A stretch of 49,438 nt of DNA from Arcicella aurantiaca (GTDB lineage: Bacteria > Bacteroidota > Bacteroidia > Cytophagales > Spirosomataceae): contig NZ_QGGO01000005.1 of assembly GCF_003148625.1 (NCBI RefSeq), positions 106,043 to 155,480 of the forward strand, given 5' to 3'. The stretch's first letter is position 1; every line of letters starts with the position of its first letter. Of the stretch, positions 1 through 49,438 are shown one piece after another. Under the pieces are notes generated by a model. The model searched no databases. It was not told where the DNA came from and worked only from the letters and a program-made list of their open reading frames with translations. Made by a program: the position numbers and the translations under genes.

Positions 1-38
1 CAGTTTTGGAAATGTTAGTTCCCTAAACTGGCTTTTTT
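1..38 (+). terminator. Hairpin terminator of an upstream gene
   Basis: CAGTTTTGGAA pairs with TTCCCTAAACTG around a short loop and is followed by eight T. This looks like a rho-independent terminator for a plus-strand gene that lies outside the window. Basis: seen in sequence; the gene it serves is not visible. Confidence 0.55.
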
Positions 39-57
39 TTGATACTTTTTATTTTCG

Positions 58-101
58 GTTATTGATAACTGTTTACTGATAACTGTTAACTGCTCACTGA
101 A
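58..101. repeat. Heptamer repeat array, word xxxACTG
   Basis: Six consecutive seven-base words run GTTATTG, ATAACTG, TTTACTG, ATAACTG, TTAACTG, CTCACTG. The period is exactly seven. The array lies just downstream of the stop codon of the 1298-residue surface protein; only one arm is in the window. Confidence 0.7.
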
Positions 102-108
102 ACCCCGT

Positions 109-3100
109 TTACTTTCTAAGCGTTATTACTTTTCTGGTTTTTTCAAATCCATCTGTCGAAATTCTTACAACATAAGTATCACCATGATAATCAGGCAATT
201 GAACCTTTTTGAATGTGGTAAATTTATCGACTTTATATTCTGAAATTAGTCTTCCGTAAAGGTCATAAATCGTGATAGTTGCTCCGATTAAATCTTCAAG
301 AACTTCTACATTAATAACGCCGTCAGCACTTGGGTTAGGGAATATACTCATTCCATCAAAACTCTGGTCTCTTACATATTTCAAGACCGCAGAATTATTA
401 GAATAACATACTAATTTCCCAATTGACGCTGGAACATTTATATAAGTGATACTTGCTTGTACTTGATAGTCTCCGTCTTTTTTGGCTTTAATAATTCGGG
501 TCTTCAAATCCGCTTGTAAATCACCATTGTATCTCCAAATGTAACCTTCTTCATCTCCTACTCCTTGGGCATCTAATGAGAATGTCCCTGCTTGCTTAAT
601 AATTGTTGGCGTTGGATTTGCCCTTGAATCAACCGCAATCGGAGCAGATGCTAATGAAATACATCCATTTCCATCTTGAACTTTTGCAAAATAATTTCCT
701 GTTTTTGAAGCAAAAATAGACGTTTGGTCTTCCCCATTTCCTAAAGAATCGGTTGTAGTTCGCCACCAAAATGCTTTAAAAGGACTTGAAGAAACTAATC
801 TCACCCTCGAACCATCACAAAAAGTAGTTGCCCCATTGGGCGTTAATATTGGTGTTGTTGGTAATGGATTCACACGCACTTGAACTGCCTGTGATGGCTT
901 AGACAAACACCCAAAACTATTGATTGATTGTACCGTAACATTACCCGCAATATTGATGACAACATTGGGCGTTGTCGCTCCTGTACTCCATTTGAAGGAA
1001 AGGTTATTTCCTCCAACAGCACTTAATGTAACGTTTTTATCGGCACAAAATGGAATAGCTCCACGTATCGTAATGGTCGGAGATTCTGGCAATGGATTAA
1101 CTGTTGTTCTTATGGTATCTGATACGGCAACGGCTTTACAACCATTAGTATCTGTAACTGCAACGGCAATTGAACTGGCTTTTGTCCACGCAAATTGACG
1201 AGACATCGACTCTACGATAGTTTCTCCATCAACTATCCAACGATAAAAGTTTTTCGTTCCATTCGGTGTTGTACTTGGCGTACTTGATTGTACAATGGTA
1301 CTGTCGCCCTCACAAAAGATTTTTGATTTGACAATTGACACACTTGGCTTAGTTGGCAAAGCATTAACCGTTACTTTCAATGGTTTTGAATAAGGAGCAA
1401 AACAACCAAAAACATCTCGAACTTTTACGCTAAATGAACCAGAGGTACTTGTAAAAACTTCGGGTTCTGTTGATACTTCTTTTTGGGTACTCTCATCTCT
1501 CCAAGTATATTTAGATACATTACCATTGGCTACTAAAGCTTTCATCGTCACTCTACCTCCTTCACAAACGGTTGCCGTAATAGGAAATGGCAAAATACTC
1601 GCTGCTTGTGGAGCTTCACGGACTGTTACAACCACATTTTTAGACGTATCAGACAAACAACTTTTATCACTGATGGTACGTACATAAAATTTACCAACTT
1701 TTCCCAAAGAGGTTGTGGTAAAATATTGACTTGTGGTATCAATCAGAACAGATTTTTTATTGCTAAACTCCGTGTTATTCTTCGTGTTAATCCATTTATA
1801 CACACCATTGGGAGAATCTGTCGAAGTAAGCGTTACCGTTGAATCTGGACAAAAAGTAAATGGACCGTTTCCTGTAATGGTTGGTGTTGTTGGAAGTGGA
1901 TTTATCGTAACGGTTGTAACGTCAGAAGCATCTTTTGATTTACAAGCTTTAAAATTATTAGGGAAAGTAGAAACAGACTTTACACTCACTTTTATAAACT
2001 CTGTTTTTGTACTTCTGGTAGTAAGGGCTACATCAACTTGAGCATCCTTTGCATTATTATAATCCCATTCAAAAGTAGTTCCCGCAGTCGTTGAAGATGC
2101 TCTTAAAGTTGTAAAGTCTTTAAAACAAAACTCCGTCGGACGCAATGCTGTAATAATTGGTTTTGCAGGAAGAGGGTCAACTGCAACAACCGTTATTAAA
2201 GACGGCAACGAAGTACACGCAGGCGTTTGCGTATCTGTATAAGTTAAGCTAAAACTGCCTGCTCCATATACCGTGATATTTTGAGTATTTTTTCCATTAC
2301 TCCATAAATATGTTCCATTTCCTTTATTATTTGAACTCAAGACAACACTGTCAAGTTCGCAAATACGGTAAGCAGTTCCTTTATCAATAATTGGAATGGC
2401 AGGTCTTAAATTAACCGTTATTGTCAATGGATTTGAAGCTACCGAGTTACAACCATTGGCATCTAAAGCTTTAACAGTGTAAGTGTTAGTACTTCTTACA
2501 ATAATTCCATCAGCTCCCGTAGTTGTGGTATCACCTGTACTTCTACTCCAAACGTTTTTATTGGCAGTATAACTTGACGTTAATCTTACCGAATTTCCTT
2601 CACAAAAAATAGTTGCTCCGCCTGCCGTAATTGTTGGTTTGGCAGGAACTGTTGGAAATAGTTGTAATACCACAGGCGTTGTTGAATAATCGGATGAACA
2701 ACCCACTGAATTATCATAAGAAACGGTGTAGGAATAAGTTCCACCAGCCGTTACATCTGTTCCAATTACATCTAACAAATTAGAAGTTGTTGAACTTGTC
2801 ACAAGAACATTATCACGCTTCCAATTATATTTTGCTCCTCCGCTTGTTGCCGTAAGTGTTTTAAAATCTGTACCACAAATAATATTAGGAGAAAAACTTG
2901 CTGGCGAAATGGTAGGCGTTGCAGGTTTTGGAGAAACTTTCAAAGCTACGGGAGTTGATTCTGCCGAAACACAACCAACAGCGTTTTGAGACGTTACTGT
3001 ATAATTATAGGTATTTGGAATGGTTACATCTGTACCCGTAACTGTAATAGAATTGGTTGAACCTGTGATAGTCGTACCAGAACGTCTCCAAGTATATGAA

Positions 3101-4005
3101 GTTGCTCCAGCCGTAGCCGTTAAAACTTGCGTTGCTGTTCCACAAATCGGTGAAGAAACCGTTGCTGGTGAAATCGTTGGTGTAGTTGCTGCTGGCGACA
3201 ACGTTAATGAAACACCTGTTGTTGAAAATACTAAAGGACAACCTGCGGCATTAGCTAAAGCTGCAGTATAGCTGAATGTTCCTGTTGCATCTGTTCCTGT
3301 AACCAACAAACTATTTGCGGTATTTGATAAGGTTGTTGTACCACGTTTCCAAACATAAGACGCTCCTCCTCCACTTGCCGATAAAGTTTGGGTAGAAGTA
3401 CCACAAATTAACGTATTGGCATCTGCTGCTGAAACTGTGGGAGCAGCCAATGTTGGCGACATACTTAAAACAACTGGATTACTCGAAGCAGTACAACCAG
3501 AAGTAGCATTAGTAGTACTAACTGTATAACTATAACTTCCTGGTGTGCCTACATCTGAACCTGCCACTGAAATTGAAATGGTAGAACCACTAATGGTAGT
3601 TCCGTCTCTTTTCCATGTATAATTAGAAGCACTTGAAGAGGTCAACGTTTGTGTAGCTGAACCACAAATAGGGCTTGCTACCGACGATGGTGAGATAGTA
3701 GGAGTGGCAGGAACAATATTACTCGGAATTGTAGTACTCAATGAAGTTGTACCCGTAGCTTTCGTAATAACCACAGAATATGAACCACTCGGTTGGGTTA
3801 TCGAAGCAGTAGATGCGGTAAAAGTACCTGCTGCATTTCTCCAACTATATGCCGTAATACCCGTTGTTGGAGAAACTGATAATGTTTGAGTACCACTACC
3901 TGTACAAGTATAAGCACCGCCTACGATAGACTGCGACCATGAAAATTGTGTCGCTAATAAAGCGAAGCAGGTTAATAGAAGTATTTTTTTGAAAATGTTC
4001 ATCAT
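109..4005 (-). CDS. Multi-module secreted protein with T9SS sorting domain
   Basis: A 1298-residue cell-surface or secreted protein. The N-terminus (basic MMNIFKK, hydrophobic core, cleavage probably after WSQ) is a Sec signal peptide. The body holds about twelve Ig/PKD-like modules of 80-100 residues, each starting with a P-x-x-P-T-I linker, then a Cys in a context such as ICGTxTQxL or FCEGxxVxL, a Trp in the middle (YTWKRxG, YKW) and a second Cys (GC) before the next linker, so one disulfide per module is likely. A last module lacks the Cys pair. The C-terminal 80 residues (IFPNPSADG, TIYDLYGRLI, ending KVITLRK) are a type A T9SS sorting domain, which in this phylum directs export and surface attachment. 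The first four modules are much more alike than the rest, pointing to recent duplication. The binding partner is unknown; adhesin or carbohydrate-binding roles are both possible. A start one codon downstream (second ATG) is equally possible. Confidence 0.9.
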   Translation of the reverse strand: MMNIFKKILLLTCFALLATQFSWSQSIVGGAYTCTGSGTQTLSVSPTTGITAYSWRNAAGTFTASTASITQPSGSYSVVITKATGTTSLSTTIPSNIVPATPTISPSSVASPICGSATQTLTSSSASNYTWKRDGTTISGSTISISVAGSDVGTPGSYSYTVSTTNATSGCTASSNPVVLSMSPTLAAPTVSAADANTLICGTSTQTLSASGGGASYVWKRGTTTLSNTANSLLVTGTDATGTFSYTAALANAAGCPLVFSTTGVSLTLSPAATTPTISPATVSSPICGTATQVLTATAGATSYTWRRSGTTITGSTNSITVTGTDVTIPNTYNYTVTSQNAVGCVSAESTPVALKVSPKPATPTISPASFSPNIICGTDFKTLTATSGGAKYNWKRDNVLVTSSTTSNLLDVIGTDVTAGGTYSYTVSYDNSVGCSSDYSTTPVVLQLFPTVPAKPTITAGGATIFCEGNSVRLTSSYTANKNVWSRSTGDTTTTGADGIIVRSTNTYTVKALDANGCNSVASNPLTITVNLRPAIPIIDKGTAYRICELDSVVLSSNNKGNGTYLWSNGKNTQNITVYGAGSFSLTYTDTQTPACTSLPSLITVVAVDPLPAKPIITALRPTEFCFKDFTTLRASSTTAGTTFEWDYNNAKDAQVDVALTTRSTKTEFIKVSVKSVSTFPNNFKACKSKDASDVTTVTINPLPTTPTITGNGPFTFCPDSTVTLTSTDSPNGVYKWINTKNNTEFSNKKSVLIDTTSQYFTTTSLGKVGKFYVRTISDKSCLSDTSKNVVVTVREAPQAASILPFPITATVCEGGRVTMKALVANGNVSKYTWRDESTQKEVSTEPEVFTSTSGSFSVKVRDVFGCFAPYSKPLKVTVNALPTKPSVSIVKSKIFCEGDSTIVQSSTPSTTPNGTKNFYRWIVDGETIVESMSRQFAWTKASSIAVAVTDTNGCKAVAVSDTIRTTVNPLPESPTITIRGAIPFCADKNVTLSAVGGNNLSFKWSTGATTPNVVINIAGNVTVQSINSFGCLSKPSQAVQVRVNPLPTTPILTPNGATTFCDGSRVRLVSSSPFKAFWWRTTTDSLGNGEDQTSIFASKTGNYFAKVQDGNGCISLASAPIAVDSRANPTPTIIKQAGTFSLDAQGVGDEEGYIWRYNGDLQADLKTRIIKAKKDGDYQVQASITYINVPASIGKLVCYSNNSAVLKYVRDQSFDGMSIFPNPSADGVINVEVLEDLIGATITIYDLYGRLISEYKVDKFTTFKKVQLPDYHGDTYVVRISTDGFEKTRKVITLRK

Positions 4006-4125
4006 AATAAGGTATGCTAAAAAATAGTTGGCGGGATATTTTTTATTAGTTTCAGAATCTCTTGCTTTATTAACGAATTTTATAACGGTAAATTTTCATC
4101 TTCATTTATCATGACCGTCACCCAA

Positions 4126-4270
4126 AAAAGGGTTGTGTAAAAAGTATTATGTATTAAGTCCTAAGAATTTTCCACAAAATCAATGTAACCATTCAGATTA
4201 AAGTATCTCAACTTTATTCGGTCTGATTTTCTTAAAAATTAATACTTCGGACTCATTACACAACCCTTTT
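4126..4270. repeat. 145-bp element with 15-bp perfect terminal inverted repeats
   Basis: AAAAGGGTTGTGTAA at 4126-4140 is the exact reverse complement of 4256-4270. Inside are heptamer-like words GTATTAT, GTATTAA, GTCCTAA on the left and TTAATACTTCGGACT on the right, which also pair. It lies between the surface protein gene and obg, both read from the minus strand. No ORF is inside. It could be a MITE-like relic, a long hairpin terminating the obg transcript, or both. No clear target-site duplication is visible. Confidence 0.6.
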
Positions 4271-4295
4271 ATTCATATCTCTTTCCTTAAAATTG

Positions 4296-5333
4296 TTAGG
4301 CTTCATCATTTCCTGCCTCAATTTCTTGAACAGGTGGTTGTGCATTTTGTAATGTACTCCATAATAAATCCTTCAACTCTACAAGTCCTTGCTCCATAAT
4401 TGACGAGAAGAAAATATGTGATAATCCTTCTGGAATTTGGCTCAAAATTCGCTCACGATGCTCTTCTGTCTCTACCAAATCCATTTTAGAAATTGCCAAA
4501 ATTCTTTCCTTGTCTAACAACGCAGGATTATATTGTTTTAGCTCATTCAATAATACGTGGTATTCTTCATTGATGTCTTCTGCGGAAGCAGGCACTAAGA
4601 AGAGAAGAATTGAATTTCGCTCAATATGACGTAAAAATCTTGTTCCTAAGCCTTTTCCTTCTGCTGCACCTTCAATAATTCCGGGAATATCCGCCATTAC
4701 AAATGAACGAAATCCACGATAAGATACAACCCCTAAATTTGGAACGATTGTCGTAAATGGATAATCTGCAATTTCTGGTTTAGCTGCCGACATAACCGAC
4801 AAAAGCGTTGATTTCCCTGCATTCGGAAAACCTACCAAACCAACATCTGCTAATACTTTTAATTCTAAAATCACCCATTTATCCTCCCCTATTTCACCAG
4901 GTTGAGCATAATGTGGCGATTGATTTGTTGATGATTTGAAGTTGTAATTCCCTAAACCGCCACGTCCACCACGCAACAAGATAACTTCTTCATCTTGTTT
5001 GGTAACTTCGGCTAAAAAATCTCCCGTTTCTGGGTCTCTTACAATTGTTCCCAAAGGCACCTCAATAATGGCATCTGCTCCTTGCGAGCCAGAACGTCTT
5101 TGTCCTTCGCCACCATTTCCGTCTTTGGCAAAAATGTGTTTTTGATATTTAAGGTGTAATAATGTCCAGTGGTCTGTGGTTCCTCTAAGAACTACGTGAC
5201 CGCCACGTCCGCCATCGCCACCATCGGGACCACCCTTAGGCACGTGTTTTTCACGGCGAAAGTGACTTGAACCACTACCTCCATGACCAGAACGGACATT
5301 TATTTTAACGTAATCAATGAAATTTGAAGTCAT
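4296..5333 (-). CDS. obg: Obg-family GTPase (CgtA)
   Basis: A 345-residue ribosome-associated GTPase of the Obg/CgtA family, which acts in 50S subunit maturation and stringent-type control. Residues 1-158 form the glycine-rich Obg fold (repeated GGx[10 protein letters not shown]). The G domain follows: G1 GFPNAGKST at 168-176, G2 DYPFTT near 190-195, G3 DIPG at 215-218, G4 SKMD and a G5 SSI motif. The C-terminal extension is short and acidic. The open frame runs 21 codons further upstream, but those codons lie in the heptamer repeat and are not conserved-looking; the start at [11 protein letters not shown] matches the family N-terminus. It sits 90 bp downstream of adk in the same direction, so the two may share a transcript. 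Confidence 0.95.
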
Positions 5334-5345
5334 GTTTTTAATATA

Positions 5346-5422
5346 GGTATAAGGTATGAAGTATGAGGTATGAGGTATCGTTACAACAATACCCATACCT
5401 CATATCTCATACCTCATACCTC
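5346..5422. repeat. Two-arm heptamer array, word GTATGAG / CATACCT
   Basis: The left arm reads GTATAAG, GTATGAA, GTATGAG, GTATGAG; the right arm from about 5391 reads CATACCT, CATATCT, CATACCT, CATACCT. The arms are reverse complements of each other around a spacer of about 12 bp. The element fills the whole gap between obg and adk and ends 1 bp from the adk stop codon. Confidence 0.85.
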
Positions 5423-5423
5423 C

Positions 5424-5993
5424 TTATAATGCGTCTATCGCTGTGCAAATATTTGAGAAAATCTCTTCGATATTTCCGATACCATTCACTTTTGAAACTT
5501 TACCTTGTGCTTCGTAATAAGGTAAAACATGAACCGTTTTCGAGAAATATTCGTCAATTCTTTTTAATAATTTATCCGCATCGTCATCAGCACGTCCAGA
5601 TACTTTCTGACGTTCTGCGATACGAGTTTTGATTTCGTCTTCGTTTACTTCCAATTGAACAACACCATTTATCGTTTGTCCGTTCTTTTCTAAATAAACA
5701 TCCAATGCTTCTGCCTGTGCAACTGTGCGAGGAAAACCGTCAAAAATAAACCCTTTTGCATCTGGATTTTTCTTTACTTCCTCTTCCAACATATCAATGG
5801 TGATAGAATCTGGCACTAACATTCCATCTGCTAAAATTTGCTTTACTCGCTTTCCGAGTTCAGTATCATTTGAAATGTGCATACGGAATAAATCACCCGT
5901 AGAAATATGTACTAACTGATACTTTTCAATCAATTTAGCTGATTGCGTTCCTTTACCTGCCCCTGGAGGTCCAAACAAGACGAGATTTAACAT
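5424..5993 (-). CDS. adk: Adenylate kinase
   Basis: A 189-residue cytosolic adenylate kinase (ATP + AMP = 2 ADP). The P-loop GPPGAGKGT is at residues 8-16, followed by the AMP-binding STGDLFR motif and GFPRT; the LID is the short type without zinc-binding cysteines, and an RADDDADKLLKRI stretch carries the basic residues expected in that region. The length fits the short bacterial class. The open frame continues 23 codons upstream, but MLNLVLFGPPG is the family's conserved beginning, so I place the start at 5993. obg lies downstream in the same direction across a heptamer repeat. Confidence 0.96.
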   Translation of the reverse strand: MLNLVLFGPPGAGKGTQSAKLIEKYQLVHISTGDLFRMHISNDTELGKRVKQILADGMLVPDSITIDMLEEEVKKNPDAKGFIFDGFPRTVAQAEALDVYLEKNGQTINGVVQLEVNEDEIKTRIAERQKVSGRADDDADKLLKRIDEYFSKTVHVLPYYEAQGKVSKVNGIGNIEEIFSNICTAIDAL

Positions 5994-6164
5994 TCGTTTT
6001 ACGATTATTTTAAAATAACAATTAATGTTTTGTTCTAAGAACCACAAAGTTACAATAAGCACTTGAAAATAAATAGAGAATTATGCTAAACCAAAATATC
6101 TATAAGCATTATGCACGCATACTATTTTGTATTAAATTTACAAAAAACAAGACAATTCAAAGGT

Positions 6165-6425
6165 TTCAATTGTGAATTGGTGAGTTATGATTTAGTGAAT
6201 TATTTGTCTGAACTATGATTCGTTAGATTTAGGGATTATAAGATTATCCATAAGAAGAATCCAAAAATCTATAAATCTGACAAATCTTAGTGCAAAACAA
6301 TAACTCACTAATTCACAACTTCCTAATTTGAAAAATCCAAAAATCTATAAATCTGACAAATCTTAGTGCAAAACAATAATTCACTAAATCACTAATTCAC
6401 AACTCACAATTAAACAAATCACAAC
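6165..6425. repeat. Heptamer-type arms flanking a 53-bp direct repeat
   Basis: The left arm (6165-6225) uses words such as AATTGTG, AATTGGTG, AGTTATG, ATTTAGTG, AATTATT; the right arm (about 6377-6425) uses the complements AATTCACT, AAATCACT, AATTCAC, AACTCAC, AATTAAAC, AAATCAC. Between them a 53-bp segment beginning AATCCAAAAATCTATAAATC is present twice, at 6258-6310 and 6334-6386, with one mismatch and an offset of 76 bp. The right arm ends about 8 bp before the start codon of the acyl-CoA dehydrogenase. The whole 370-bp gap between adk and that gene is this repeat structure plus AT-rich sequence. Confidence 0.8.
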
Positions 6426-6432
6426 TAAAAAC

Positions 6433-7674
6433 ATGGAAGAGCTATTTGCAACCGATAAAACCAGAGACATTTTACCAAAAATCAAAGCGTTTTTGGTAAA
6501 AGAAATATATCCACTCGAAACTGCCCAAAACCTAACAGGTCGTTTTTCTAAAGTTGCCAAAATTTTAGATGAAAAACGTGAATTAGTTAAACAATTAGGA
6601 CTTTGGGGATTACAACATACCGTTGAGGAAGGTGGTTTGGGCTTAACGCTTTGTGAATTTGGACAAGTTTCGGAAGTTTTAGCTACCACTCCTTTCGGGC
6701 ATTATACTTTCAATTGCCAAGCTCCCGATATTGGCAATATGGAATTGATTGGGAAATATGCCTCTCAGGAAATTAAAGATAAATATTTACACCCTTTGGT
6801 TGAAGGAAAAATCCGTTCGTGTTTTTCTATGACTGAACCCGATTATGCAGGTTCGAACCCTGTAAATATGGGTACAACCGCCGTCCGTGATGGCGACGAA
6901 TACGTAATTAATGGTAGAAAATGGTTTACCTCTTCGGCAGATGGAGCGGCTTTTGCGGTGGTAATGGCGGTAACAAATCCTGACGCAACACCACATAAAA
7001 GAGCGAGCCAAATTATTGTGCCGACTGATACAAAAGGTTTTAAATTGGAAAGAAATATCAGCATCATGGGCGACCACGAAGCTGACCATTGGGCGAGCCA
7101 TGCGGAGGTAACATACACGGATGTACGTGTACCCGTGAGTAATTTGATTGCCGCCGAAGGCATGGGATTTATGTTGGCTCAAGAACGACTTGGACCGGGA
7201 AGAATCCACCACTGTATGCGTTGGATTGGGATTTCGGAACGTTGTTTTGACCTTATGTGCAAACGTGCTGCGACTCGTGATATGGGCGATGGCACGATGT
7301 TGGGTGAAAAACAAGCCGTACAATTTTGGATTGCTGAAAGTCGTGCCAACATCAATGCAGCTCGTTTGATGGTTTTACGAACGGCAGATAATATTGATAA
7401 ATTTGGAGCATCAGCAGTAAGAAATCAGATTTCGGAAATCAAATTTTTCTGTGCCAATGTCATGCTAAAAGTAATTGACCACGCTATTCAAATACACGGA
7501 GCGTATGGCATTACCGACGATTTATTATTATCATTTTGGTATCGCCACGAAAGAGGTGCAAGAATTTACGACGGAGCCGACGAAGTACACAAATCCGCTT
7601 TGGCAAGGTCAATTTTGGCAGGCTATGGTTTAGAGATGAAGAAAAAAGTGCCACAGGTGGCATTTAGTAGGTAG
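6433..7674 (+). CDS. Acyl-CoA dehydrogenase (ACAD10/11-like)
   Basis: A 413-residue FAD-dependent acyl-CoA dehydrogenase, expected to introduce a 2,3-double bond into an acyl-CoA and pass electrons to ETF. The N-terminal helical domain is followed by the FAD-contact segment CFSMTEPDYAGSNP (near residue 130), a central beta domain with the KWFTSS strand, and the C-terminal four-helix bundle with QIHGAYGIT and RIYDGADEVH near 379. In the short- and medium-chain enzymes the last motif carries the catalytic Glu (YEGT); here it reads YDGAD, as in the ACAD10/11-like branch, so Asp is the likely base. The substrate cannot be read from sequence. The gene stands alone, with repeats on both sides. Confidence 0.92.
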   Translation: MEELFATDKTRDILPKIKAFLVKEIYPLETAQNLTGRFSKVAKILDEKRELVKQLGLWGLQHTVEEGGLGLTLCEFGQVSEVLATTPFGHYTFNCQAPDIGNMELIGKYASQEIKDKYLHPLVEGKIRSCFSMTEPDYAGSNPVNMGTTAVRDGDEYVINGRKWFTSSADGAAFAVVMAVTNPDATPHKRASQIIVPTDTKGFKLERNISIMGDHEADHWASHAEVTYTDVRVPVSNLIAAEGMGFMLAQERLGPGRIHHCMRWIGISERCFDLMCKRAATRDMGDGTMLGEKQAVQFWIAESRANINAARLMVLRTADNIDKFGASAVRNQISEIKFFCANVMLKVIDHAIQIHGAYGITDDLLLSFWYRHERGARIYDGADEVHKSALARSILAGYGLEMKKKVPQVAFSR

Positions 7675-7686
7675 TTTTTTACAAAG

Positions 7687-7734
7687 TCAGTCGCTCGCAT
7701 CTTGCGAGTGACGACTATTTACAGGCTTCCAGCC
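7687..7734 (-). repeat. REP-like palindrome, family A (GTAAAT head)
   Basis: On the minus strand the element reads GTAAATAGTCGTC, then ACTCGCA, loop AGA, TGCGAG, CGACT. It is an imperfect palindrome with a GTAA head, the architecture of REP sequences that are mobilised by RAYT (TnpA-REP) proteins in other bacteria. A second small dyad GGCT-TCC-AGCC follows directly (7724-7734). The RAYT link is inference; no RAYT gene is in the window. Confidence 0.55.
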
Positions 7735-7768
7735 GATGGGGTAAATTTAATAGGCAAGATGTTCCACT

Positions 7769-7860
7769 GGTTCAAGCGAGGACGCTTGAACCAGAAACGA
7801 GGACGCTTGAACCAGAAACGAGGACGCTTGAACCAGAAACGAGGACACTTGAACCAGAGA
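7769..7860. repeat. TTCAAGCG palindrome with four 21-bp tandem units
   Basis: It begins with a complete palindrome, GGTTCAAGCG-AGGA-CGCTTGAACC (7769-7792). From 7778 a 21-bp unit GAGGACGCTTGAACCAGAAA(C) is repeated at 7778, 7799, 7820 and, with an A for G change (GGACACTTG), at 7841. The same palindrome is found in six copies at 30384-30702. An ORF crosses it (repeated RGRLNQK) but has no other protein features. Confidence 0.85.
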
Positions 7861-7916
7861 GGTCAAAGACACCCAAACAAAACGCCCCCTGATTGCAAAT
7901 CAAGGGAATTCAAACC

Positions 7917-8738
7917 TCACTTCCTCATCACCCCAAGCAACTCTTTTGTAATCACTTCATAGCCTTTATCAGAAGGATGAAGTCCGTCGTAAGTCATGTT
8001 GATGGCTTCTAAGGGATAAGGATATTCGTCCGTTTCTGGATTAAAAGGAATATCTATAAACGATGGATATTTGTAGTCTTTGTAATTACCTGTTTGTGGG
8101 TCTTTCAATCGCTTAAATTTTACGAGTTTCTTATGTGATAACTTTTTGTTATTGTACAAATCTACCACTTCAAAATGCTCATGTTTTCCAATAGCACTTA
8201 TCGCCTCTGCAAATTGCGATAAATACTGCCCTTTTTTCTCTTTGTAAGAACCATAAGCATTGTTTTTCATATTGGCGATATAGACAAAATCAACTCTTTG
8301 CATGGGCGTAATCAAGATGATTTTTGCATCAGGATTCAACGTTTTCAGTTTATCAATAATGATGCGATAAGCCCCAAAAACCGTATTAAAACCTGTGTTG
8401 TTTTCGTAGTCTGCAAAAACGCCAAGGGGCTTGCCTCCCCACCAGTCGTTCGTTCCTAAAAACACGGAATAAATATCCGCTTTTTGCAAATTGAGCGTTT
8501 CTATTTTTTCAGCAATTTTACAGGCAGTCCAGCCATTATGTCCTTGATTGACAAACTCAATGTCTGGTAATTTTTCAACCACACGAGTCATGTAACCTTT
8601 GGTGATTCTGTTACCCGTTTGGTCTTGGTGGTCGTTGAGATACGTGATAGAATCTCCGATGGCAGTCCAAGTGATTTTTTGGGGCTTCATCGAACAAGTA
8701 ACGACTAAAATAAAGAAAGAGAGTAAGATTTTTTTCAT
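7917..8738 (-). CDS. SGNH/GDSL hydrolase, probable lipoprotein
   Basis: A 273-residue esterase-type hydrolase of the SGNH fold. Block I is IGDSITY with the nucleophilic Ser, the Gly of block II is in QGHNGWTA, block III is LGTNDWW (G-x-N-D), and block V is DGLHPSDKG with the Asp and His of the triad. The N-terminus MKKILLSFFILVVTCS resembles a lipoprotein signal (LVVTC), which suggests anchoring in a membrane facing the periplasm. It lies 29 bp downstream of murD on the same strand and may be co-transcribed with it. Substrates of this superfamily include acetylated sugars and lipids; the specific one is not evident. Confidence 0.85.
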   Translation of the reverse strand: MKKILLSFFILVVTCSMKPQKITWTAIGDSITYLNDHQDQTGNRITKGYMTRVVEKLPDIEFVNQGHNGWTACKIAEKIETLNLQKADIYSVFLGTNDWWGGKPLGVFADYENNTGFNTVFGAYRIIIDKLKTLNPDAKIILITPMQRVDFVYIANMKNNAYGSYKEKKGQYLSQFAEAISAIGKHEHFEVVDLYNNKKLSHKKLVKFKRLKDPQTGNYKDYKYPSFIDIPFNPETDEYPYPLEAINMTYDGLHPSDKGYEVITKELLGVMRK

Positions 8739-8767
8739 TTGGTTATTTTGTTTTCAAAACTTCACAT

Positions 8768-10111
8768 CTACTCCCCCAAAGCCGCTACCGCCGCTTTAAA
8801 CTGTCGTCCTCTATCTTCATAATTTTTGAATAAATCAAAACTTGCACAGGCAGGCGAAAGCAACACTACATCACCTTCTGTTCCTAAATCGGCGGATAGG
8901 TTCACGGCTTTTTGTAAACTATCTACCGAGAAAATCATAGGAACTTTCTTTCCAAAAAATTCTAATAATTTAGCGTTGTCCGTTCCCATACAAATGAGAG
9001 CCTTTACTTTTTCTTCTATCAATTGCTCAATTTGGCGGTAATCGTTTCCTTTATCAACGCCACCCATTATTAAAATGATTGGTTCAGTGAAACTCCCCAA
9101 AGCATAAAAAACAGAATCGACATTGGTTGCTTTTGAGTCGTTTACGTATTTTACACCTTTGATTTCCCCGCAAGGTTCAAGACGATGTTCTACACTTTGG
9201 AACGACTTTAAACCATCAGTAATTTGCCCATTTTCAAGTCCTAAAGATTTAGAAACTAAAATGGCTGCTAATGAATTTATCACATTATGCGAGCCTTTAA
9301 TGGGTAATTCAGCCTGTGGAAATTCAAAAATTTCATTGTTGTAATTTACCTTCAAAATCTCATTTGCTAAATATCCACCTTGTGCAACTTCTCCAATTAA
9401 AGAAATCGGCAAACGATTGACAGACAAATCATTACGCTTAACTAACTCTCCCGCCAAGGCTTCACTTTCCTGATAATAAATAAAATTATCGGTCTTTGTC
9501 ATGTTTTGAGTTATCCTAAATTTAGACTCGATATAATTCTGAAATTCATAATTATATCTATCCAAATGGTCGGGCGTGATGTTTAATAAAATGGCAACAT
9601 CAGCCTTAAAATCAAAACAATTATCTAATTGAAAACTGCTGAGTTCTAAGACAAAATAATCGAAAGTATCTTCAATTACTTGCTTCGCAAAACTCTCTCC
9701 CACGTTACCTGCAAGTCCAACGTTAAGTCCTGCATTTTTCAAGATATGGTAAGTCAAAAGCGTAGTGGTTGTTTTACCATTACTACCCGTGATGGCTACA
9801 ATCTTCGCTTTGGTATAACGTGAAGCAAACTCAATTTCAGAAATTACAGGAATCCGTAAAGAATGTAATTTCTTGATTAATTCCACTTTATCGGGAATCC
9901 CTGGGCTTTTGATAACTTCATCGGCATCTAAAATTTGATTTTCAGTGTGTTCGCCTTCTTCAAAAGGTATGTCGTTTTGAGCTAAAATTTCTTTGTATTT
10001 ATCCGACAATAATCCTTTGTCCGACAAAAAAACTTTAAAACCCTTTGCTTTCGCCAATAACGCTGCTCCAACGCCACTTTCTCCTCCACCTAAGATTACT
10101 ATTTTCTTCAT
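8768..10111 (-). CDS. murD: UDP-N-acetylmuramoyl-L-alanine--D-glutamate ligase
   Basis: A 447-residue cytosolic Mur ligase that adds D-glutamate to UDP-MurNAc-L-Ala in peptidoglycan precursor synthesis. The N-terminal Rossmann segment reads ILGGGESGVGAALLA, the ATP P-loop is GSNGKTTT at 109-116, the central domain has LLNITPDHLDRY, and the C-terminal domain holds HRLEPCGEIKGVKYVNDSKATN and LLSPACASFDLF. Length and motif order are those of a complete MurD. It is not inside a dcw cluster here; its only same-strand neighbour is the SGNH hydrolase downstream. A hairpin terminator lies just upstream (10163-10200). Confidence 0.96.
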   Translation of the reverse strand: MKKIVILGGGESGVGAALLAKAKGFKVFLSDKGLLSDKYKEILAQNDIPFEEGEHTENQILDADEVIKSPGIPDKVELIKKLHSLRIPVISEIEFASRYTKAKIVAITGSNGKTTTTLLTYHILKNAGLNVGLAGNVGESFAKQVIEDTFDYFVLELSSFQLDNCFDFKADVAILLNITPDHLDRYNYEFQNYIESKFRITQNMTKTDNFIYYQESEALAGELVKRNDLSVNRLPISLIGEVAQGGYLANEILKVNYNNEIFEFPQAELPIKGSHNVINSLAAILVSKSLGLENGQITDGLKSFQSVEHRLEPCGEIKGVKYVNDSKATNVDSVFYALGSFTEPIILIMGGVDKGNDYRQIEQLIEEKVKALICMGTDNAKLLEFFGKKVPMIFSVDSLQKAVNLSADLGTEGDVVLLSPACASFDLFKNYEDRGRQFKAAVAALGE

Positions 10112-10162
10112 TGTATATATTTTATTTCCAACCGAAAATTAAACATAAATCAATTAACAACA

Positions 10163-10200
10163 AAAAGCCCTTTTCCTTTCAGATTAGGGCTTTAATTTTT
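10163..10200. terminator. Hairpin with A/T tracts between divergent genes
   Basis: AAAGCCCT and AGGGCTTT pair around a loop of about 16 nt, with A-rich sequence before and TTTAATTTTT after. Because murD reads leftward and the helicase rightward, it sits in a divergent gap and does not end either gene; it may insulate the two or be left from an earlier arrangement. Confidence 0.5.
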
Positions 10201-10315
10201 CACAGTATAAATGGAGGTTAATTAATCTGTTTTTGGGGTACTAATTGGTTCAACAAGCGTCTTTGTATATTTTGTTGTGACAGAATATTTCTTTTATCAC
10301 AATAGATTTAAAAAT

Positions 10316-10362
10316 TAGTTTTGCAAATTTAAAAGAGTAAAATAATGTTTAAAAGAGTAAAA
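10316..10362 (+). promoter_or_regulatory. Candidate -7 box followed by two 15-bp direct repeats
   Basis: TAGTTTTG (10316-10323) fits the Bacteroidota -7 consensus TAnnTTTG. Right behind it TTTAAAAGAGTAAAA occurs twice, at 10328-10342 and 10348-10362, exactly 20 bp apart (about two helical turns). A regulator bound there would cover the transcription start. No matching -33 box was found, so the promoter call is tentative. The 380-bp divergent gap holds nothing else I can name besides the hairpin at 10163. Confidence 0.4.
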
Positions 10363-10480
10363 ATACCTGTTTTGTAAAATAGCGTAATTTTACTTAAAAT
10401 ACATAACCGCCTGATTTCAAACCACATAAGCTTTTCAAGAAACTGATTTACAGAACGCTAAACAGACAAAAATTATTAAG

Positions 10481-10488
10481 TACCTTTG
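10481..10488 (+). promoter_or_regulatory. -7 box directly before the helicase start
   Basis: TACCTTTG matches TAnnTTTG and lies only 4 bp before the ATG at 10493. If used, the transcript would be nearly or completely leaderless. No clear -33 element is present. Confidence 0.4.
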
Positions 10489-10492
10489 CATC

Positions 10493-11815
10493 ATGGAAAA
10501 TCATCAACATATCGCTCCAGTCCTTAGCAAATTAGGAATCGAAGCCCTCAACCCAATGCAGAAAGAGGCTTACGAGTCTATTTTACAAGAAAAAACAACG
10601 TTCCTTATTTCGCCAACAGGTTCTGGGAAAACCTTAGCTTTTCTTTTGCCTTTATTGCAGTTGTTAGACCCCAATAAAAATGCGGTTCAAGCCTTAATCC
10701 TTACGCCTTCTCGTGAATTAGCCATGCAAATTGAGCAGGTTTGGAAAAATATGGGAACGGGTATGAAAATCAATGTCTGTTATGGAGGACATTCTATGGC
10801 AACCGAAATTCAGAATTTAAGCAATCCTCCTGCTCTTTTGGTGGGAACACCGGGAAGGGTTTTCGACCATATTACTCGTAGAACTTTTGATACTTATCAT
10901 ATCAAAACTTTGATTTTAGATGAGTTTGATAAATCGTTGGATTTAGGATTTCACGACCAAATGTCATACATCATTGGAAACTTGCCCAAACTCAACAAAA
11001 GGGTTTTGGTATCGGCAACGTATGGTATCAAAATTCCAGAATTTGTGGGTTTTACGTCTCCCAAAACGTTAAATTTCACGCCCGAAAATGAAGAGAAAAA
11101 AGCACTTTCGATGAAAGTTGTTATTTCGGAAGAAAAAGATAAAATTGATGCTTTATTCGATTTGATTTGTTCGTTAAATTCGGAATCTGCCCTGATTTTC
11201 TGTAATCACCGTGATGCCGCCGAACGTACTGCCGAATTGCTCAATGAAATGGGAGTTTACACTACTTTTTACCACGGTGGAATGGACCAAGACGACCGTG
11301 AGCGTGCTTTGATTTTATTTAGAAATGGAAGCGTTAATTATTTGGTTACGACCGACTTGGCAGCCCGAGGTTTGGATATTCCAGAAATGAAACACGTAAT
11401 TCATTATCATTTGCCTTTGCAAGAACATGAATTTACGCACAGAAACGGTCGTACTGCACGTATGCACGCCTCTGGAACGGCTTACATGATTTTTCACAGG
11501 AATGAATTTCGTCCAAAATACATTGATGAATCTTTAGAAATTTTAGAACTTCCTGAGAAAAACACACTACCTAATCCTCCCGAATTTGTTACGATTTATA
11601 TTAGCGGAGGCAAGAAAAATAAGTTAAACAAAGTTGATATTGTTGGGTTTTTCTCTAAAAAAGGAGAACTCGAAAAAGGCGATTTAGGCTTGATTGAGGT
11701 AAAAGATTTCATGTCGTTTGTAGCGGTAAAACGTACAATTTTCAAAACACTTTTGACGAAAACAAAAGACGAAAAAATCAAAGGAAAGAAATATAAAGTG
11801 GAAGTGGCGAGGTAG
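10493..11815 (+). CDS. DEAD-box RNA helicase with DEFD motif II
   Basis: A 440-residue ATP-dependent RNA helicase, expected in RNA unwinding during ribosome assembly or mRNA decay. Seen motifs: Q-motif region ALNPMQKEA, motif I SPTGSGKT (40-47), Ia TPSRELA, Ib GTPGRVFDH, motif II DEFD (143-146), motif III SAT, IV ALIFCNHRD, V TTDLAARGLD and VI HRNGRTAR (about 315-322). Motif II has Phe instead of Ala, which is unusual although the acidic Walker B residues are intact. The C-terminal 80 residues (IYISGGKKNKLNKVDIVGFFSKKG) look like a DbpA-type RNA-binding domain, which in E. coli DbpA binds 23S rRNA. Single-gene unit. Confidence 0.92.
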   Translation: MENHQHIAPVLSKLGIEALNPMQKEAYESILQEKTTFLISPTGSGKTLAFLLPLLQLLDPNKNAVQALILTPSRELAMQIEQVWKNMGTGMKINVCYGGHSMATEIQNLSNPPALLVGTPGRVFDHITRRTFDTYHIKTLILDEFDKSLDLGFHDQMSYIIGNLPKLNKRVLVSATYGIKIPEFVGFTSPKTLNFTPENEEKKALSMKVVISEEKDKIDALFDLICSLNSESALIFCNHRDAAERTAELLNEMGVYTTFYHGGMDQDDRERALILFRNGSVNYLVTTDLAARGLDIPEMKHVIHYHLPLQEHEFTHRNGRTARMHASGTAYMIFHRNEFRPKYIDESLEILELPEKNTLPNPPEFVTIYISGGKKNKLNKVDIVGFFSKKGELEKGDLGLIEVKDFMSFVAVKRTIFKTLLTKTKDEKIKGKKYKVEVAR

Positions 11816-11855
11816 GTTTTCAGGGGTTAGATTTTAGACCTTTTGTAATTAATAT

Positions 11856-12174
11856 GGCACGCTGATAATCAGATATTTATAGAAAATAAAGGTACAATTA
11901 ATTGTCCACGTATAAGATAAGAAGAACAAATTAATTGATATTATAAATATGTCGTCATATCGTAGGGGCGTATGCGATACCAATAATGTCAACTTAAGTT
12001 TTTAAATTATTCCAAAATTTAGATTATTCCAGTTTCAACGCAGGCAGGGTTTTTGAACCCTGCCTGCGTTAAGCGGATAAATTCCTTAGCGATACTCTCA
12101 TCAATCTATTCCAAATACTTAAATTAAAAAAATCTATAAAATCTGCGTTAGTATATCTGCGTCATCAGCGTGCC
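11856..12174. repeat. Inverted-repeat element filling the helicase / sensor kinase gap
   Basis: GGCACGCTGAT (11856-11866) and ATCAGCGTGCC (12164-12174) are perfect reverse complements 319 bp apart, and the similarity continues inward: AATCAGATATTTATAGA on the left against TCTATAAAATCTGCG words on the right, with the right arm carrying two extra words. Inside are a 15-bp-stem hairpin (12037-12070) and a partial dyad around CATATCGTAGGGGCGTATGC. No ORF of note. It appears to be an eroded two-arm array. Confidence 0.6.
12037..12070. repeat. 15-bp perfect hairpin, frame AAC...GTT, loop TTTG
   Basis: AACGCAGGCAGGGTT (12037-12051), loop TTTG, then AACCCTGCCTGCGTT (12056-12070). The stem is perfect. 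A second hairpin with the same outer bases, stem length and TTG loop but another sequence is at 45932-45964. There is no T tract, so it is not a typical terminator. Confidence 0.75.
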
Positions 12175-12204
12175 AAAAAACAAAACCACTATTAATCCAA
12201 AACA

Positions 12205-15138
12205 ATGAAGCAATTTTTGCTACTTATCTTTCTTTGTATTTTCCAAGCGAAAGCACAGATAAAAATACCTGTGTTACATCACCTTGATACAAAAGATGGA
12301 TTGTCTTCAAATTTAGTTTGGGATGCTGCCACAGATGCGGATGGTTTTACGTGGTTTGCTACCGAAAGAGGCTTGGTTCGGTATGACGGACATCGTTTCT
12401 TTTTTATCCATAAATCTACCGAAAGAGTTTCGAGTATTGTCACAAATACCGCTTCAAAACCATATTTATACGCTTTTTTTGAAAATACAGGATTGATGCG
12501 GGTCAATACAAAAACCTATCAAATTGATACTTTACAAAAAAACAACTTCAATAATACTTCCCCAAACGACGATAAATACCGAAATTTATTTTTAGATAGT
12601 CAGCAAAAATTATGGTGGAGTACCGCTCAAACGGTTCAATGTTTAGACTTGAAAAAGGCTAAAAAAATGGTCTATAAAATGACCAATGAGTTTTTGGGAG
12701 CCGAACTTTTAGGACATTTTATCGAAGACAATCAACATTCGATTTGGGTATTTGGTGAAAATGGTGTTTATAAGAAATCTGTTCAAAGTAAGCAATTAAT
12801 CAAAATATTGCAGACTTCATTTTCTGCCGTAACCCGTGATGAAAACGGTTTCTTTTGGGCAATCAAAACGGATGGAGAATTAATCAAATTTGCCCCTCTA
12901 AATGCTACAATTCTACAACATTTTCCAATTCATTTACGAGATGTTTCAAGTTTATCCTTCACAAAATATCAACAACAAAATGCCATTTGGATTGGGCAAA
13001 AAAACGGATTAACCTTATTCTTACCAGAGCAAAACAAGCTCATCAATCTTCCAGAAATTCAGAAAAATGGCGTAAATATCAATGCCATTATTGAGAATAA
13101 AAAAGAGCAAAAACTTTGGTTTTGTAGCAATGAGGGCATTTTTCAGTGGAGTACGGAGCAGAATCAGATTGAGAGAATCATCATTCCCGAATCTTTGGTA
13201 AAACATCCCGTAACGGTTAATTCCATTATGTCTGAAGATAGTAATACTTTTTGGTTGGGACTTTCGCACACGGGAATTGTTCGATGGAAAAAATCCGATA
13301 ATTCGTTCCAAATTTTCAAATATGCGAATCCAGAAATTAGCACAAATGCTGTTCATATTTTGCCCAAGAATCAAATTTGGACGAGTTCTTCCGAAGGTGT
13401 TTCTCAGTTAAAAAATGGTTCTCTACAAATAGTTAAATTAACTGGAATCAAGCGAAAACCTATCAATGACATTATTTTGGACAAGGAGCAAAACCTTTGG
13501 GTAATGCCTCAAAATTCAGCGATTGAAGTTTTCAAATTTCCGACTTTACAACCCATTTCGTTGTGGAATAAAAATGCCTACAAAAACTATTTCACCGAAA
13601 ATGAATGGCATAATTTTTTACTTTCTCCAGATGGAAAAATTTGGCTAATCGGTTGGATGCCAAAAGCTTATGGCATTAATTATTTTGATAAAAAACAACA
13701 TAAATTCGTAGAAACAACGGGGCTTTTTCAGCAACAAGATAAAACGGTCAGCGACTATTTTTATCATGGTGTGATGGGACAAAAACAGAGCATTTTGGTA
13801 GTTGCAGGAGGTTTTAATCGTTTAGATTTTTCGGGAAAAGTTATTCAAAAAGTTCATTGTGATGATTGGTCGTCCATTTTTGAAAGCATCACTTGGACAC
13901 GCATTGGCGAAGATGCCAAAGGCACCGTTTGGATAGGCACAAGCGAAGGTCTATACGCTTATATAAATGGTGGCAAGAAGATTTTGAAACTTAAAACGTC
14001 GGAAGGATTAATTTCAAATGATATAAAACACGGATTTTTAGTAACTCCCAACAATGCCGTCATGATTGGGGCGGTCAATGGATTTAATGTTATTCCAAAC
14101 GACTTCACCAATCCTAAAAAAATATTCAACAACTTGATTTTAAGCAACTTAAAAGTTTTAAATCAAGAAACTACCATTCCAGAAAATCATGTTTTGGAAC
14201 TTGAAAGAAACCAAACTAATATCAGTCTTGATTTTTCAACGTTGGATTATATTTTTAATTCTACCAATAATTATCGATATCGTCTTGGAGAAAGTTCTTG
14301 GGTGGAATTGGGCAATAAACCCGAAATCAGATTTGATAATTTAACGCCAAATCAATATTTTTTAGAAGTTCAAGCGGGAGATAATAGCGGAAATTGGCAA
14401 GCAGATTCCTTCAAAATGACCATTTATTTAAAAAAAGCATTTTATGAAACAACTGCTTTTTATATTTTCATTATTCTTTTAATGGCTGGTTTTTTCTACG
14501 CTTTATATCGTTTTCGTTATCAGCAATTACTTAAATTACAACACGTTAGAGAAAAAATATCAAAAGATTTACATGATGAAGTGGGTTCTACCATGAGTGG
14601 AATTAGTATTTTGGGAGCAATCATTCAGCAAAAAATGCCTGATAATCCACAAATTAAAAACTTTACGGATAGAATCGTGGAAGATTCTAAAAGAGTTGGT
14701 GATACTTTGGACGATATTGTGTGGAGTGTGAAACCGCAAAACGACCAACTCGACCAACTACTTATCAGAATGAAGCGTTTTGCATCTGACCTTTTTGATG
14801 CCGAAGATATTCGTTATCAGTTTGATTTGCCAGAATCTACCGAGCATATAAAATTGAGCATGGACGAACGTTATGATATTTACTTGATTTTTAAAGAAGC
14901 CGTCAACAATTTGACAAAATACGCTCAATGTTCGGAAGTGAAAATCAAAATTGAGATTCAAAAACACTCGCTTTTCATGCAGATAAAAGATAACGGAATT
15001 GGTTTTAATCCAAATCAACTGACAGAACGCAACGGAATAAGAAATATGAGAAGCAGAACTGAAAACTTGGGCGGAAAAATTAATATTATTTCAGAGAAAG
15101 AGAAAGGAACTGATATTCAATTGGAAATTCCTTTGTAG
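12205..15138 (+). CDS. Periplasmic-propeller sensor histidine kinase
   Basis: A 977-residue inner-membrane two-component sensor. The N-terminus is a signal peptide (cleavage near KAQ). Residues about 25-640 contain Reg_prop-type propeller strands (KDGLSSNLVWDAATDADGF, IWIGTSEGL and similar), then a Y_Y_Y domain (about 650-745: YRYRLGESSWVELGNKP, NQYFLEVQAGDNSGNW), one membrane helix near 749-772, a HisKA_3 dimerisation domain with the phospho-acceptor in SKDLHDEVGS (His near 790), and an HATPase_c domain with the N-box FKEAVNNLTKY near 895 and DNGIGF near 930. HisKA_3 kinases pair with NarL/LuxR regulators, and one follows at 15339 after a 200-bp heptamer array. Unlike the classic hybrid sensors of polysaccharide loci, this one has no fused receiver or AraC domain. 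The ligand is unknown. Confidence 0.93.
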   Translation: MKQFLLLIFLCIFQAKAQIKIPVLHHLDTKDGLSSNLVWDAATDADGFTWFATERGLVRYDGHRFFFIHKSTERVSSIVTNTASKPYLYAFFENTGLMRVNTKTYQIDTLQKNNFNNTSPNDDKYRNLFLDSQQKLWWSTAQTVQCLDLKKAKKMVYKMTNEFLGAELLGHFIEDNQHSIWVFGENGVYKKSVQSKQLIKILQTSFSAVTRDENGFFWAIKTDGELIKFAPLNATILQHFPIHLRDVSSLSFTKYQQQNAIWIGQKNGLTLFLPEQNKLINLPEIQKNGVNINAIIENKKEQKLWFCSNEGIFQWSTEQNQIERIIIPESLVKHPVTVNSIMSEDSNTFWLGLSHTGIVRWKKSDNSFQIFKYANPEISTNAVHILPKNQIWTSSSEGVSQLKNGSLQIVKLTGIKRKPINDIILDKEQNLWVMPQNSAIEVFKFPTLQPISLWNKNAYKNYFTENEWHNFLLSPDGKIWLIGWMPKAYGINYFDKKQHKFVETTGLFQQQDKTVSDYFYHGVMGQKQSILVVAGGFNRLDFSGKVIQKVHCDDWSSIFESITWTRIGEDAKGTVWIGTSEGLYAYINGGKKILKLKTSEGLISNDIKHGFLVTPNNAVMIGAVNGFNVIPNDFTNPKKIFNNLILSNLKVLNQETTIPENHVLELERNQTNISLDFSTLDYIFNSTNNYRYRLGESSWVELGNKPEIRFDNLTPNQYFLEVQAGDNSGNWQADSFKMTIYLKKAFYETTAFYIFIILLMAGFFYALYRFRYQQLLKLQHVREKISKDLHDEVGSTMSGISILGAIIQQKMPDNPQIKNFTDRIVEDSKRVGDTLDDIVWSVKPQNDQLDQLLIRMKRFASDLFDAEDIRYQFDLPESTEHIKLSMDERYDIYLIFKEAVNNLTKYAQCSEVKIKIEIQKHSLFMQIKDNGIGFNPNQLTERNGIRNMRSRTENLGGKINIISEKEKGTDIQLEIPL

Positions 15139-15139
15139 A

Positions 15140-15232
15140 ATGTATTAAGTATTAAGTCCAAAGTATTAAGAATACACTCAAGACTTAATACTTCGGACTT
15201 ACGACTTAATACATAAGACTTTGGACTCTAAA
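15140..15232. repeat. Two-arm heptamer array, word GTATTAA / GACTTAA
   Basis: Left words: GTATTAA, GTATTAA, GTCCAAA, GTATTAA. Right words: GACTTAA, TACTTCG, GACTTAC, GACTTAA, TACATAA, GACTTTG, GACTCTA. The period of seven is strict on the right side. The array begins right after the kinase stop codon and separates the kinase from its response regulator. Confidence 0.85.
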
Positions 15233-15338
15233 CAATTTACCGTTCGCTAAAATCACACAAAAATACCATTGCAAAATTTTCAGATTTAAGCTTGTTTTGT
15301 CATCTCAAATCTATTGAAAACCCATTATTCCACCGCAC

Positions 15339-15962
15339 ATGATTAACGTATCTATTTATGAAGACAATCAACGACTCAGCGATTTGCTCATGTTGTTATT
15401 AGAAAATACCGAAGGATTTCAGGTTGTGGGGATTCATACAGATTGTACGAAAGTGGTTGAAGAAATGACAATTGAAAAACCCGACGTCATTGTAATGGAT
15501 ATTGATATGCCTAATTCTAATGGAATTGAGGGTGTTTTAGCTGTAAAAAGGGTAAAATCAGAAGTGAAAGTTTTGATGCACACGGTTTTTAACGATGAAC
15601 GTCTGTTTGAATGTCTCCGTCATGGTGCAGATGGCTATATTCTGAAAAAAGATTCTTCTACTATGTTAGTTTCTGCTATCCGAGATTTAATGAATGGCGG
15701 AGCCCCTATGTCCCCCGAAATTGCTACTTTGGTTTTAAAGGCGTTTCGTCAGCCCATCGCAAATGAATATCATCTTACCGAACGTGAAAAAGAGATTTTA
15801 GAATTACTAACGCACGGAAATTCCTACAAAATGATTGCGGCAGAATGTTTTATTTCTACCGATACTGTACGTCGTCATTTGCAAAATATTTATCTAAAAT
15901 TACAAGTACAATCAGCCCCAGAAGCCGTTGCTAAGGCTTTACGTGAGCGTTTGGTTAAGTAG
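15339..15962 (+). CDS. NarL/LuxR-type response regulator
   Basis: A 207-residue response regulator. The receiver domain (1-120) has the acidic pair ED near residues 8-9, the phospho-acceptor Asp54 in VMDIDMP, a Thr/Ser switch position in MHTVF and the Lys in LKKDSS. The C-terminal LuxR-type helix-turn-helix begins LTEREKEILELL near 144 and contains IAAECFISTDTVRRHLQNIYLKL. It is the evident partner of the HisKA_3 kinase directly upstream on the same strand. Target genes are not known; the nearest downstream operon (16433-19390) is a candidate. Confidence 0.94.
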   Translation: MINVSIYEDNQRLSDLLMLLLENTEGFQVVGIHTDCTKVVEEMTIEKPDVIVMDIDMPNSNGIEGVLAVKRVKSEVKVLMHTVFNDERLFECLRHGADGYILKKDSSTMLVSAIRDLMNGGAPMSPEIATLVLKAFRQPIANEYHLTEREKEILELLTHGNSYKMIAAECFISTDTVRRHLQNIYLKLQVQSAPEAVAKALRERLVK

Positions 15963-15963
15963 T

Positions 15964-16356
15964 TGATTGGTTATTGGTGGATTGGTTATCAGTGACTGGT
16001 GGATTGGTTGATTGGTTATTGGTTTATTGGTTATTGGTTTATTGGTTATTGGTTGATTGGTTATTGGTGGATTGGTTATCAGTGACTGGTAGATTGGTTA
16101 TTGGTGGATTGGTTATCAGTAACTGGTAGATTGGTTATTGGTAAGTTGACTAAATAGTACCCAATTTAGAGATTTGATGTTTTTTATATCAAGTTGATTA
16201 TCAGTAATAACCAATAAACTAATCCACCAATAAACCAATAACCAATCAACCAATAACCAATCAACCAATAAACCAATAACCAATAAACCAATAACCAATA
16301 AACCAATAACCAATCAACCAATAACCAATCAACCAATAACCAGTCAACCAATACAA
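15964..16356. repeat. Large two-arm heptamer array, word GTTATTG / AATAACC
   Basis: The left arm (15964-16140) consists of GTTATTG words alternating with 8-base words (GTGGATTG, GTTGATTG, GTTTATTG), with two interruptions GTTATCAGTGACTG. The right arm (16206-16356) holds about 19 words AATAACC, AATAAACC, AATCAACC, the complement of the left arm. The 65-bp centre (16141-16205) is unrelated AT-rich sequence. If single-stranded, the arms could form a stem of well over 100 bp. Short ORFs of WLLVIGLLVD type on the minus strand are translations of the repeat. The rest of the 470-bp gap has no gene. Confidence 0.92.
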
Positions 16357-16432
16357 AATATCCCACAAAAGTGCCATTTACAAACGGTTTTTAATTCATG
16401 AACTTTGCTGAGCTTTAAAAACTCAAGAAATC

Positions 16433-16903
16433 ATGAAACCCATTCTCATCTTCCTCTTTATTATTTCAAATATTGGTATTGCTTTCTCTCAAACTTCTGG
16501 CAATGCACGAGTTGATGCACTTATCAAACAACAAAAACAAGCTAAATCTGGGCAGTTTTTATTTACTGTAAATGGGCAAAAATTTACCGAAAAAGTCAAT
16601 GTCATTAAATCTGAAAAAAGCTATGGCATCATTGGTGATTTAATGGAAAGTACAAGACCTCTAACGATTCTATTCCAAACATTTACTTCTGGAAAACACG
16701 AACTCAATAGCGACAAAAACGTCATTGGTATTCATGACAAAATCTATATAATCAAAGGATTTCTTGATTTGAAAAGCTCTGGAAACCAAGCCTCTGGAAC
16801 AGTATCAGGGACACTTTTTGAAATAAACTCGAAAGGAAAAACTTCGCCTACTTCAAGTGGAAATATCTCAGGCACATTAAGCGGTTTAATCGTCAATCAA
16901 TAA
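16433..16903 (+). CDS. Secreted protein of unknown function
   Basis: 156 residues. The N-terminus MKPILIFLFIISNIGIAFSQ is a clear Sec signal peptide with cleavage near FSQ. The mature part is a small Gly/Ser-rich beta protein; the motif SGxxSGT repeats at the end (ASGTVSGTLFEI, SSGNISGTLSGLI). I do not recognise a family. It is the first gene of a four-gene run on the plus strand (gaps of 12 bp, a 4-bp overlap and 7 bp), so it is probably co-produced with the lipoprotein, the S74 adhesin and the LytTR protein that follow. A periplasmic or surface accessory role is an inference. Confidence 0.75.
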   Translation: MKPILIFLFIISNIGIAFSQTSGNARVDALIKQQKQAKSGQFLFTVNGQKFTEKVNVIKSEKSYGIIGDLMESTRPLTILFQTFTSGKHELNSDKNVIGIHDKIYIIKGFLDLKSSGNQASGTVSGTLFEINSKGKTSPTSSGNISGTLSGLIVNQ

Positions 16904-16915
16904 CCCACCAAAATC

Positions 16916-17452
16916 ATGAACAAAACGTATTTATATATCTGTCTCGCTTGGGTTTTCATCTTCGGCTCTTCGGCAGGTTGTGGTAGTAACAACGGTGACC
17001 CAACGCCCCAAAGTGGCATTGATGGCACTTGGAAATTAACCAAAGTAAACGGGCAACAAACCATTCTTACCGACTCAAAAAAAGGCACAACTTACACCAC
17101 TTATTACGATGGAATGACTGCTGAAGATGTTTCGCAGGGTTTAAAATTAGTTTTTAGCGGTGGTTCGTTTGTTACAGGGTTTATGAATCCTGTATTAATA
17201 GTTGGCTCAGGAAAATATGAATTAGGTGGTGGTGGAAGTTTGAGTTTAACACTTAATAATTATCCTTCTGGCAATGTAGCCTTACCGAATGGCAAAGTCT
17301 TCAAATTTTTCGGACAATACAAAATATCTGGTAATCAATTAATTATCACTCAAAATCAATCTGACTTTGTAGCATCGGTAATTGCCAGTGGTTCAACGTC
17401 AATAAAGGATTTACAAACGTATGACTTAACCCTAACTTATACTCGTCAATGA
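16916..17452 (+). CDS. Lipoprotein with lipocalin-like body
   Basis: 178 residues. The signal ends in the lipobox SSAGC with the lipidated Cys at 22, so the protein should be an outer- or inner-membrane lipoprotein. The mature part starts GTWKLTKVNG and contains alternating beta strands (YELGGGGSLSLTLNNY, KFFGQYKISGNQLIITQ), the pattern of small lipocalin-like lipoproteins common in Bacteroidota. Its stop codon overlaps the start of the next gene (ATGA), implying translational coupling. The ligand is unknown. Confidence 0.8.
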   Translation: MNKTYLYICLAWVFIFGSSAGCGSNNGDPTPQSGIDGTWKLTKVNGQQTILTDSKKGTTYTTYYDGMTAEDVSQGLKLVFSGGSFVTGFMNPVLIVGSGKYELGGGGSLSLTLNNYPSGNVALPNGKVFKFFGQYKISGNQLIITQNQSDFVASVIASGSTSIKDLQTYDLTLTYTRQ

Positions 17453-19047
17453 AAAAGCTAATATTATTTATCCTTTCCTGTTTATCTCTAATCAATATTT
17501 CAAATGCTCAAATGGGCATTAATTCCACAGGTACAGCACCAAATTCATCTGCAATGTTGGATGTGAGTAGCACGACAAAAGGTTTATTGCCACCCCGTAT
17601 GACCTCCGCTCAGAAAAACGCCATTGCTAATCCTGCTGATGGTTTATTAGTCTTTGACACCAATACCCAAAGCTATTGGTTTAGGCAATCGGGAACTTGG
17701 ACGGAACTTCCCAAAGCAGGTAGTACGTCCAATTATTGGAGTTTATCGGGAGCAGGTGGGAATGAAATACAAAATACTAATTCAGGCGGTTTTTGGTCGG
17801 CAAATCCTGTGGGATTACAGCAACCCAGTAATGATACTTCCAATCCTCCGACTGCTCCTGTGAGTGGAGCAGGAACTCGTTTGATGTGGATACCATCCAG
17901 AAGTGCGTTCAGAAGTGGAACTGTCACAGGTGACCATGCAACTGATTGGGATGCAGCCAATATTGGTCTTTACTCAGTAGCATTCGGGTTCAATGCGAAT
18001 GCTTCAGGAATTGTAAGTAGTGCTTTAGGAGCCAATACTATCGCTTCTGGACAAATCAGTACTGCTATCGGAGTAAATACCACGGCATTTGGAGATAGAA
18101 GTACAGCGATGGGGAGCAACACCTTTGCAGGGGGATATTCCAGCACCGCAATGGGAGAGGGATCCACTGCTTCGGGATACAACAGTGTGGCAATGGGCTA
18201 TGGTACAGTCGCTTCTGGAATATATAGTTTGGCAATGGGTTCAAATACGACCGCCTCTGGAGAGAGTAGCGTAGCAATGGGTTCTTACACTACTGCTAAT
18301 GGAACGAGTTCAACTTCATTGGGTGTCGGAAACCAAGCCTATTCAAACGGGACATTAGCAATTGGCTATTATAATTATGACCCTTTTTTTGTAAGTCCGT
18401 CAAGTGTAAACCGTTTTCTTCTAACAATCGGGAATGGTGATGCAGTTAACCGTCGTAACTGTTTTGAAGTTCGCCAAACAGGGACAGTCCAAATTAATCA
18501 CTATACTCCTACACAAGATAACCCAGACCGTTTTGGTCTTAGAATCAAACGGGATGTTGCCACAGGTAATCAATTTTGGACAATATCACATCCAAGCAAC
18601 GAAAACCTTGATTTTCATTATGGGGCATCGGGAGCATTCAAGGCGTATGTCCGCCAAACAGATGGAGCATGGGTACAGTCGTCGGATATTCGTTTGAAGG
18701 AACAAATAAAACCCGTAGAATCTGTCCTTGAAAAAGTTACTCAATTGAAAGTTGCAAGATATTTCTACAAAACAGATACACTACACATTAATCAACAAAT
18801 GGGTTTGATTGCTCAGGAAGTTCTACCCCTATTCCCTGAATTTGTAACCCAAAACGGACAATATTATGGTGTGAATTATGGTGGTTTAAGTGTGGTAGCC
18901 CTTAAAGCCATTCAAGAATTGAGAGATGAAAATGAGACTTTGCGGGCTATGTTACTGAATGCCAAGAAGCAAGAATCAGAGCAATTGAAAAGCCTAAAAG
19001 TTGAAATAGAAATGATAAAAGCTTCTTTGAGTAATTCTCCTAAATGA
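17449..19047 (+). CDS. YadA-head adhesin with peptidase S74 chaperone domain
   Basis: 532 residues, secreted (MKKLILFILSCLSLINISNAQ). Residues about 25-85 are the N-terminal module seen in many Bacteroidota surface proteins (ML-DVSSTTKGLLPPRMT, WFRQSGTWTEL). Residues about 168-305 hold roughly nine left-handed-helix repeats of 14 residues, typical of YadA-type heads (SxAMGxxTxASGxxS). Near 412 SSDIRLKEQI starts a peptidase S74 / endosialidase-type intramolecular chaperone domain, which trimerises beta-helical fibres and in known members cleaves itself off at the Ser, using a nearby Lys; both residues are present here. The last 50 residues form a coiled coil (ELRDENETLRAMLL). It therefore looks like a trimeric surface fibre. 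The gene overlaps the upstream lipoprotein gene by 4 bp and is followed 7 bp later by a LytTR gene. Confidence 0.88.
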   Translation: MKKLILFILSCLSLINISNAQMGINSTGTAPNSSAMLDVSSTTKGLLPPRMTSAQKNAIANPADGLLVFDTNTQSYWFRQSGTWTELPKAGSTSNYWSLSGAGGNEIQNTNSGGFWSANPVGLQQPSNDTSNPPTAPVSGAGTRLMWIPSRSAFRSGTVTGDHATDWDAANIGLYSVAFGFNANASGIVSSALGANTIASGQISTAIGVNTTAFGDRSTAMGSNTFAGGYSSTAMGEGSTASGYNSVAMGYGTVASGIYSLAMGSNTTASGESSVAMGSYTTANGTSSTSLGVGNQAYSNGTLAIGYYNYDPFFVSPSSVNRFLLTIGNGDAVNRRNCFEVRQTGTVQINHYTPTQDNPDRFGLRIKRDVATGNQFWTISHPSNENLDFHYGASGAFKAYVRQTDGAWVQSSDIRLKEQIKPVESVLEKVTQLKVARYFYKTDTLHINQQMGLIAQEVLPLFPEFVTQNGQYYGVNYGGLSVVALKAIQELRDENETLRAMLLNAKKQESEQLKSLKVEIEMIKASLSNSPK

Positions 19048-19054
19048 TAAAATC

Positions 19055-19390
19055 ATGGAAAATAAATTATCTCCCATTAAATTTTTAACTGTTAATTACA
19101 GGAAAAAAATTAGAATCCCAATGGAAAACATCATCATGCTTGAAGCATCAGGGAATTATACCATTTTCCATATTCGTAATCAGAAAAAACACTTGTACGC
19201 CAAGTGCATCAATACTTTTGAAGAACCTCTTCGGAGTGAAGGATTTTTACGTGTACATCGGGGTTATATCATTAACCCCGACTATATGGTTGACTATGAC
19301 GAAGGGAGTAGTTTAATCTCGATGAAATATGATTTAAAAGTTGTCGTTTCACGTAGAAAGAAAGTCAATCTTCGTACTGAAGTTTTCTGA
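19055..19390 (+). CDS. Stand-alone LytTR DNA-binding protein
   Basis: 111 residues, almost entirely one LytTR domain: the ENIIMLEASGNYTIFH strand-helix, FLRVHRGYIINPDYM (the family's H-R-x-x-I-N signature) and the final VVSRRKKVNLR. There is no receiver domain, so it cannot be a conventional phospho-regulated partner of a LytS-type kinase. It begins 7 bp after the S74 adhesin gene and is the last gene of that operon, which makes autoregulation of the operon a fair inference. How it is switched is not visible. Confidence 0.92.
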   Translation: MENKLSPIKFLTVNYRKKIRIPMENIIMLEASGNYTIFHIRNQKKHLYAKCINTFEEPLRSEGFLRVHRGYIINPDYMVDYDEGSSLISMKYDLKVVVSRRKKVNLRTEVF

Positions 19391-19397
19391 ATAAGTC

Positions 19398-19470
19398 ATT
19401 AGGGGCTGGGTGTTCCATAATCTTGATTTTCAAGCTAATGGCAATACTAAATACTAATCCCAACTCCTAA
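19398..19470. repeat. Short heptamer array
   Basis: TTAGGGGCTGGGTG on the left faces AATACTA, AATACTA, ATCCCAA, CTCCTAA on the right; the second arm is strictly periodic. It separates the convergent LytTR gene and the alpha/beta hydrolase gene. Confidence 0.5.
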
Positions 19471-19473
19471 TTA

Positions 19474-20274
19474 TCACTCCAAAAACCCAATCACTTCATC
19501 GGCAAAAGCTTGCGTTCCGTAGGTATTGTTGTGATTGCCTTTGACGGTTTTGAAAATCGCATTTTTGAAATAGGTTTGTAATACTTTGGGGTCGCCATTG
19601 TCTAAATCTTCATCTCCGCAAAGTATCATAACAGGATGATTATATTTCCCTAAATCTTGCGGAGAAGTTACGGGCTGATATTTCTGTAAAAAGCCCAAAG
19701 CAATGGTGTCAGCATTGATTGACTTTGCGTATTTTACTGCTCCTGCGGTTTCGGGGTGCAAATGGGCTTTTCCGCTAAAAGCGTCCGCAAACATTAGACG
19801 TCTATCCCAATTCGGATTGGTAAAATGCTGACCAATTCCACCTAAAACTACTTTTGTGATAGCTTTATCTTTAGTCAGTAATTTTGCACCAACGATTGCA
19901 CCTCTTGAGTATCCGACCAAAGAATACTCTTTAATTTTCAAAGATTTCATTAATCCCATTAAATCCTTAACCTCCGCTTCATGCTGATAAAATTTATCTT
20001 CATGCGGTTTGTCTGATTTCCCGTTACCACGCATATCAGGCACAATTACTCGAAAACCTTTCGCAATTAAATTTTTATACAACTGAGTTCTTCGCCAATT
20101 TTGTCCTGTGTTAATGAAGCCGTGTAAGAGTAAAACAGGCTTTCCTTTTCCTGTATCTTCAAAAGCAATCCTTTGATTATCAAACGATTGATAGTATTTA
20201 ATGGTTTGTGCATTTCCTGAGAAAGAATAAATACAACACAGAATTAAAATGGCTATTTTTTGAACGGATTTCAT
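19474..20274 (-). CDS. Alpha/beta hydrolase, exported
   Basis: 266 residues. A signal peptide (MKSVQKIAILILCCIYSFSGNAQ) predicts a periplasmic or secreted enzyme. The oxyanion region is LLHGFINTGQNW, the nucleophile elbow VGYSRGA puts Ser123 in G-x-S-x-G, the acid is probably Asp221 in LCGDEDLD, and the base His248 in GNHNNTYG. PDMRGNGKSDKP is the usual strand-loop of the family. An esterase or peptidase-like activity is likely; the substrate is open. It lies downstream of the GH28 gene on the same strand but a strong terminator separates them. Confidence 0.88.
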   Translation of the reverse strand: MKSVQKIAILILCCIYSFSGNAQTIKYYQSFDNQRIAFEDTGKGKPVLLLHGFINTGQNWRRTQLYKNLIAKGFRVIVPDMRGNGKSDKPHEDKFYQHEAEVKDLMGLMKSLKIKEYSLVGYSRGAIVGAKLLTKDKAITKVVLGGIGQHFTNPNWDRRLMFADAFSGKAHLHPETAGAVKYAKSINADTIALGFLQKYQPVTSPQDLGKYNHPVMILCGDEDLDNGDPKVLQTYFKNAIFKTVKGNHNNTYGTQAFADEVIGFLE

Positions 20275-20360
20275 GAGGTTTATTGGGAATTAGATGAAAA
20301 TGAAGATTGAAGATAAGCTGATTTACCCAAGAATAATGTGAGGTTTTACAGGTTATTCAT

Positions 20361-20398
20361 AAAAAATCCCCACAGAAATCAATCTGCGGGGACTTTTT
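20361..20398 (-). terminator. Terminator of the GH28 gene
   Basis: Read on the minus strand: GTCCCCGCAG, loop ATTGATTT, CTGTGGGGA, then six T. A strong rho-independent hairpin placed after the GH28 stop codon. Confidence 0.85.
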
Positions 20399-20399
20399 G

Positions 20400-20421
20400 A
20401 CAGGTTGGAAACCTGTGCTAC
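20400..20421 (-). repeat. REP-like palindrome, family B (GTAGC head)
   Basis: On the minus strand: GTAGC, ACAGGTT, TCC, AACCTGT. A GTAG head followed by a short palindrome is the classical layout of RAYT-linked REP sequences. It directly abuts the stop codon of the GH28 gene and the downstream terminator. Confidence 0.6.
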
Positions 20422-21750
20422 TTACTCTACCAATGCTTTATTGATGTTTACTTTCTTCAAAATAAATCCATTCACTACGCTTTTGTCGATTTTTCCATTT
20501 TTAGTTTCAATGTTCAGATTATCAAAATTGAAATTTGATAAAACGCTTTGTTTGGAAATCGCAACGTCGAAAAATACGTCACATTTTAGGTCAATATTTT
20601 TCAAATTAATATGGTCGCAATACGAAACTGGGGCATCTTTACGACCTTGCAAATCGAAAAATTGTGTCCAAGGTTTTACGTAAATCATACTTTTTGCTTG
20701 TCCTTTTACATTTTCAACGCTGATAAATTCGTATAATTGAGGCGTATCTGGACGCATTTTCAACCATAAAACTCTACTCGCTTCATTGACATAACAATTA
20801 CGCATTACGATATTTTTATTATGAATTGCCTCACTTCCACAAGTCAAAGCCGAGTGACAAAATCCAAATTCGCAGTTTTCGATGATGATATTGGTGTTTT
20901 CTCCGTTGTTTGGCACTTTGTCAGCGTAAGGTCCTTTTCCACCTTTCAAAGCAATGGCATCATCATTTACCGACATATAACAACCTTTTATCAAGACATT
21001 CGTGCAAACGTCTAAGTCGATGGCATCGGTACTTGGGGCTTTCACGGGTTGATAAGGCGAATAAATATGTACATTCAAAATTTTTACGTTTTGACATTGA
21101 TAATAATGACTCGTCCAAAATCCCGAATTATGCAATTTCACATCTTGCACTTGTACGTTTTTACAGCCCCAAACAAACACTAAACGTGGACGAGAAACTT
21201 CTAAATTTGTACAGTTTGGATTTTCTTTACGTCTCACCCAAAAGGCTTCCCAATAATGCAATCCGTTGCCGTCGATTGTTCCTTTTCCCGAAATCGTAAA
21301 ACCATCCACACGGTAGGCATTTACCAAAGCCGTGAAATAATCTAAGCTTTGTCCTTCCATGCGAGAAGGCATTTTTGGATAATCCGCAATATTATCAGAA
21401 CCTTTCAAAATTGCCCCTTCCGACACGTACAAATGCGTTTTGGGTTTAAAAAACAAAGCCCCACTCATGAAAGTACCTTTGGGAATAACGATAACGCCTC
21501 CACCTTGTTTAGCAGCTTCATCAATCGTTTTTTGAATTGCCTCCGTTTGCACGAGCGTACTATCATTTACCGCCCCAAACTGCGTAATGACAAATTGTTT
21601 ACCCAATTTTTTCAACTGAATTTTAGCAGAATCCGAAAACCAAGCAGGTATTTTTGTCCCATCAGGAAACGTATTTTGAGCAGATTTTTGAGCAATCATT
21701 TGCCAAGAAACCATCAGCAAATAACTTAAAATAATAATTACTTTTTTCAT
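20422..21750 (-). CDS. Glycoside hydrolase family 28 (polygalacturonase-like)
   Basis: 442 residues, exported (MKKVIIILSYLLMVSWQMIAQ). The protein begins with an FGAVNDSTLVQTEAIQKTID segment (Pectate_lyase_3-like entry to the fold), then a right-handed parallel beta helix. Catalytic candidates: STDAIDLD with Asp242 and Asp246, the pair Asp263-Asp264 in NDDAIALKGG, the His299 region FCHSALTCGSE in place of GHGSIGS, and Lys331 in LWLKMR in place of RIK. The Asp set of GH28 is kept. Family members hydrolyse homogalacturonan or rhamnogalacturonan; the presence of a full L-rhamnose pathway 10 kb away makes rhamnogalacturonan attractive, but this is inference. Confidence 0.9.
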   Translation of the reverse strand: MKKVIIILSYLLMVSWQMIAQKSAQNTFPDGTKIPAWFSDSAKIQLKKLGKQFVITQFGAVNDSTLVQTEAIQKTIDEAAKQGGGVIVIPKGTFMSGALFFKPKTHLYVSEGAILKGSDNIADYPKMPSRMEGQSLDYFTALVNAYRVDGFTISGKGTIDGNGLHYWEAFWVRRKENPNCTNLEVSRPRLVFVWGCKNVQVQDVKLHNSGFWTSHYYQCQNVKILNVHIYSPYQPVKAPSTDAIDLDVCTNVLIKGCYMSVNDDAIALKGGKGPYADKVPNNGENTNIIIENCEFGFCHSALTCGSEAIHNKNIVMRNCYVNEASRVLWLKMRPDTPQLYEFISVENVKGQAKSMIYVKPWTQFFDLQGRKDAPVSYCDHINLKNIDLKCDVFFDVAISKQSVLSNFNFDNLNIETKNGKIDKSVVNGFILKKVNINKALVE

Positions 21751-21843
21751 TATTGAATTTGGGAATATTTTTAGGAATGAAGAGATTATGCTTAGTAAGC
21801 AGTTTTGAGGGAGAACTTACTTGTTTTGGAGAGGAAATAAGGC

Positions 21844-21882
21844 AAAAAATCCCCTTAGAGTTTTCTAAGAGGATTTTTTAAT
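21844..21882 (-). terminator. Terminator at the left border of the unknown-gene island
   Basis: A near-perfect hairpin (ATCCCCTTAGAG / CTAAGAGGAT) with A and T tracts on the two sides, so it works on both strands. Its plus-strand sequence equals the minus-strand sequence of the hairpin at 26196-26231 with three mismatches in about 36 positions. Confidence 0.85.
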
Positions 21883-21890
21883 TTAGAAAC

Positions 21891-21955
21891 CTATAAATTT
21901 TGTTTTTCCATTTTTTCACTACAAAGTCAGCAACTTGAGCAGTTAATCATATGTA
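21891..21955 (-). pseudogene. Remnant of a GMC oxidoreductase 3' end
   Basis: Read on the minus strand in one frame this stretch gives SYI-stop-LTAQVADFVVKKWKNKI. It aligns without gaps with the C-terminus of the intact GMC oxidoreductase at 26249 (TYMALTARAADFAVKELKKQ): about half of the residues are identical, and at DNA level about two thirds of the bases match. The remnant starts about 9 bp after the stop codon of the 782-residue gene, carries an in-frame TGA, and is followed by a hairpin terminator just as the intact gene is. It is best read as the leftover end of a second, diverged GMC gene. Confidence 0.75.
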
Positions 21956-21964
21956 AGAGATAAA

Positions 21965-24313
21965 CTATCTCATGGCATTAGGTTTAACATATTTCTCTAT
22001 GTATTTTCTTATACTGTCTTCTCTACTATAACGTAATGAATCTCGTTTATATGACTTATCGTAGGATGTATGTATTTTCTTCAGCGTATCAGAATAGGCT
22101 TCAACCACTTCTCCCTTATAACCTAAAATAACCTCTTGGTGTTTTTCTTTGTCTTTAGTTTGTTGGGAATCCGCAATACTTCTATAATATCCTGACAGTA
22201 ACCCACATCCTAAAATTAAAGAAAGGAGAATCACATCAGAGAAACTATATTTATAATCTGTAAAAAAGCTTGTAAGTTGTTCAATTAGATTCTTTTTTTC
22301 TTTTCGAGTTTTCCCAGACCGTAGCATATCTAAATTAACAAGAATAGAATCTCTAATTAGCCATTTAAAAAATGCATTAAATAATAGCATACAAGCTGCA
22401 AAAGCAAACATTACCGCTAAACTCGCAGATAACGATTTATTCTCAAATGCTTTAACATTTGTCAAAACGAAGGTAGAAATCGTTATGAACATAGCAATTA
22501 TTTGAACTGCTTTAAATTCATTTTCTTTTACTTTTTTCTCAAATTCTTCTTTTTTTCTATCTACACTATTTTCAGTTATAATTCTATGGATTTCAAATTG
22601 AGCTCTATTTTTGGTTGAACGCATTGTTACCATTCTATATTGACTTTCCGCATACCATTTTTCCTGTATTTTATCGAAATTATCTGGCAATACAAATGAA
22701 GAATCAATAAAAAGGTTTCTTTTAACACCCTCAGATTCATTTTCAATAGTACAACTTAGTAGTTCAAGATAAATAGGATTCCAATGTTTACTTTTGCACC
22801 ATTTTAGATTTTTGTTAAATAGCCTAATAGCATCTTCATATAAACCGCTGATAAGAACAATTTTTGTTTCTATTTTTTTTATGGTTGCGGTTTCATTCTT
22901 TTCTTCCAGATTTTCTTTGTCAATTCCAAGACAAAAAATGTCTTCTCTTACACTTGCTGTAAAATTTCTAAAAAAATTGAGTAGTGTTTGGTAAGGGTGA
23001 TAGTCGTAAATACCAGTATCGTCCTGTTTATCCTTAATTTTATTAAAAATATCCCTGATGAAATTAATATCATCAAGATTATCTTTACTCGCATCTGCCA
23101 AACAATTTTTAAACTTATCTACGGTTTCTTTTTTTAATAAAACTTTGATGTACGTATTGAATAATAAATTATAAGCAGAACTGTAAGTAAAGGACTGAAA
23201 ATTATCTTCTATATTACTATTATTCCGAAAAGAATTTATTCGTTTTTTGATAGTATCTAATACTAATTCAATTTCTGCAAGGGCTTCATTGTGTGGCAAC
23301 GACTCATCTTTTAATCTTTTCCGTAAATGACGACTCCATTTCCATACATCTTCACACGATGATAAAACAAATTCTTTATCACTTTGAAAATATATTCTAT
23401 TTCCGTTTGCACCAAAAACTGTGTTTCGTTCAATGGGGCTTTTTTGATATGGTCTTTTTTTATAAACATAAAAATCAATACACTTTTCGTATAATTCAGT
23501 ATATATGTTTGAAACATTATCATCTGATGAACTCTTATCTATCTTTTTGAGTTCATCCATTTCTGTAAGATTTAAATCATCTTCTTCACTGATTCTTAAT
23601 CGTAATTCTACCTTCTTTTTTAGAAATATTATTTTGTCTAAGAGAATAGTTTTGAAGTGTTGATGTTTGAGATCCAAACTACTGCTTTCGTTAGCTCCTT
23701 CGTCTAAATATTTACTTATTCTTGTTAATTTATCAATTTGAAAGGCATTACATGCTAAATTTTCGTCCTCTTCCACAATTGCCATATTGAAATATAGCAA
23801 TACGGTAAGGGCATTTAATTTTTTAATGTCAAGATTGTTGGCTGTTGCTTTACTTTCTTTAAACTCAGGTAAGCCTCTATTGATAAACTCTGGTAATGTA
23901 AAAGAAAATAGCCCATTATCTAAATCTTTTTTAACTTCTTTTCCAAGAATCCCACTTCTTAAATATTCTTTCCTTTTTTCAATAAATTCATCCTGTATTT
24001 TTTCTACAACCGCTATTAATGAAACATAATTAATTATTTTAATTGCATCGTTATCACTATCAATTGCCTTCGCTTCATTGGATTGTTCAATCTCCACTGG
24101 AGCAGTTTTTATCATTTCAGCCTGATTAATAGTTTTTATTTTATCAATGTTTAAAGAATCATTTTTAAAATAATAATCACCGCTCAAAATCAAATCATTT
24201 AGATAAACCAATATTTCTATAAATAAAGGGTGATAATCGTCTGATGAAGCCTCTAATTGTGAAATTTTATTATTGAGAGTCTTTATGGGATTATTAGTTA
24301 CTACAATTGACAT
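21965..24313 (-). CDS. Large membrane protein of unknown function
   Basis: 782 residues; I do not recognise the family. Residues 1 to about 595 are a soluble, charged, mostly helical region with many Asp/Glu/Lys/Asn and no catalytic motif I can name. A helix rich in Lys/Glu (RKKEEFEKKVKENEF) leads into three membrane segments at about 601-624 (IIAMFITISTFVLTNV), 629-654 (SLAVMFAFAACMLLFNAFFKWLI) and 690-709 (VILLSLILGCGLLSGYY). The tail of 70 residues is again charged. A large soluble sensor-like part with a C-terminal membrane module is seen in some phage-defence effectors, but nothing here proves that. The upstream 233-residue gene has its own terminator, so this gene needs its own promoter. 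It is AT-rich compared with neighbours and is followed at once by a GMC gene remnant. Confidence 0.7.
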   Translation of the reverse strand: MSIVVTNNPIKTLNNKISQLEASSDDYHPLFIEILVYLNDLILSGDYYFKNDSLNIDKIKTINQAEMIKTAPVEIEQSNEAKAIDSDNDAIKIINYVSLIAVVEKIQDEFIEKRKEYLRSGILGKEVKKDLDNGLFSFTLPEFINRGLPEFKESKATANNLDIKKLNALTVLLYFNMAIVEEDENLACNAFQIDKLTRISKYLDEGANESSSLDLKHQHFKTILLDKIIFLKKKVELRLRISEEDDLNLTEMDELKKIDKSSSDDNVSNIYTELYEKCIDFYVYKKRPYQKSPIERNTVFGANGNRIYFQSDKEFVLSSCEDVWKWSRHLRKRLKDESLPHNEALAEIELVLDTIKKRINSFRNNSNIEDNFQSFTYSSAYNLLFNTYIKVLLKKETVDKFKNCLADASKDNLDDINFIRDIFNKIKDKQDDTGIYDYHPYQTLLNFFRNFTASVREDIFCLGIDKENLEEKNETATIKKIETKIVLISGLYEDAIRLFNKNLKWCKSKHWNPIYLELLSCTIENESEGVKRNLFIDSSFVLPDNFDKIQEKWYAESQYRMVTMRSTKNRAQFEIHRIITENSVDRKKEEFEKKVKENEFKAVQIIAMFITISTFVLTNVKAFENKSLSASLAVMFAFAACMLLFNAFFKWLIRDSILVNLDMLRSGKTRKEKKNLIEQLTSFFTDYKYSFSDVILLSLILGCGLLSGYYRSIADSQQTKDKEKHQEVILGYKGEVVEAYSDTLKKIHTSYDKSYKRDSLRYSREDSIRKYIEKYVKPNAMR

Positions 24314-24337
24314 AGCTAAAAATGATTATAGTAGATA

Positions 24338-24364
24338 CAAAAAAAGCTCCCTGATAAGGAGCTA
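24338..24364 (-). terminator. Terminator of the 233-residue-ORF gene
   Basis: On the minus strand: AGCTCC, TTATCAG, GGAGCT followed by seven T. It lies between the two unknown genes of the island and separates their transcripts. Confidence 0.85.
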
Positions 24365-24395
24365 ATATTCAAATTTAGTAAAAAATCGTAATCTG

Positions 24396-25073
24396 TCAAA
24401 GCGAAGTTAGTTCTTTGTTAGAAATCTTATTCTTATGTTCATTATATTTTTTCTTAAAATCATTTAGACCATAATTAAAAAATCGTCTTCCGTCTGCTAT
24501 ATCCAGAGATTTTCTCGCAGATTTTAGGGCATCAATGAGCGAAGAATATTTATTATCCGAAGTTGTATCATCTTTTTCAATATAAACATCTTCAAACTTC
24601 AAGTCAGTCTTTAAATCGATAGGTTCAGATTCAATCAGCGATTCTATATTCGCTATACTTGAAGACTTTACATAAAATTGTCCATCTCGTGCAATGAAAT
24701 ACTTGCTTATATTATCTCTTATATTATCTCTTACAGCAGAATGAAAAACACGAAGCATAATGTTTTCAGAATATAACCCAAAAGGAAATTCTTTAATTGG
24801 ACTTAGTGTTTTGAATAAATTTTTTGAGTGTCCATTAGCAGTCGAGAAATATAATGGATAAAAAAGAATCCCAATTGGATTAAATTTTGGCACTAAATAC
24901 TCACCCTCAGCTCCCATGGAAGAGGATAAAGAAAGATTATTTTTCTCTAAAAACCAATCAATCGTTAAGTATAACAAATAATCATTCGTTGCATCTTTAA
25001 TTAAATCAATTGATTCTGATGACAACGTTAATAATATTCCTTTTCTATCGTAATATGTTTGATTATTATTCAT
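24396..25073 (-). CDS. Unknown cytosolic protein of the island
   Basis: 225 residues from the ATG at 25073 (an upstream TTG would add 8). No signal peptide or membrane helix. It starts MNNNQTYYDRKGILLTLSSE, has a mixed helix/strand middle with a GAEGEYLVPKFNPIGILFYP segment, and a charged tail (RKSLDIADGRRFFNYGLNDFKKKYNEHKNK). I recognise no family. A -7 box (TAATTTTG, 25095-25102 minus strand) lies 22 bp upstream and a terminator follows, so it is a complete one-gene unit. It is flanked by two other unrecognised genes; joint function is possible but unproven. Confidence 0.7.
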   Translation of the reverse strand: MNNNQTYYDRKGILLTLSSESIDLIKDATNDYLLYLTIDWFLEKNNLSLSSSMGAEGEYLVPKFNPIGILFYPLYFSTANGHSKNLFKTLSPIKEFPFGLYSENIMLRVFHSAVRDNIRDNISKYFIARDGQFYVKSSSIANIESLIESEPIDLKTDLKFEDVYIEKDDTTSDNKYSSLIDALKSARKSLDIADGRRFFNYGLNDFKKKYNEHKNKISNKELTSL

Positions 25074-25094
25074 CGTTATTTTAAAATGGGAGTG

Positions 25095-25102
25095 CAAAAT
25101 TA
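25095..25102 (-). promoter_or_regulatory. -7 box of the 225-residue unknown gene
   Basis: On the minus strand TAATTTTG matches TAnnTTTG and lies 22 bp upstream of the ATG at 25073. It supports the ATG over the upstream TTG, since the TTG of the longer frame is inside the box. No clear -33 box. Confidence 0.5.
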
Positions 25103-25132
25103 ACTAAAATTTGATTAAAATCAGAACTTTAG

Positions 25133-25348
25133 GCTAATTTTTACACGAGTGGACATAAAATATTTTTCCATAGAGGAGCTCATAGATAAATACATAGCTA
25201 TCAATGAATTACGCTAAATTACTTAACCATTAAATAGATAATTTAAACAAATTCTATGGACAATGATTGTGTAGCAAAAACTGTGCTACTTACAGAAGGT
25301 TTTACGGGGAAGGTGGATGTTGAAAAGAGATTAAAAATAAGTGAGTAA
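25133..25348 (+). pseudogene. Short in-frame stretches, possible decayed gene or microprotein
   Basis: The 500-bp gap between two island genes has protein-like fragments on the plus strand. One reads TRVDIKYFSIEELIDKYIAI and ends NELR-stop near 25216. The second is a complete ATG-to-TAA frame at 25256-25348 of 30 codons, beginning MDNDCVAKTVLLTEGFTGKV and ending KRLKISE. Both have ordinary amino-acid composition, unlike the other frames of this AT-rich gap. They may be pieces of one decayed gene. The remaining gap shows nothing else besides the hairpin at 25494. Confidence 0.3.
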
Positions 25349-25493
25349 GTTTTAGTTTTAGAGTTATAAATGACTTTGGTGAACTCAACGGAGGATTCCA
25401 CCTCAGTTGTTCATTTGCTTCGTAAGAGAATGTATTAGAATACATAGTTCATGATTAAAGGATTAGGAAATAATTATGATTAGAAACATTATG

Positions 25494-25520
25494 AAAAACA
25501 CTATCAAATTTAGTGTTTTT
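25494..25520 (-). terminator. Terminator of the 175-residue gene
   Basis: AAAAACACTA and TAGTGTTTTT form a perfect 10-bp stem around TCAAATT. Placed 70 bp after the stop of the minus-strand gene at 25593, with T tract on the minus strand. Confidence 0.7.
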
Positions 25521-25592
25521 AAATTAAAAATCAAATAAAATTGCACTTTTTGAATATAAATTTGTACATAAAATAGTACATAATACTCAATT

Positions 25593-26120
25593 CTATATTA
25601 TATTTTGAGTATTATCTATCATATTATTAAGGCTATCCAAAATTCGTTTTACAACATCTCTATATTCATAACTTGTATCGTTATTTGTATTTTGTAATAA
25701 CGGTTGCATCTTGTTAAATGTACTTAATGCGAGATGTTTATTCGCAAGTGATTCGCCAATTTTATTTAGTTTGTATATAAAAGAAGCAAGAATACTGAGT
25801 ACGACAATTATTAATGAAGTAATTATGATTAATGGTATTTCTAAGTCTGGGCTTAGTATTGATATTTTATTTACTATTTTGTACAATACATATATACCAG
25901 ACCCAAATATGCATAATCCTATTATACCACAAACTATAATTTGATTTGATATTACTTTCCTTTGATTTGTAACCTCTGTAAGTGCATTTTGCAAATTTAT
26001 GCTATTATATATACTGAGAGTGGGCATTCTGCTTTTAAAATGCTCTAAGCCTTCAATAATATTCATTATTTTCTGATTATCGATTTCAATTTCTTCAGGA
26101 GATTGGAGAAGAGCACTCAT
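25593..26120 (-). CDS. Small two-helix membrane protein, unknown
   Basis: 175 residues. An N-terminal amphipathic part (MSALLQSPEEIEIDNQKIMN) is followed by two membrane helices at about 60-82 (IIVCGIIGLCIFGSGIYVLY) and 94-114 (IPLIIITSLIIVVLSILASF) and a 55-residue soluble tail with KHLALSTFNKMQPLLQN. The layout, two helices in the middle with a helical tail, recalls 2TM effector-type proteins such as the SLATT group, but I see no diagnostic motif and give this only as a possibility. It is the gene of the island nearest to the intact GMC gene; a terminator lies on each side. Confidence 0.65.
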   Translation of the reverse strand: MSALLQSPEEIEIDNQKIMNIIEGLEHFKSRMPTLSIYNSINLQNALTEVTNQRKVISNQIIVCGIIGLCIFGSGIYVLYKIVNKISILSPDLEIPLIIITSLIIVVLSILASFIYKLNKIGESLANKHLALSTFNKMQPLLQNTNNDTSYEYRDVVKRILDSLNNMIDNTQNII

Positions 26121-26195
26121 ATTTGAAAAATTTTAGATATTTTAATACAAGATAGGAAAAATAGAGATTCATACTATAAAAACTTAATAATTATA

Positions 26196-26231
26196 AAAAA
26201 ATCCCCTCAGAAAACTCCAAGGGGATTTTTT
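26196..26231 (-). terminator. Terminator of the GMC oxidoreductase gene
   Basis: ATCCCCTCAGAAAACT and the complementary CCAAGGGGAT form a hairpin flanked by A and T tracts. It is the inverted twin of the hairpin at 21844-21882. Placed directly after the GMC stop codon. Confidence 0.85.
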
Positions 26232-26248
26232 ATGAGATTTTGTTTATC

Positions 26249-27961
26249 CTACAAATTCTGTTTCTTCAACTCTTTCACCGCAAAATCTGCTGCACGAGCC
26301 GTCAATGCCATATAAGTTAATGATGGATTCACGCATGATGCCGAAGTCATACAAGCACCATCGGTCATGAATACGTTTTTCGCAGCGTGTACTTGGTTGT
26401 TGCCATTCACTACTGATGTTTTAGGGTCACGTCCCATACGAGCCGTTCCCATTTCGTGAATTGCCATTCCTAAATACGAACCGTTGTCATATCCTCTTAC
26501 GTTTTTCAAGCCTGATGCTTCCAACATTTCTTTGGCATCATTTTGCATATCAATACGCATTTTCTTTTCGTTTTCTCTCAATTCTGCATCAAATACCACG
26601 ATTGGCATTCCCCACTTATCTTTTTCAGTTTTGTGAAGATACATACGGTTTTCGTAGTAAGGTAGAGTTTCTCCAAAACCACCAAAACCCATTGTCCAAG
26701 CTCCTGGTTCTGTTACTTCGTTTTTGTAGTCAGCACCGAAACTCAATTCTGCAATATTACGTTGCCAGCCCTGACGGCTACCGCCACCCTGATAACCAAA
26801 TCCACGTAAATAATCACGTTTATCATTACCAATATTTCTGTAACGTGGCACATAAATACCGTTTGCACGACGACCAGAATAATATTTATCCAAATCTCCT
26901 TCCCAAACGCCTGATGCACCTGTACGGAAGTGGTGGTCCATTAAGTTATGTCCTAATTGCTCAGAATCGTTACCAAATCCATTCGGGAAACGGTGTGATG
27001 TTGAGTTCAACAACAATGCCGTAGAACCTAATGCACTACCACAAACGAAAATGATTTTGGCAAAATACTCACGGTCTTGCATCGTTACGGCATCACGCAC
27101 ACGTACACCCGTAGCTTTTTGTTTTTTCTCGTCGTACAAAATTTCTGTTACTACCGAATCAGGTCTTAACGTCAATCTTCCTGTTTTAGCTGCGTAAGGT
27201 AATGTACAAGATTGGGTACTGAAATATGCTCCATAAGGACAACCCAATGAACATTTATTACGGTATTGACAAGCTCCACGACCAACGTCTGTTTGTGCTT
27301 TTTGAGCAGCAGAAAGGTTAGCAACACGTCCCATTGTTAAATTACGTCCAGGGAAATTTTTCTCCATACGTTGTTTAACTTCTTTCTCAACACAATACAT
27401 TTCCATTGCTGGTAAAAACTCGCCGTCTGGTAATTGTGGCAATCCTAATTTTTCACCAGAAATACCGACAATTTTCTCTACGTAAGAATACCACGGAGAA
27501 ATATCTTTATAACGAATTGGCCAGTCGATAGCGATACCATCTTTAAGGTTTGCTTCAAAGTCAATATCACTCAAACGATACGACTGACGACCCCACATGA
27601 TAGATTTCCCTCCCACGATGTTTGGACGATACCAGTCGAAACGTTTATCTTCTTTATACAAAGAGTCAGTATCTTTCATCCAATATTTTTCCGTCATTTC
27701 GTTGTACGGATAATCACGAGCCAATTTTGGGTGAGTTTCTTTTTGTTCAATCGTCAAACGACCATTGTATTTCATTTCCCAAGGGTCTTTCATGGCGTTT
27801 TCATAGCCTGTTACGTGTTCGAGTTGCTTTCCTTTTTCGAGCATTAAAACACGTAAACCCTTTTCAGTTAATTCTTTGGCAGCAAAACCACCTGATATAC
27901 CCGAGCCAATCACGATGGCATCATAAGTCATTGCCTTTACGGCATCTATATTTAAGTTCAT
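26249..27961 (-). CDS. GMC-family oxidoreductase (gluconate dehydrogenase-type large subunit)
   Basis: 570 residues. FAD-binding GSGISGG near 19-25 with the Glu of LMLEKGK, then KSIMWGRQSYR, a Cys-rich segment CQYRNKCSLGCPYGA, and the C-terminal GMC signature with HEMGTARMG and CVNPSLTYMALTARAAD, which carry the active-site His and Asn. Proteins of this type oxidise sugars or sugar acids and form a complex with a small subunit-3 protein; that gene lies directly upstream on the same strand (121 bp, filled by a heptamer array). The enzyme itself has no signal peptide and is probably carried out by the Tat signal of its partner. A decayed second 3' end of such a gene sits 4.3 kb further on (21891-21955). 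Confidence 0.93.
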   Translation of the reverse strand: MNLNIDAVKAMTYDAIVIGSGISGGFAAKELTEKGLRVLMLEKGKQLEHVTGYENAMKDPWEMKYNGRLTIEQKETHPKLARDYPYNEMTEKYWMKDTDSLYKEDKRFDWYRPNIVGGKSIMWGRQSYRLSDIDFEANLKDGIAIDWPIRYKDISPWYSYVEKIVGISGEKLGLPQLPDGEFLPAMEMYCVEKEVKQRMEKNFPGRNLTMGRVANLSAAQKAQTDVGRGACQYRNKCSLGCPYGAYFSTQSCTLPYAAKTGRLTLRPDSVVTEILYDEKKQKATGVRVRDAVTMQDREYFAKIIFVCGSALGSTALLLNSTSHRFPNGFGNDSEQLGHNLMDHHFRTGASGVWEGDLDKYYSGRRANGIYVPRYRNIGNDKRDYLRGFGYQGGGSRQGWQRNIAELSFGADYKNEVTEPGAWTMGFGGFGETLPYYENRMYLHKTEKDKWGMPIVVFDAELRENEKKMRIDMQNDAKEMLEASGLKNVRGYDNGSYLGMAIHEMGTARMGRDPKTSVVNGNNQVHAAKNVFMTDGACMTSASCVNPSLTYMALTARAADFAVKELKKQNL

Positions 27962-27965
27962 TTTC

Positions 27966-28080
27966 TTAAGTTATAAATTATGAGATATGAATTATGAGTT
28001 GTGAGTTTAAATTATATATGAATATAGCCAAGTAACAAGGCGAACAGTAATTCATAATTTATAACTCATAATTCATCATT
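27966..28080. repeat. Two-arm heptamer array, word AATTATG / AATTCAT
   Basis: Left arm: AGTTATA, AATTATG, AGATATG, AATTATG, AGTTGTG. Right arm: AATTCAT, AATTTAT, AACTCAT, AATTCAT. Complementary arms around a spacer of about 45 bp. It fills the gap between the subunit-3 and GMC genes; on the minus strand the left arm ends 4 bp before the GMC start codon. Confidence 0.85.
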
Positions 28081-28082
28081 AT

Positions 28083-28613
28083 TTAAAGAGCCCACGCTTT
28101 TTGTTTTGGTTTCAAAGGAATACAACCTTCAAATTTTCCTGGAATTGGTAAATATGCTAAAGCTTTTGTTGCTCCAATTTCAGAAGTAAAATATCCTGTA
28201 ACTGTTAATTCTTTCATTCTCAAGAAGAAAGGTTTGTCTTCCGTTGTTGAAAGTTTTACCATTTCATTTTTCTGAGCAGTATCTAAAGCGATAAAACCTT
28301 TCCCAAATTTTGTTTGGCTATCAGCGTCTAATTTTGCCAAACCTGCATAAAACTTATCTTGGTCTTCTTTTTTGTAACAATCACGCATTACACGCACGAT
28401 AAATTTTTCAACGCCAGCTGCTTTTGCTCCTGGAGTATCAGTAGTTGGAATGATAATATCGGCAACTTCTGCCAAAAGTGCTTCTTGTTCGGCTGTAACG
28501 GCTACACTTGTACCAGTATTTGTTACCTGCCCCATTACGCCCGCCATTAGTGGGGCTGCGAGTACCCCTCCCATCATGAGGGCAACTCTTTGTACGGCTT
28601 CTCTACGATTCAT
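28083..28613 (-). CDS. Gluconate 2-dehydrogenase subunit 3 family protein
   Basis: 176 residues. The N-terminus MNRREAVQRVALMMGGVLAA has a twin-arginine followed by a hydrophobic stretch, a Tat-type signal. The mature part has EQEALLAEVADIIIPTTDTPGAKAAGV, the family hallmark (IIPxTDTPGA), and ends in a Pro/Gly-rich tail. Family members are the small subunit of periplasmic FAD sugar dehydrogenases and bring the folded GMC subunit through the Tat system. The GMC gene follows on the same strand. A -7 box (28649-28656) lies 36 bp upstream. Confidence 0.93.
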   Translation of the reverse strand: MNRREAVQRVALMMGGVLAAPLMAGVMGQVTNTGTSVAVTAEQEALLAEVADIIIPTTDTPGAKAAGVEKFIVRVMRDCYKKEDQDKFYAGLAKLDADSQTKFGKGFIALDTAQKNEMVKLSTTEDKPFFLRMKELTVTGYFTSEIGATKALAYLPIPGKFEGCIPLKPKQKAWAL

Positions 28614-28648
28614 GTTTTGTCTTGAAAAGATGTTAAAATTCCTTGGTT

Positions 28649-28656
28649 CAAAAGTA
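28649..28656 (-). promoter_or_regulatory. -7 box of the subunit-3 / GMC operon
   Basis: TACTTTTG on the minus strand fits TAnnTTTG, 36 bp upstream of the ATG at 28613. Confidence 0.45.
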
Positions 28657-28731
28657 AATTATATTTGTTAAATATTCCGTATGTTTTGTAGGTTTTCAAG
28701 AAAGAATTTTACTAAATCATGCTTCTTAAAC

Positions 28732-28739
28732 TAACTTTG
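28732..28739 (+). promoter_or_regulatory. -7 box of the serine hydrolase gene
   Basis: TAACTTTG matches TAnnTTTG, 89 bp before the ATG at 28828. With the box at 28649 it defines a divergent promoter region about 75 bp wide. Confidence 0.45.
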
Positions 28740-28827
28740 TGATATTAATAGAATGGTTAAAAGCTGTTATCTTAATAAATTTTCACCTAATGCTATTATT
28801 AAACCCATATCATAACAATAAGTTTTT

Positions 28828-30339
28828 ATGAAATTAAAACTACTACTTTTTGCTATTTTCTTACTTACATTCAATTCCAATTTTGCCCAAAGAAAAGGGA
28901 CTCCAACCCAAGCGGATACACTCAATAATATTAACAATTTTGTGTTACAAATGATGACGGAATGGAAAATTCCAGCCACTTCAATTACCATCGTAAAAGA
29001 CGGAAAACCTTATTATACTTTTGCTTTTGGTTTGAAAAACACGCAGAAAAATCAACCCAATACCGTCAATACTTTATTCCCAATTGCTTCGTGTACTAAG
29101 TCTTTTACGGCAACAGCATTGGCAATTTTAGCGGATGAAGGAAAATTGGATTGGAACAAACCTATCAAAGAATATATGCCCGATTTTCAGTTGTACGATG
29201 ACGAAGCAACCAAAAACATAACGGCACGGGACATACTTTCGCATAGAACAGGCTTACCACGCCATGATTTTGTTTGGCTTTTTGCGAATAATGACAGAGA
29301 AACCATCTTCAAAAATCTAAAATATCTAAAACCTTCAAAGCCTTTATACGCTCAATATCAATACAATAACCTCATGTACATGGTGGCGGGCGTGTTGGTT
29401 GAACGCATTTCTGGGAAAACTTGGGAGTCGTTTATTAAGGAAAAAATCTTAATTCCTTTAGAAATGAAAAATACCGTTTTGACTTATCCAGAAATGTTTA
29501 GAAGTCCAGATTATGCGATGTCGTATAAATTAGAAAATGACCAATTAATTGAAGCAGGTTTTGGGAGTAATGTGGATGCCATTGGCTCGGCGGGTTCAAT
29601 AAAATCAACGGCTACCGACATGACAAATTGGCTTTTGATGCAATTGAAAAACGGGAAATTTAACGATAAACAGATTGTATCCGAAAAGAATCTTCGTGAA
29701 AATCATACGCCAATCCAAGTAGTATATCCAGCCGAAGCGAAGTACCCCGAATTAGGTTTTTCTTCTTACGGGATGGGTTGGAATATGAATGTTTATCGTG
29801 GAAATCAACGTCGCCAACACAATGGTTCAATTGAAGGTTTTCGCTCGCAAATGACCGTTTTTCCGAACAATAATTTAGGTATTTTCATCACTACTAATAC
29901 AGGTGCGGTAGATTATAATTTTGTTAATATCATCACCAATTATATTTCGGATAATTTATTGAATCTGAATACCATAGACTGGAATTCTCGTTTGAAAAAA
30001 GACCGTGATGATGCCAAATTTGAGGAAGAAAAGAAGAAGAAAGAATATAATGCCAGTAGAAAAATGGGGGCAATGATGTCGCACCCAATTGATTATTATG
30101 CGGGCGTTTACGAGCATCCTGCGTATGGAACATTACAAATTTTCAAGACGGATAAAGGTTTACGAGCATTTTATCACAACAAACAAGTTGAACTGACTCA
30201 TTTTCACTATGATTATTTTGAAGGAACAGATTTCTTAGATGGTATTACGTTTAGTTTCCAGACTAACCCCAAAGGAGATATTGATAAAATTATAGCCACC
30301 TTCCCAAATGCGGGAGATGTGGAATTTAAGCGAAAATAA
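28828..30339 (+). CDS. Class C beta-lactamase-fold serine hydrolase
   Basis: 503 residues, exported (MKLKLLLFAIFLLTFNSNFAQ). Active-site motifs are S88-C-T-K91 (S-x-x-K), Y-x-N in YQYNNLMY, and HNGSIEGF in place of the K-T-G box (H-x-G), the pattern of the AmpC/EstB/DD-peptidase family. A C-terminal domain of about 100 residues (YYAGVYEHPAYGTLQIF) is the DUF3471-like beta domain frequent in these proteins. A peptidase or esterase on small peptides or esters is more likely than resistance to beta-lactams. Stand-alone gene with its own promoter; a block of palindromic repeats follows. Confidence 0.9.
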   Translation: MKLKLLLFAIFLLTFNSNFAQRKGTPTQADTLNNINNFVLQMMTEWKIPATSITIVKDGKPYYTFAFGLKNTQKNQPNTVNTLFPIASCTKSFTATALAILADEGKLDWNKPIKEYMPDFQLYDDEATKNITARDILSHRTGLPRHDFVWLFANNDRETIFKNLKYLKPSKPLYAQYQYNNLMYMVAGVLVERISGKTWESFIKEKILIPLEMKNTVLTYPEMFRSPDYAMSYKLENDQLIEAGFGSNVDAIGSAGSIKSTATDMTNWLLMQLKNGKFNDKQIVSEKNLRENHTPIQVVYPAEAKYPELGFSSYGMGWNMNVYRGNQRRQHNGSIEGFRSQMTVFPNNNLGIFITTNTGAVDYNFVNIITNYISDNLLNLNTIDWNSRLKKDRDDAKFEEEKKKKEYNASRKMGAMMSHPIDYYAGVYEHPAYGTLQIFKTDKGLRAFYHNKQVELTHFHYDYFEGTDFLDGITFSFQTNPKGDIDKIIATFPNAGDVEFKRK

Positions 30340-30383
30340 ATTGTTAGATGATAGAGGTTAGAGAACAGATGATCTCTCTGTCT

Positions 30384-30731
30384 GGTTCAAGCGTCCTCGC
30401 TTGAACCCTTGTAATTAACGATTCCTCTCTCTCTGTCTGGTTCAAGCGTCCTCGCTTGAACCCTTGTAATTACCTCTCTGGTTCAAGCGTCCTCGCTTGA
30501 ACCCTTGTATTTACCTTTCTGGTTCAAGCGTCCTCGCTTGAACCCCTGTAATGAACTAATCCTTGCCCCTTTCCATTGCATACGCACGAGTGGTTCAAGC
30601 GAGGACACTTGAACCAGACAGAGTTTGAACCCTTGTAATTAACTAATCCTTGCCCCTTTCCATTGCATACGCACGAGTGGTTCAAGCGTGGACGCTTGAA
30701 CCAGAAAGAAGGACACTTGAACCAGAAAGAA
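30384..30731. repeat. Cluster of six TTCAAGCG palindromes with an 87-bp duplication
   Basis: Copies of GGTTCAAGCG-NNNN-CGCTTGAACC lie at 30384-30407, 30439-30462, 30480-30503, 30521-30544, 30592-30615 (one arm ACTTG) and 30679-30702, plus a half copy at 30711. The centre is TCCT in the first four, AGGA or TGGA in the last two. Most copies are followed by CCTTGTAATTA. From about 30538 a segment with CTAATCCTTGCCCC and CATACGCACGAG is tandemly duplicated with an offset of 87 bp. Spacer lengths differ (18 to 63 bp) and no cas gene is near, so it is not a CRISPR array. The 430-bp gap has no gene. Confidence 0.9.
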
Positions 30732-30772
30732 ATCCGTGTCTAATCCGTTCAATCCGTGTTCCATCACATCTA

Positions 30773-31126
30773 TTAAATTTTCTTCCTCCGAAAAATATGT
30801 AAAATATACGTTTTCCCATCTTTGGTTTCTTCGTAATTATCAACCAATTCCCAACCGTTGCGGTCGAGTAGGTTAAAAACTTCTACCTTACTTTTAAAAA
30901 ACATAGATTTTTTATTAGCATCGGTAATTTCCTGTTCTCGTTCCGACGTTCCTTGTCCATAATCTAAGAAAGCCGAAAGGCGAGTTGCCATCCAAGTTTT
31001 TTGAGCTTTTACCGTGATATAATTAACATTTTTGAGCGTTGCCAAACTTTGTCCATTCACAAAAATTTGTTGTGCTTTTGTTTGGTAGCAAATTACCAAT
31101 AATAGTATAATAAGTCCTTTTTTCAT
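30773..31126 (-). CDS. Small exported protein, DUF4177-like tail
   Basis: 117 residues starting at MKKGLIILLLVICYQTKAQQ, a signal peptide; the longer open frame upstream has no signal and is ignored. The C-terminus NLLDRNGWELVDNY...YILHIFRRK resembles the GWELV...F(K/R)R ending of DUF4177-type small proteins, of unknown function. The middle (NVNYITVKAQKTWMATRLSAFLDYGQG) includes a predicted strand-helix. It is divergent from the rhamnose aldolase gene, with which it shares a 210-bp upstream region. Confidence 0.65.
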   Translation of the reverse strand: MKKGLIILLLVICYQTKAQQIFVNGQSLATLKNVNYITVKAQKTWMATRLSAFLDYGQGTSEREQEITDANKKSMFFKSKVEVFNLLDRNGWELVDNYEETKDGKTYILHIFRRKKI

Positions 31127-31304
31127 GGTTTGATTGAGTTTGCATACAAGGTAAGGTTTTATCAAGTCTTTCGCAAAGACAGTTCCAAATTTCGGAGCCT
31201 GTACCACAAGAAAACTTATCGTAAACAGTGCGTTTTTTTCATAGGAAAGATTCCCATAATATTCCCACATGATAGTACAGGACGGTTAAAATTGGGCATA
31301 ATTA

Positions 31305-31312
31305 TAGTTTTG
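31305..31312 (+). promoter_or_regulatory. -7 box of the rhamnose operon
   Basis: TAGTTTTG matches TAnnTTTG, 23 bp before the ATG at 31336. The -33 box is not at the usual distance. Confidence 0.45.
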
Positions 31313-31335
31313 TATCAATTCAATTATAGAAAATC

Positions 31336-33426
31336 ATGAAAACCTACAAACACGTCTCTTACCTTTGGGACGAAGCCAAAGCGGCCGAATTAGCGGGCGA
31401 CGAAGTGGCATTATTTATCTATCGCTCTAACTTATTAGGGGCAGATTTAAGATTGACAAATTACGGCGGAGGCAACACTTCCGTGAAAATTATAGACAAA
31501 GACCCACTCACGGGAAACAACGTTGATGTGATGTGGATTAAAGGCTCTGGTGGCGATATTGGTACTTTAACCAAATCGGGCTGTGCTGCTTTGTACATGG
31601 AAAGGCTTTTGGCTTTAGAGAATGTTTATGAAGGCATCGAAAAAGAAGATAAAATGGTGGAATTATTCAACCACTGTATCTTTGATTTGGCGTCAAAAGC
31701 TCCTTCTATTGACACGCCTTTGCACGGATTTCTTCCATTCCAACACATTGACCACCTTCACCCTGATGCAGCTATTGCTATTGCAGCAGCAAAAGACGGT
31801 GCAAAAATCACGGAAGAATTATTTAACGGAGAAATCGGTTGGGTAGGCTGGCAACGTCCAGGTTTCGACTTAGGCTTACAATTACGTTCTTGCCTTAACG
31901 AAGCGGCTGCAAAAGGTATCAAATTAAAAGGTATCATGTTGGGTTCTCACGGACTTTTCACTTGGGGAGATACTGCTTACGACAGTTATATCAACACGCT
32001 TGATGTAATTGAAAAATGTGCTGAATATTTAGAATCTAATTACAAAAATGTTTTTGGAGGACAAAAAATTGACTCTCTTTCTGTGGAAGATAGAACACAA
32101 AAAGCAGCAAGCATTGCTCCAACGTTGAGAGGATATTGTTCATCAGAACGTAAAATGATTGGTCACTTTACAGATGATGCACGTGTTTTAGAATTCATCA
32201 ATTCTAACGACTTAGCAAAACTTGCTCCACTCGGAACATCTTGTCCTGACCACTTCTTGCGTACTAAAATCGCTCCTTTGGTTTTAGACCCAGCACAAGT
32301 TGGAGATTCAGCATATTTGGATAGCGTTTTTGCTGAATACAGAGAAGGTTATAAGGCTTATTATGAAGCTTGTAAAAAATCAAATTCTCCTGCCATGCGT
32401 GACCCTAACCCAGTGGTAATTTTATACCCAGGCGTTGGTATGTTCACGTTTGCAAAAGATAAGACAATGGCACGTTTGGCTTCTGAATATTACATTAATG
32501 CCATCAATGTAATGAAAGGAGCTGAAGCCATTTCTGAATACACATCTTTACCTCACCAAGAGGCATTCGATATTGAATATTGGTTGTTGGAAGAAGCAAA
32601 ATTACAACGTATGCCTAAACCAAAAGCTCTTTCAGGAAGAATTGCAATGGTAACAGGTTCAGCGGGTGGAATTGGAAAAGCAATTGCCAAGAAATTCGCA
32701 GAAGAAGGTGCTTGTGTAATTTTAAATGACATTAATGAAGAACGTTTAGCAGGTGCAAAAGAAGAATTTATCAAGAAATTTGGTAAAGATTCAGTTGCTA
32801 CAACTTTGTTGAACGTAACTGATAATGCAAGTATTGCTTCTGCTATGGATGCCGCTTCTTTGGCATTCGGAGGAGTAGATATTATTGTAAACAATGCAGG
32901 AATTAGTACCTCAAAACCAATTGAAAGCCATACACTTGAAGATTGGGATAAATTGTACGACATCTTGGTAAAAGGACAATTCTTCGTAACACAAGCTGCC
33001 GTAGCAGTAATGCGTAAGCAAGGAATTGGCGGAGACGTTGTGAATATTGTAAGTAAAAATGCTTTGGTTTCTGGTCCAAATAACGCAGGTTATGGTTCAG
33101 CAAAAGCGGCTCAATTGCACCTTTCAAGACTGAATGCTGCTGAATTGGGTGGTGATAAAATCAGAGTAAATACTGTAAACCCAGATGCTGTAATTGCTGA
33201 CTCAAATATTTGGGCAGGCGGTTGGGCTGAAGGACGTGCAAAAGCTTACGGAATAACCGTTGAAGAATTGCCAGCATATTACGCAAAAAGAACGTTATTG
33301 AACGAAGCGATTTTACCAGACGATATTGCTAATGCTTGTTTTGCCTTTGTAGGTGGACTTTTAGGAAAATCAACAGGAAACGTATTGAACGTTGACGGTG
33401 GTGTGGCGATGGCTTTTGTGAGATAA
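31336..33426 (+). CDS. rhaD: Bifunctional rhamnulose-1-phosphate aldolase / short-chain dehydrogenase
   Basis: 696 residues. Residues about 1-420 are a class II aldolase domain (NYGGGNTSVKI, KGSGGDIGTL, metal-ligand candidates in TPLHGFLPFQHIDHLHPDA near 129-145, and GSHGLFTWG); residues from 434 are a Rossmann dehydrogenase with TGSAGGIGKA, NNAGIS and the catalytic Y-x-x-x-K in YGSAKAA near 585. Such fusions cleave L-rhamnulose-1-phosphate to DHAP and L-lactaldehyde and then oxidise the lactaldehyde. It opens the L-rhamnose cluster; mutarotase, isomerase and kinase follow on the same strand after an antisense cassette at 33449-34067. A hairpin terminator stands at its end. Confidence 0.93.
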   Translation: MKTYKHVSYLWDEAKAAELAGDEVALFIYRSNLLGADLRLTNYGGGNTSVKIIDKDPLTGNNVDVMWIKGSGGDIGTLTKSGCAALYMERLLALENVYEGIEKEDKMVELFNHCIFDLASKAPSIDTPLHGFLPFQHIDHLHPDAAIAIAAAKDGAKITEELFNGEIGWVGWQRPGFDLGLQLRSCLNEAAAKGIKLKGIMLGSHGLFTWGDTAYDSYINTLDVIEKCAEYLESNYKNVFGGQKIDSLSVEDRTQKAASIAPTLRGYCSSERKMIGHFTDDARVLEFINSNDLAKLAPLGTSCPDHFLRTKIAPLVLDPAQVGDSAYLDSVFAEYREGYKAYYEACKKSNSPAMRDPNPVVILYPGVGMFTFAKDKTMARLASEYYINAINVMKGAEAISEYTSLPHQEAFDIEYWLLEEAKLQRMPKPKALSGRIAMVTGSAGGIGKAIAKKFAEEGACVILNDINEERLAGAKEEFIKKFGKDSVATTLLNVTDNASIASAMDAASLAFGGVDIIVNNAGISTSKPIESHTLEDWDKLYDILVKGQFFVTQAAVAVMRKQGIGGDVVNIVSKNALVSGPNNAGYGSAKAAQLHLSRLNAAELGGDKIRVNTVNPDAVIADSNIWAGGWAEGRAKAYGITVEELPAYYAKRTLLNEAILPDDIANACFAFVGGLLGKSTGNVLNVDGGVAMAFVR

Positions 33427-33430
33427 AAAT

Positions 33431-33466
33431 AAAAAGGTTTTCCAAATATCATTTCGGAAAACCTTT
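33431..33466. terminator. Terminator after the rhamnose aldolase gene
   Basis: AAAAGGTTTTCC pairs with GGAAAACCTTTT around a loop of about 11 nt. It stops the aldolase transcript and overlaps the 3' end of the antisense 54-residue gene, whose last codons (GFPK) come from the stem. Confidence 0.75.
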
Positions 33467-33613
33467 TACTTTACTTGTGATAACACGAAGCTCTTCTCTC
33501 ATTCTAATTACGTCGGGAGAGTTTAAGGCTTTTTCATATTTACCGCTTAATGATGGGTCAAGCGTGAAATTTGAACGGTCTAACTGGAATAAAGATTTGA
33601 TTTTAGTTTCCAT
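33449..33613 (-). CDS. 54-residue protein of the antisense cassette
   Basis: A complete ATG-to-TGA frame of 54 codons: METKIKSLFQLDRSNFTLDP, then SLSGKYEKALNSPDVIRMRE and ELRVITSKVKGFPK. Composition and codon use are protein-like. Its start overlaps the end of the upstream gene by 11 bp, so the two are probably translated together. No family is recognised. Small partner of a DUF6934-like protein, possibly a regulator or antitoxin, but that is inference. Confidence 0.65.
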   Translation of the reverse strand: METKIKSLFQLDRSNFTLDPSLSGKYEKALNSPDVIRMREELRVITSKVKGFPK

Positions 33614-34067
33614 GTTTTTTTGAAATTAAATATGCAAAATAGTGCTTATTTGGACTAAATAACTCTTTTTCTAAATCGAATGTTAGTCCTTCAATAATAT
33701 ATGAATCATCAAGGCTGGCAAAGAGCTTTGAAATTGTAGCCCTGTAAAGTCTGGTACGTGATTGTGTACTTCCTGTAAAAATAACAGAAAATTGTGGATT
33801 TAGTTCAAGGAAATACATTAAGGTTTGAATTACAGTTGCTAAGACTACTTTCATATCCTTATTATTACTTTTATCAACTGTATCAATTCTATTGTCAGGT
33901 AAAAGATTTCCAAAAACTAATTGATAAGTGTCAGGCAAAACATCTGGCATTTCATCGAACAAAGTATAAAATACAACTTTCCTAATTATTTTATTTTCGC
34001 TTACACTATCAAATTCGTACCAATATTCATCTGGTGCAAAATAAATTGGATATACTGGTTTTTCCAT
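33603..34067 (-). CDS. DUF6934-like protein inside the rhamnose cluster
   Basis: 154 residues from MEKPVYPIYF (the frame continues 11 codons upstream without reason). Hallmarks are YELVFGxLLPDxRIDxxxxSNNKDMKxVLATVIxT near the middle and VIFTGSTxSRTRLYR in the second half, which I associate with the DUF6934 family, common in Bacteroidota and uncharacterised. It reads against the rhamnose genes, starts 25 bp from the mutarotase start codon and overlaps the 54-residue gene. The pair looks like a mobile two-gene cassette inserted between rhaD and rhaM. Confidence 0.75.
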   Translation of the reverse strand: MEKPVYPIYFAPDEYWYEFDSVSENKIIRKVVFYTLFDEMPDVLPDTYQLVFGNLLPDNRIDTVDKSNNKDMKVVLATVIQTLMYFLELNPQFSVIFTGSTQSRTRLYRATISKLFASLDDSYIIEGLTFDLEKELFSPNKHYFAYLISKKHGN

Positions 34068-34092
34068 AAACAAAAATAATAAAATTTCAATC

Positions 34093-34407
34093 ATGCCCAA
34101 AGTATCCTTTAAAATGCAACTCCATCGAGGTCAGGCAGACGAATATAAACGTCGGCATGATGAATTGTGGCCCGAACTCACGGAATTGTTAAAAACCACT
34201 GGCGTTCAAGATTATTCTATCTTTTTAGATGAAGAAACTTACGCTTTATTTGGTGTACTCACCATCGAAAATCCTGCTGCTTTGGACGAACTTCCCAAGC
34301 ATCCAGTGATGCAACGTTGGTGGGCATACATGGGCGACATCATGGACTCAAATCCTGACAATTCCCCTGTCAGTATTCCATTAAAAGAGGTATTTTATTT
34401 AGCTTAA
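34093..34407 (+). CDS. rhaM: L-rhamnose mutarotase
   Basis: 104 residues, the family's usual length. RhaM interconverts alpha- and beta-L-rhamnose before isomerisation. Tyr18 and His22 in EYKRRHDELWPEL match the catalytic residues known from E. coli RhaM; HPVMQRWWAYMGDIM is the conserved Trp-rich end. It is followed 47 bp later by the isomerase gene, with a short heptamer array in the gap. Its upstream gap to the antisense cassette is only 25 bp, so either it has a very compact promoter there or reads through from rhaD. Confidence 0.95.
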   Translation: MPKVSFKMQLHRGQADEYKRRHDELWPELTELLKTTGVQDYSIFLDEETYALFGVLTIENPAALDELPKHPVMQRWWAYMGDIMDSNPDNSPVSIPLKEVFYLA

Positions 34408-34409
34408 AA

Positions 34410-34437
34410 CGTTGGCTGTCAGCTATCAGCTTTCGGC
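34410..34437. repeat. Short heptamer array, word AGCTATC
   Basis: Words GGCTGTC, AGCTATC, AGCTTTC, GGCTAAA with strict period seven between rhaM and the isomerase gene. Only one arm is present. Confidence 0.6.
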
Positions 34438-34454
34438 TAAAAACTAACAAAAAA

Positions 34455-35729
34455 ATGCAAATCTCAAAATCTTTCATAGAACAATATAACGACGATAATC
34501 TAAAAGCTCACCAACGTAAATTAGATTTCAGCACTTCTGAAATTGAAAATAGTGAGGCAATTATCAAACAATTAGTTGATTTCCAAATTGCCATTCCTTC
34601 ATGGGCTTTGGGTACGGGCGGAACTCGTTTTGGTCGCTTCCCTGGTGGCGGAGAACCTCGTTCATTGGAAGAAAAAATTGAAGATGTTGGTTTATTACAC
34701 GCTTTAAACCAAGCATCAGGAGCAATTTCTTTACACATTCCTTGGGATATACCAACTGACGCAAATGCTATCAGAAATTTGGCAGCTCAACACGGTTTGA
34801 AATTTGACGCTGTAAACTCAAATACTTTCCAAGACCAAGCCGACCAAGCGTTAAGCTATAAATTTGGTTCTTTACAAAATGTTAATAAAGCTATCCGCAA
34901 ACAAGCGGTTGACCACAACATTGAAGTTATCAAACATGGTATCGAATTAGGCTCAGACTCATTAACAGTTTGGTTGTCAGACGGTTCTTGTTTTCCAGGT
35001 CAATTAAATTTCAGAAAAGCATTCCAAAATACATTAGAAGGTTTGCAAGAAATTTATGCAGCTTTACCTTCAAATTGGAAAATGTTTGTTGAATATAAAT
35101 GTGCAGAACCAAACTTCTACTCAACAACAGTTGGAGACTGGGGACAATCACTTTTATACGCAAGCAAATTAGGCGAGAAAGCTTATACATTAGTTGATTT
35201 AGGACACCATTTACCAAATGCCAATATTGAACAAATCGTTTCTTTATTGTTGATGGAAGGTAAATTAGGAGGTTTCCACTTCAACGACTCTAAATATGGT
35301 GATGACGATTTAACGGCAGGTGCATTAAAACCTTACCAATTATTCTTGATTTTCAATGAATTAGTGGAAGGAATGAACGCAAGAAATATGAATCATGCCA
35401 AAGATTTAGGTTGGATGATTGACGCATCGCACAATGTGAAAGACCCATTAGAAGACCTTTTACAATCTGTTGAGGCTATCATGATGGCGTATGCACAAGC
35501 TCTTTCTGTGGACAGACAAGCTTTGGAAATTGCTCAGAATGAAAACGATACAGTTCGTTGTCAAGAGATTTTACAAAATGCTTTCCGTACAGATGTTAGA
35601 GCATTGGTGGCAGAAGCAAGCTTACGTGCGGGTGGTGCATTAAACCCAATCGGATTATTTAGAAATCTGAAAGTTAGAGAAAATCTAATCAAAGAAAGAG
35701 GTTTCAAAACGATTGCTACGGGATTGTAA
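34455..35729 (+). CDS. rhaI: L-rhamnose isomerase, Pseudomonas-type
   Basis: 424 residues, a TIM-barrel sugar isomerase of the xylose isomerase-like fold, closer to the short Pseudomonas stutzeri type L-rhamnose isomerase (about 430 residues) than to E. coli RhaA. Metal-binding candidates follow in order: Glu in FVEYKCAEPNF, Asp and His in LVDLGHHLPN, and the HFNDSKYGDDDL motif. It converts L-rhamnose to L-rhamnulose. It lies between mutarotase and kinase on the plus strand (gaps of 47 and 17 bp). Confidence 0.93.
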   Translation: MQISKSFIEQYNDDNLKAHQRKLDFSTSEIENSEAIIKQLVDFQIAIPSWALGTGGTRFGRFPGGGEPRSLEEKIEDVGLLHALNQASGAISLHIPWDIPTDANAIRNLAAQHGLKFDAVNSNTFQDQADQALSYKFGSLQNVNKAIRKQAVDHNIEVIKHGIELGSDSLTVWLSDGSCFPGQLNFRKAFQNTLEGLQEIYAALPSNWKMFVEYKCAEPNFYSTTVGDWGQSLLYASKLGEKAYTLVDLGHHLPNANIEQIVSLLLMEGKLGGFHFNDSKYGDDDLTAGALKPYQLFLIFNELVEGMNARNMNHAKDLGWMIDASHNVKDPLEDLLQSVEAIMMAYAQALSVDRQALEIAQNENDTVRCQEILQNAFRTDVRALVAEASLRAGGALNPIGLFRNLKVRENLIKERGFKTIATGL

Positions 35730-35746
35730 AATCCTTTGTTTATAAA

Positions 35747-37117
35747 ATGAAAATTCCCGTATGTGCCATTTTTGACATTGGCAAAACCAATAAAAAATTA
35801 TTCTTTTTCAACGAAAATTACGAGATAGTTTTCGAGAAATCAATGCAATTTACTGAAACCCAAGATGAAGACGGCGACCCTTGCGAAGATGTCGATTTGT
35901 TAAAATCTTGGGTTACATCTTCATTCAAGGAAGTTGCAGAACTTGAGCAATATGAAATAAAAGCACTCAACTTCTCTACTTATGGAGCAAGTTTTGTGCA
36001 TCTTAATTCAGAAGGAGAAGTTATTGCCCCACTTTATAATTACCTAAAACCATATTCAGAGACGCTCCAAAAGCAGTTTTATGATACTTATGGTGGAGAA
36101 TTACGCTTTGCACAACAAACGGCATCTCCAGTTTTAGGAAATCTTAATTCGGGTATGGTTTTATATCGTTTGAAATACGAAAAACCAGCTTTATACGCTC
36201 AAATTCACCATTCTTTGCATTTACCACAGTTTTTGCATTTCCTTTTTACAGGTAAATATTTTAGCGATATTACCAGTATTGGCTGTCATACCAATTTGTG
36301 GGATTTTGAAAAAAATCAATATCACGAATGGCTTGAAAAAGAAGAAATCTTAGAAAAATTAGCCCCGATTGATTCTAAAACACAAACCATTACTTCAAAT
36401 CATGCTTTGCAAGTAGGAACAGGTTTACATGATAGTTCATCTGCCCTGATTCCATATTTGGAAACTTTCAAAGAACCTTTCGTTTTGATTTCGACGGGAA
36501 CTTGGTGTATTAGCTTAAATCCATTCAATCATATTCCACTCACCACAGAGGAATTACAGTACGATTGTCTCGCTTATATGCAATACACAGGAAAACCCGT
36601 GAAGGCTTCACGTTTATTTGCAGGAAATGAACATGAGCAACAAACAAAGCGATTAGCTCCGCATTTTGAGAAACCGAACGATTATTTCAAAACGGTAAAA
36701 TATCAAGTTGAATTAATTGAAAAATTACAACATGAGAATCTTAATACGGGAGAATCGCTCAGAGGTGCAAGAAGACCTCCAATGCAAGAATCTTTGTTTG
36801 GACAACGTGATTTGAGTGTTTTTGAGACTTACGAAGAAGCTTATCACCAATTAATTTTAGACATTGTTTCTCAACAATTGCTTTCAACAGAATTGGTTTT
36901 GCATAATGCTCCAGTCAATAAATTATTTGTTGATGGTGGTTTTGGAAAGAATGAAATTTTCATGAATTTGTTGGCAAAAGCATTCCCAGAAATGGAAGTT
37001 TATGCGGCTTCTGTCGCTCAGGCAACTTCTTTGGGAGCGGCTCTATCAATTCATCAAGATTGGAACACAAAGGCTTTACCGCAAAATCTTATTGAATTGA
37101 AACATTTTGTGGTGTAG
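35747..37117 (+). CDS. rhaB: FGGY-family rhamnulokinase
   Basis: 456 residues. N-terminal phosphate-1 motif FDIGKTNKKLFFFN, middle ISTGTWCISLNPF, and C-terminal adenosine motif LFVDGGFGKNEIFMNLLAKAFP, as in FGGY carbohydrate kinases. In this context the substrate should be L-rhamnulose, phosphorylated at C-1 for the aldolase. It ends the operon and is followed by a strong hairpin terminator. Confidence 0.92.
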   Translation: MKIPVCAIFDIGKTNKKLFFFNENYEIVFEKSMQFTETQDEDGDPCEDVDLLKSWVTSSFKEVAELEQYEIKALNFSTYGASFVHLNSEGEVIAPLYNYLKPYSETLQKQFYDTYGGELRFAQQTASPVLGNLNSGMVLYRLKYEKPALYAQIHHSLHLPQFLHFLFTGKYFSDITSIGCHTNLWDFEKNQYHEWLEKEEILEKLAPIDSKTQTITSNHALQVGTGLHDSSSALIPYLETFKEPFVLISTGTWCISLNPFNHIPLTTEELQYDCLAYMQYTGKPVKASRLFAGNEHEQQTKRLAPHFEKPNDYFKTVKYQVELIEKLQHENLNTGESLRGARRPPMQESLFGQRDLSVFETYEEAYHQLILDIVSQQLLSTELVLHNAPVNKLFVDGGFGKNEIFMNLLAKAFPEMEVYAASVAQATSLGAALSIHQDWNTKALPQNLIELKHFVV

Positions 37118-37152
37118 GAGTTTACTTTAACGAAGACATCCATTTTCAAAAG

Positions 37153-37192
37153 AAAACCCTCCTTATAGAAATTCTATGAGGAGGGTTTTTTC
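37153..37192 (+). terminator. Terminator of the rhamnose operon
   Basis: AAAACCCTCCTTATAGAA pairs with TTCTATGAGGAGGGTTTT; T tract follows. One bulge in an otherwise long stem. Confidence 0.9.
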
Positions 37193-37215
37193 TCTTTTGT
37201 AGCGATTAAAATAAA

Positions 37216-37253
37216 AAAGTGATTAAACGAAGTTGGGGGCGTTTAATCACTTT
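37216..37253. promoter_or_regulatory. 14-bp perfect dyad between rhaB and the hydrolase gene
   Basis: AAAGTGATTAAACG (37216-37229) and CGTTTAATCACTTT (37240-37253) are perfect reverse complements around AAGTTGGGGG. No T tract, so not a terminator. Either an operator with widely spaced half-sites or an RNA hairpin. Confidence 0.4.
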
Positions 37254-37332
37254 GCTCTGTTAAATTCACAATTCAATCACTAAATTTGTGAAATCGTTTA
37301 CAAATATAGTAATAAATACTTACAAAACAAAC

Positions 37333-37348
37333 TAAGTAAATTTACTTA
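37333..37348. promoter_or_regulatory. 16-bp perfect palindrome before the hydrolase start
   Basis: TAAGTAAATTTACTTA is symmetrical over all 16 bases and ends 7 bp before the ATG at 37356. The position suggests an operator or start-site block; the low GC means chance is possible. Confidence 0.35.
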
Positions 37349-37355
37349 AAAAATT

Positions 37356-37895
37356 ATGTACACTTTCAACTCTCAAATTCTTATCCTTCCCGGACTTGGC
37401 GATTCAGGTGAAAAACATTGGCAAACGGCTTGGGAACAGCTTTTTCCGTCATTTATTCGAGTAAATCAAGTCGATTGGGAAACGCCTATTTGTGAAGATT
37501 GGATAAAGAATATTGAAAAAAAAATTCAAAAAATTGGTGCAGAGAATGTTATTTTAGTGGGTCATAGCTTAGCTTGTTCAACAATTGGATACTGGTTTGC
37601 AAAATATAAAACATCTATTAAAGGTGCTTTATTAGTAGCACCAAGCGATACTGAAGCTGATTCTTACCCAAGTGGCACAACAGGTTTTTCGCCAATGCCA
37701 ACTGCTCCCCTACCCTTCAAAACCATTACAGTAACGTCTGACGACGATTTTTATGTTTCACTTGAACGAGCAGAATTCTTCGCTGAAAAATGGAATAGTA
37801 AATTGGTTGTTCTCAATAATTTAGGACATATCAACGGCGATTCTAATTTGGGTAATTGGGATTTTGGTTTGTCGCTTTTGAAAGAATTGGATTAA
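37356..37895 (+). CDS. RBBP9/YdeN-family hydrolase
   Basis: 179 residues. LPGLGDSGEKHWQTAWEQ opens the fold, VGHSLACSTIGYW has the nucleophile Ser, APSD and VTSDDDFYVS supply an acid candidate, and LNNLGHINGDSNLGNW carries the His. This is the serine hydrolase RBBP9/YdeN group of small alpha/beta hydrolases; substrates are unknown. Stand-alone gene. Confidence 0.9.
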   Translation: MYTFNSQILILPGLGDSGEKHWQTAWEQLFPSFIRVNQVDWETPICEDWIKNIEKKIQKIGAENVILVGHSLACSTIGYWFAKYKTSIKGALLVAPSDTEADSYPSGTTGFSPMPTAPLPFKTITVTSDDDFYVSLERAEFFAEKWNSKLVVLNNLGHINGDSNLGNWDFGLSLLKELD

Positions 37896-38111
37896 AATAT
37901 AGACCTCAGTTTTTGTTTTCAGCATAATAGCTCCGAACTACTTGTAAAATATTACTCCATAATTTTAATAGACTTTATCAATTATCCATGAGTACGAATT
38001 GCATTTTCAGTCGTATCTTTACACCAAAATTGAACTTTTATAAGAAATCTCTTCGTATTTAAGGATTTTTTATAGAAAGTTTAAAATAACATTTCAACTA
38101 TTCTCTAAAAA

Positions 38112-39980
38112 ATGCCCATCATTTGGTTTATATTATTTACTCCGCTTCTTGGCTTTATTTTGCCAATGATTTTGGGTAAAAAAAATAATACATTAGCAGG
38201 TTGGATAACTGTCGGACTGACGGGCTTGAATCTTGCTTTTTCAGCCTACTTCCTTCTTCAAAACCTTCATAATCCTCAAAATCATCTTGTTTTTGATTGG
38301 TTTTCTATCAACGATAAAGCCTACAAATTTGGTTTCTTGTTTGATTCACTAACTTTAATGATGTTGGTTTTAGTGAACTTCATTGCTCTTTTAGTGGAAA
38401 TTTTCTCGCTTGAATATATGCACGACGAACCCGACCAATACCGCTATTTTGGTTTTTTGAGTCTTTTTGTATTTTCGATGTTAGGCATTGTTTTGACGGA
38501 TAATTTATTTGTGATGTATGCCTTTTGGGAATTGGTGGGTTTGAGTTCTTATTTACTGATTGGATTTTGGTATAAAAAACCAGAAGCCGTCCAAGCCTCT
38601 AAAAAAGCCTTTTTGATGAACAGAATTGGCGATGCAGGCTTTTTGATTGGGATTTTTGCGGTGTATTTTTATAATAATCAATCACTTGATTTAACAACTT
38701 TATCACAAAGTCAATTACCAACGATTTATTGTATTTTACTTTTTTGTGGTTGTATTGGTAAGTCAGCACAGTTTCCTTTGCATACGTGGCTACCCGATGC
38801 GATGGAAGGACCAACACCAGTTTCGGCTCTCATTCACGCCGCTACGATGGTGGTTGCAGGGATTTATTTGTTCATTCGTGTTCAGCCCATGTTTAGCGTT
38901 GATGCTCTAACTATCATTGCTGGTATTGGGGCAATAACTATGCTTTTAGGCTCTGTTTATGCCATTTTCCAAACAGATATTAAAAAGACTTTGGCTTATT
39001 CTACGGTTTCGCAATTGGGGTTAATGGTTTTAGGACTTGGAACCGATTTTTCAACTTTTCACTTATTAACCCACGCATTTTTCAAAGCGGGACTTTTTCT
39101 ATCCGCAGGAGCAATTATTCATGCCTTACACCATGCAGGACACGATTTTGATGCCCAAGATATGCGTTTAATGGGTGGATTGAGAAAGCGAATACCCTTT
39201 ACTTTTATCTGTTATTTGGTATGTTCGATGGCATTGATGGGTTTACCTTTGTTTTCGGGTTTTCTATCCAAAGACGGTATTCTGAGCCTTTGGTTTGATG
39301 AACACAATCCTATTATTTTCAGACAGTTATTTTTGGGAGCAATTCTTTTAGGCATAATTCTAACCGCCTTTTACATGACTCGTCAAGTTTGGATGGTTTT
39401 CTTTGGAGAATTTAGAAATGAAAATGTAAATCCTGACAACATTCATGAAGGCTCTTGGAAAATAAAAATGCCAATTGGTATTTTAACTATTTTTTCCACA
39501 GGTTTTGTATTTAGTCTCAATCCTCTAAGTGCCGAACATGGTTGGTTTATCAGTTTTATGAATAGTGACAAAATCGAAGAAAATCATTTAGTAGCTATTG
39601 TTTCAACCATATTTGCCTTAATCGGAGTTACGACGGGATATTTAACTCGAAATAAAACATTCTCAGGTTTACCAACTTTTGATGCTTTTTACCAAAAACT
39701 ATTTGTGAATCCTACGGTTAAATTATCAAGTTATTTACAAATTTTCGACCAACAGTTTGTAGATGCTATTGTGAATTTCTTGGCTAATTTACAGGTACAT
39801 ATCGCCAAACTTATCGGTTGGTTTGATGCTAAAATTATTGACGGAGTTCCAAATGGTTTGGCTTATTCTTCTGGAATTGTTGGGCGAATTACTCGTTCAG
39901 CACAAGGCGGAAAAGTGCAACTGTACATTGGCATCGCCTTTTTAGGCTTAATTGGTTTAGTTCTTTTTATTGTTCTTTAA
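38112..39980 (+). CDS. nuoL: NADH-quinone oxidoreductase subunit L
   Basis: 622 residues, an integral membrane proton-pumping subunit of respiratory complex I with about 16 membrane segments. The antiporter-like signature is clear: LVGLSSYLLIGFWY, GKSAQFPLHTWLPDAMEGPTPVSALIHAATMV, SQLGLMVLGLG and ALPLFSGF-like GLPLFSGFLSKDGI. The C-terminal extension with the long lateral helix is present. nuoM follows after a REP pair. No nuoK is upstream, so the LMN genes are separate from the rest of the complex. Confidence 0.96.
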   Translation: MPIIWFILFTPLLGFILPMILGKKNNTLAGWITVGLTGLNLAFSAYFLLQNLHNPQNHLVFDWFSINDKAYKFGFLFDSLTLMMLVLVNFIALLVEIFSLEYMHDEPDQYRYFGFLSLFVFSMLGIVLTDNLFVMYAFWELVGLSSYLLIGFWYKKPEAVQASKKAFLMNRIGDAGFLIGIFAVYFYNNQSLDLTTLSQSQLPTIYCILLFCGCIGKSAQFPLHTWLPDAMEGPTPVSALIHAATMVVAGIYLFIRVQPMFSVDALTIIAGIGAITMLLGSVYAIFQTDIKKTLAYSTVSQLGLMVLGLGTDFSTFHLLTHAFFKAGLFLSAGAIIHALHHAGHDFDAQDMRLMGGLRKRIPFTFICYLVCSMALMGLPLFSGFLSKDGILSLWFDEHNPIIFRQLFLGAILLGIILTAFYMTRQVWMVFFGEFRNENVNPDNIHEGSWKIKMPIGILTIFSTGFVFSLNPLSAEHGWFISFMNSDKIEENHLVAIVSTIFALIGVTTGYLTRNKTFSGLPTFDAFYQKLFVNPTVKLSSYLQIFDQQFVDAIVNFLANLQVHIAKLIGWFDAKIIDGVPNGLAYSSGIVGRITRSAQGGKVQLYIGIAFLGLIGLVLFIVL

Positions 39981-39983
39981 TCC

Positions 39984-40036
39984 GTAACACAGACTTCAGT
40001 CTGTCTATATGACGAACAGACTGAAGTCTGTGTTAC
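39984..40036. repeat. Inverted pair of REP-like elements (family C)
   Basis: Two 21-bp arms, GTAACACAGACTTCAGTCTG(T) at 39984-40004 and its perfect reverse complement at 40016-40036, face each other across CTATATGACGA. Each arm is itself a palindrome (ACAGACT-TC-AGTCTGT) behind a GTAA head. The pair sits between nuoL and nuoM, starting 3 bp after the nuoL stop and ending 13 bp before the nuoM start. Confidence 0.85.
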
Positions 40037-40049
40037 GCATATTTCAAAA

Positions 40050-41705
40050 ATGTCAATTTTATCATTACTCATATTTTTACCCATCGTTGCATCGCTTGTT
40101 TTGGCTTTCACGCCTGAGCGTTTTGTTCCTTATTTCAAATGGGTCACACTAATTGTTACGGGTGTAGAATTAGGTCTATGTACTTTTGTATATTTACAAT
40201 TCGACAAACAAGTAGCTGATTATCAATTCCTTGAACAATACGATTGGATTACCTTGCCACTTGGCAACTTAGGCGTTGGCTCAATAGATTATCTTTTGGG
40301 TGTGGACGGTATCAGTATGCCCATGGTTTTATTAACAGGTATCGTGATGTTTATTGGAGCGATTTCTTCTTTCGAAATTGGTACCAAAGAACGTGGTTAT
40401 TATTCACTTTATTTACTTTTAACGGGGTCTATCATCGGGTGTTTCATTGCTTTAGATATGTTTTTATTTTATCTATTCTTTGAATTTATGCTTTTACCGA
40501 TGTACTTCCTGATTGGGCTTTGGGGAGGTCCACGTAGAGAATATGCTTCAATTAAGTTCTTTATTTATACATTGGTTGGTTCGATTTTTATCTTAATTGT
40601 AATGATTGGACTTTACCTTTCAGTAATTGACCCTGTGGAAACGGCAGTACAAATGGGATTAATTAATTCAGCTTCAGACGTTACGCCACAAATTATTACC
40701 CAAATTCAGAGTTTATTAGCGGAAGGAGAATTACCTGCTCAGCAAATTGTTCATACTTTTGACCTCCGTTTTATGCCCGACCAAGGCAATTATGTTTCGG
40801 GTTCATGGTTAAATGTTTTCTCTGAAAATCATATTGGAGGTCTTTCTTTCCGAGCTTTGTCTTTCATTTTCTTAATGATAGGTTTTGGGATAAAATTACC
40901 AGCCGTGCCTGTACATACATGGTTGCCAGATGCACACGTAGAAGCTCCAACGCCTGTTTCTGTGGTTTTAGCAGGGATTTTATTGAAAATTGGAGGTTAT
41001 GGATTTTTGAGGATTGCTTATCCAATTTTCCCAGAGATTGCTCATGAATATGCCGTTTGGATAGTTGGCTTTGGTGTATTATCAATCATTTATGGAGCAT
41101 TCAATGCTTTGGCGATGAACGACTTAAAGAAAATGATTGCCTATTCTTCGGTTTCGCACATGGGCTTTATTTTAGTAGGAATTGGCTCATTAACCAGCGA
41201 AGGATTTAACGGAGCAGTTTATCAAATGTTCTCTCATGGAATTTTATCGGCAATGTTGTTTTTATTGGTCGGTGTTTTGTACTCAAGAACACACGACCGC
41301 CGAATAGATTCTTATCAAGGTTTAGCCAGTAAATTACCCTTATTCACAGCCATGACGGCAATTGCATTCTTTGCCTCATTGGGTCTGCCTGCATTTTCAG
41401 GATTTATTGGTGAGATTTTCACATTGATGGGCGGATTCAATAGTACATTGATTCCGAGATGGTTAGCCGCTTTAGCTGCCTTTGGTTTGGTGCTTGGAGC
41501 AGCCTACTTTTTATGGACTTTGCAAAGAATGTTCTTTGGTAATTTTTGGGTAAGATACACGGAAGAATCTCTATCAGATTTATCATTCCGTGAAAAAATT
41601 ATGCTTTATCCGTTGGCACTTATGGCATTGATTTTCGGAATCTTCCCAAATCTGATTTTTGATGTTACACATCAATCATTATCCGAATTACTGAAATTAT
41701 TTTAG
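40050..41705 (+). CDS. nuoM: NADH-quinone oxidoreductase subunit M
   Basis: 551 residues, about 14 membrane helices. FFEFMLLPMYFLIGLWGG, LPAVPVHTWLPDAHVEAPTPVSVVLAGILLKIGGYG and KMIAYSSVSHMGFILVGIGS are the NuoM/Nqo13 signatures, with the Glu and Lys residues of the proton path. Its stop codon is 2 bp from the stop of an antisense kinase gene, with no terminator in between, so the two transcripts must overlap. Confidence 0.96.
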   Translation: MSILSLLIFLPIVASLVLAFTPERFVPYFKWVTLIVTGVELGLCTFVYLQFDKQVADYQFLEQYDWITLPLGNLGVGSIDYLLGVDGISMPMVLLTGIVMFIGAISSFEIGTKERGYYSLYLLLTGSIIGCFIALDMFLFYLFFEFMLLPMYFLIGLWGGPRREYASIKFFIYTLVGSIFILIVMIGLYLSVIDPVETAVQMGLINSASDVTPQIITQIQSLLAEGELPAQQIVHTFDLRFMPDQGNYVSGSWLNVFSENHIGGLSFRALSFIFLMIGFGIKLPAVPVHTWLPDAHVEAPTPVSVVLAGILLKIGGYGFLRIAYPIFPEIAHEYAVWIVGFGVLSIIYGAFNALAMNDLKKMIAYSSVSHMGFILVGIGSLTSEGFNGAVYQMFSHGILSAMLFLLVGVLYSRTHDRRIDSYQGLASKLPLFTAMTAIAFFASLGLPAFSGFIGEIFTLMGGFNSTLIPRWLAALAAFGLVLGAAYFLWTLQRMFFGNFWVRYTEESLSDLSFREKIMLYPLALMALIFGIFPNLIFDVTHQSLSELLKLF

Positions 41706-41707
41706 GA

Positions 41708-42724
41708 TTAATAAGGCATTTTTACAACGGCTATTACCTTTTTATTTTCATTGGTAATAAAAAATGAAGCTCTGTCACCGTATTGTAACTCAAGTCTTTT
41801 TTGAAGATTATCTAAGCCAATTCCTCCTTCATCGCTCTTTGGCTTGGGGTCATAAGTACCAGAATTTTCAACCGACAAAGAAATTATATTTTTTTCAGCA
41901 TGAGCCGATATAATAATTTCACCACCTGATTTTAATTGACCGATTCCGTGTTTAACCGCATTTTCAAGCAATGTATTTAACGACATTGGCATAATTAACA
42001 CATTTTCTAAGTCTTTCTGAATATTAAAAGTATAATTGAGACGGTGGTCAAAGCGTAATTTTTCAAGAGATAAATAATTCTGTGCTAATCTAATTTCTTC
42101 TCTGAGTGTTGCACGCTGTTGCTCGCCTAAATTAAGCGAAAGTCGCAATAAATCAGATAGCTGAATGATTGACTCACGAGCCAATTTTCCATCAGAAATG
42201 GTTAATGCTTTGATACTATTTAAGGCATTAAAAAGAAAATGAGGGTTTAATTGTTTTTTGAGGTTTTCTAATTCAGATATTTGCAGGAGATTTTCCGCTT
42301 TAAGGGTCTGTTGTTGTTTATCCTGATAAATAATCGAAAAATGATAAAGATGATAGAAGAAGAAACAAGGTACAACCAACCAAACATTTTGAATGTAAAG
42401 TGATAAAATATTAAATAATGTTTCAGGGAAACCAATACCACCCAAAAAGTAGTCAATGCCAGTAAACATTAACCCAATAGAACAACTACCAAGTAATGGA
42501 TATATAAGGAATTGAACCGTTTTAAAATCGTCAGGCTTAATATCTTCTAAAATATAAGAATAAATATAGCCAACTAAAAAACCGACAAAAAGGTATGACA
42601 AGAAGAAAATTAAACGTCCAGTAACGTCATTTTCATGGAGTGGACAATAAGATAAAGCAGTGTAGGCTATTAAAGTCCAGCAGCAAAGTTGTGCCAACCA
42701 AAACAGTATATTCTTTTTAAGCAT
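41708..42724 (-). CDS. LytS-like sensor histidine kinase between nuoM and nuoN
   Basis: 338 residues. Four membrane helices in residues 1-130, a short linker coiled coil (YQDKQQQTLKAENLLQISELENL), then the His_kinase domain (Pfam 06580 type) with the phospho-acceptor His162 in KQLNPHFLFNALNSIKAL, the N-box NTLLENAVKHGIG near 250, and GIGLDNLQKRLELQYG. Kinases of this type normally sit next to a LytTR response regulator; there is none adjacent. It is read antisense to the nuo genes and interrupts them. Confidence 0.92.
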   Translation of the reverse strand: MLKKNILFWLAQLCCWTLIAYTALSYCPLHENDVTGRLIFFLSYLFVGFLVGYIYSYILEDIKPDDFKTVQFLIYPLLGSCSIGLMFTGIDYFLGGIGFPETLFNILSLYIQNVWLVVPCFFFYHLYHFSIIYQDKQQQTLKAENLLQISELENLKKQLNPHFLFNALNSIKALTISDGKLARESIIQLSDLLRLSLNLGEQQRATLREEIRLAQNYLSLEKLRFDHRLNYTFNIQKDLENVLIMPMSLNTLLENAVKHGIGQLKSGGEIIISAHAEKNIISLSVENSGTYDPKPKSDEGGIGLDNLQKRLELQYGDRASFFITNENKKVIAVVKMPY

Positions 42725-42797
42725 CGTGTTGTTTTGTAAAAGGATAGTTCAAAAATACTAATAAAAGTAGAATGCAGTAAGTTTATGCAGAAAAATA

Positions 42798-44294
42798 ATG
42801 ACTAATTTTTTATCACTACCCGACCAACTCGCTCAAATACTCGATAGTCTTCAAGCACTTTCACCCGAAGTATTTCTGTCATTATCATTTTTAATAATGA
42901 TTTTGATTGATTTATTCTTGCATCAAGATTTAAAAAATAAGCAACAATTAGTGTCAAATACACAGCAGGCAAATCATGTATTGCTTGGTATTTCTGTAAT
43001 TACTCTACTCATTGTCTTGAATCAAATTGTAGAGCAATTTTACACCACAAATGATTCATTCTTATTTGGGAAGACGCTAATTTTAGACTCAAAAGCAATC
43101 TTATTCAAATTCTTAATTATTCTATCAGCAATTTTCGTGCTTTTTCATGTCATTGTCACAAAAAAAGATTTTATCGGCGAATTTTACCCTATTTTAATCA
43201 GTATGGTGGTCGGACTTTGCCTAATGACCATGTCCGTAAATCTATTAATGATTTACCTTTCCATCGAAATGGTTTCTATTGCTTCTTATATGCTCACGGC
43301 TATTGATAAAAACCGAAAAGGGATTGAAGGAAGTTTAAAATATGTACTTTTTGGGGCAACGTCTTCGGCAATTATGCTTTATGGAATGTCATTATTATAT
43401 GGTATGACAGGAACGCTTGACATTGCTTCACCTGATTTTTCAAGAGGAATCTCACAAATTGACGAAGTTGCTTCAACGGTTGCTATTGTATTGACAATCA
43501 GTGGATTTCTTTTTAAAATTTCTGCAACACCATTCCATATTTGGACGCCCGATATTTATGAATCAGCCCCGACACCGATTGTGGCTTTCTTCTCGGTTGC
43601 TCCTAAAATTGCAGGTTTTTTAGTAGCAATTCGTTTTTATTCAGCCATTCCAAACAACCTCCAAACAATTACGGCAGTGTTGTCGATAGCAAGTATTACT
43701 TTCGGAAATTTCTCTGCACTTTGGCAAAATAATGCTAAAAGATTATTGGCGTATTCAACCATTGCCCATGCTGGTTTTATGTTGATTGGCTTGGTAACAA
43801 TGTCTCAATTAGGATTAACAAGTCTTGTTTTTTATTTGGTAACGGTACTTTTTACCAATTTGGCGGCATTTCTTTTGATTGATTTTTATGAAAGTAAACA
43901 TCAATCGGTCAATATAGAAAACTTGAAAGGACTTGGGAGAGTCAATCCTTTTTATGGCATCATGATGTTGATTGTGATGATTTCTTTGGCAGGGTTGCCT
44001 CCTATGGCTGGTTTCTTTGCGAAGTTAAATATATTCTCGGCACTTTGGGAAACATATCAGTCAACCAATAAACCGATTTTGCTTTGGTTATTCATTTTCG
44101 GATTAATGAATACGGCTATTGCTCTTTTCTTCTATTTGAAGATTCCATTCTTTATGTTTTTTAAAGAATCGACTGAAAACCAAACATTTGAGTTAAATCC
44201 TAAACAATATTTTTTGGCAATTATATTGATTTTACCCATTCTGATTTTATTCTTCAAAGCAGATTGGTTAATGGAAATTGTGAGTTTTTTATAG
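42798..44294 (+). CDS. nuoN: NADH-quinone oxidoreductase subunit N
   Basis: 498 residues, about 14 membrane helices. YLSIEMVSIASYMLTAIDKNRKGIEGSLKYVLFGATSSAIMLYGMSLLYG, KISATPFHIWTPDIYESAPTPIVAFFSVAPKIAGF and LAYSTIAHAGFMLIGL mark NuoN. The gene starts 73 bp from the divergent kinase and therefore must have a promoter in that gap, apart from nuoLM. Confidence 0.96.
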   Translation: MTNFLSLPDQLAQILDSLQALSPEVFLSLSFLIMILIDLFLHQDLKNKQQLVSNTQQANHVLLGISVITLLIVLNQIVEQFYTTNDSFLFGKTLILDSKAILFKFLIILSAIFVLFHVIVTKKDFIGEFYPILISMVVGLCLMTMSVNLLMIYLSIEMVSIASYMLTAIDKNRKGIEGSLKYVLFGATSSAIMLYGMSLLYGMTGTLDIASPDFSRGISQIDEVASTVAIVLTISGFLFKISATPFHIWTPDIYESAPTPIVAFFSVAPKIAGFLVAIRFYSAIPNNLQTITAVLSIASITFGNFSALWQNNAKRLLAYSTIAHAGFMLIGLVTMSQLGLTSLVFYLVTVLFTNLAAFLLIDFYESKHQSVNIENLKGLGRVNPFYGIMMLIVMISLAGLPPMAGFFAKLNIFSALWETYQSTNKPILLWLFIFGLMNTAIALFFYLKIPFFMFFKESTENQTFELNPKQYFLAIILILPILILFFKADWLMEIVSFL

Positions 44295-44296
44295 GA

Positions 44297-44461
44297 AATA
44301 GGTTTTAGGGGTTAGGCTTTAGGGGTTAGTTATTTGTACACAAAGATTATTGACTTAGACAAGAAGTGTACTCATTACAATTGTGACTTTTAATCGTAAT
44401 TATAAATACAAATAATTATGAAAGATATTCTAAAACCTAAAACCTAACCATTAATACCTCC
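44297..44461. repeat. Two-arm heptamer array, word GGGGTTA / TAAAACC
   Basis: Left arm: GGAAATA, GGTTTTA, GGGGTTA, GGCTTTA, GGGGTTA. Right arm (44428-44461): TAAAACC, TAAAACC, TAACCAT, TAATACC. The spacer of about 90 bp is AT-rich. The array separates the convergent nuoN and phosphoribosyltransferase genes and ends 4 bp before the latter's stop codon. Confidence 0.8.
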
Positions 44462-44464
44462 AAT

Positions 44465-44977
44465 TTACCTCAAATAAACGCCCATTGTTTCTTCATCGTC
44501 AAGTACCACAGAAACATAGTCGTTAAGCGTTGTTGAGAGTTGGTACCCTACATAATCCGCTAAAATCGGAAATCTGCGAAAATTTCTATCTACCATAACT
44601 GCTACTTGAATTCTTTTTACAGGAATACTCAAAAACGGAGAAAGGCTATAAGCAAAAGTTCTTCCTGTGTTTAGTACGTCATCTACAACAACGATGGTTT
44701 TACGTTCCAGAAAACGTTCGTCACAATCAAATTCTACTGGACTTTCATAAGTTACGTCTTTGTCCACGTCAATTAAAACAGCGGTTGCTTCGATACTGGA
44801 AATTTCATTTAATGTAATCGCCAATTTTTTAGCCAAGGAATGTCCTTGCCCTTTTATTCCAGCAATAACAATTTCTGTTTCTTCAAAGTTATTTTCATAA
44901 ATCTCGAAAGCAATTCTTCTGATTTTCTGTAAAACTTGATGATGGTTGAGTATTTGGTTATCGGTCAATTGAGTCAT
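44465..44977 (-). CDS. Phosphoribosyltransferase (PyrR-like)
   Basis: 170 residues. The PRPP-binding motif is VVVDDVLNTGRT at about 96-107; GIKGQGHSLAKKLA gives the PPi loop. Similar short type I phosphoribosyltransferases include PyrR (pyrimidine regulator and uracil phosphoribosyltransferase) and hypoxanthine enzymes; the DYVGYQLSTTL segment fits the PyrR group. No pyrimidine genes are near, so the symbol is left open. Confidence 0.85.
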   Translation of the reverse strand: MTQLTDNQILNHHQVLQKIRRIAFEIYENNFEETEIVIAGIKGQGHSLAKKLAITLNEISSIEATAVLIDVDKDVTYESPVEFDCDERFLERKTIVVVDDVLNTGRTFAYSLSPFLSIPVKRIQVAVMVDRNFRRFPILADYVGYQLSTTLNDYVSVVLDDEETMGVYLR

Positions 44978-45187
44978 GGAAATTGATTTTATTACAAGAT
45001 ATTTTGCTTGTTGTACTTTCTGTAAAATTAAGTATTCAGAATCAAAAAAAATGATTCTGTGGCGATTTATGAAATAAATTCTAAAAAATGAGTTCCAAAT
45101 TGCAGTGATTTATAGATTAAGAATGTAAAAAATGACCTCCAAAACTATAAATTATTATCTCTTAACTATTAATTATGAACAATTCTT

Positions 45188-45195
45188 TACCTTTG
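45188..45195 (+). promoter_or_regulatory. -7 box of the YcxB-like gene
   Basis: TACCTTTG matches TAnnTTTG, 32 bp before the ATG at 45228. The 250-bp divergent gap also has an 8-bp hairpin CAGAATCA/TGATTCTG at 45037-45059. Confidence 0.5.
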
Positions 45196-45227
45196 CAGTC
45201 CAATTTATCAAAAAATATCATTAAAAA

Positions 45228-45788
45228 ATGGCAAAAGGATTCTCACAAGGACAACAGAGACGAGTACAACAAGCAGTACCAAGCAATCCGTTGGCGATTA
45301 AAACCAAGAAATTTGCATTAGAAAAAAATAAATTTATTGGCTTAAATATGATGCAATTAATTAGAAATCAATGGTATTGGGGTTTTGTACCTTTGGCTTT
45401 GATTTTAATTAACGCAGGTTTAAATATTTCAAAAGTATATCCTAACTATTGGATTTATGTAATTACAGTCTTGGGAGCCATTTTATATATCGCTTTTTGG
45501 GCAGTTCAATTTACGGGAGTTACGCAATTAGAGCAATACAAGCAATTATTCCAAAAATATCGTTACGAAATTGATAGCCGTCAGATTTTGATGAAAATTT
45601 CAGATACAGAAGGTGGCGTTATCAAGTGGGACATGATTAAAACTGCTCGTAAAGACAAAGAAGCTTATATTTTAGACATGGGTTCGTATCAATTTATTTA
45701 TCTACCATTTACGGTTTTCAATAATGATAATGATAAGAAATTGATGGACAGAATCTTGAAAGATAAAGGATTTATTGCTGCTGAATAA
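45228..45788 (+). CDS. YcxB-like membrane protein
   Basis: 186 residues. A basic N-terminus, two membrane helices at about 51-67 (WGFVPLALILINAGLNI) and 75-95 (WIYVITVLGAILYIAFWAV), then a cytosolic domain with RYEIDSRQILMKI, GGVIKWDMIKTARKDKEAYILD and YLPFTVF, which resembles the YcxB-like domain of unknown function. Stand-alone gene with promoter and terminator. Confidence 0.75.
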   Translation: MAKGFSQGQQRRVQQAVPSNPLAIKTKKFALEKNKFIGLNMMQLIRNQWYWGFVPLALILINAGLNISKVYPNYWIYVITVLGAILYIAFWAVQFTGVTQLEQYKQLFQKYRYEIDSRQILMKISDTEGGVIKWDMIKTARKDKEAYILDMGSYQFIYLPFTVFNNDNDKKLMDRILKDKGFIAAE

Positions 45789-45802
45789 TTTTCAGAACTT
45801 AT

Positions 45803-45840
45803 AAAAAAAGCCTCTCAATTTGATTGAGAGGCTTTTTTAT
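45803..45840 (+). terminator. Terminator of the YcxB-like gene
   Basis: AAAAAGCCTCTCAAT, loop TTG, ATTGAGAGGCTTTTTT: a perfect stem with T tract. Confidence 0.95.
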
Positions 45841-45931
45841 GTTAGTTTCAAGTACTAACCTTATACCAATTTTAAAGATTTGATGCGTACTTTACGGAAT
45901 TCCTTTTTAAATTAGTATTACTCTTTGGAGG

Positions 45932-45964
45932 AACTTCCCGAAAGTTTTGAACTTTCGGGAAGTT
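45932..45964. repeat. 15-bp perfect hairpin, frame AAC...GTT, loop TTG
   Basis: AACTTCCCGAAAGTT (45932-45946), TTG, AACTTTCGGGAAGTT (45950-45964). Same design as 12037-12070 but with another stem sequence. It lies after the YcxB-like gene and before the end of the convergent protease gene. The rest of the 247-bp gap has no gene. Confidence 0.75.
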
Positions 45965-46035
45965 AAACCCCAAACATCCAAATTTCCATTCTTATTTTTA
46001 AAGTGCCAAAGTAGAACTAAGTATTATGTAAGAAG

Positions 46036-47733
46036 TTACTTCTTAATCGAGTGAGAAATTGTTTCTACCAATTCTCCACGAGCCATTCTTTCTGCTTTGT
46101 CAAAATGTTTTAATGATTTTTGGAAAGTATCGTCAAACGGTGACATTATCTGAAAATACTCATTGTTTAATCCATCGTTAACTTTACGTTGCCAAACGCT
46201 ACGAGCAATGTACGCTTTAATTTGAGCCTTAATATATGGCATTGAACGCTCGTAATCTCTCGCACGCATTTTTACATTGGCTTGTTTAGCCAATCTTTGC
46301 ATATCTATCAACATGGCATCATTGACTACAAAAAACTTATTAAAATCTTTAAAAGTAAGTTTCTCTAAAGATTTCATGTTGTCATTGGCATAGTTTAAGG
46401 CAAATTCACGAATGATATTTTTCCCCCATAAATCACTTAGATATTTGGTAAAATAAGTAGTGTCACGTGCCACAAAAACATCTGGCGTGATACCACCACC
46501 ACCATAAACTGTTCTGCCACCAAGTGTTTTATATTTCAATTTATCATTAAATTTGATACTATCTGCATTAAAGAACTCACCACTTTTCAAGCGTTTTTCA
46601 TAGTCTTTTTCGTAATCTTCTTCACGCCCCAAAACATAAGGTTTTTGAATACTACGTCCACTTGGCGTATAATATCTTGAAATGGTCAATCGCAATTCTG
46701 AACCATCTTGCAAACTTACAGGCATTTGTACTAACCCTTTTCCAAATGAGCGTCTTCCCACGATTAATGCACGGTCATTATCTTGTAAAGCACCCGCTAC
46801 AATTTCAGCAGCAGAGGCACTATTTTCGTCCACAATTACCATCACTGCTCCCTTCTCAAAAATACCATCTTTTTTGGTAAAAGTTTGAGTATCGTATTTT
46901 GAGCCTTTTCCGTCCGTGTAAACAATCATACGTTCACCTGCCAAAAGTTCATCAACCATTTTTTCCGCACGGTCTTTATATCCTCCTGGGTTTCCACGCA
47001 AATCAAGCATCAAACGCTTTAAGCCTTGTCCTTTTAGGGTCGTCAAAATATTTCTAAATTCATCGAAGGTAGATTCTGTAAATCTATCCACTTTGATATA
47101 TCCTGTTTGTGGGTCAACCATATAACCAGCCGTCACCGAATAAGATGGTATTCTGTCACGAATAACAGTAAACTTCTTAATTCCTTTTTCACCATTACGT
47201 AAAATCTCCAACTGAACTTCTGTTCCTCTTGTACCACGAAGTTTACTAAAAATAAGGCTTTGTGTAACTTTTGGACCTGTTAATGAAATGCCGTCCGCTT
47301 TAATCAAACGGTCGCCACTTTTAATACCTACTGACTCAGAAGGACCACCCGCCATAGCATTTACCACATAAACGGTATCACTGAAAATATTAAATTCAAC
47401 TCCAATCCCATCAAAACCAGATTCTAATTGAGAACGAGCCGAAGCCACTTCATCGGTTGAAAAATACGAAGTATGAGGGTCAAGTTTTTCCAACGTTTTT
47501 CTGATTGAAAATTCTACCAATGAATCTGTATTGACAGAATCGACGTAACTATTTTCAATCAATGACAATACCTCACGATATTTATTAAAACCCTTTAAAA
47601 CGTTATTCATTCGGGTTTGTCCACCAAAGAAATTTGCACCCAACAAAATCCCTCCCACTAATGCGATGGCTATCCAAATGGGTATTTTCACGATGGTTGA
47701 ATTATTCTTGATGGGTTCTTGTCCTTTTTGCAT
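46036..47733 (-). CDS. C-terminal processing protease, S41 family
   Basis: 565 residues. One N-terminal membrane anchor (IPIWIAIALVGGILLGANFF), a region before the PDZ with the YVDSVNTDSLVE segment, a PDZ domain at about 105-190, and the S41 catalytic core: LMLDLRGNPGG, Ser in VDENSASAAE (probably Ser307) and Lys332 in RRSFGKGLVQ. The C-terminal 130 residues are a helical domain. Such CtpA/Prc enzymes trim periplasmic and outer-membrane proteins. A -33/-7 promoter is present upstream. Confidence 0.94.
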   Translation of the reverse strand: MQKGQEPIKNNSTIVKIPIWIAIALVGGILLGANFFGGQTRMNNVLKGFNKYREVLSLIENSYVDSVNTDSLVEFSIRKTLEKLDPHTSYFSTDEVASARSQLESGFDGIGVEFNIFSDTVYVVNAMAGGPSESVGIKSGDRLIKADGISLTGPKVTQSLIFSKLRGTRGTEVQLEILRNGEKGIKKFTVIRDRIPSYSVTAGYMVDPQTGYIKVDRFTESTFDEFRNILTTLKGQGLKRLMLDLRGNPGGYKDRAEKMVDELLAGERMIVYTDGKGSKYDTQTFTKKDGIFEKGAVMVIVDENSASAAEIVAGALQDNDRALIVGRRSFGKGLVQMPVSLQDGSELRLTISRYYTPSGRSIQKPYVLGREEDYEKDYEKRLKSGEFFNADSIKFNDKLKYKTLGGRTVYGGGGITPDVFVARDTTYFTKYLSDLWGKNIIREFALNYANDNMKSLEKLTFKDFNKFFVVNDAMLIDMQRLAKQANVKMRARDYERSMPYIKAQIKAYIARSVWQRKVNDGLNNEYFQIMSPFDDTFQKSLKHFDKAERMARGELVETISHSIKK

Positions 47734-47765
47734 ATTGCTTAATCCTAATTTTTAGAAACTGATAT

Positions 47766-47795
47766 TAAAGTTACGAAAAACTGAAATCTTGCCAA
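47766..47795 (-). promoter_or_regulatory. Promoter of the C-terminal protease gene
   Basis: On the minus strand TTGG (near 47792-47795) is followed 18 bp later by TAACTTTA (47766-47773), a one-base variant of TAnnTTTG, with the family's normal spacing. Confidence 0.5.
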
Positions 47796-47806
47796 TGTTT
47801 TTGGTG

Positions 47807-47814
47807 TAACTTTG
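47807..47814 (+). promoter_or_regulatory. -7 box for ruvX
   Basis: TAACTTTG matches TAnnTTTG, 125 bp before the ruvX ATG. The heptamer array would then be part of the 5' untranslated region. Confidence 0.4.
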
Positions 47815-47820
47815 TTTTTT

Positions 47821-47935
47821 TATTAGGTATTAGGGGTTAGGATTTAGGAATTAAGTCAAAAAACACTTTAGAAAGAGTCAAACACTTCTCGTTTTTTAAA
47901 GCCCTAAATCCTAATTCCCAACCCCCAAACCCTAA
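47821..47935. repeat. Two-arm heptamer array, word GTTAGGA / ATCCTAA
   Basis: Left arm (47821-47855): ATTAGGT, ATTAGGG, GTTAGGA, TTTAGGA, ATTAAGT. Right arm (47901-47935): GCCCTAA, ATCCTAA, TTCCCAA, CCCCCAA, ACCCTAA. Period exactly seven. The right arm ends 4 bp before the ruvX start codon. Confidence 0.9.
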
Positions 47936-47939
47936 TAAA

Positions 47940-48356
47940 ATGTCCAGAATATTAGCCATAGATTACGGGACGAAGCGAGTAGGTTTAGCCGTTACCGACC
48001 CTTTAAAAATTATAGCATCAGCTCTGGATACCATTCATAGCAAAGATGTACTTAATTATTTGAAAGAGTACGTTGAAAAAGAAGAAGTTGAGGCTTTTGT
48101 AGTGGGTATGCCCGTAAATTTGGACGGAGAAGATACCAACAACACGCCTCATGTAAAAGGTTTTGTGAAGACTTTGAAAAAAACATTCCCTGACATTCCT
48201 GTACATTTGCACGACGAACGGTTTACGTCATCAATGGCTCTTCAAGCTATGATTACGGGAGGTTTCTCAAAAAAAGACCGTCGTGAAAAAGGAAATATTG
48301 ACAAAATTTCAGCAGTAATAATTTTACAATCCTTCATGGAAAAAGAGGGAATTTAA
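47940..48356 (+). CDS. ruvX: Holliday junction resolvase-like protein RuvX (YqgF)
   Basis: 138 residues, the usual length. The RNase H-like fold starts [18 protein letters not shown] with Asp8; [12 protein letters not shown] and [10 protein letters not shown] carry further active-site positions, and [13 protein letters not shown] has the C-terminal Asp. In E. coli the protein acts in 16S rRNA 5'-end maturation; a nuclease role is expected here. Just upstream is a heptamer array. Confidence 0.95.
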
Positions 48357-48360
48357 TTGT

Positions 48361-48470
48361 TTGAGATTTTGGATTTACGATTGCGGATTTTATCCTAAAA
48401 TTCATGAAATTTTAAGATAAATTTGCGACCCAAAATCCGAAATCTTCAATCGAAAATCCGAAATCAAACA
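48361..48470. repeat. Two-arm heptamer array, word GATTTAC / CGAAATC
   Basis: Left arm: GGATTTAC, GATTGCG, GATTTTA. Right arm (48430-48466): CAAAATC, CGAAATC, TTCAATC, GAAAATC, CGAAATC. The centre TCCTAAAATTCATGAAATTTTA is a further dyad. The right arm ends 5 bp before the aroE start codon. Confidence 0.85.
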
Positions 48471-48471
48471 A

Positions 48472-49218
48472 ATGAATATTTACGGTTTAATTGGTTATCC
48501 GCTTGGGCATTCCTTTTCAAAAGGATATTTTACAGAGAAGTTTTCAAATATGGGTATCTCAGATGCCAACGTGTATGAGAAATTTGAGATAGAAAATATC
48601 AACGACTTACCTGCTTTACTACAAAATCCTGACTTGAAAGGATTGAACGTTACCATTCCACACAAACAAAATGTATTTCCTTTTTTAGATGCTGTTGATG
48701 AAGCTGCTTTGAAAATCGGGGCTGTCAATACTATCAAAATTATGCCTGATGGTTCGACAAAGGGTTTTAATACTGATTATTGGGGTTTTCGTTGGACTTT
48801 AGAAAAATGGAGTGATTTTCAAGAAATCAAACCTAAAAAAGCTCTGATTTTAGGAAAAGGTGGAGCGGCAAAAGCTATTATTCAAGCCTTGCAAGACTTA
48901 GGATTAGAAACACAATACGTTTCTCGTAGAAAAGAAGAAGATACTATTACTTACGACGAATTGACGGAAACTGTCATGCAAGAACATCTTTTTATCGTAA
49001 ATACCACGCCTTTGGGAATGTTCCCGAAAGTGGATACTTTTCCAGAAATTCCTTATCAATTACTGACCGATAAACATTTATTGTACGACATTGTGTATAA
49101 CCCATTAGAAACTGTTTTCTTGAAAAAAGGCTTAGAACACGGAGCAAAAGGTGTACATTTTGGTTTGGAAATGCTACACGGACAAGCTGAAAAAGCTTGG
49201 GAAATTTGGCAAAGTTGA
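48472..49218 (+). CDS. aroE: Shikimate dehydrogenase
   Basis: 248 residues. Substrate-binding motifs GYPLGHSFSKGYF and NVTIPHK with the catalytic Lys65, then GFNTDYWGF with Asp102, the NADP(H) loop LGKGGAAKAII and VSRRKEED, and the C-terminal FGLEMLHGQAEKAWEIW. Catalyses NADPH-dependent reduction of 3-dehydroshikimate in aromatic amino-acid synthesis. It is slightly shorter than E. coli AroE but complete. Confidence 0.95.
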   Translation: MNIYGLIGYPLGHSFSKGYFTEKFSNMGISDANVYEKFEIENINDLPALLQNPDLKGLNVTIPHKQNVFPFLDAVDEAALKIGAVNTIKIMPDGSTKGFNTDYWGFRWTLEKWSDFQEIKPKKALILGKGGAAKAIIQALQDLGLETQYVSRRKEEDTITYDELTETVMQEHLFIVNTTPLGMFPKVDTFPEIPYQLLTDKHLLYDIVYNPLETVFLKKGLEHGAKGVHFGLEMLHGQAEKAWEIWQS

Positions 49219-49438
49219 GTTTGGTTATTGGGGATTGGTTACTTGTTATTGGTTATTGGGAATTGGTTATTGGGAATTGGTTACTCGTTATTGGTTACTT
49301 GTTATTGGTTATTGGGAATTGGTTATTGGGAATTGGTTACTCGTTATTGGTTATTGAAAATTGGTAGTATAAGAGTATTCACTAACTGGATTACCAATAA
49401 CCAATCCCCGATTACCAATAACCAATCCCCGATTACCA
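49219..49438. repeat. Large heptamer array, word GTTATTG / AATAACC (cut by window end)
   Basis: From the aroE stop codon onward about 20 consecutive words: GTTATTG, GGGATTG, GTTACTT, GTTATTG, GGAATTG, GTTACTC and so on, strictly seven bases each, to about 49363. After an AT-rich spacer, the opposite arm begins (AATAACC, AATCCCC, GATTACC) and runs off the window. A higher-order repeat of about 84 bp is visible in the left arm (GTTACTT ... GTTACTC blocks). Confidence 0.92.

Follow-up and report, generated by a model that had tools for sequence, protein, structure and literature searches.

Hairpin arrays of many different seven-base words in the intergenic gaps of Arcicella aurantiaca

Introduction

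Our question was how a dozen gaps between genes in one stretch of the Arcicella aurantiaca genome came to be built of short words of seven, sometimes eight, bases, with different words in different gaps. The stretch, called the window here, is 49,438 nucleotides long. Tandem heptamers are a known feature of heterocystous cyanobacteria, where they are called STRR; the one STRR word that we compared, CCCCAGT, has no match among the words of our loci.

Heptamer repeats have also been described elsewhere. Xanthomonas (GGGAATC) and Nostoc (GGGGA(C/T)T) carry G-rich repeats of 2-26 units in one strain, and convergent pairs number 70 and 75 in two Xanthomonas while Nostoc has few (Rehm 2015, PMC4692102). 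Direct repeats of TAACTGA occur in Beggiatoaceae, Cyanobacteria and five Bacteroidetes; the best-studied genome has 169 sets of direct repeats and a single indirect repeat, two closely related Cyanothece strains differ mostly by 7-nt indels, and the author suggests a role in translational regulation (MacGregor 2015, PMC4679880). Both papers cite Mrazek 2007 for long simple sequence repeats with an excess of 7-nt units, for which polymerase slippage was proposed. The initial annotation knew of no description for Cytophagales, which has to be corrected, as MacGregor (2015, PMC4679880) reports TAACTGA repeats in Flexibacter litoralis, now Bernardetia litoralis, a member of this order.

Results

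Arrays in the window

Each of the twelve loci was tested by its best score at lags 7, 8, 14 and 15 against 1000 dinucleotide shuffles of its own stretch. Eleven of the twelve, at the places given by the initial annotation, reached p <= 0.01, and at these the control lags 5, 6, 10 and 11 gave p 0.046-1.0. The twelfth (48361) gave p 0.16 and has its period at lag 21. The gene names adk and obg were assigned by Pfam. The loci are:

59..100: array of TTACTGATAACTGTT-type heptamers adjoining the 3' end of gene 109-4005 (minus strand), its arm seen within the window only; p 0.001
5346..5423: adk-obg gap, GTATGAG left arm (5346-5378), loop, CATACCT right arm (5389-5422); p 0.001
6160..6432: between adk and an acyl-CoA dehydrogenase gene, 7- and 8-base words, GTGAATT / TTAGTGAA left and AATTCACT right; p 0.01
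15139..15230: left arm GTATTAA, right arm ACTTAATACTT; p 0.003
15963..16353: 7+8 composite left arm GTTATTG/GGTTTATT (15963-16142), loop, right arm AACCAATAACCAATC (16209-16353); p 0.001
19391..19473: weak, short left arm TTAGGGG, right arm AATACTA; p 0.007
27962..28082: left arm AATTATGAG, right arm CATAATTCAT, common to genome G005; p 0.001
34408..34454: single arm TCAGCTATCAGCTTTCGGCT, near-identical in G005; p 0.002
44295..44464: left arm TTAGGGG, right arm CTAAAAC; p 0.001
47821..47939: left arm TTAGG, right arm CCTAAA, directly upstream of the ruvX start codon; p 0.001
48357..48471: ruvX-shikimate dehydrogenase gap, GATTTCG-type arms on both sides, lag-21 period with score 13.5; p 0.16
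49219..49438: left arm TTGGTTATTGGGAA (49221-49365), right arm ACCAATAACCAATCCCC cut by the window end; p 0.001

The adk-obg array is a near-perfect hairpin with a fold z of -10.1, and the ruvX-shikimate dehydrogenase gap folds with z -5.6. The inverted second arm is a feature that the initial annotation had overlooked.

Period and abundance

In what follows G000 is the window's own genome, other G-numbers are the genomes compared with it and L-numbers are sampled loci. At a score threshold of 12, an array at lag 7 was found in 35 of 536 intergenic gaps from 834 kb (14%) of the 5.93-Mb genome, against a shuffled mean of 0.4. The harmonics follow, with 35 gaps at lag 14 (shuffled 0.2) and 20 at lag 21 (shuffled 0.1). 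Lag 8 is weaker (10 gaps, shuffled mean 0.0), and lags 3, 4, 5, 6 and 9 gave 0, 1, 0, 0 and 0 of the same 536 gaps. The arrays thus share with bacterial heptameric simple sequence repeats a 7-nt tandem unit in excess of other unit lengths, and composite units of 14 and 15 bases are also present. They share as well a predominantly intergenic position: in the first 438 kb, autocorrelation within 278 gaps was 0.333 at lag 7, 0.312 at lag 8 and 0.295 at lags 6 and 9, and the coding sequence had no lag-7 peak (0.264, with 0.254-0.283 at lags 5, 6 and 8).

Hairpins of seven- and eight-base words occupy a notable share of the intergenic gaps in this bacterium, and lag-7 arrays are also present in the sampled stretches of four other genomes of the genus (G001, G004, G005 and G007).

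Words and loops

The proposal of one rule, a period of 7 and sometimes 8, applied to many words in intergenic positions holds across the sampled part of the genome. The further claim that nearly every locus has its own, independent word does not, given that 21 pairs among 48 loci have the same consensus word once rotation is allowed for, against 3.2 +- 1.9 with the letters of each word permuted, and 105 pairs are within one mismatch (41 +- 6 expected); the number of distinct words is still 33. Within the window, TTAGG-type words recur at 44295 and 47821 and more weakly at 19391, and GTTATTG at 15963 and 49219. Words can also be mixed in one phase, as at L063:12014 where TTAGG passes into TATGAGG.

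The initial annotation was right that this is not one dispersed element. When 41 loops of at least 15 nt (from 59 two-arm cases) were compared with all sampled gaps of 17 genomes, none (0/41) was shared with another heptamer locus of the same genome, so we reject dispersal of a whole element. The 18 non-self match lines were of four kinds: the orthologous G000/G005 pair at window position 27962, one G005 gap loop containing a dispersed CGCAGATG palindrome, pieces of one long loop (L002:1809) recurring at array-free gaps, and one weak 26-nt match between genera. Dispersed palindromes of the REP/BIME kind have the same sequence from copy to copy, and these arrays, with 33 words and unshared loops, do not.

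Arm order

The usual two-arm gap has a G-rich, C-poor arm, then a loop, then the same word reverse-complemented. This order was found in 58 of 66 two-arm gaps (46/52 in the genus, 12/14 in other genera, 0/2 in G022). As in the convergent pairs of Xanthomonas, the G-rich strand points inward. The eight exceptions were all kept in the count. On inspection by eye, two of them (L019:1562 and L014:3744) do obey the rule for their own word, two more (L075:11900 and the AT-only L099 case) are no heptamer arrays, L011:1550 genuinely departs from the rule, and the remaining three, L106:2622 and the two G022 gaps, are ambiguous.

In array gaps of the genus the 5' arm is G-rich in 73 stems and C-rich in 21, against 156 and 159 in array-free gaps; in other genera the array gaps gave 14 versus 3, and the array-free stems also lean to G-rich 5' arms (84 versus 61). 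A cruder count by gap halves gave 32 G-rich versus 7 on the left and 38 C-rich versus 12 on the right in G000, and only 5 versus 4 and 7 versus 6 in G006. Among the 58 single-arm gaps neither side is much preferred (15 plus-left, 15 plus-right, 19 minus-right, 9 minus-left).

Base composition around start codons is a possible reason for this order, which we reject as the full one: array-free leaders are G-poor (skew -0.31), yet the skew after stop codons is lower in array-free gaps (+0.07 to +0.15) than in array gaps (+0.47 and +0.56). Convergent gaps have no start codon, and in the first 30 nt downstream of their stops the G-C skew was +0.56 with arrays and +0.15 without. Next to start codons the order is in keeping with G-poor leaders that are general in the genus; next to stop codons, by contrast, the C-poor arm belongs to the arrays as such.

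Loops lie mid-gap and arms near the gene edges. The outer arm edge is within 5 nt of a called ORF on the left in 35 and on the right in 38 of 59 two-arm gaps, these distances being approximate as arm spans can overrun and ORF starts are approximate. Among the 42 of these gaps with both arms at least 28 nt long, 9 have arms whose word order agrees more than their word content predicts (p < 0.05; mean z 1.2); the arms are not tightly coupled, the other 33 having no significant sharing.

Comparison between species

Comparing the word at orthologous gaps, as had been suggested, showed that between species the word can change while the seven-base rhythm persists. The single clear case is L063:13867, where the G000 word GAGTAAA corresponds, in four copies in a row, to GAGTTAT (once GAGCTAT) in G005, a replacement in register with loop and flanks kept; the two arms of this gap bear different words. 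Elsewhere, the gap matching 19391..19473 is 6 nt long in G005, and at 27962..28082 both G004 and G006 have an unrelated C-rich palindrome instead.

Array gaps are no more diverged than others between G000 and G005 (identity 0.77 versus 0.66, p 0.37, 28 and 42 gaps, with 5 of 75 dropped for a length above 450), and since they do not diverge faster we do not regard them as mutational hot spots. General conservation of slots in the genus was also rejected as not significant: in distant members arrays were found at 7/24 of the G000 array gaps versus 2/15 (p 0.44), and strong inverted repeats at 13/24 versus 7/15 (p 0.75). Both results are contrary to the expectation raised by the adk-obg gap.

Discussion

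Relation to known repeats

Heptamer arrays are already known from Xanthomonas, Nostoc, Beggiatoaceae and a few Bacteroidetes including one Cytophagales, and what differs here is the multiplicity of words. The Xanthomonas and Nostoc repeats are alike in having a 7-nt unit, a mostly intergenic position and extensive variation of length and sequence among relatives (PMC4692102). However, that study describes one G-rich word family per genome, searched for by that word, whereas the 48 loci here use 33 consensus words, many of which lack G-tracts. A single G-tract word able to form a G-quadruplex was not found, the commonest G000 words, AGTTATG and AGTTATC, having no G-tract. The TAACTGA repeats are likewise intergenic, and TAACTGA is also the consensus word of 5 among 45 G000 loci, too few for a single preferred heptamer; in their best-studied genome, by contrast, one word lies mostly upstream of start codons (PMC4679880). 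The repeats of Mrazek 2007 share the excess of 7 and the slippage proposal, and the citations of that work in PMC4679880 and PMC4692102 mention neither convergent arms nor a change of word at orthologous gaps.

Hairpins, copying or a dedicated enzyme

One alternative is that selection maintains hairpin slots, in which a stem-loop is needed at certain gene boundaries for termination, mRNA end protection or insulation, and any foldable sequence suffices; repeat-built arms would then be favoured because pairing survives a 7-base shift. The adk-obg gap speaks for this, as it folds in 7/7 paired genus members with z <= -4 on at least one strand each (-2.2 to -10.7 on the plus strand), using four word types (GTATGAG; TTAGGG-like in G005 and G006; TTCGATG; TTTGTGAT in G003 and G007) and one plain hairpin, but this example was chosen after being seen. 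Among 30 family loci fetched (60 matched, 4 too short), 20 gaps have z < -3; five of the 20 are among the six array gaps, and others are plain hairpins, several of them terminator-like. At 45789-46035 there is, by eye, a terminator-like hairpin in G000, G005, G003, G007 and G001 and a GTTATTG-type palindrome in G006, whose array score of 7 is below the 7.5 cut-off of the slot-conservation test. Against this, that test found G000 array gaps not significantly richer in arrays or inverted repeats elsewhere in the genus, and the folding advantage of array gaps is slight (54% of 50 with z < -3 versus 49% of 70 other gaps). Nor do the arrays behave as intrinsic terminators. T-tracts after or A-tracts before the stem accompany 15/120 stems in genus array gaps versus 104/487 in array-free gaps, the arm polarity is opposite to that of the terminator-like stems of the genus (32 G-rich versus 57 C-rich 5' arms), and arrays show no clear preference among convergent (15/99), divergent (15/116) and co-directional (38/321) gaps. 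We rate the slot explanation as unlikely.

It is less likely still that word families spread by copying between loci, through ectopic conversion or template switching, to give each genome its own vocabulary. Identical words do recur beyond composition, and identical pairs within a genome (G000 23/990, G006 3/91, G022 8/45) are numerically above those between genomes (G000 x G006 8/630, G000 x G022 0/450). However, the contrast is small for G000 and G006, it is missing in the few G009 loci (0/6 pairs), and loops are unshared, therefore words alone and not elements would move. The 7-nt-step enzyme of the initial annotation fares worst. A reverse transcriptase or telomerase-like 3'-end extender acting at both ends of a break predicts G/T-rich 3' ends facing each other, and a G-rich then C-rich arm of the same word is indeed what two-sided extension would leave (58/66). 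Our test covered one candidate class, the RVT_1 reverse transcriptases, which match in 15 of 39 genomes, G000 included. In the genus they match in 3/8 (G000, G002, G006) and at E <= 0.001 are without a match in G001, G003, G004, G005 and G007 (86-99% complete, several of them incomplete). Four of these five have arrays, and G001, 99% complete, has two lag-7 array gaps among 94 sampled, which argues against an obligate writer of this class. Additionally, central loops with arms near the gene edges are the opposite of the layout expected after breakage within an old gap, and an in-register change of word needs no enzyme. We consider a dedicated enzyme very improbable. Slippage, the other half of that proposal, is the better of the two, with the in-register change at L063:13867 in its favour.

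A proposed slippage model and what it leaves over

We think it somewhat probable that the arrays belong to the heptamer (and octamer) simple sequence repeats, residing in, and continually rebuilding, hairpin-prone intergenic gaps. The period spectrum, the composite units, the mixed words in one phase and the in-register change favour slippage, as do the word order shared by the arms of some gaps, the lack of a clear orientation preference, the closeness of arms to genes and the unshared loops; a type of slippage repeat that is known, though little studied, fits better than a new enzyme. In such a model the polymerase would stall at gene boundaries that hold a short inverted repeat, and slippage would duplicate a 7-8-base unit. 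Copies within an arm may then be homogenised in register, as one clear gap and the mixed arrays suggest, so that a new word could sweep the arm with the 7-base phase retained. Pairing between arms, in partial agreement with our data, would keep the second arm close to the reverse complement of the first, either through selection for the hairpin or through template switching, a process that homogenises inverted-repeat arms (PMC8604942). The arms often reach stop and start codons, presumably because coding constraint halts them there. The outcome would be a single architecture with interchangeable words, and any role as hairpin spacer or weak terminator would be secondary.

Plain slippage does not predict the G-rich-first arm order (73 versus 21 stems, with 156 versus 159 in array-free gaps), and leaves the order at gene 3' ends, itself a clue, unaccounted for. 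The loose coupling of the two arms, the different words on the arms at L063:13867, the lack of faster divergence in array gaps and the restriction of the clear in-register change to one gap also weigh against the model. A bolder and rather doubtful idea is that C-poor, G/T-rich heptamers of any word are laid 5' to 3' from both flanking genes toward the gap centre. If true, a polarised process directed from 3' ends writes and rewrites spacer DNA, be it strand-biased polymerase slippage at hairpins or telomere-like end extension followed by joining, and it would operate with different words in Cytophagales, in Xanthomonas and perhaps in Nostoc. The many-word version in this genus lets word, period, arm order and location be separated, and the slippage proposal can therefore be tested by comparing strains.

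Results

The heptamer arrays are real. We sampled 834 kb of the A. aurantiaca genome (G000; 5.93 Mb in 70 contigs) in stretches, together with stretches of relatives' genomes, and called genes with a simple ORF rule, so that neither start codons nor gap edges are exact. The genus is represented by eight genomes, G000 included. Among 10 named loci related to the window's antiporter/NADH-quinone oxidoreductase-like protein, Arcicella, Flectobacillus and metagenome-assembled Cytophagales genomes supply the seven nearest, which places the organism within Cytophagales, close to Arcicella. The initial annotation had proposed comparing the lag-7 signal of gaps with shuffled sequence, and in the sampled stretches there is an excess: at a segment threshold of 12, lag-7 segments occurred in 35 of the 536 gaps sampled (101.5 kb) versus 0.4 in shuffled gaps. 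Segments at lags 14, 21 and 8 occurred in 35, 20 and 10 gaps (shuffled, 0.2, 0.1 and 0.0), and control lags 3, 4, 5, 6 and 9 gave 0, 1, 0, 0 and 0. A looser rule classes 68 of the 536 as array gaps. Eleven of the twelve loci originally named in the window pass individually at p <= 0.01, but 48361 fails on lags 7, 8, 14 and 15, though period 21 is present there.

The further claim that nearly every locus has its own word does not hold. Identical consensus words formed 21 pairs between loci versus 3.2 +- 1.9 under a composition-preserving null, and the loci therefore share a vocabulary; the commonest words in G000, AGTTATG and AGTTATC, were each found at 4 of its 45 loci. None of the loops compared was common to two heptamer loci of one genome, which argues against the copying of whole elements between loci.

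In gaps with two arms, a word array is mostly followed by a loop and the same word reverse-complemented. The window's tandem-repeat list contains such pairs (AGGTATG then ATACCTC; GTTATTG then AACCAAT). Across the 17 sampled genomes the G-rich arm came first in 58 of 66 gaps with two recognised arms, 46 of 52 in the genus and 12 of 14 in other genera; G022, where it did so in 0 of 2, is the exception. Among perfect stems of at least 8 in the genus whose 5' arm had two or more G or C, that arm in array gaps was G-rich in 73, C-rich in 21 and equal in 11; in gaps without arrays it was G-rich in 156 and C-rich in 159. An arm lay within 5 nt of the left gene edge in 35 and of the right in 38 of 59 two-arm gaps. 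Gene orientation matters little. Before start codons, gaps without arrays also have G-poor leaders (skew -0.31), and the arm order 5' of start codons fits these. After stop codons in convergent gaps the skew was +0.56 with arrays versus +0.15 without; the arm order 3' of stop codons, convergent gaps included, is array-specific.

Terminator-like hairpins in gaps without arrays were also counted. In the genus their 5' arm was C-rich in 57 and G-rich in 32, opposite to what the heptamer hairpins show; the counts for the remaining genera in the sample were 24 and 21.

Words at orthologous gaps, a comparison suggested at the outset and made here between species (drawn from G001-G007, other genus members), differ, for instance at two gaps:

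5346-5423, adk-obg gap: GTATGAG in G000 and TTAGGG-like words in G005 and G006; G004 has a TTCGATG-like word, G003 and G007 have TTTGTGAT-like words, and G001 has a plain hairpin
48357-48471, ruvX-shikimate dehydrogenase gap: GATTTCG in G000; TTCGATG in G004 and G005; TTGTTGAA in G006; no array in G003 and G001

The adk-obg gap folds in G000, G001 and G003-G007, weakly on the + strand in G003 (z -2.2; -4.1 on the other strand). Of 60 matched genomes, 30 family loci were fetched; 6 had an array and 20 had z < -3, 5 of these being array gaps. This slot alone proves little, because 49% of 70 other G000 gaps fold as well (z < -3).

In a comparison of G000 with G005, the relative closest to it, flanks are about 90% identical and 75 gaps were paired out of 99 queried: an array was present in both for 13, in G000 only for 11, in G005 only for 6 and in neither for 45 (Fisher p 1.7e-4). 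Among loci in the sampled stretches, the array at L073:10030 is identical in both species, at L063:13867 the word is replaced in register while the loop and both flanks are retained, L063:12014 is mixed, and L018:5623 and L018:8968 are among the arrays found in one species only. We take this pattern to mean that arrays evolve in place and are also gained and lost. Faster evolution of array gaps than of other gaps was not found in this pair. Orthologues outside G005 had arrays in 7 of 24 cases for G000 array gaps versus 2 of 15 for other gaps, which is not significant.

L018:3-9007 and G005:C163:3568-12596 form an unbroken 9-kb block, 94% identical, arrays largely included; other blocks from the same four queries, L018 among them, are shorter and 79-95% identical.

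Arrays are patchily distributed among genomes. Of the gaps sampled, those with lag 7 numbered 9 of 117 in G006, 2 of 94 in G001 and 0 of 14 in G003; in other genera, 7 of 56 in G022, 4 of 50 in G009, 2 of 53 in G010, 1 of 50 in G011 and 1 of 61 in G028, with none in the sampled gaps of G008, G012, G018, G033 and G037.

Other palindromes and hairpins noted are:

7777-7858 and 30380-30730: separate palindromic repeat GGTTCAAGCGAGGACGCTTGAACCAGA in tandem, the period being 21 bases at one site and the units 41 and 87 bases long at the other
11816-12204, with orthologous gaps, among several gaps: palindrome CGCAGATGACGCAGA...CTGCGTCATCTGCG; in G004 and G005 it lies upstream of ruvX, in the place taken by a TTAGG heptamer hairpin in G000
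45789-46035: gap with palindrome AACTTCCCGAAAGTTTTGAACTTTCGGGAAGTT; 37 bases of this gap recur unchanged in the gap at L002:1809
39981-40049: palindrome ACACAGACTTCAGTCTGT in G000; GTCATTGCGAG...CAATGACA in G005 and G006
4006-4295 and orthologues: hairpin around ACAAGGCATTGCCTTGT downstream of obg in several species

Discussion

Slippage with a 7-8-nt step could create the arrays, and their copies may then be homogenised in register; together these processes would explain the period, the composite units, the mixing of words and the change of word in place. Word order is common to both arms in 9 of 42 gaps and such sharing is not general; it points to selection for pairing or to one arm being copied from the other now and then. 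A simple slippage account leaves open the array-specific arm order after stop codons.

Heptamer repeats are known elsewhere. Rehm 2015 (PMC4692102) describes G-rich heptamers at gene edges in Xanthomonas and Nostoc, with the same polarity as the arrays here, and convergent G-rich heptamer pairs in Xanthomonas. The initial annotation knew of no description for Cytophagales; however, MacGregor 2015 (PMC4679880) reports repeats of TAACTGA from Beggiatoaceae, from Cyanobacteria and from five Bacteroidetes, including the Cytophagales member now named Bernardetia litoralis. Among the titles listed by searches of the open literature, no further paper treated a heptamer system in Bacteroidota that is both convergent and many-worded. 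We file the heptamer arrays described here as a many-word form of an already known repeat type.
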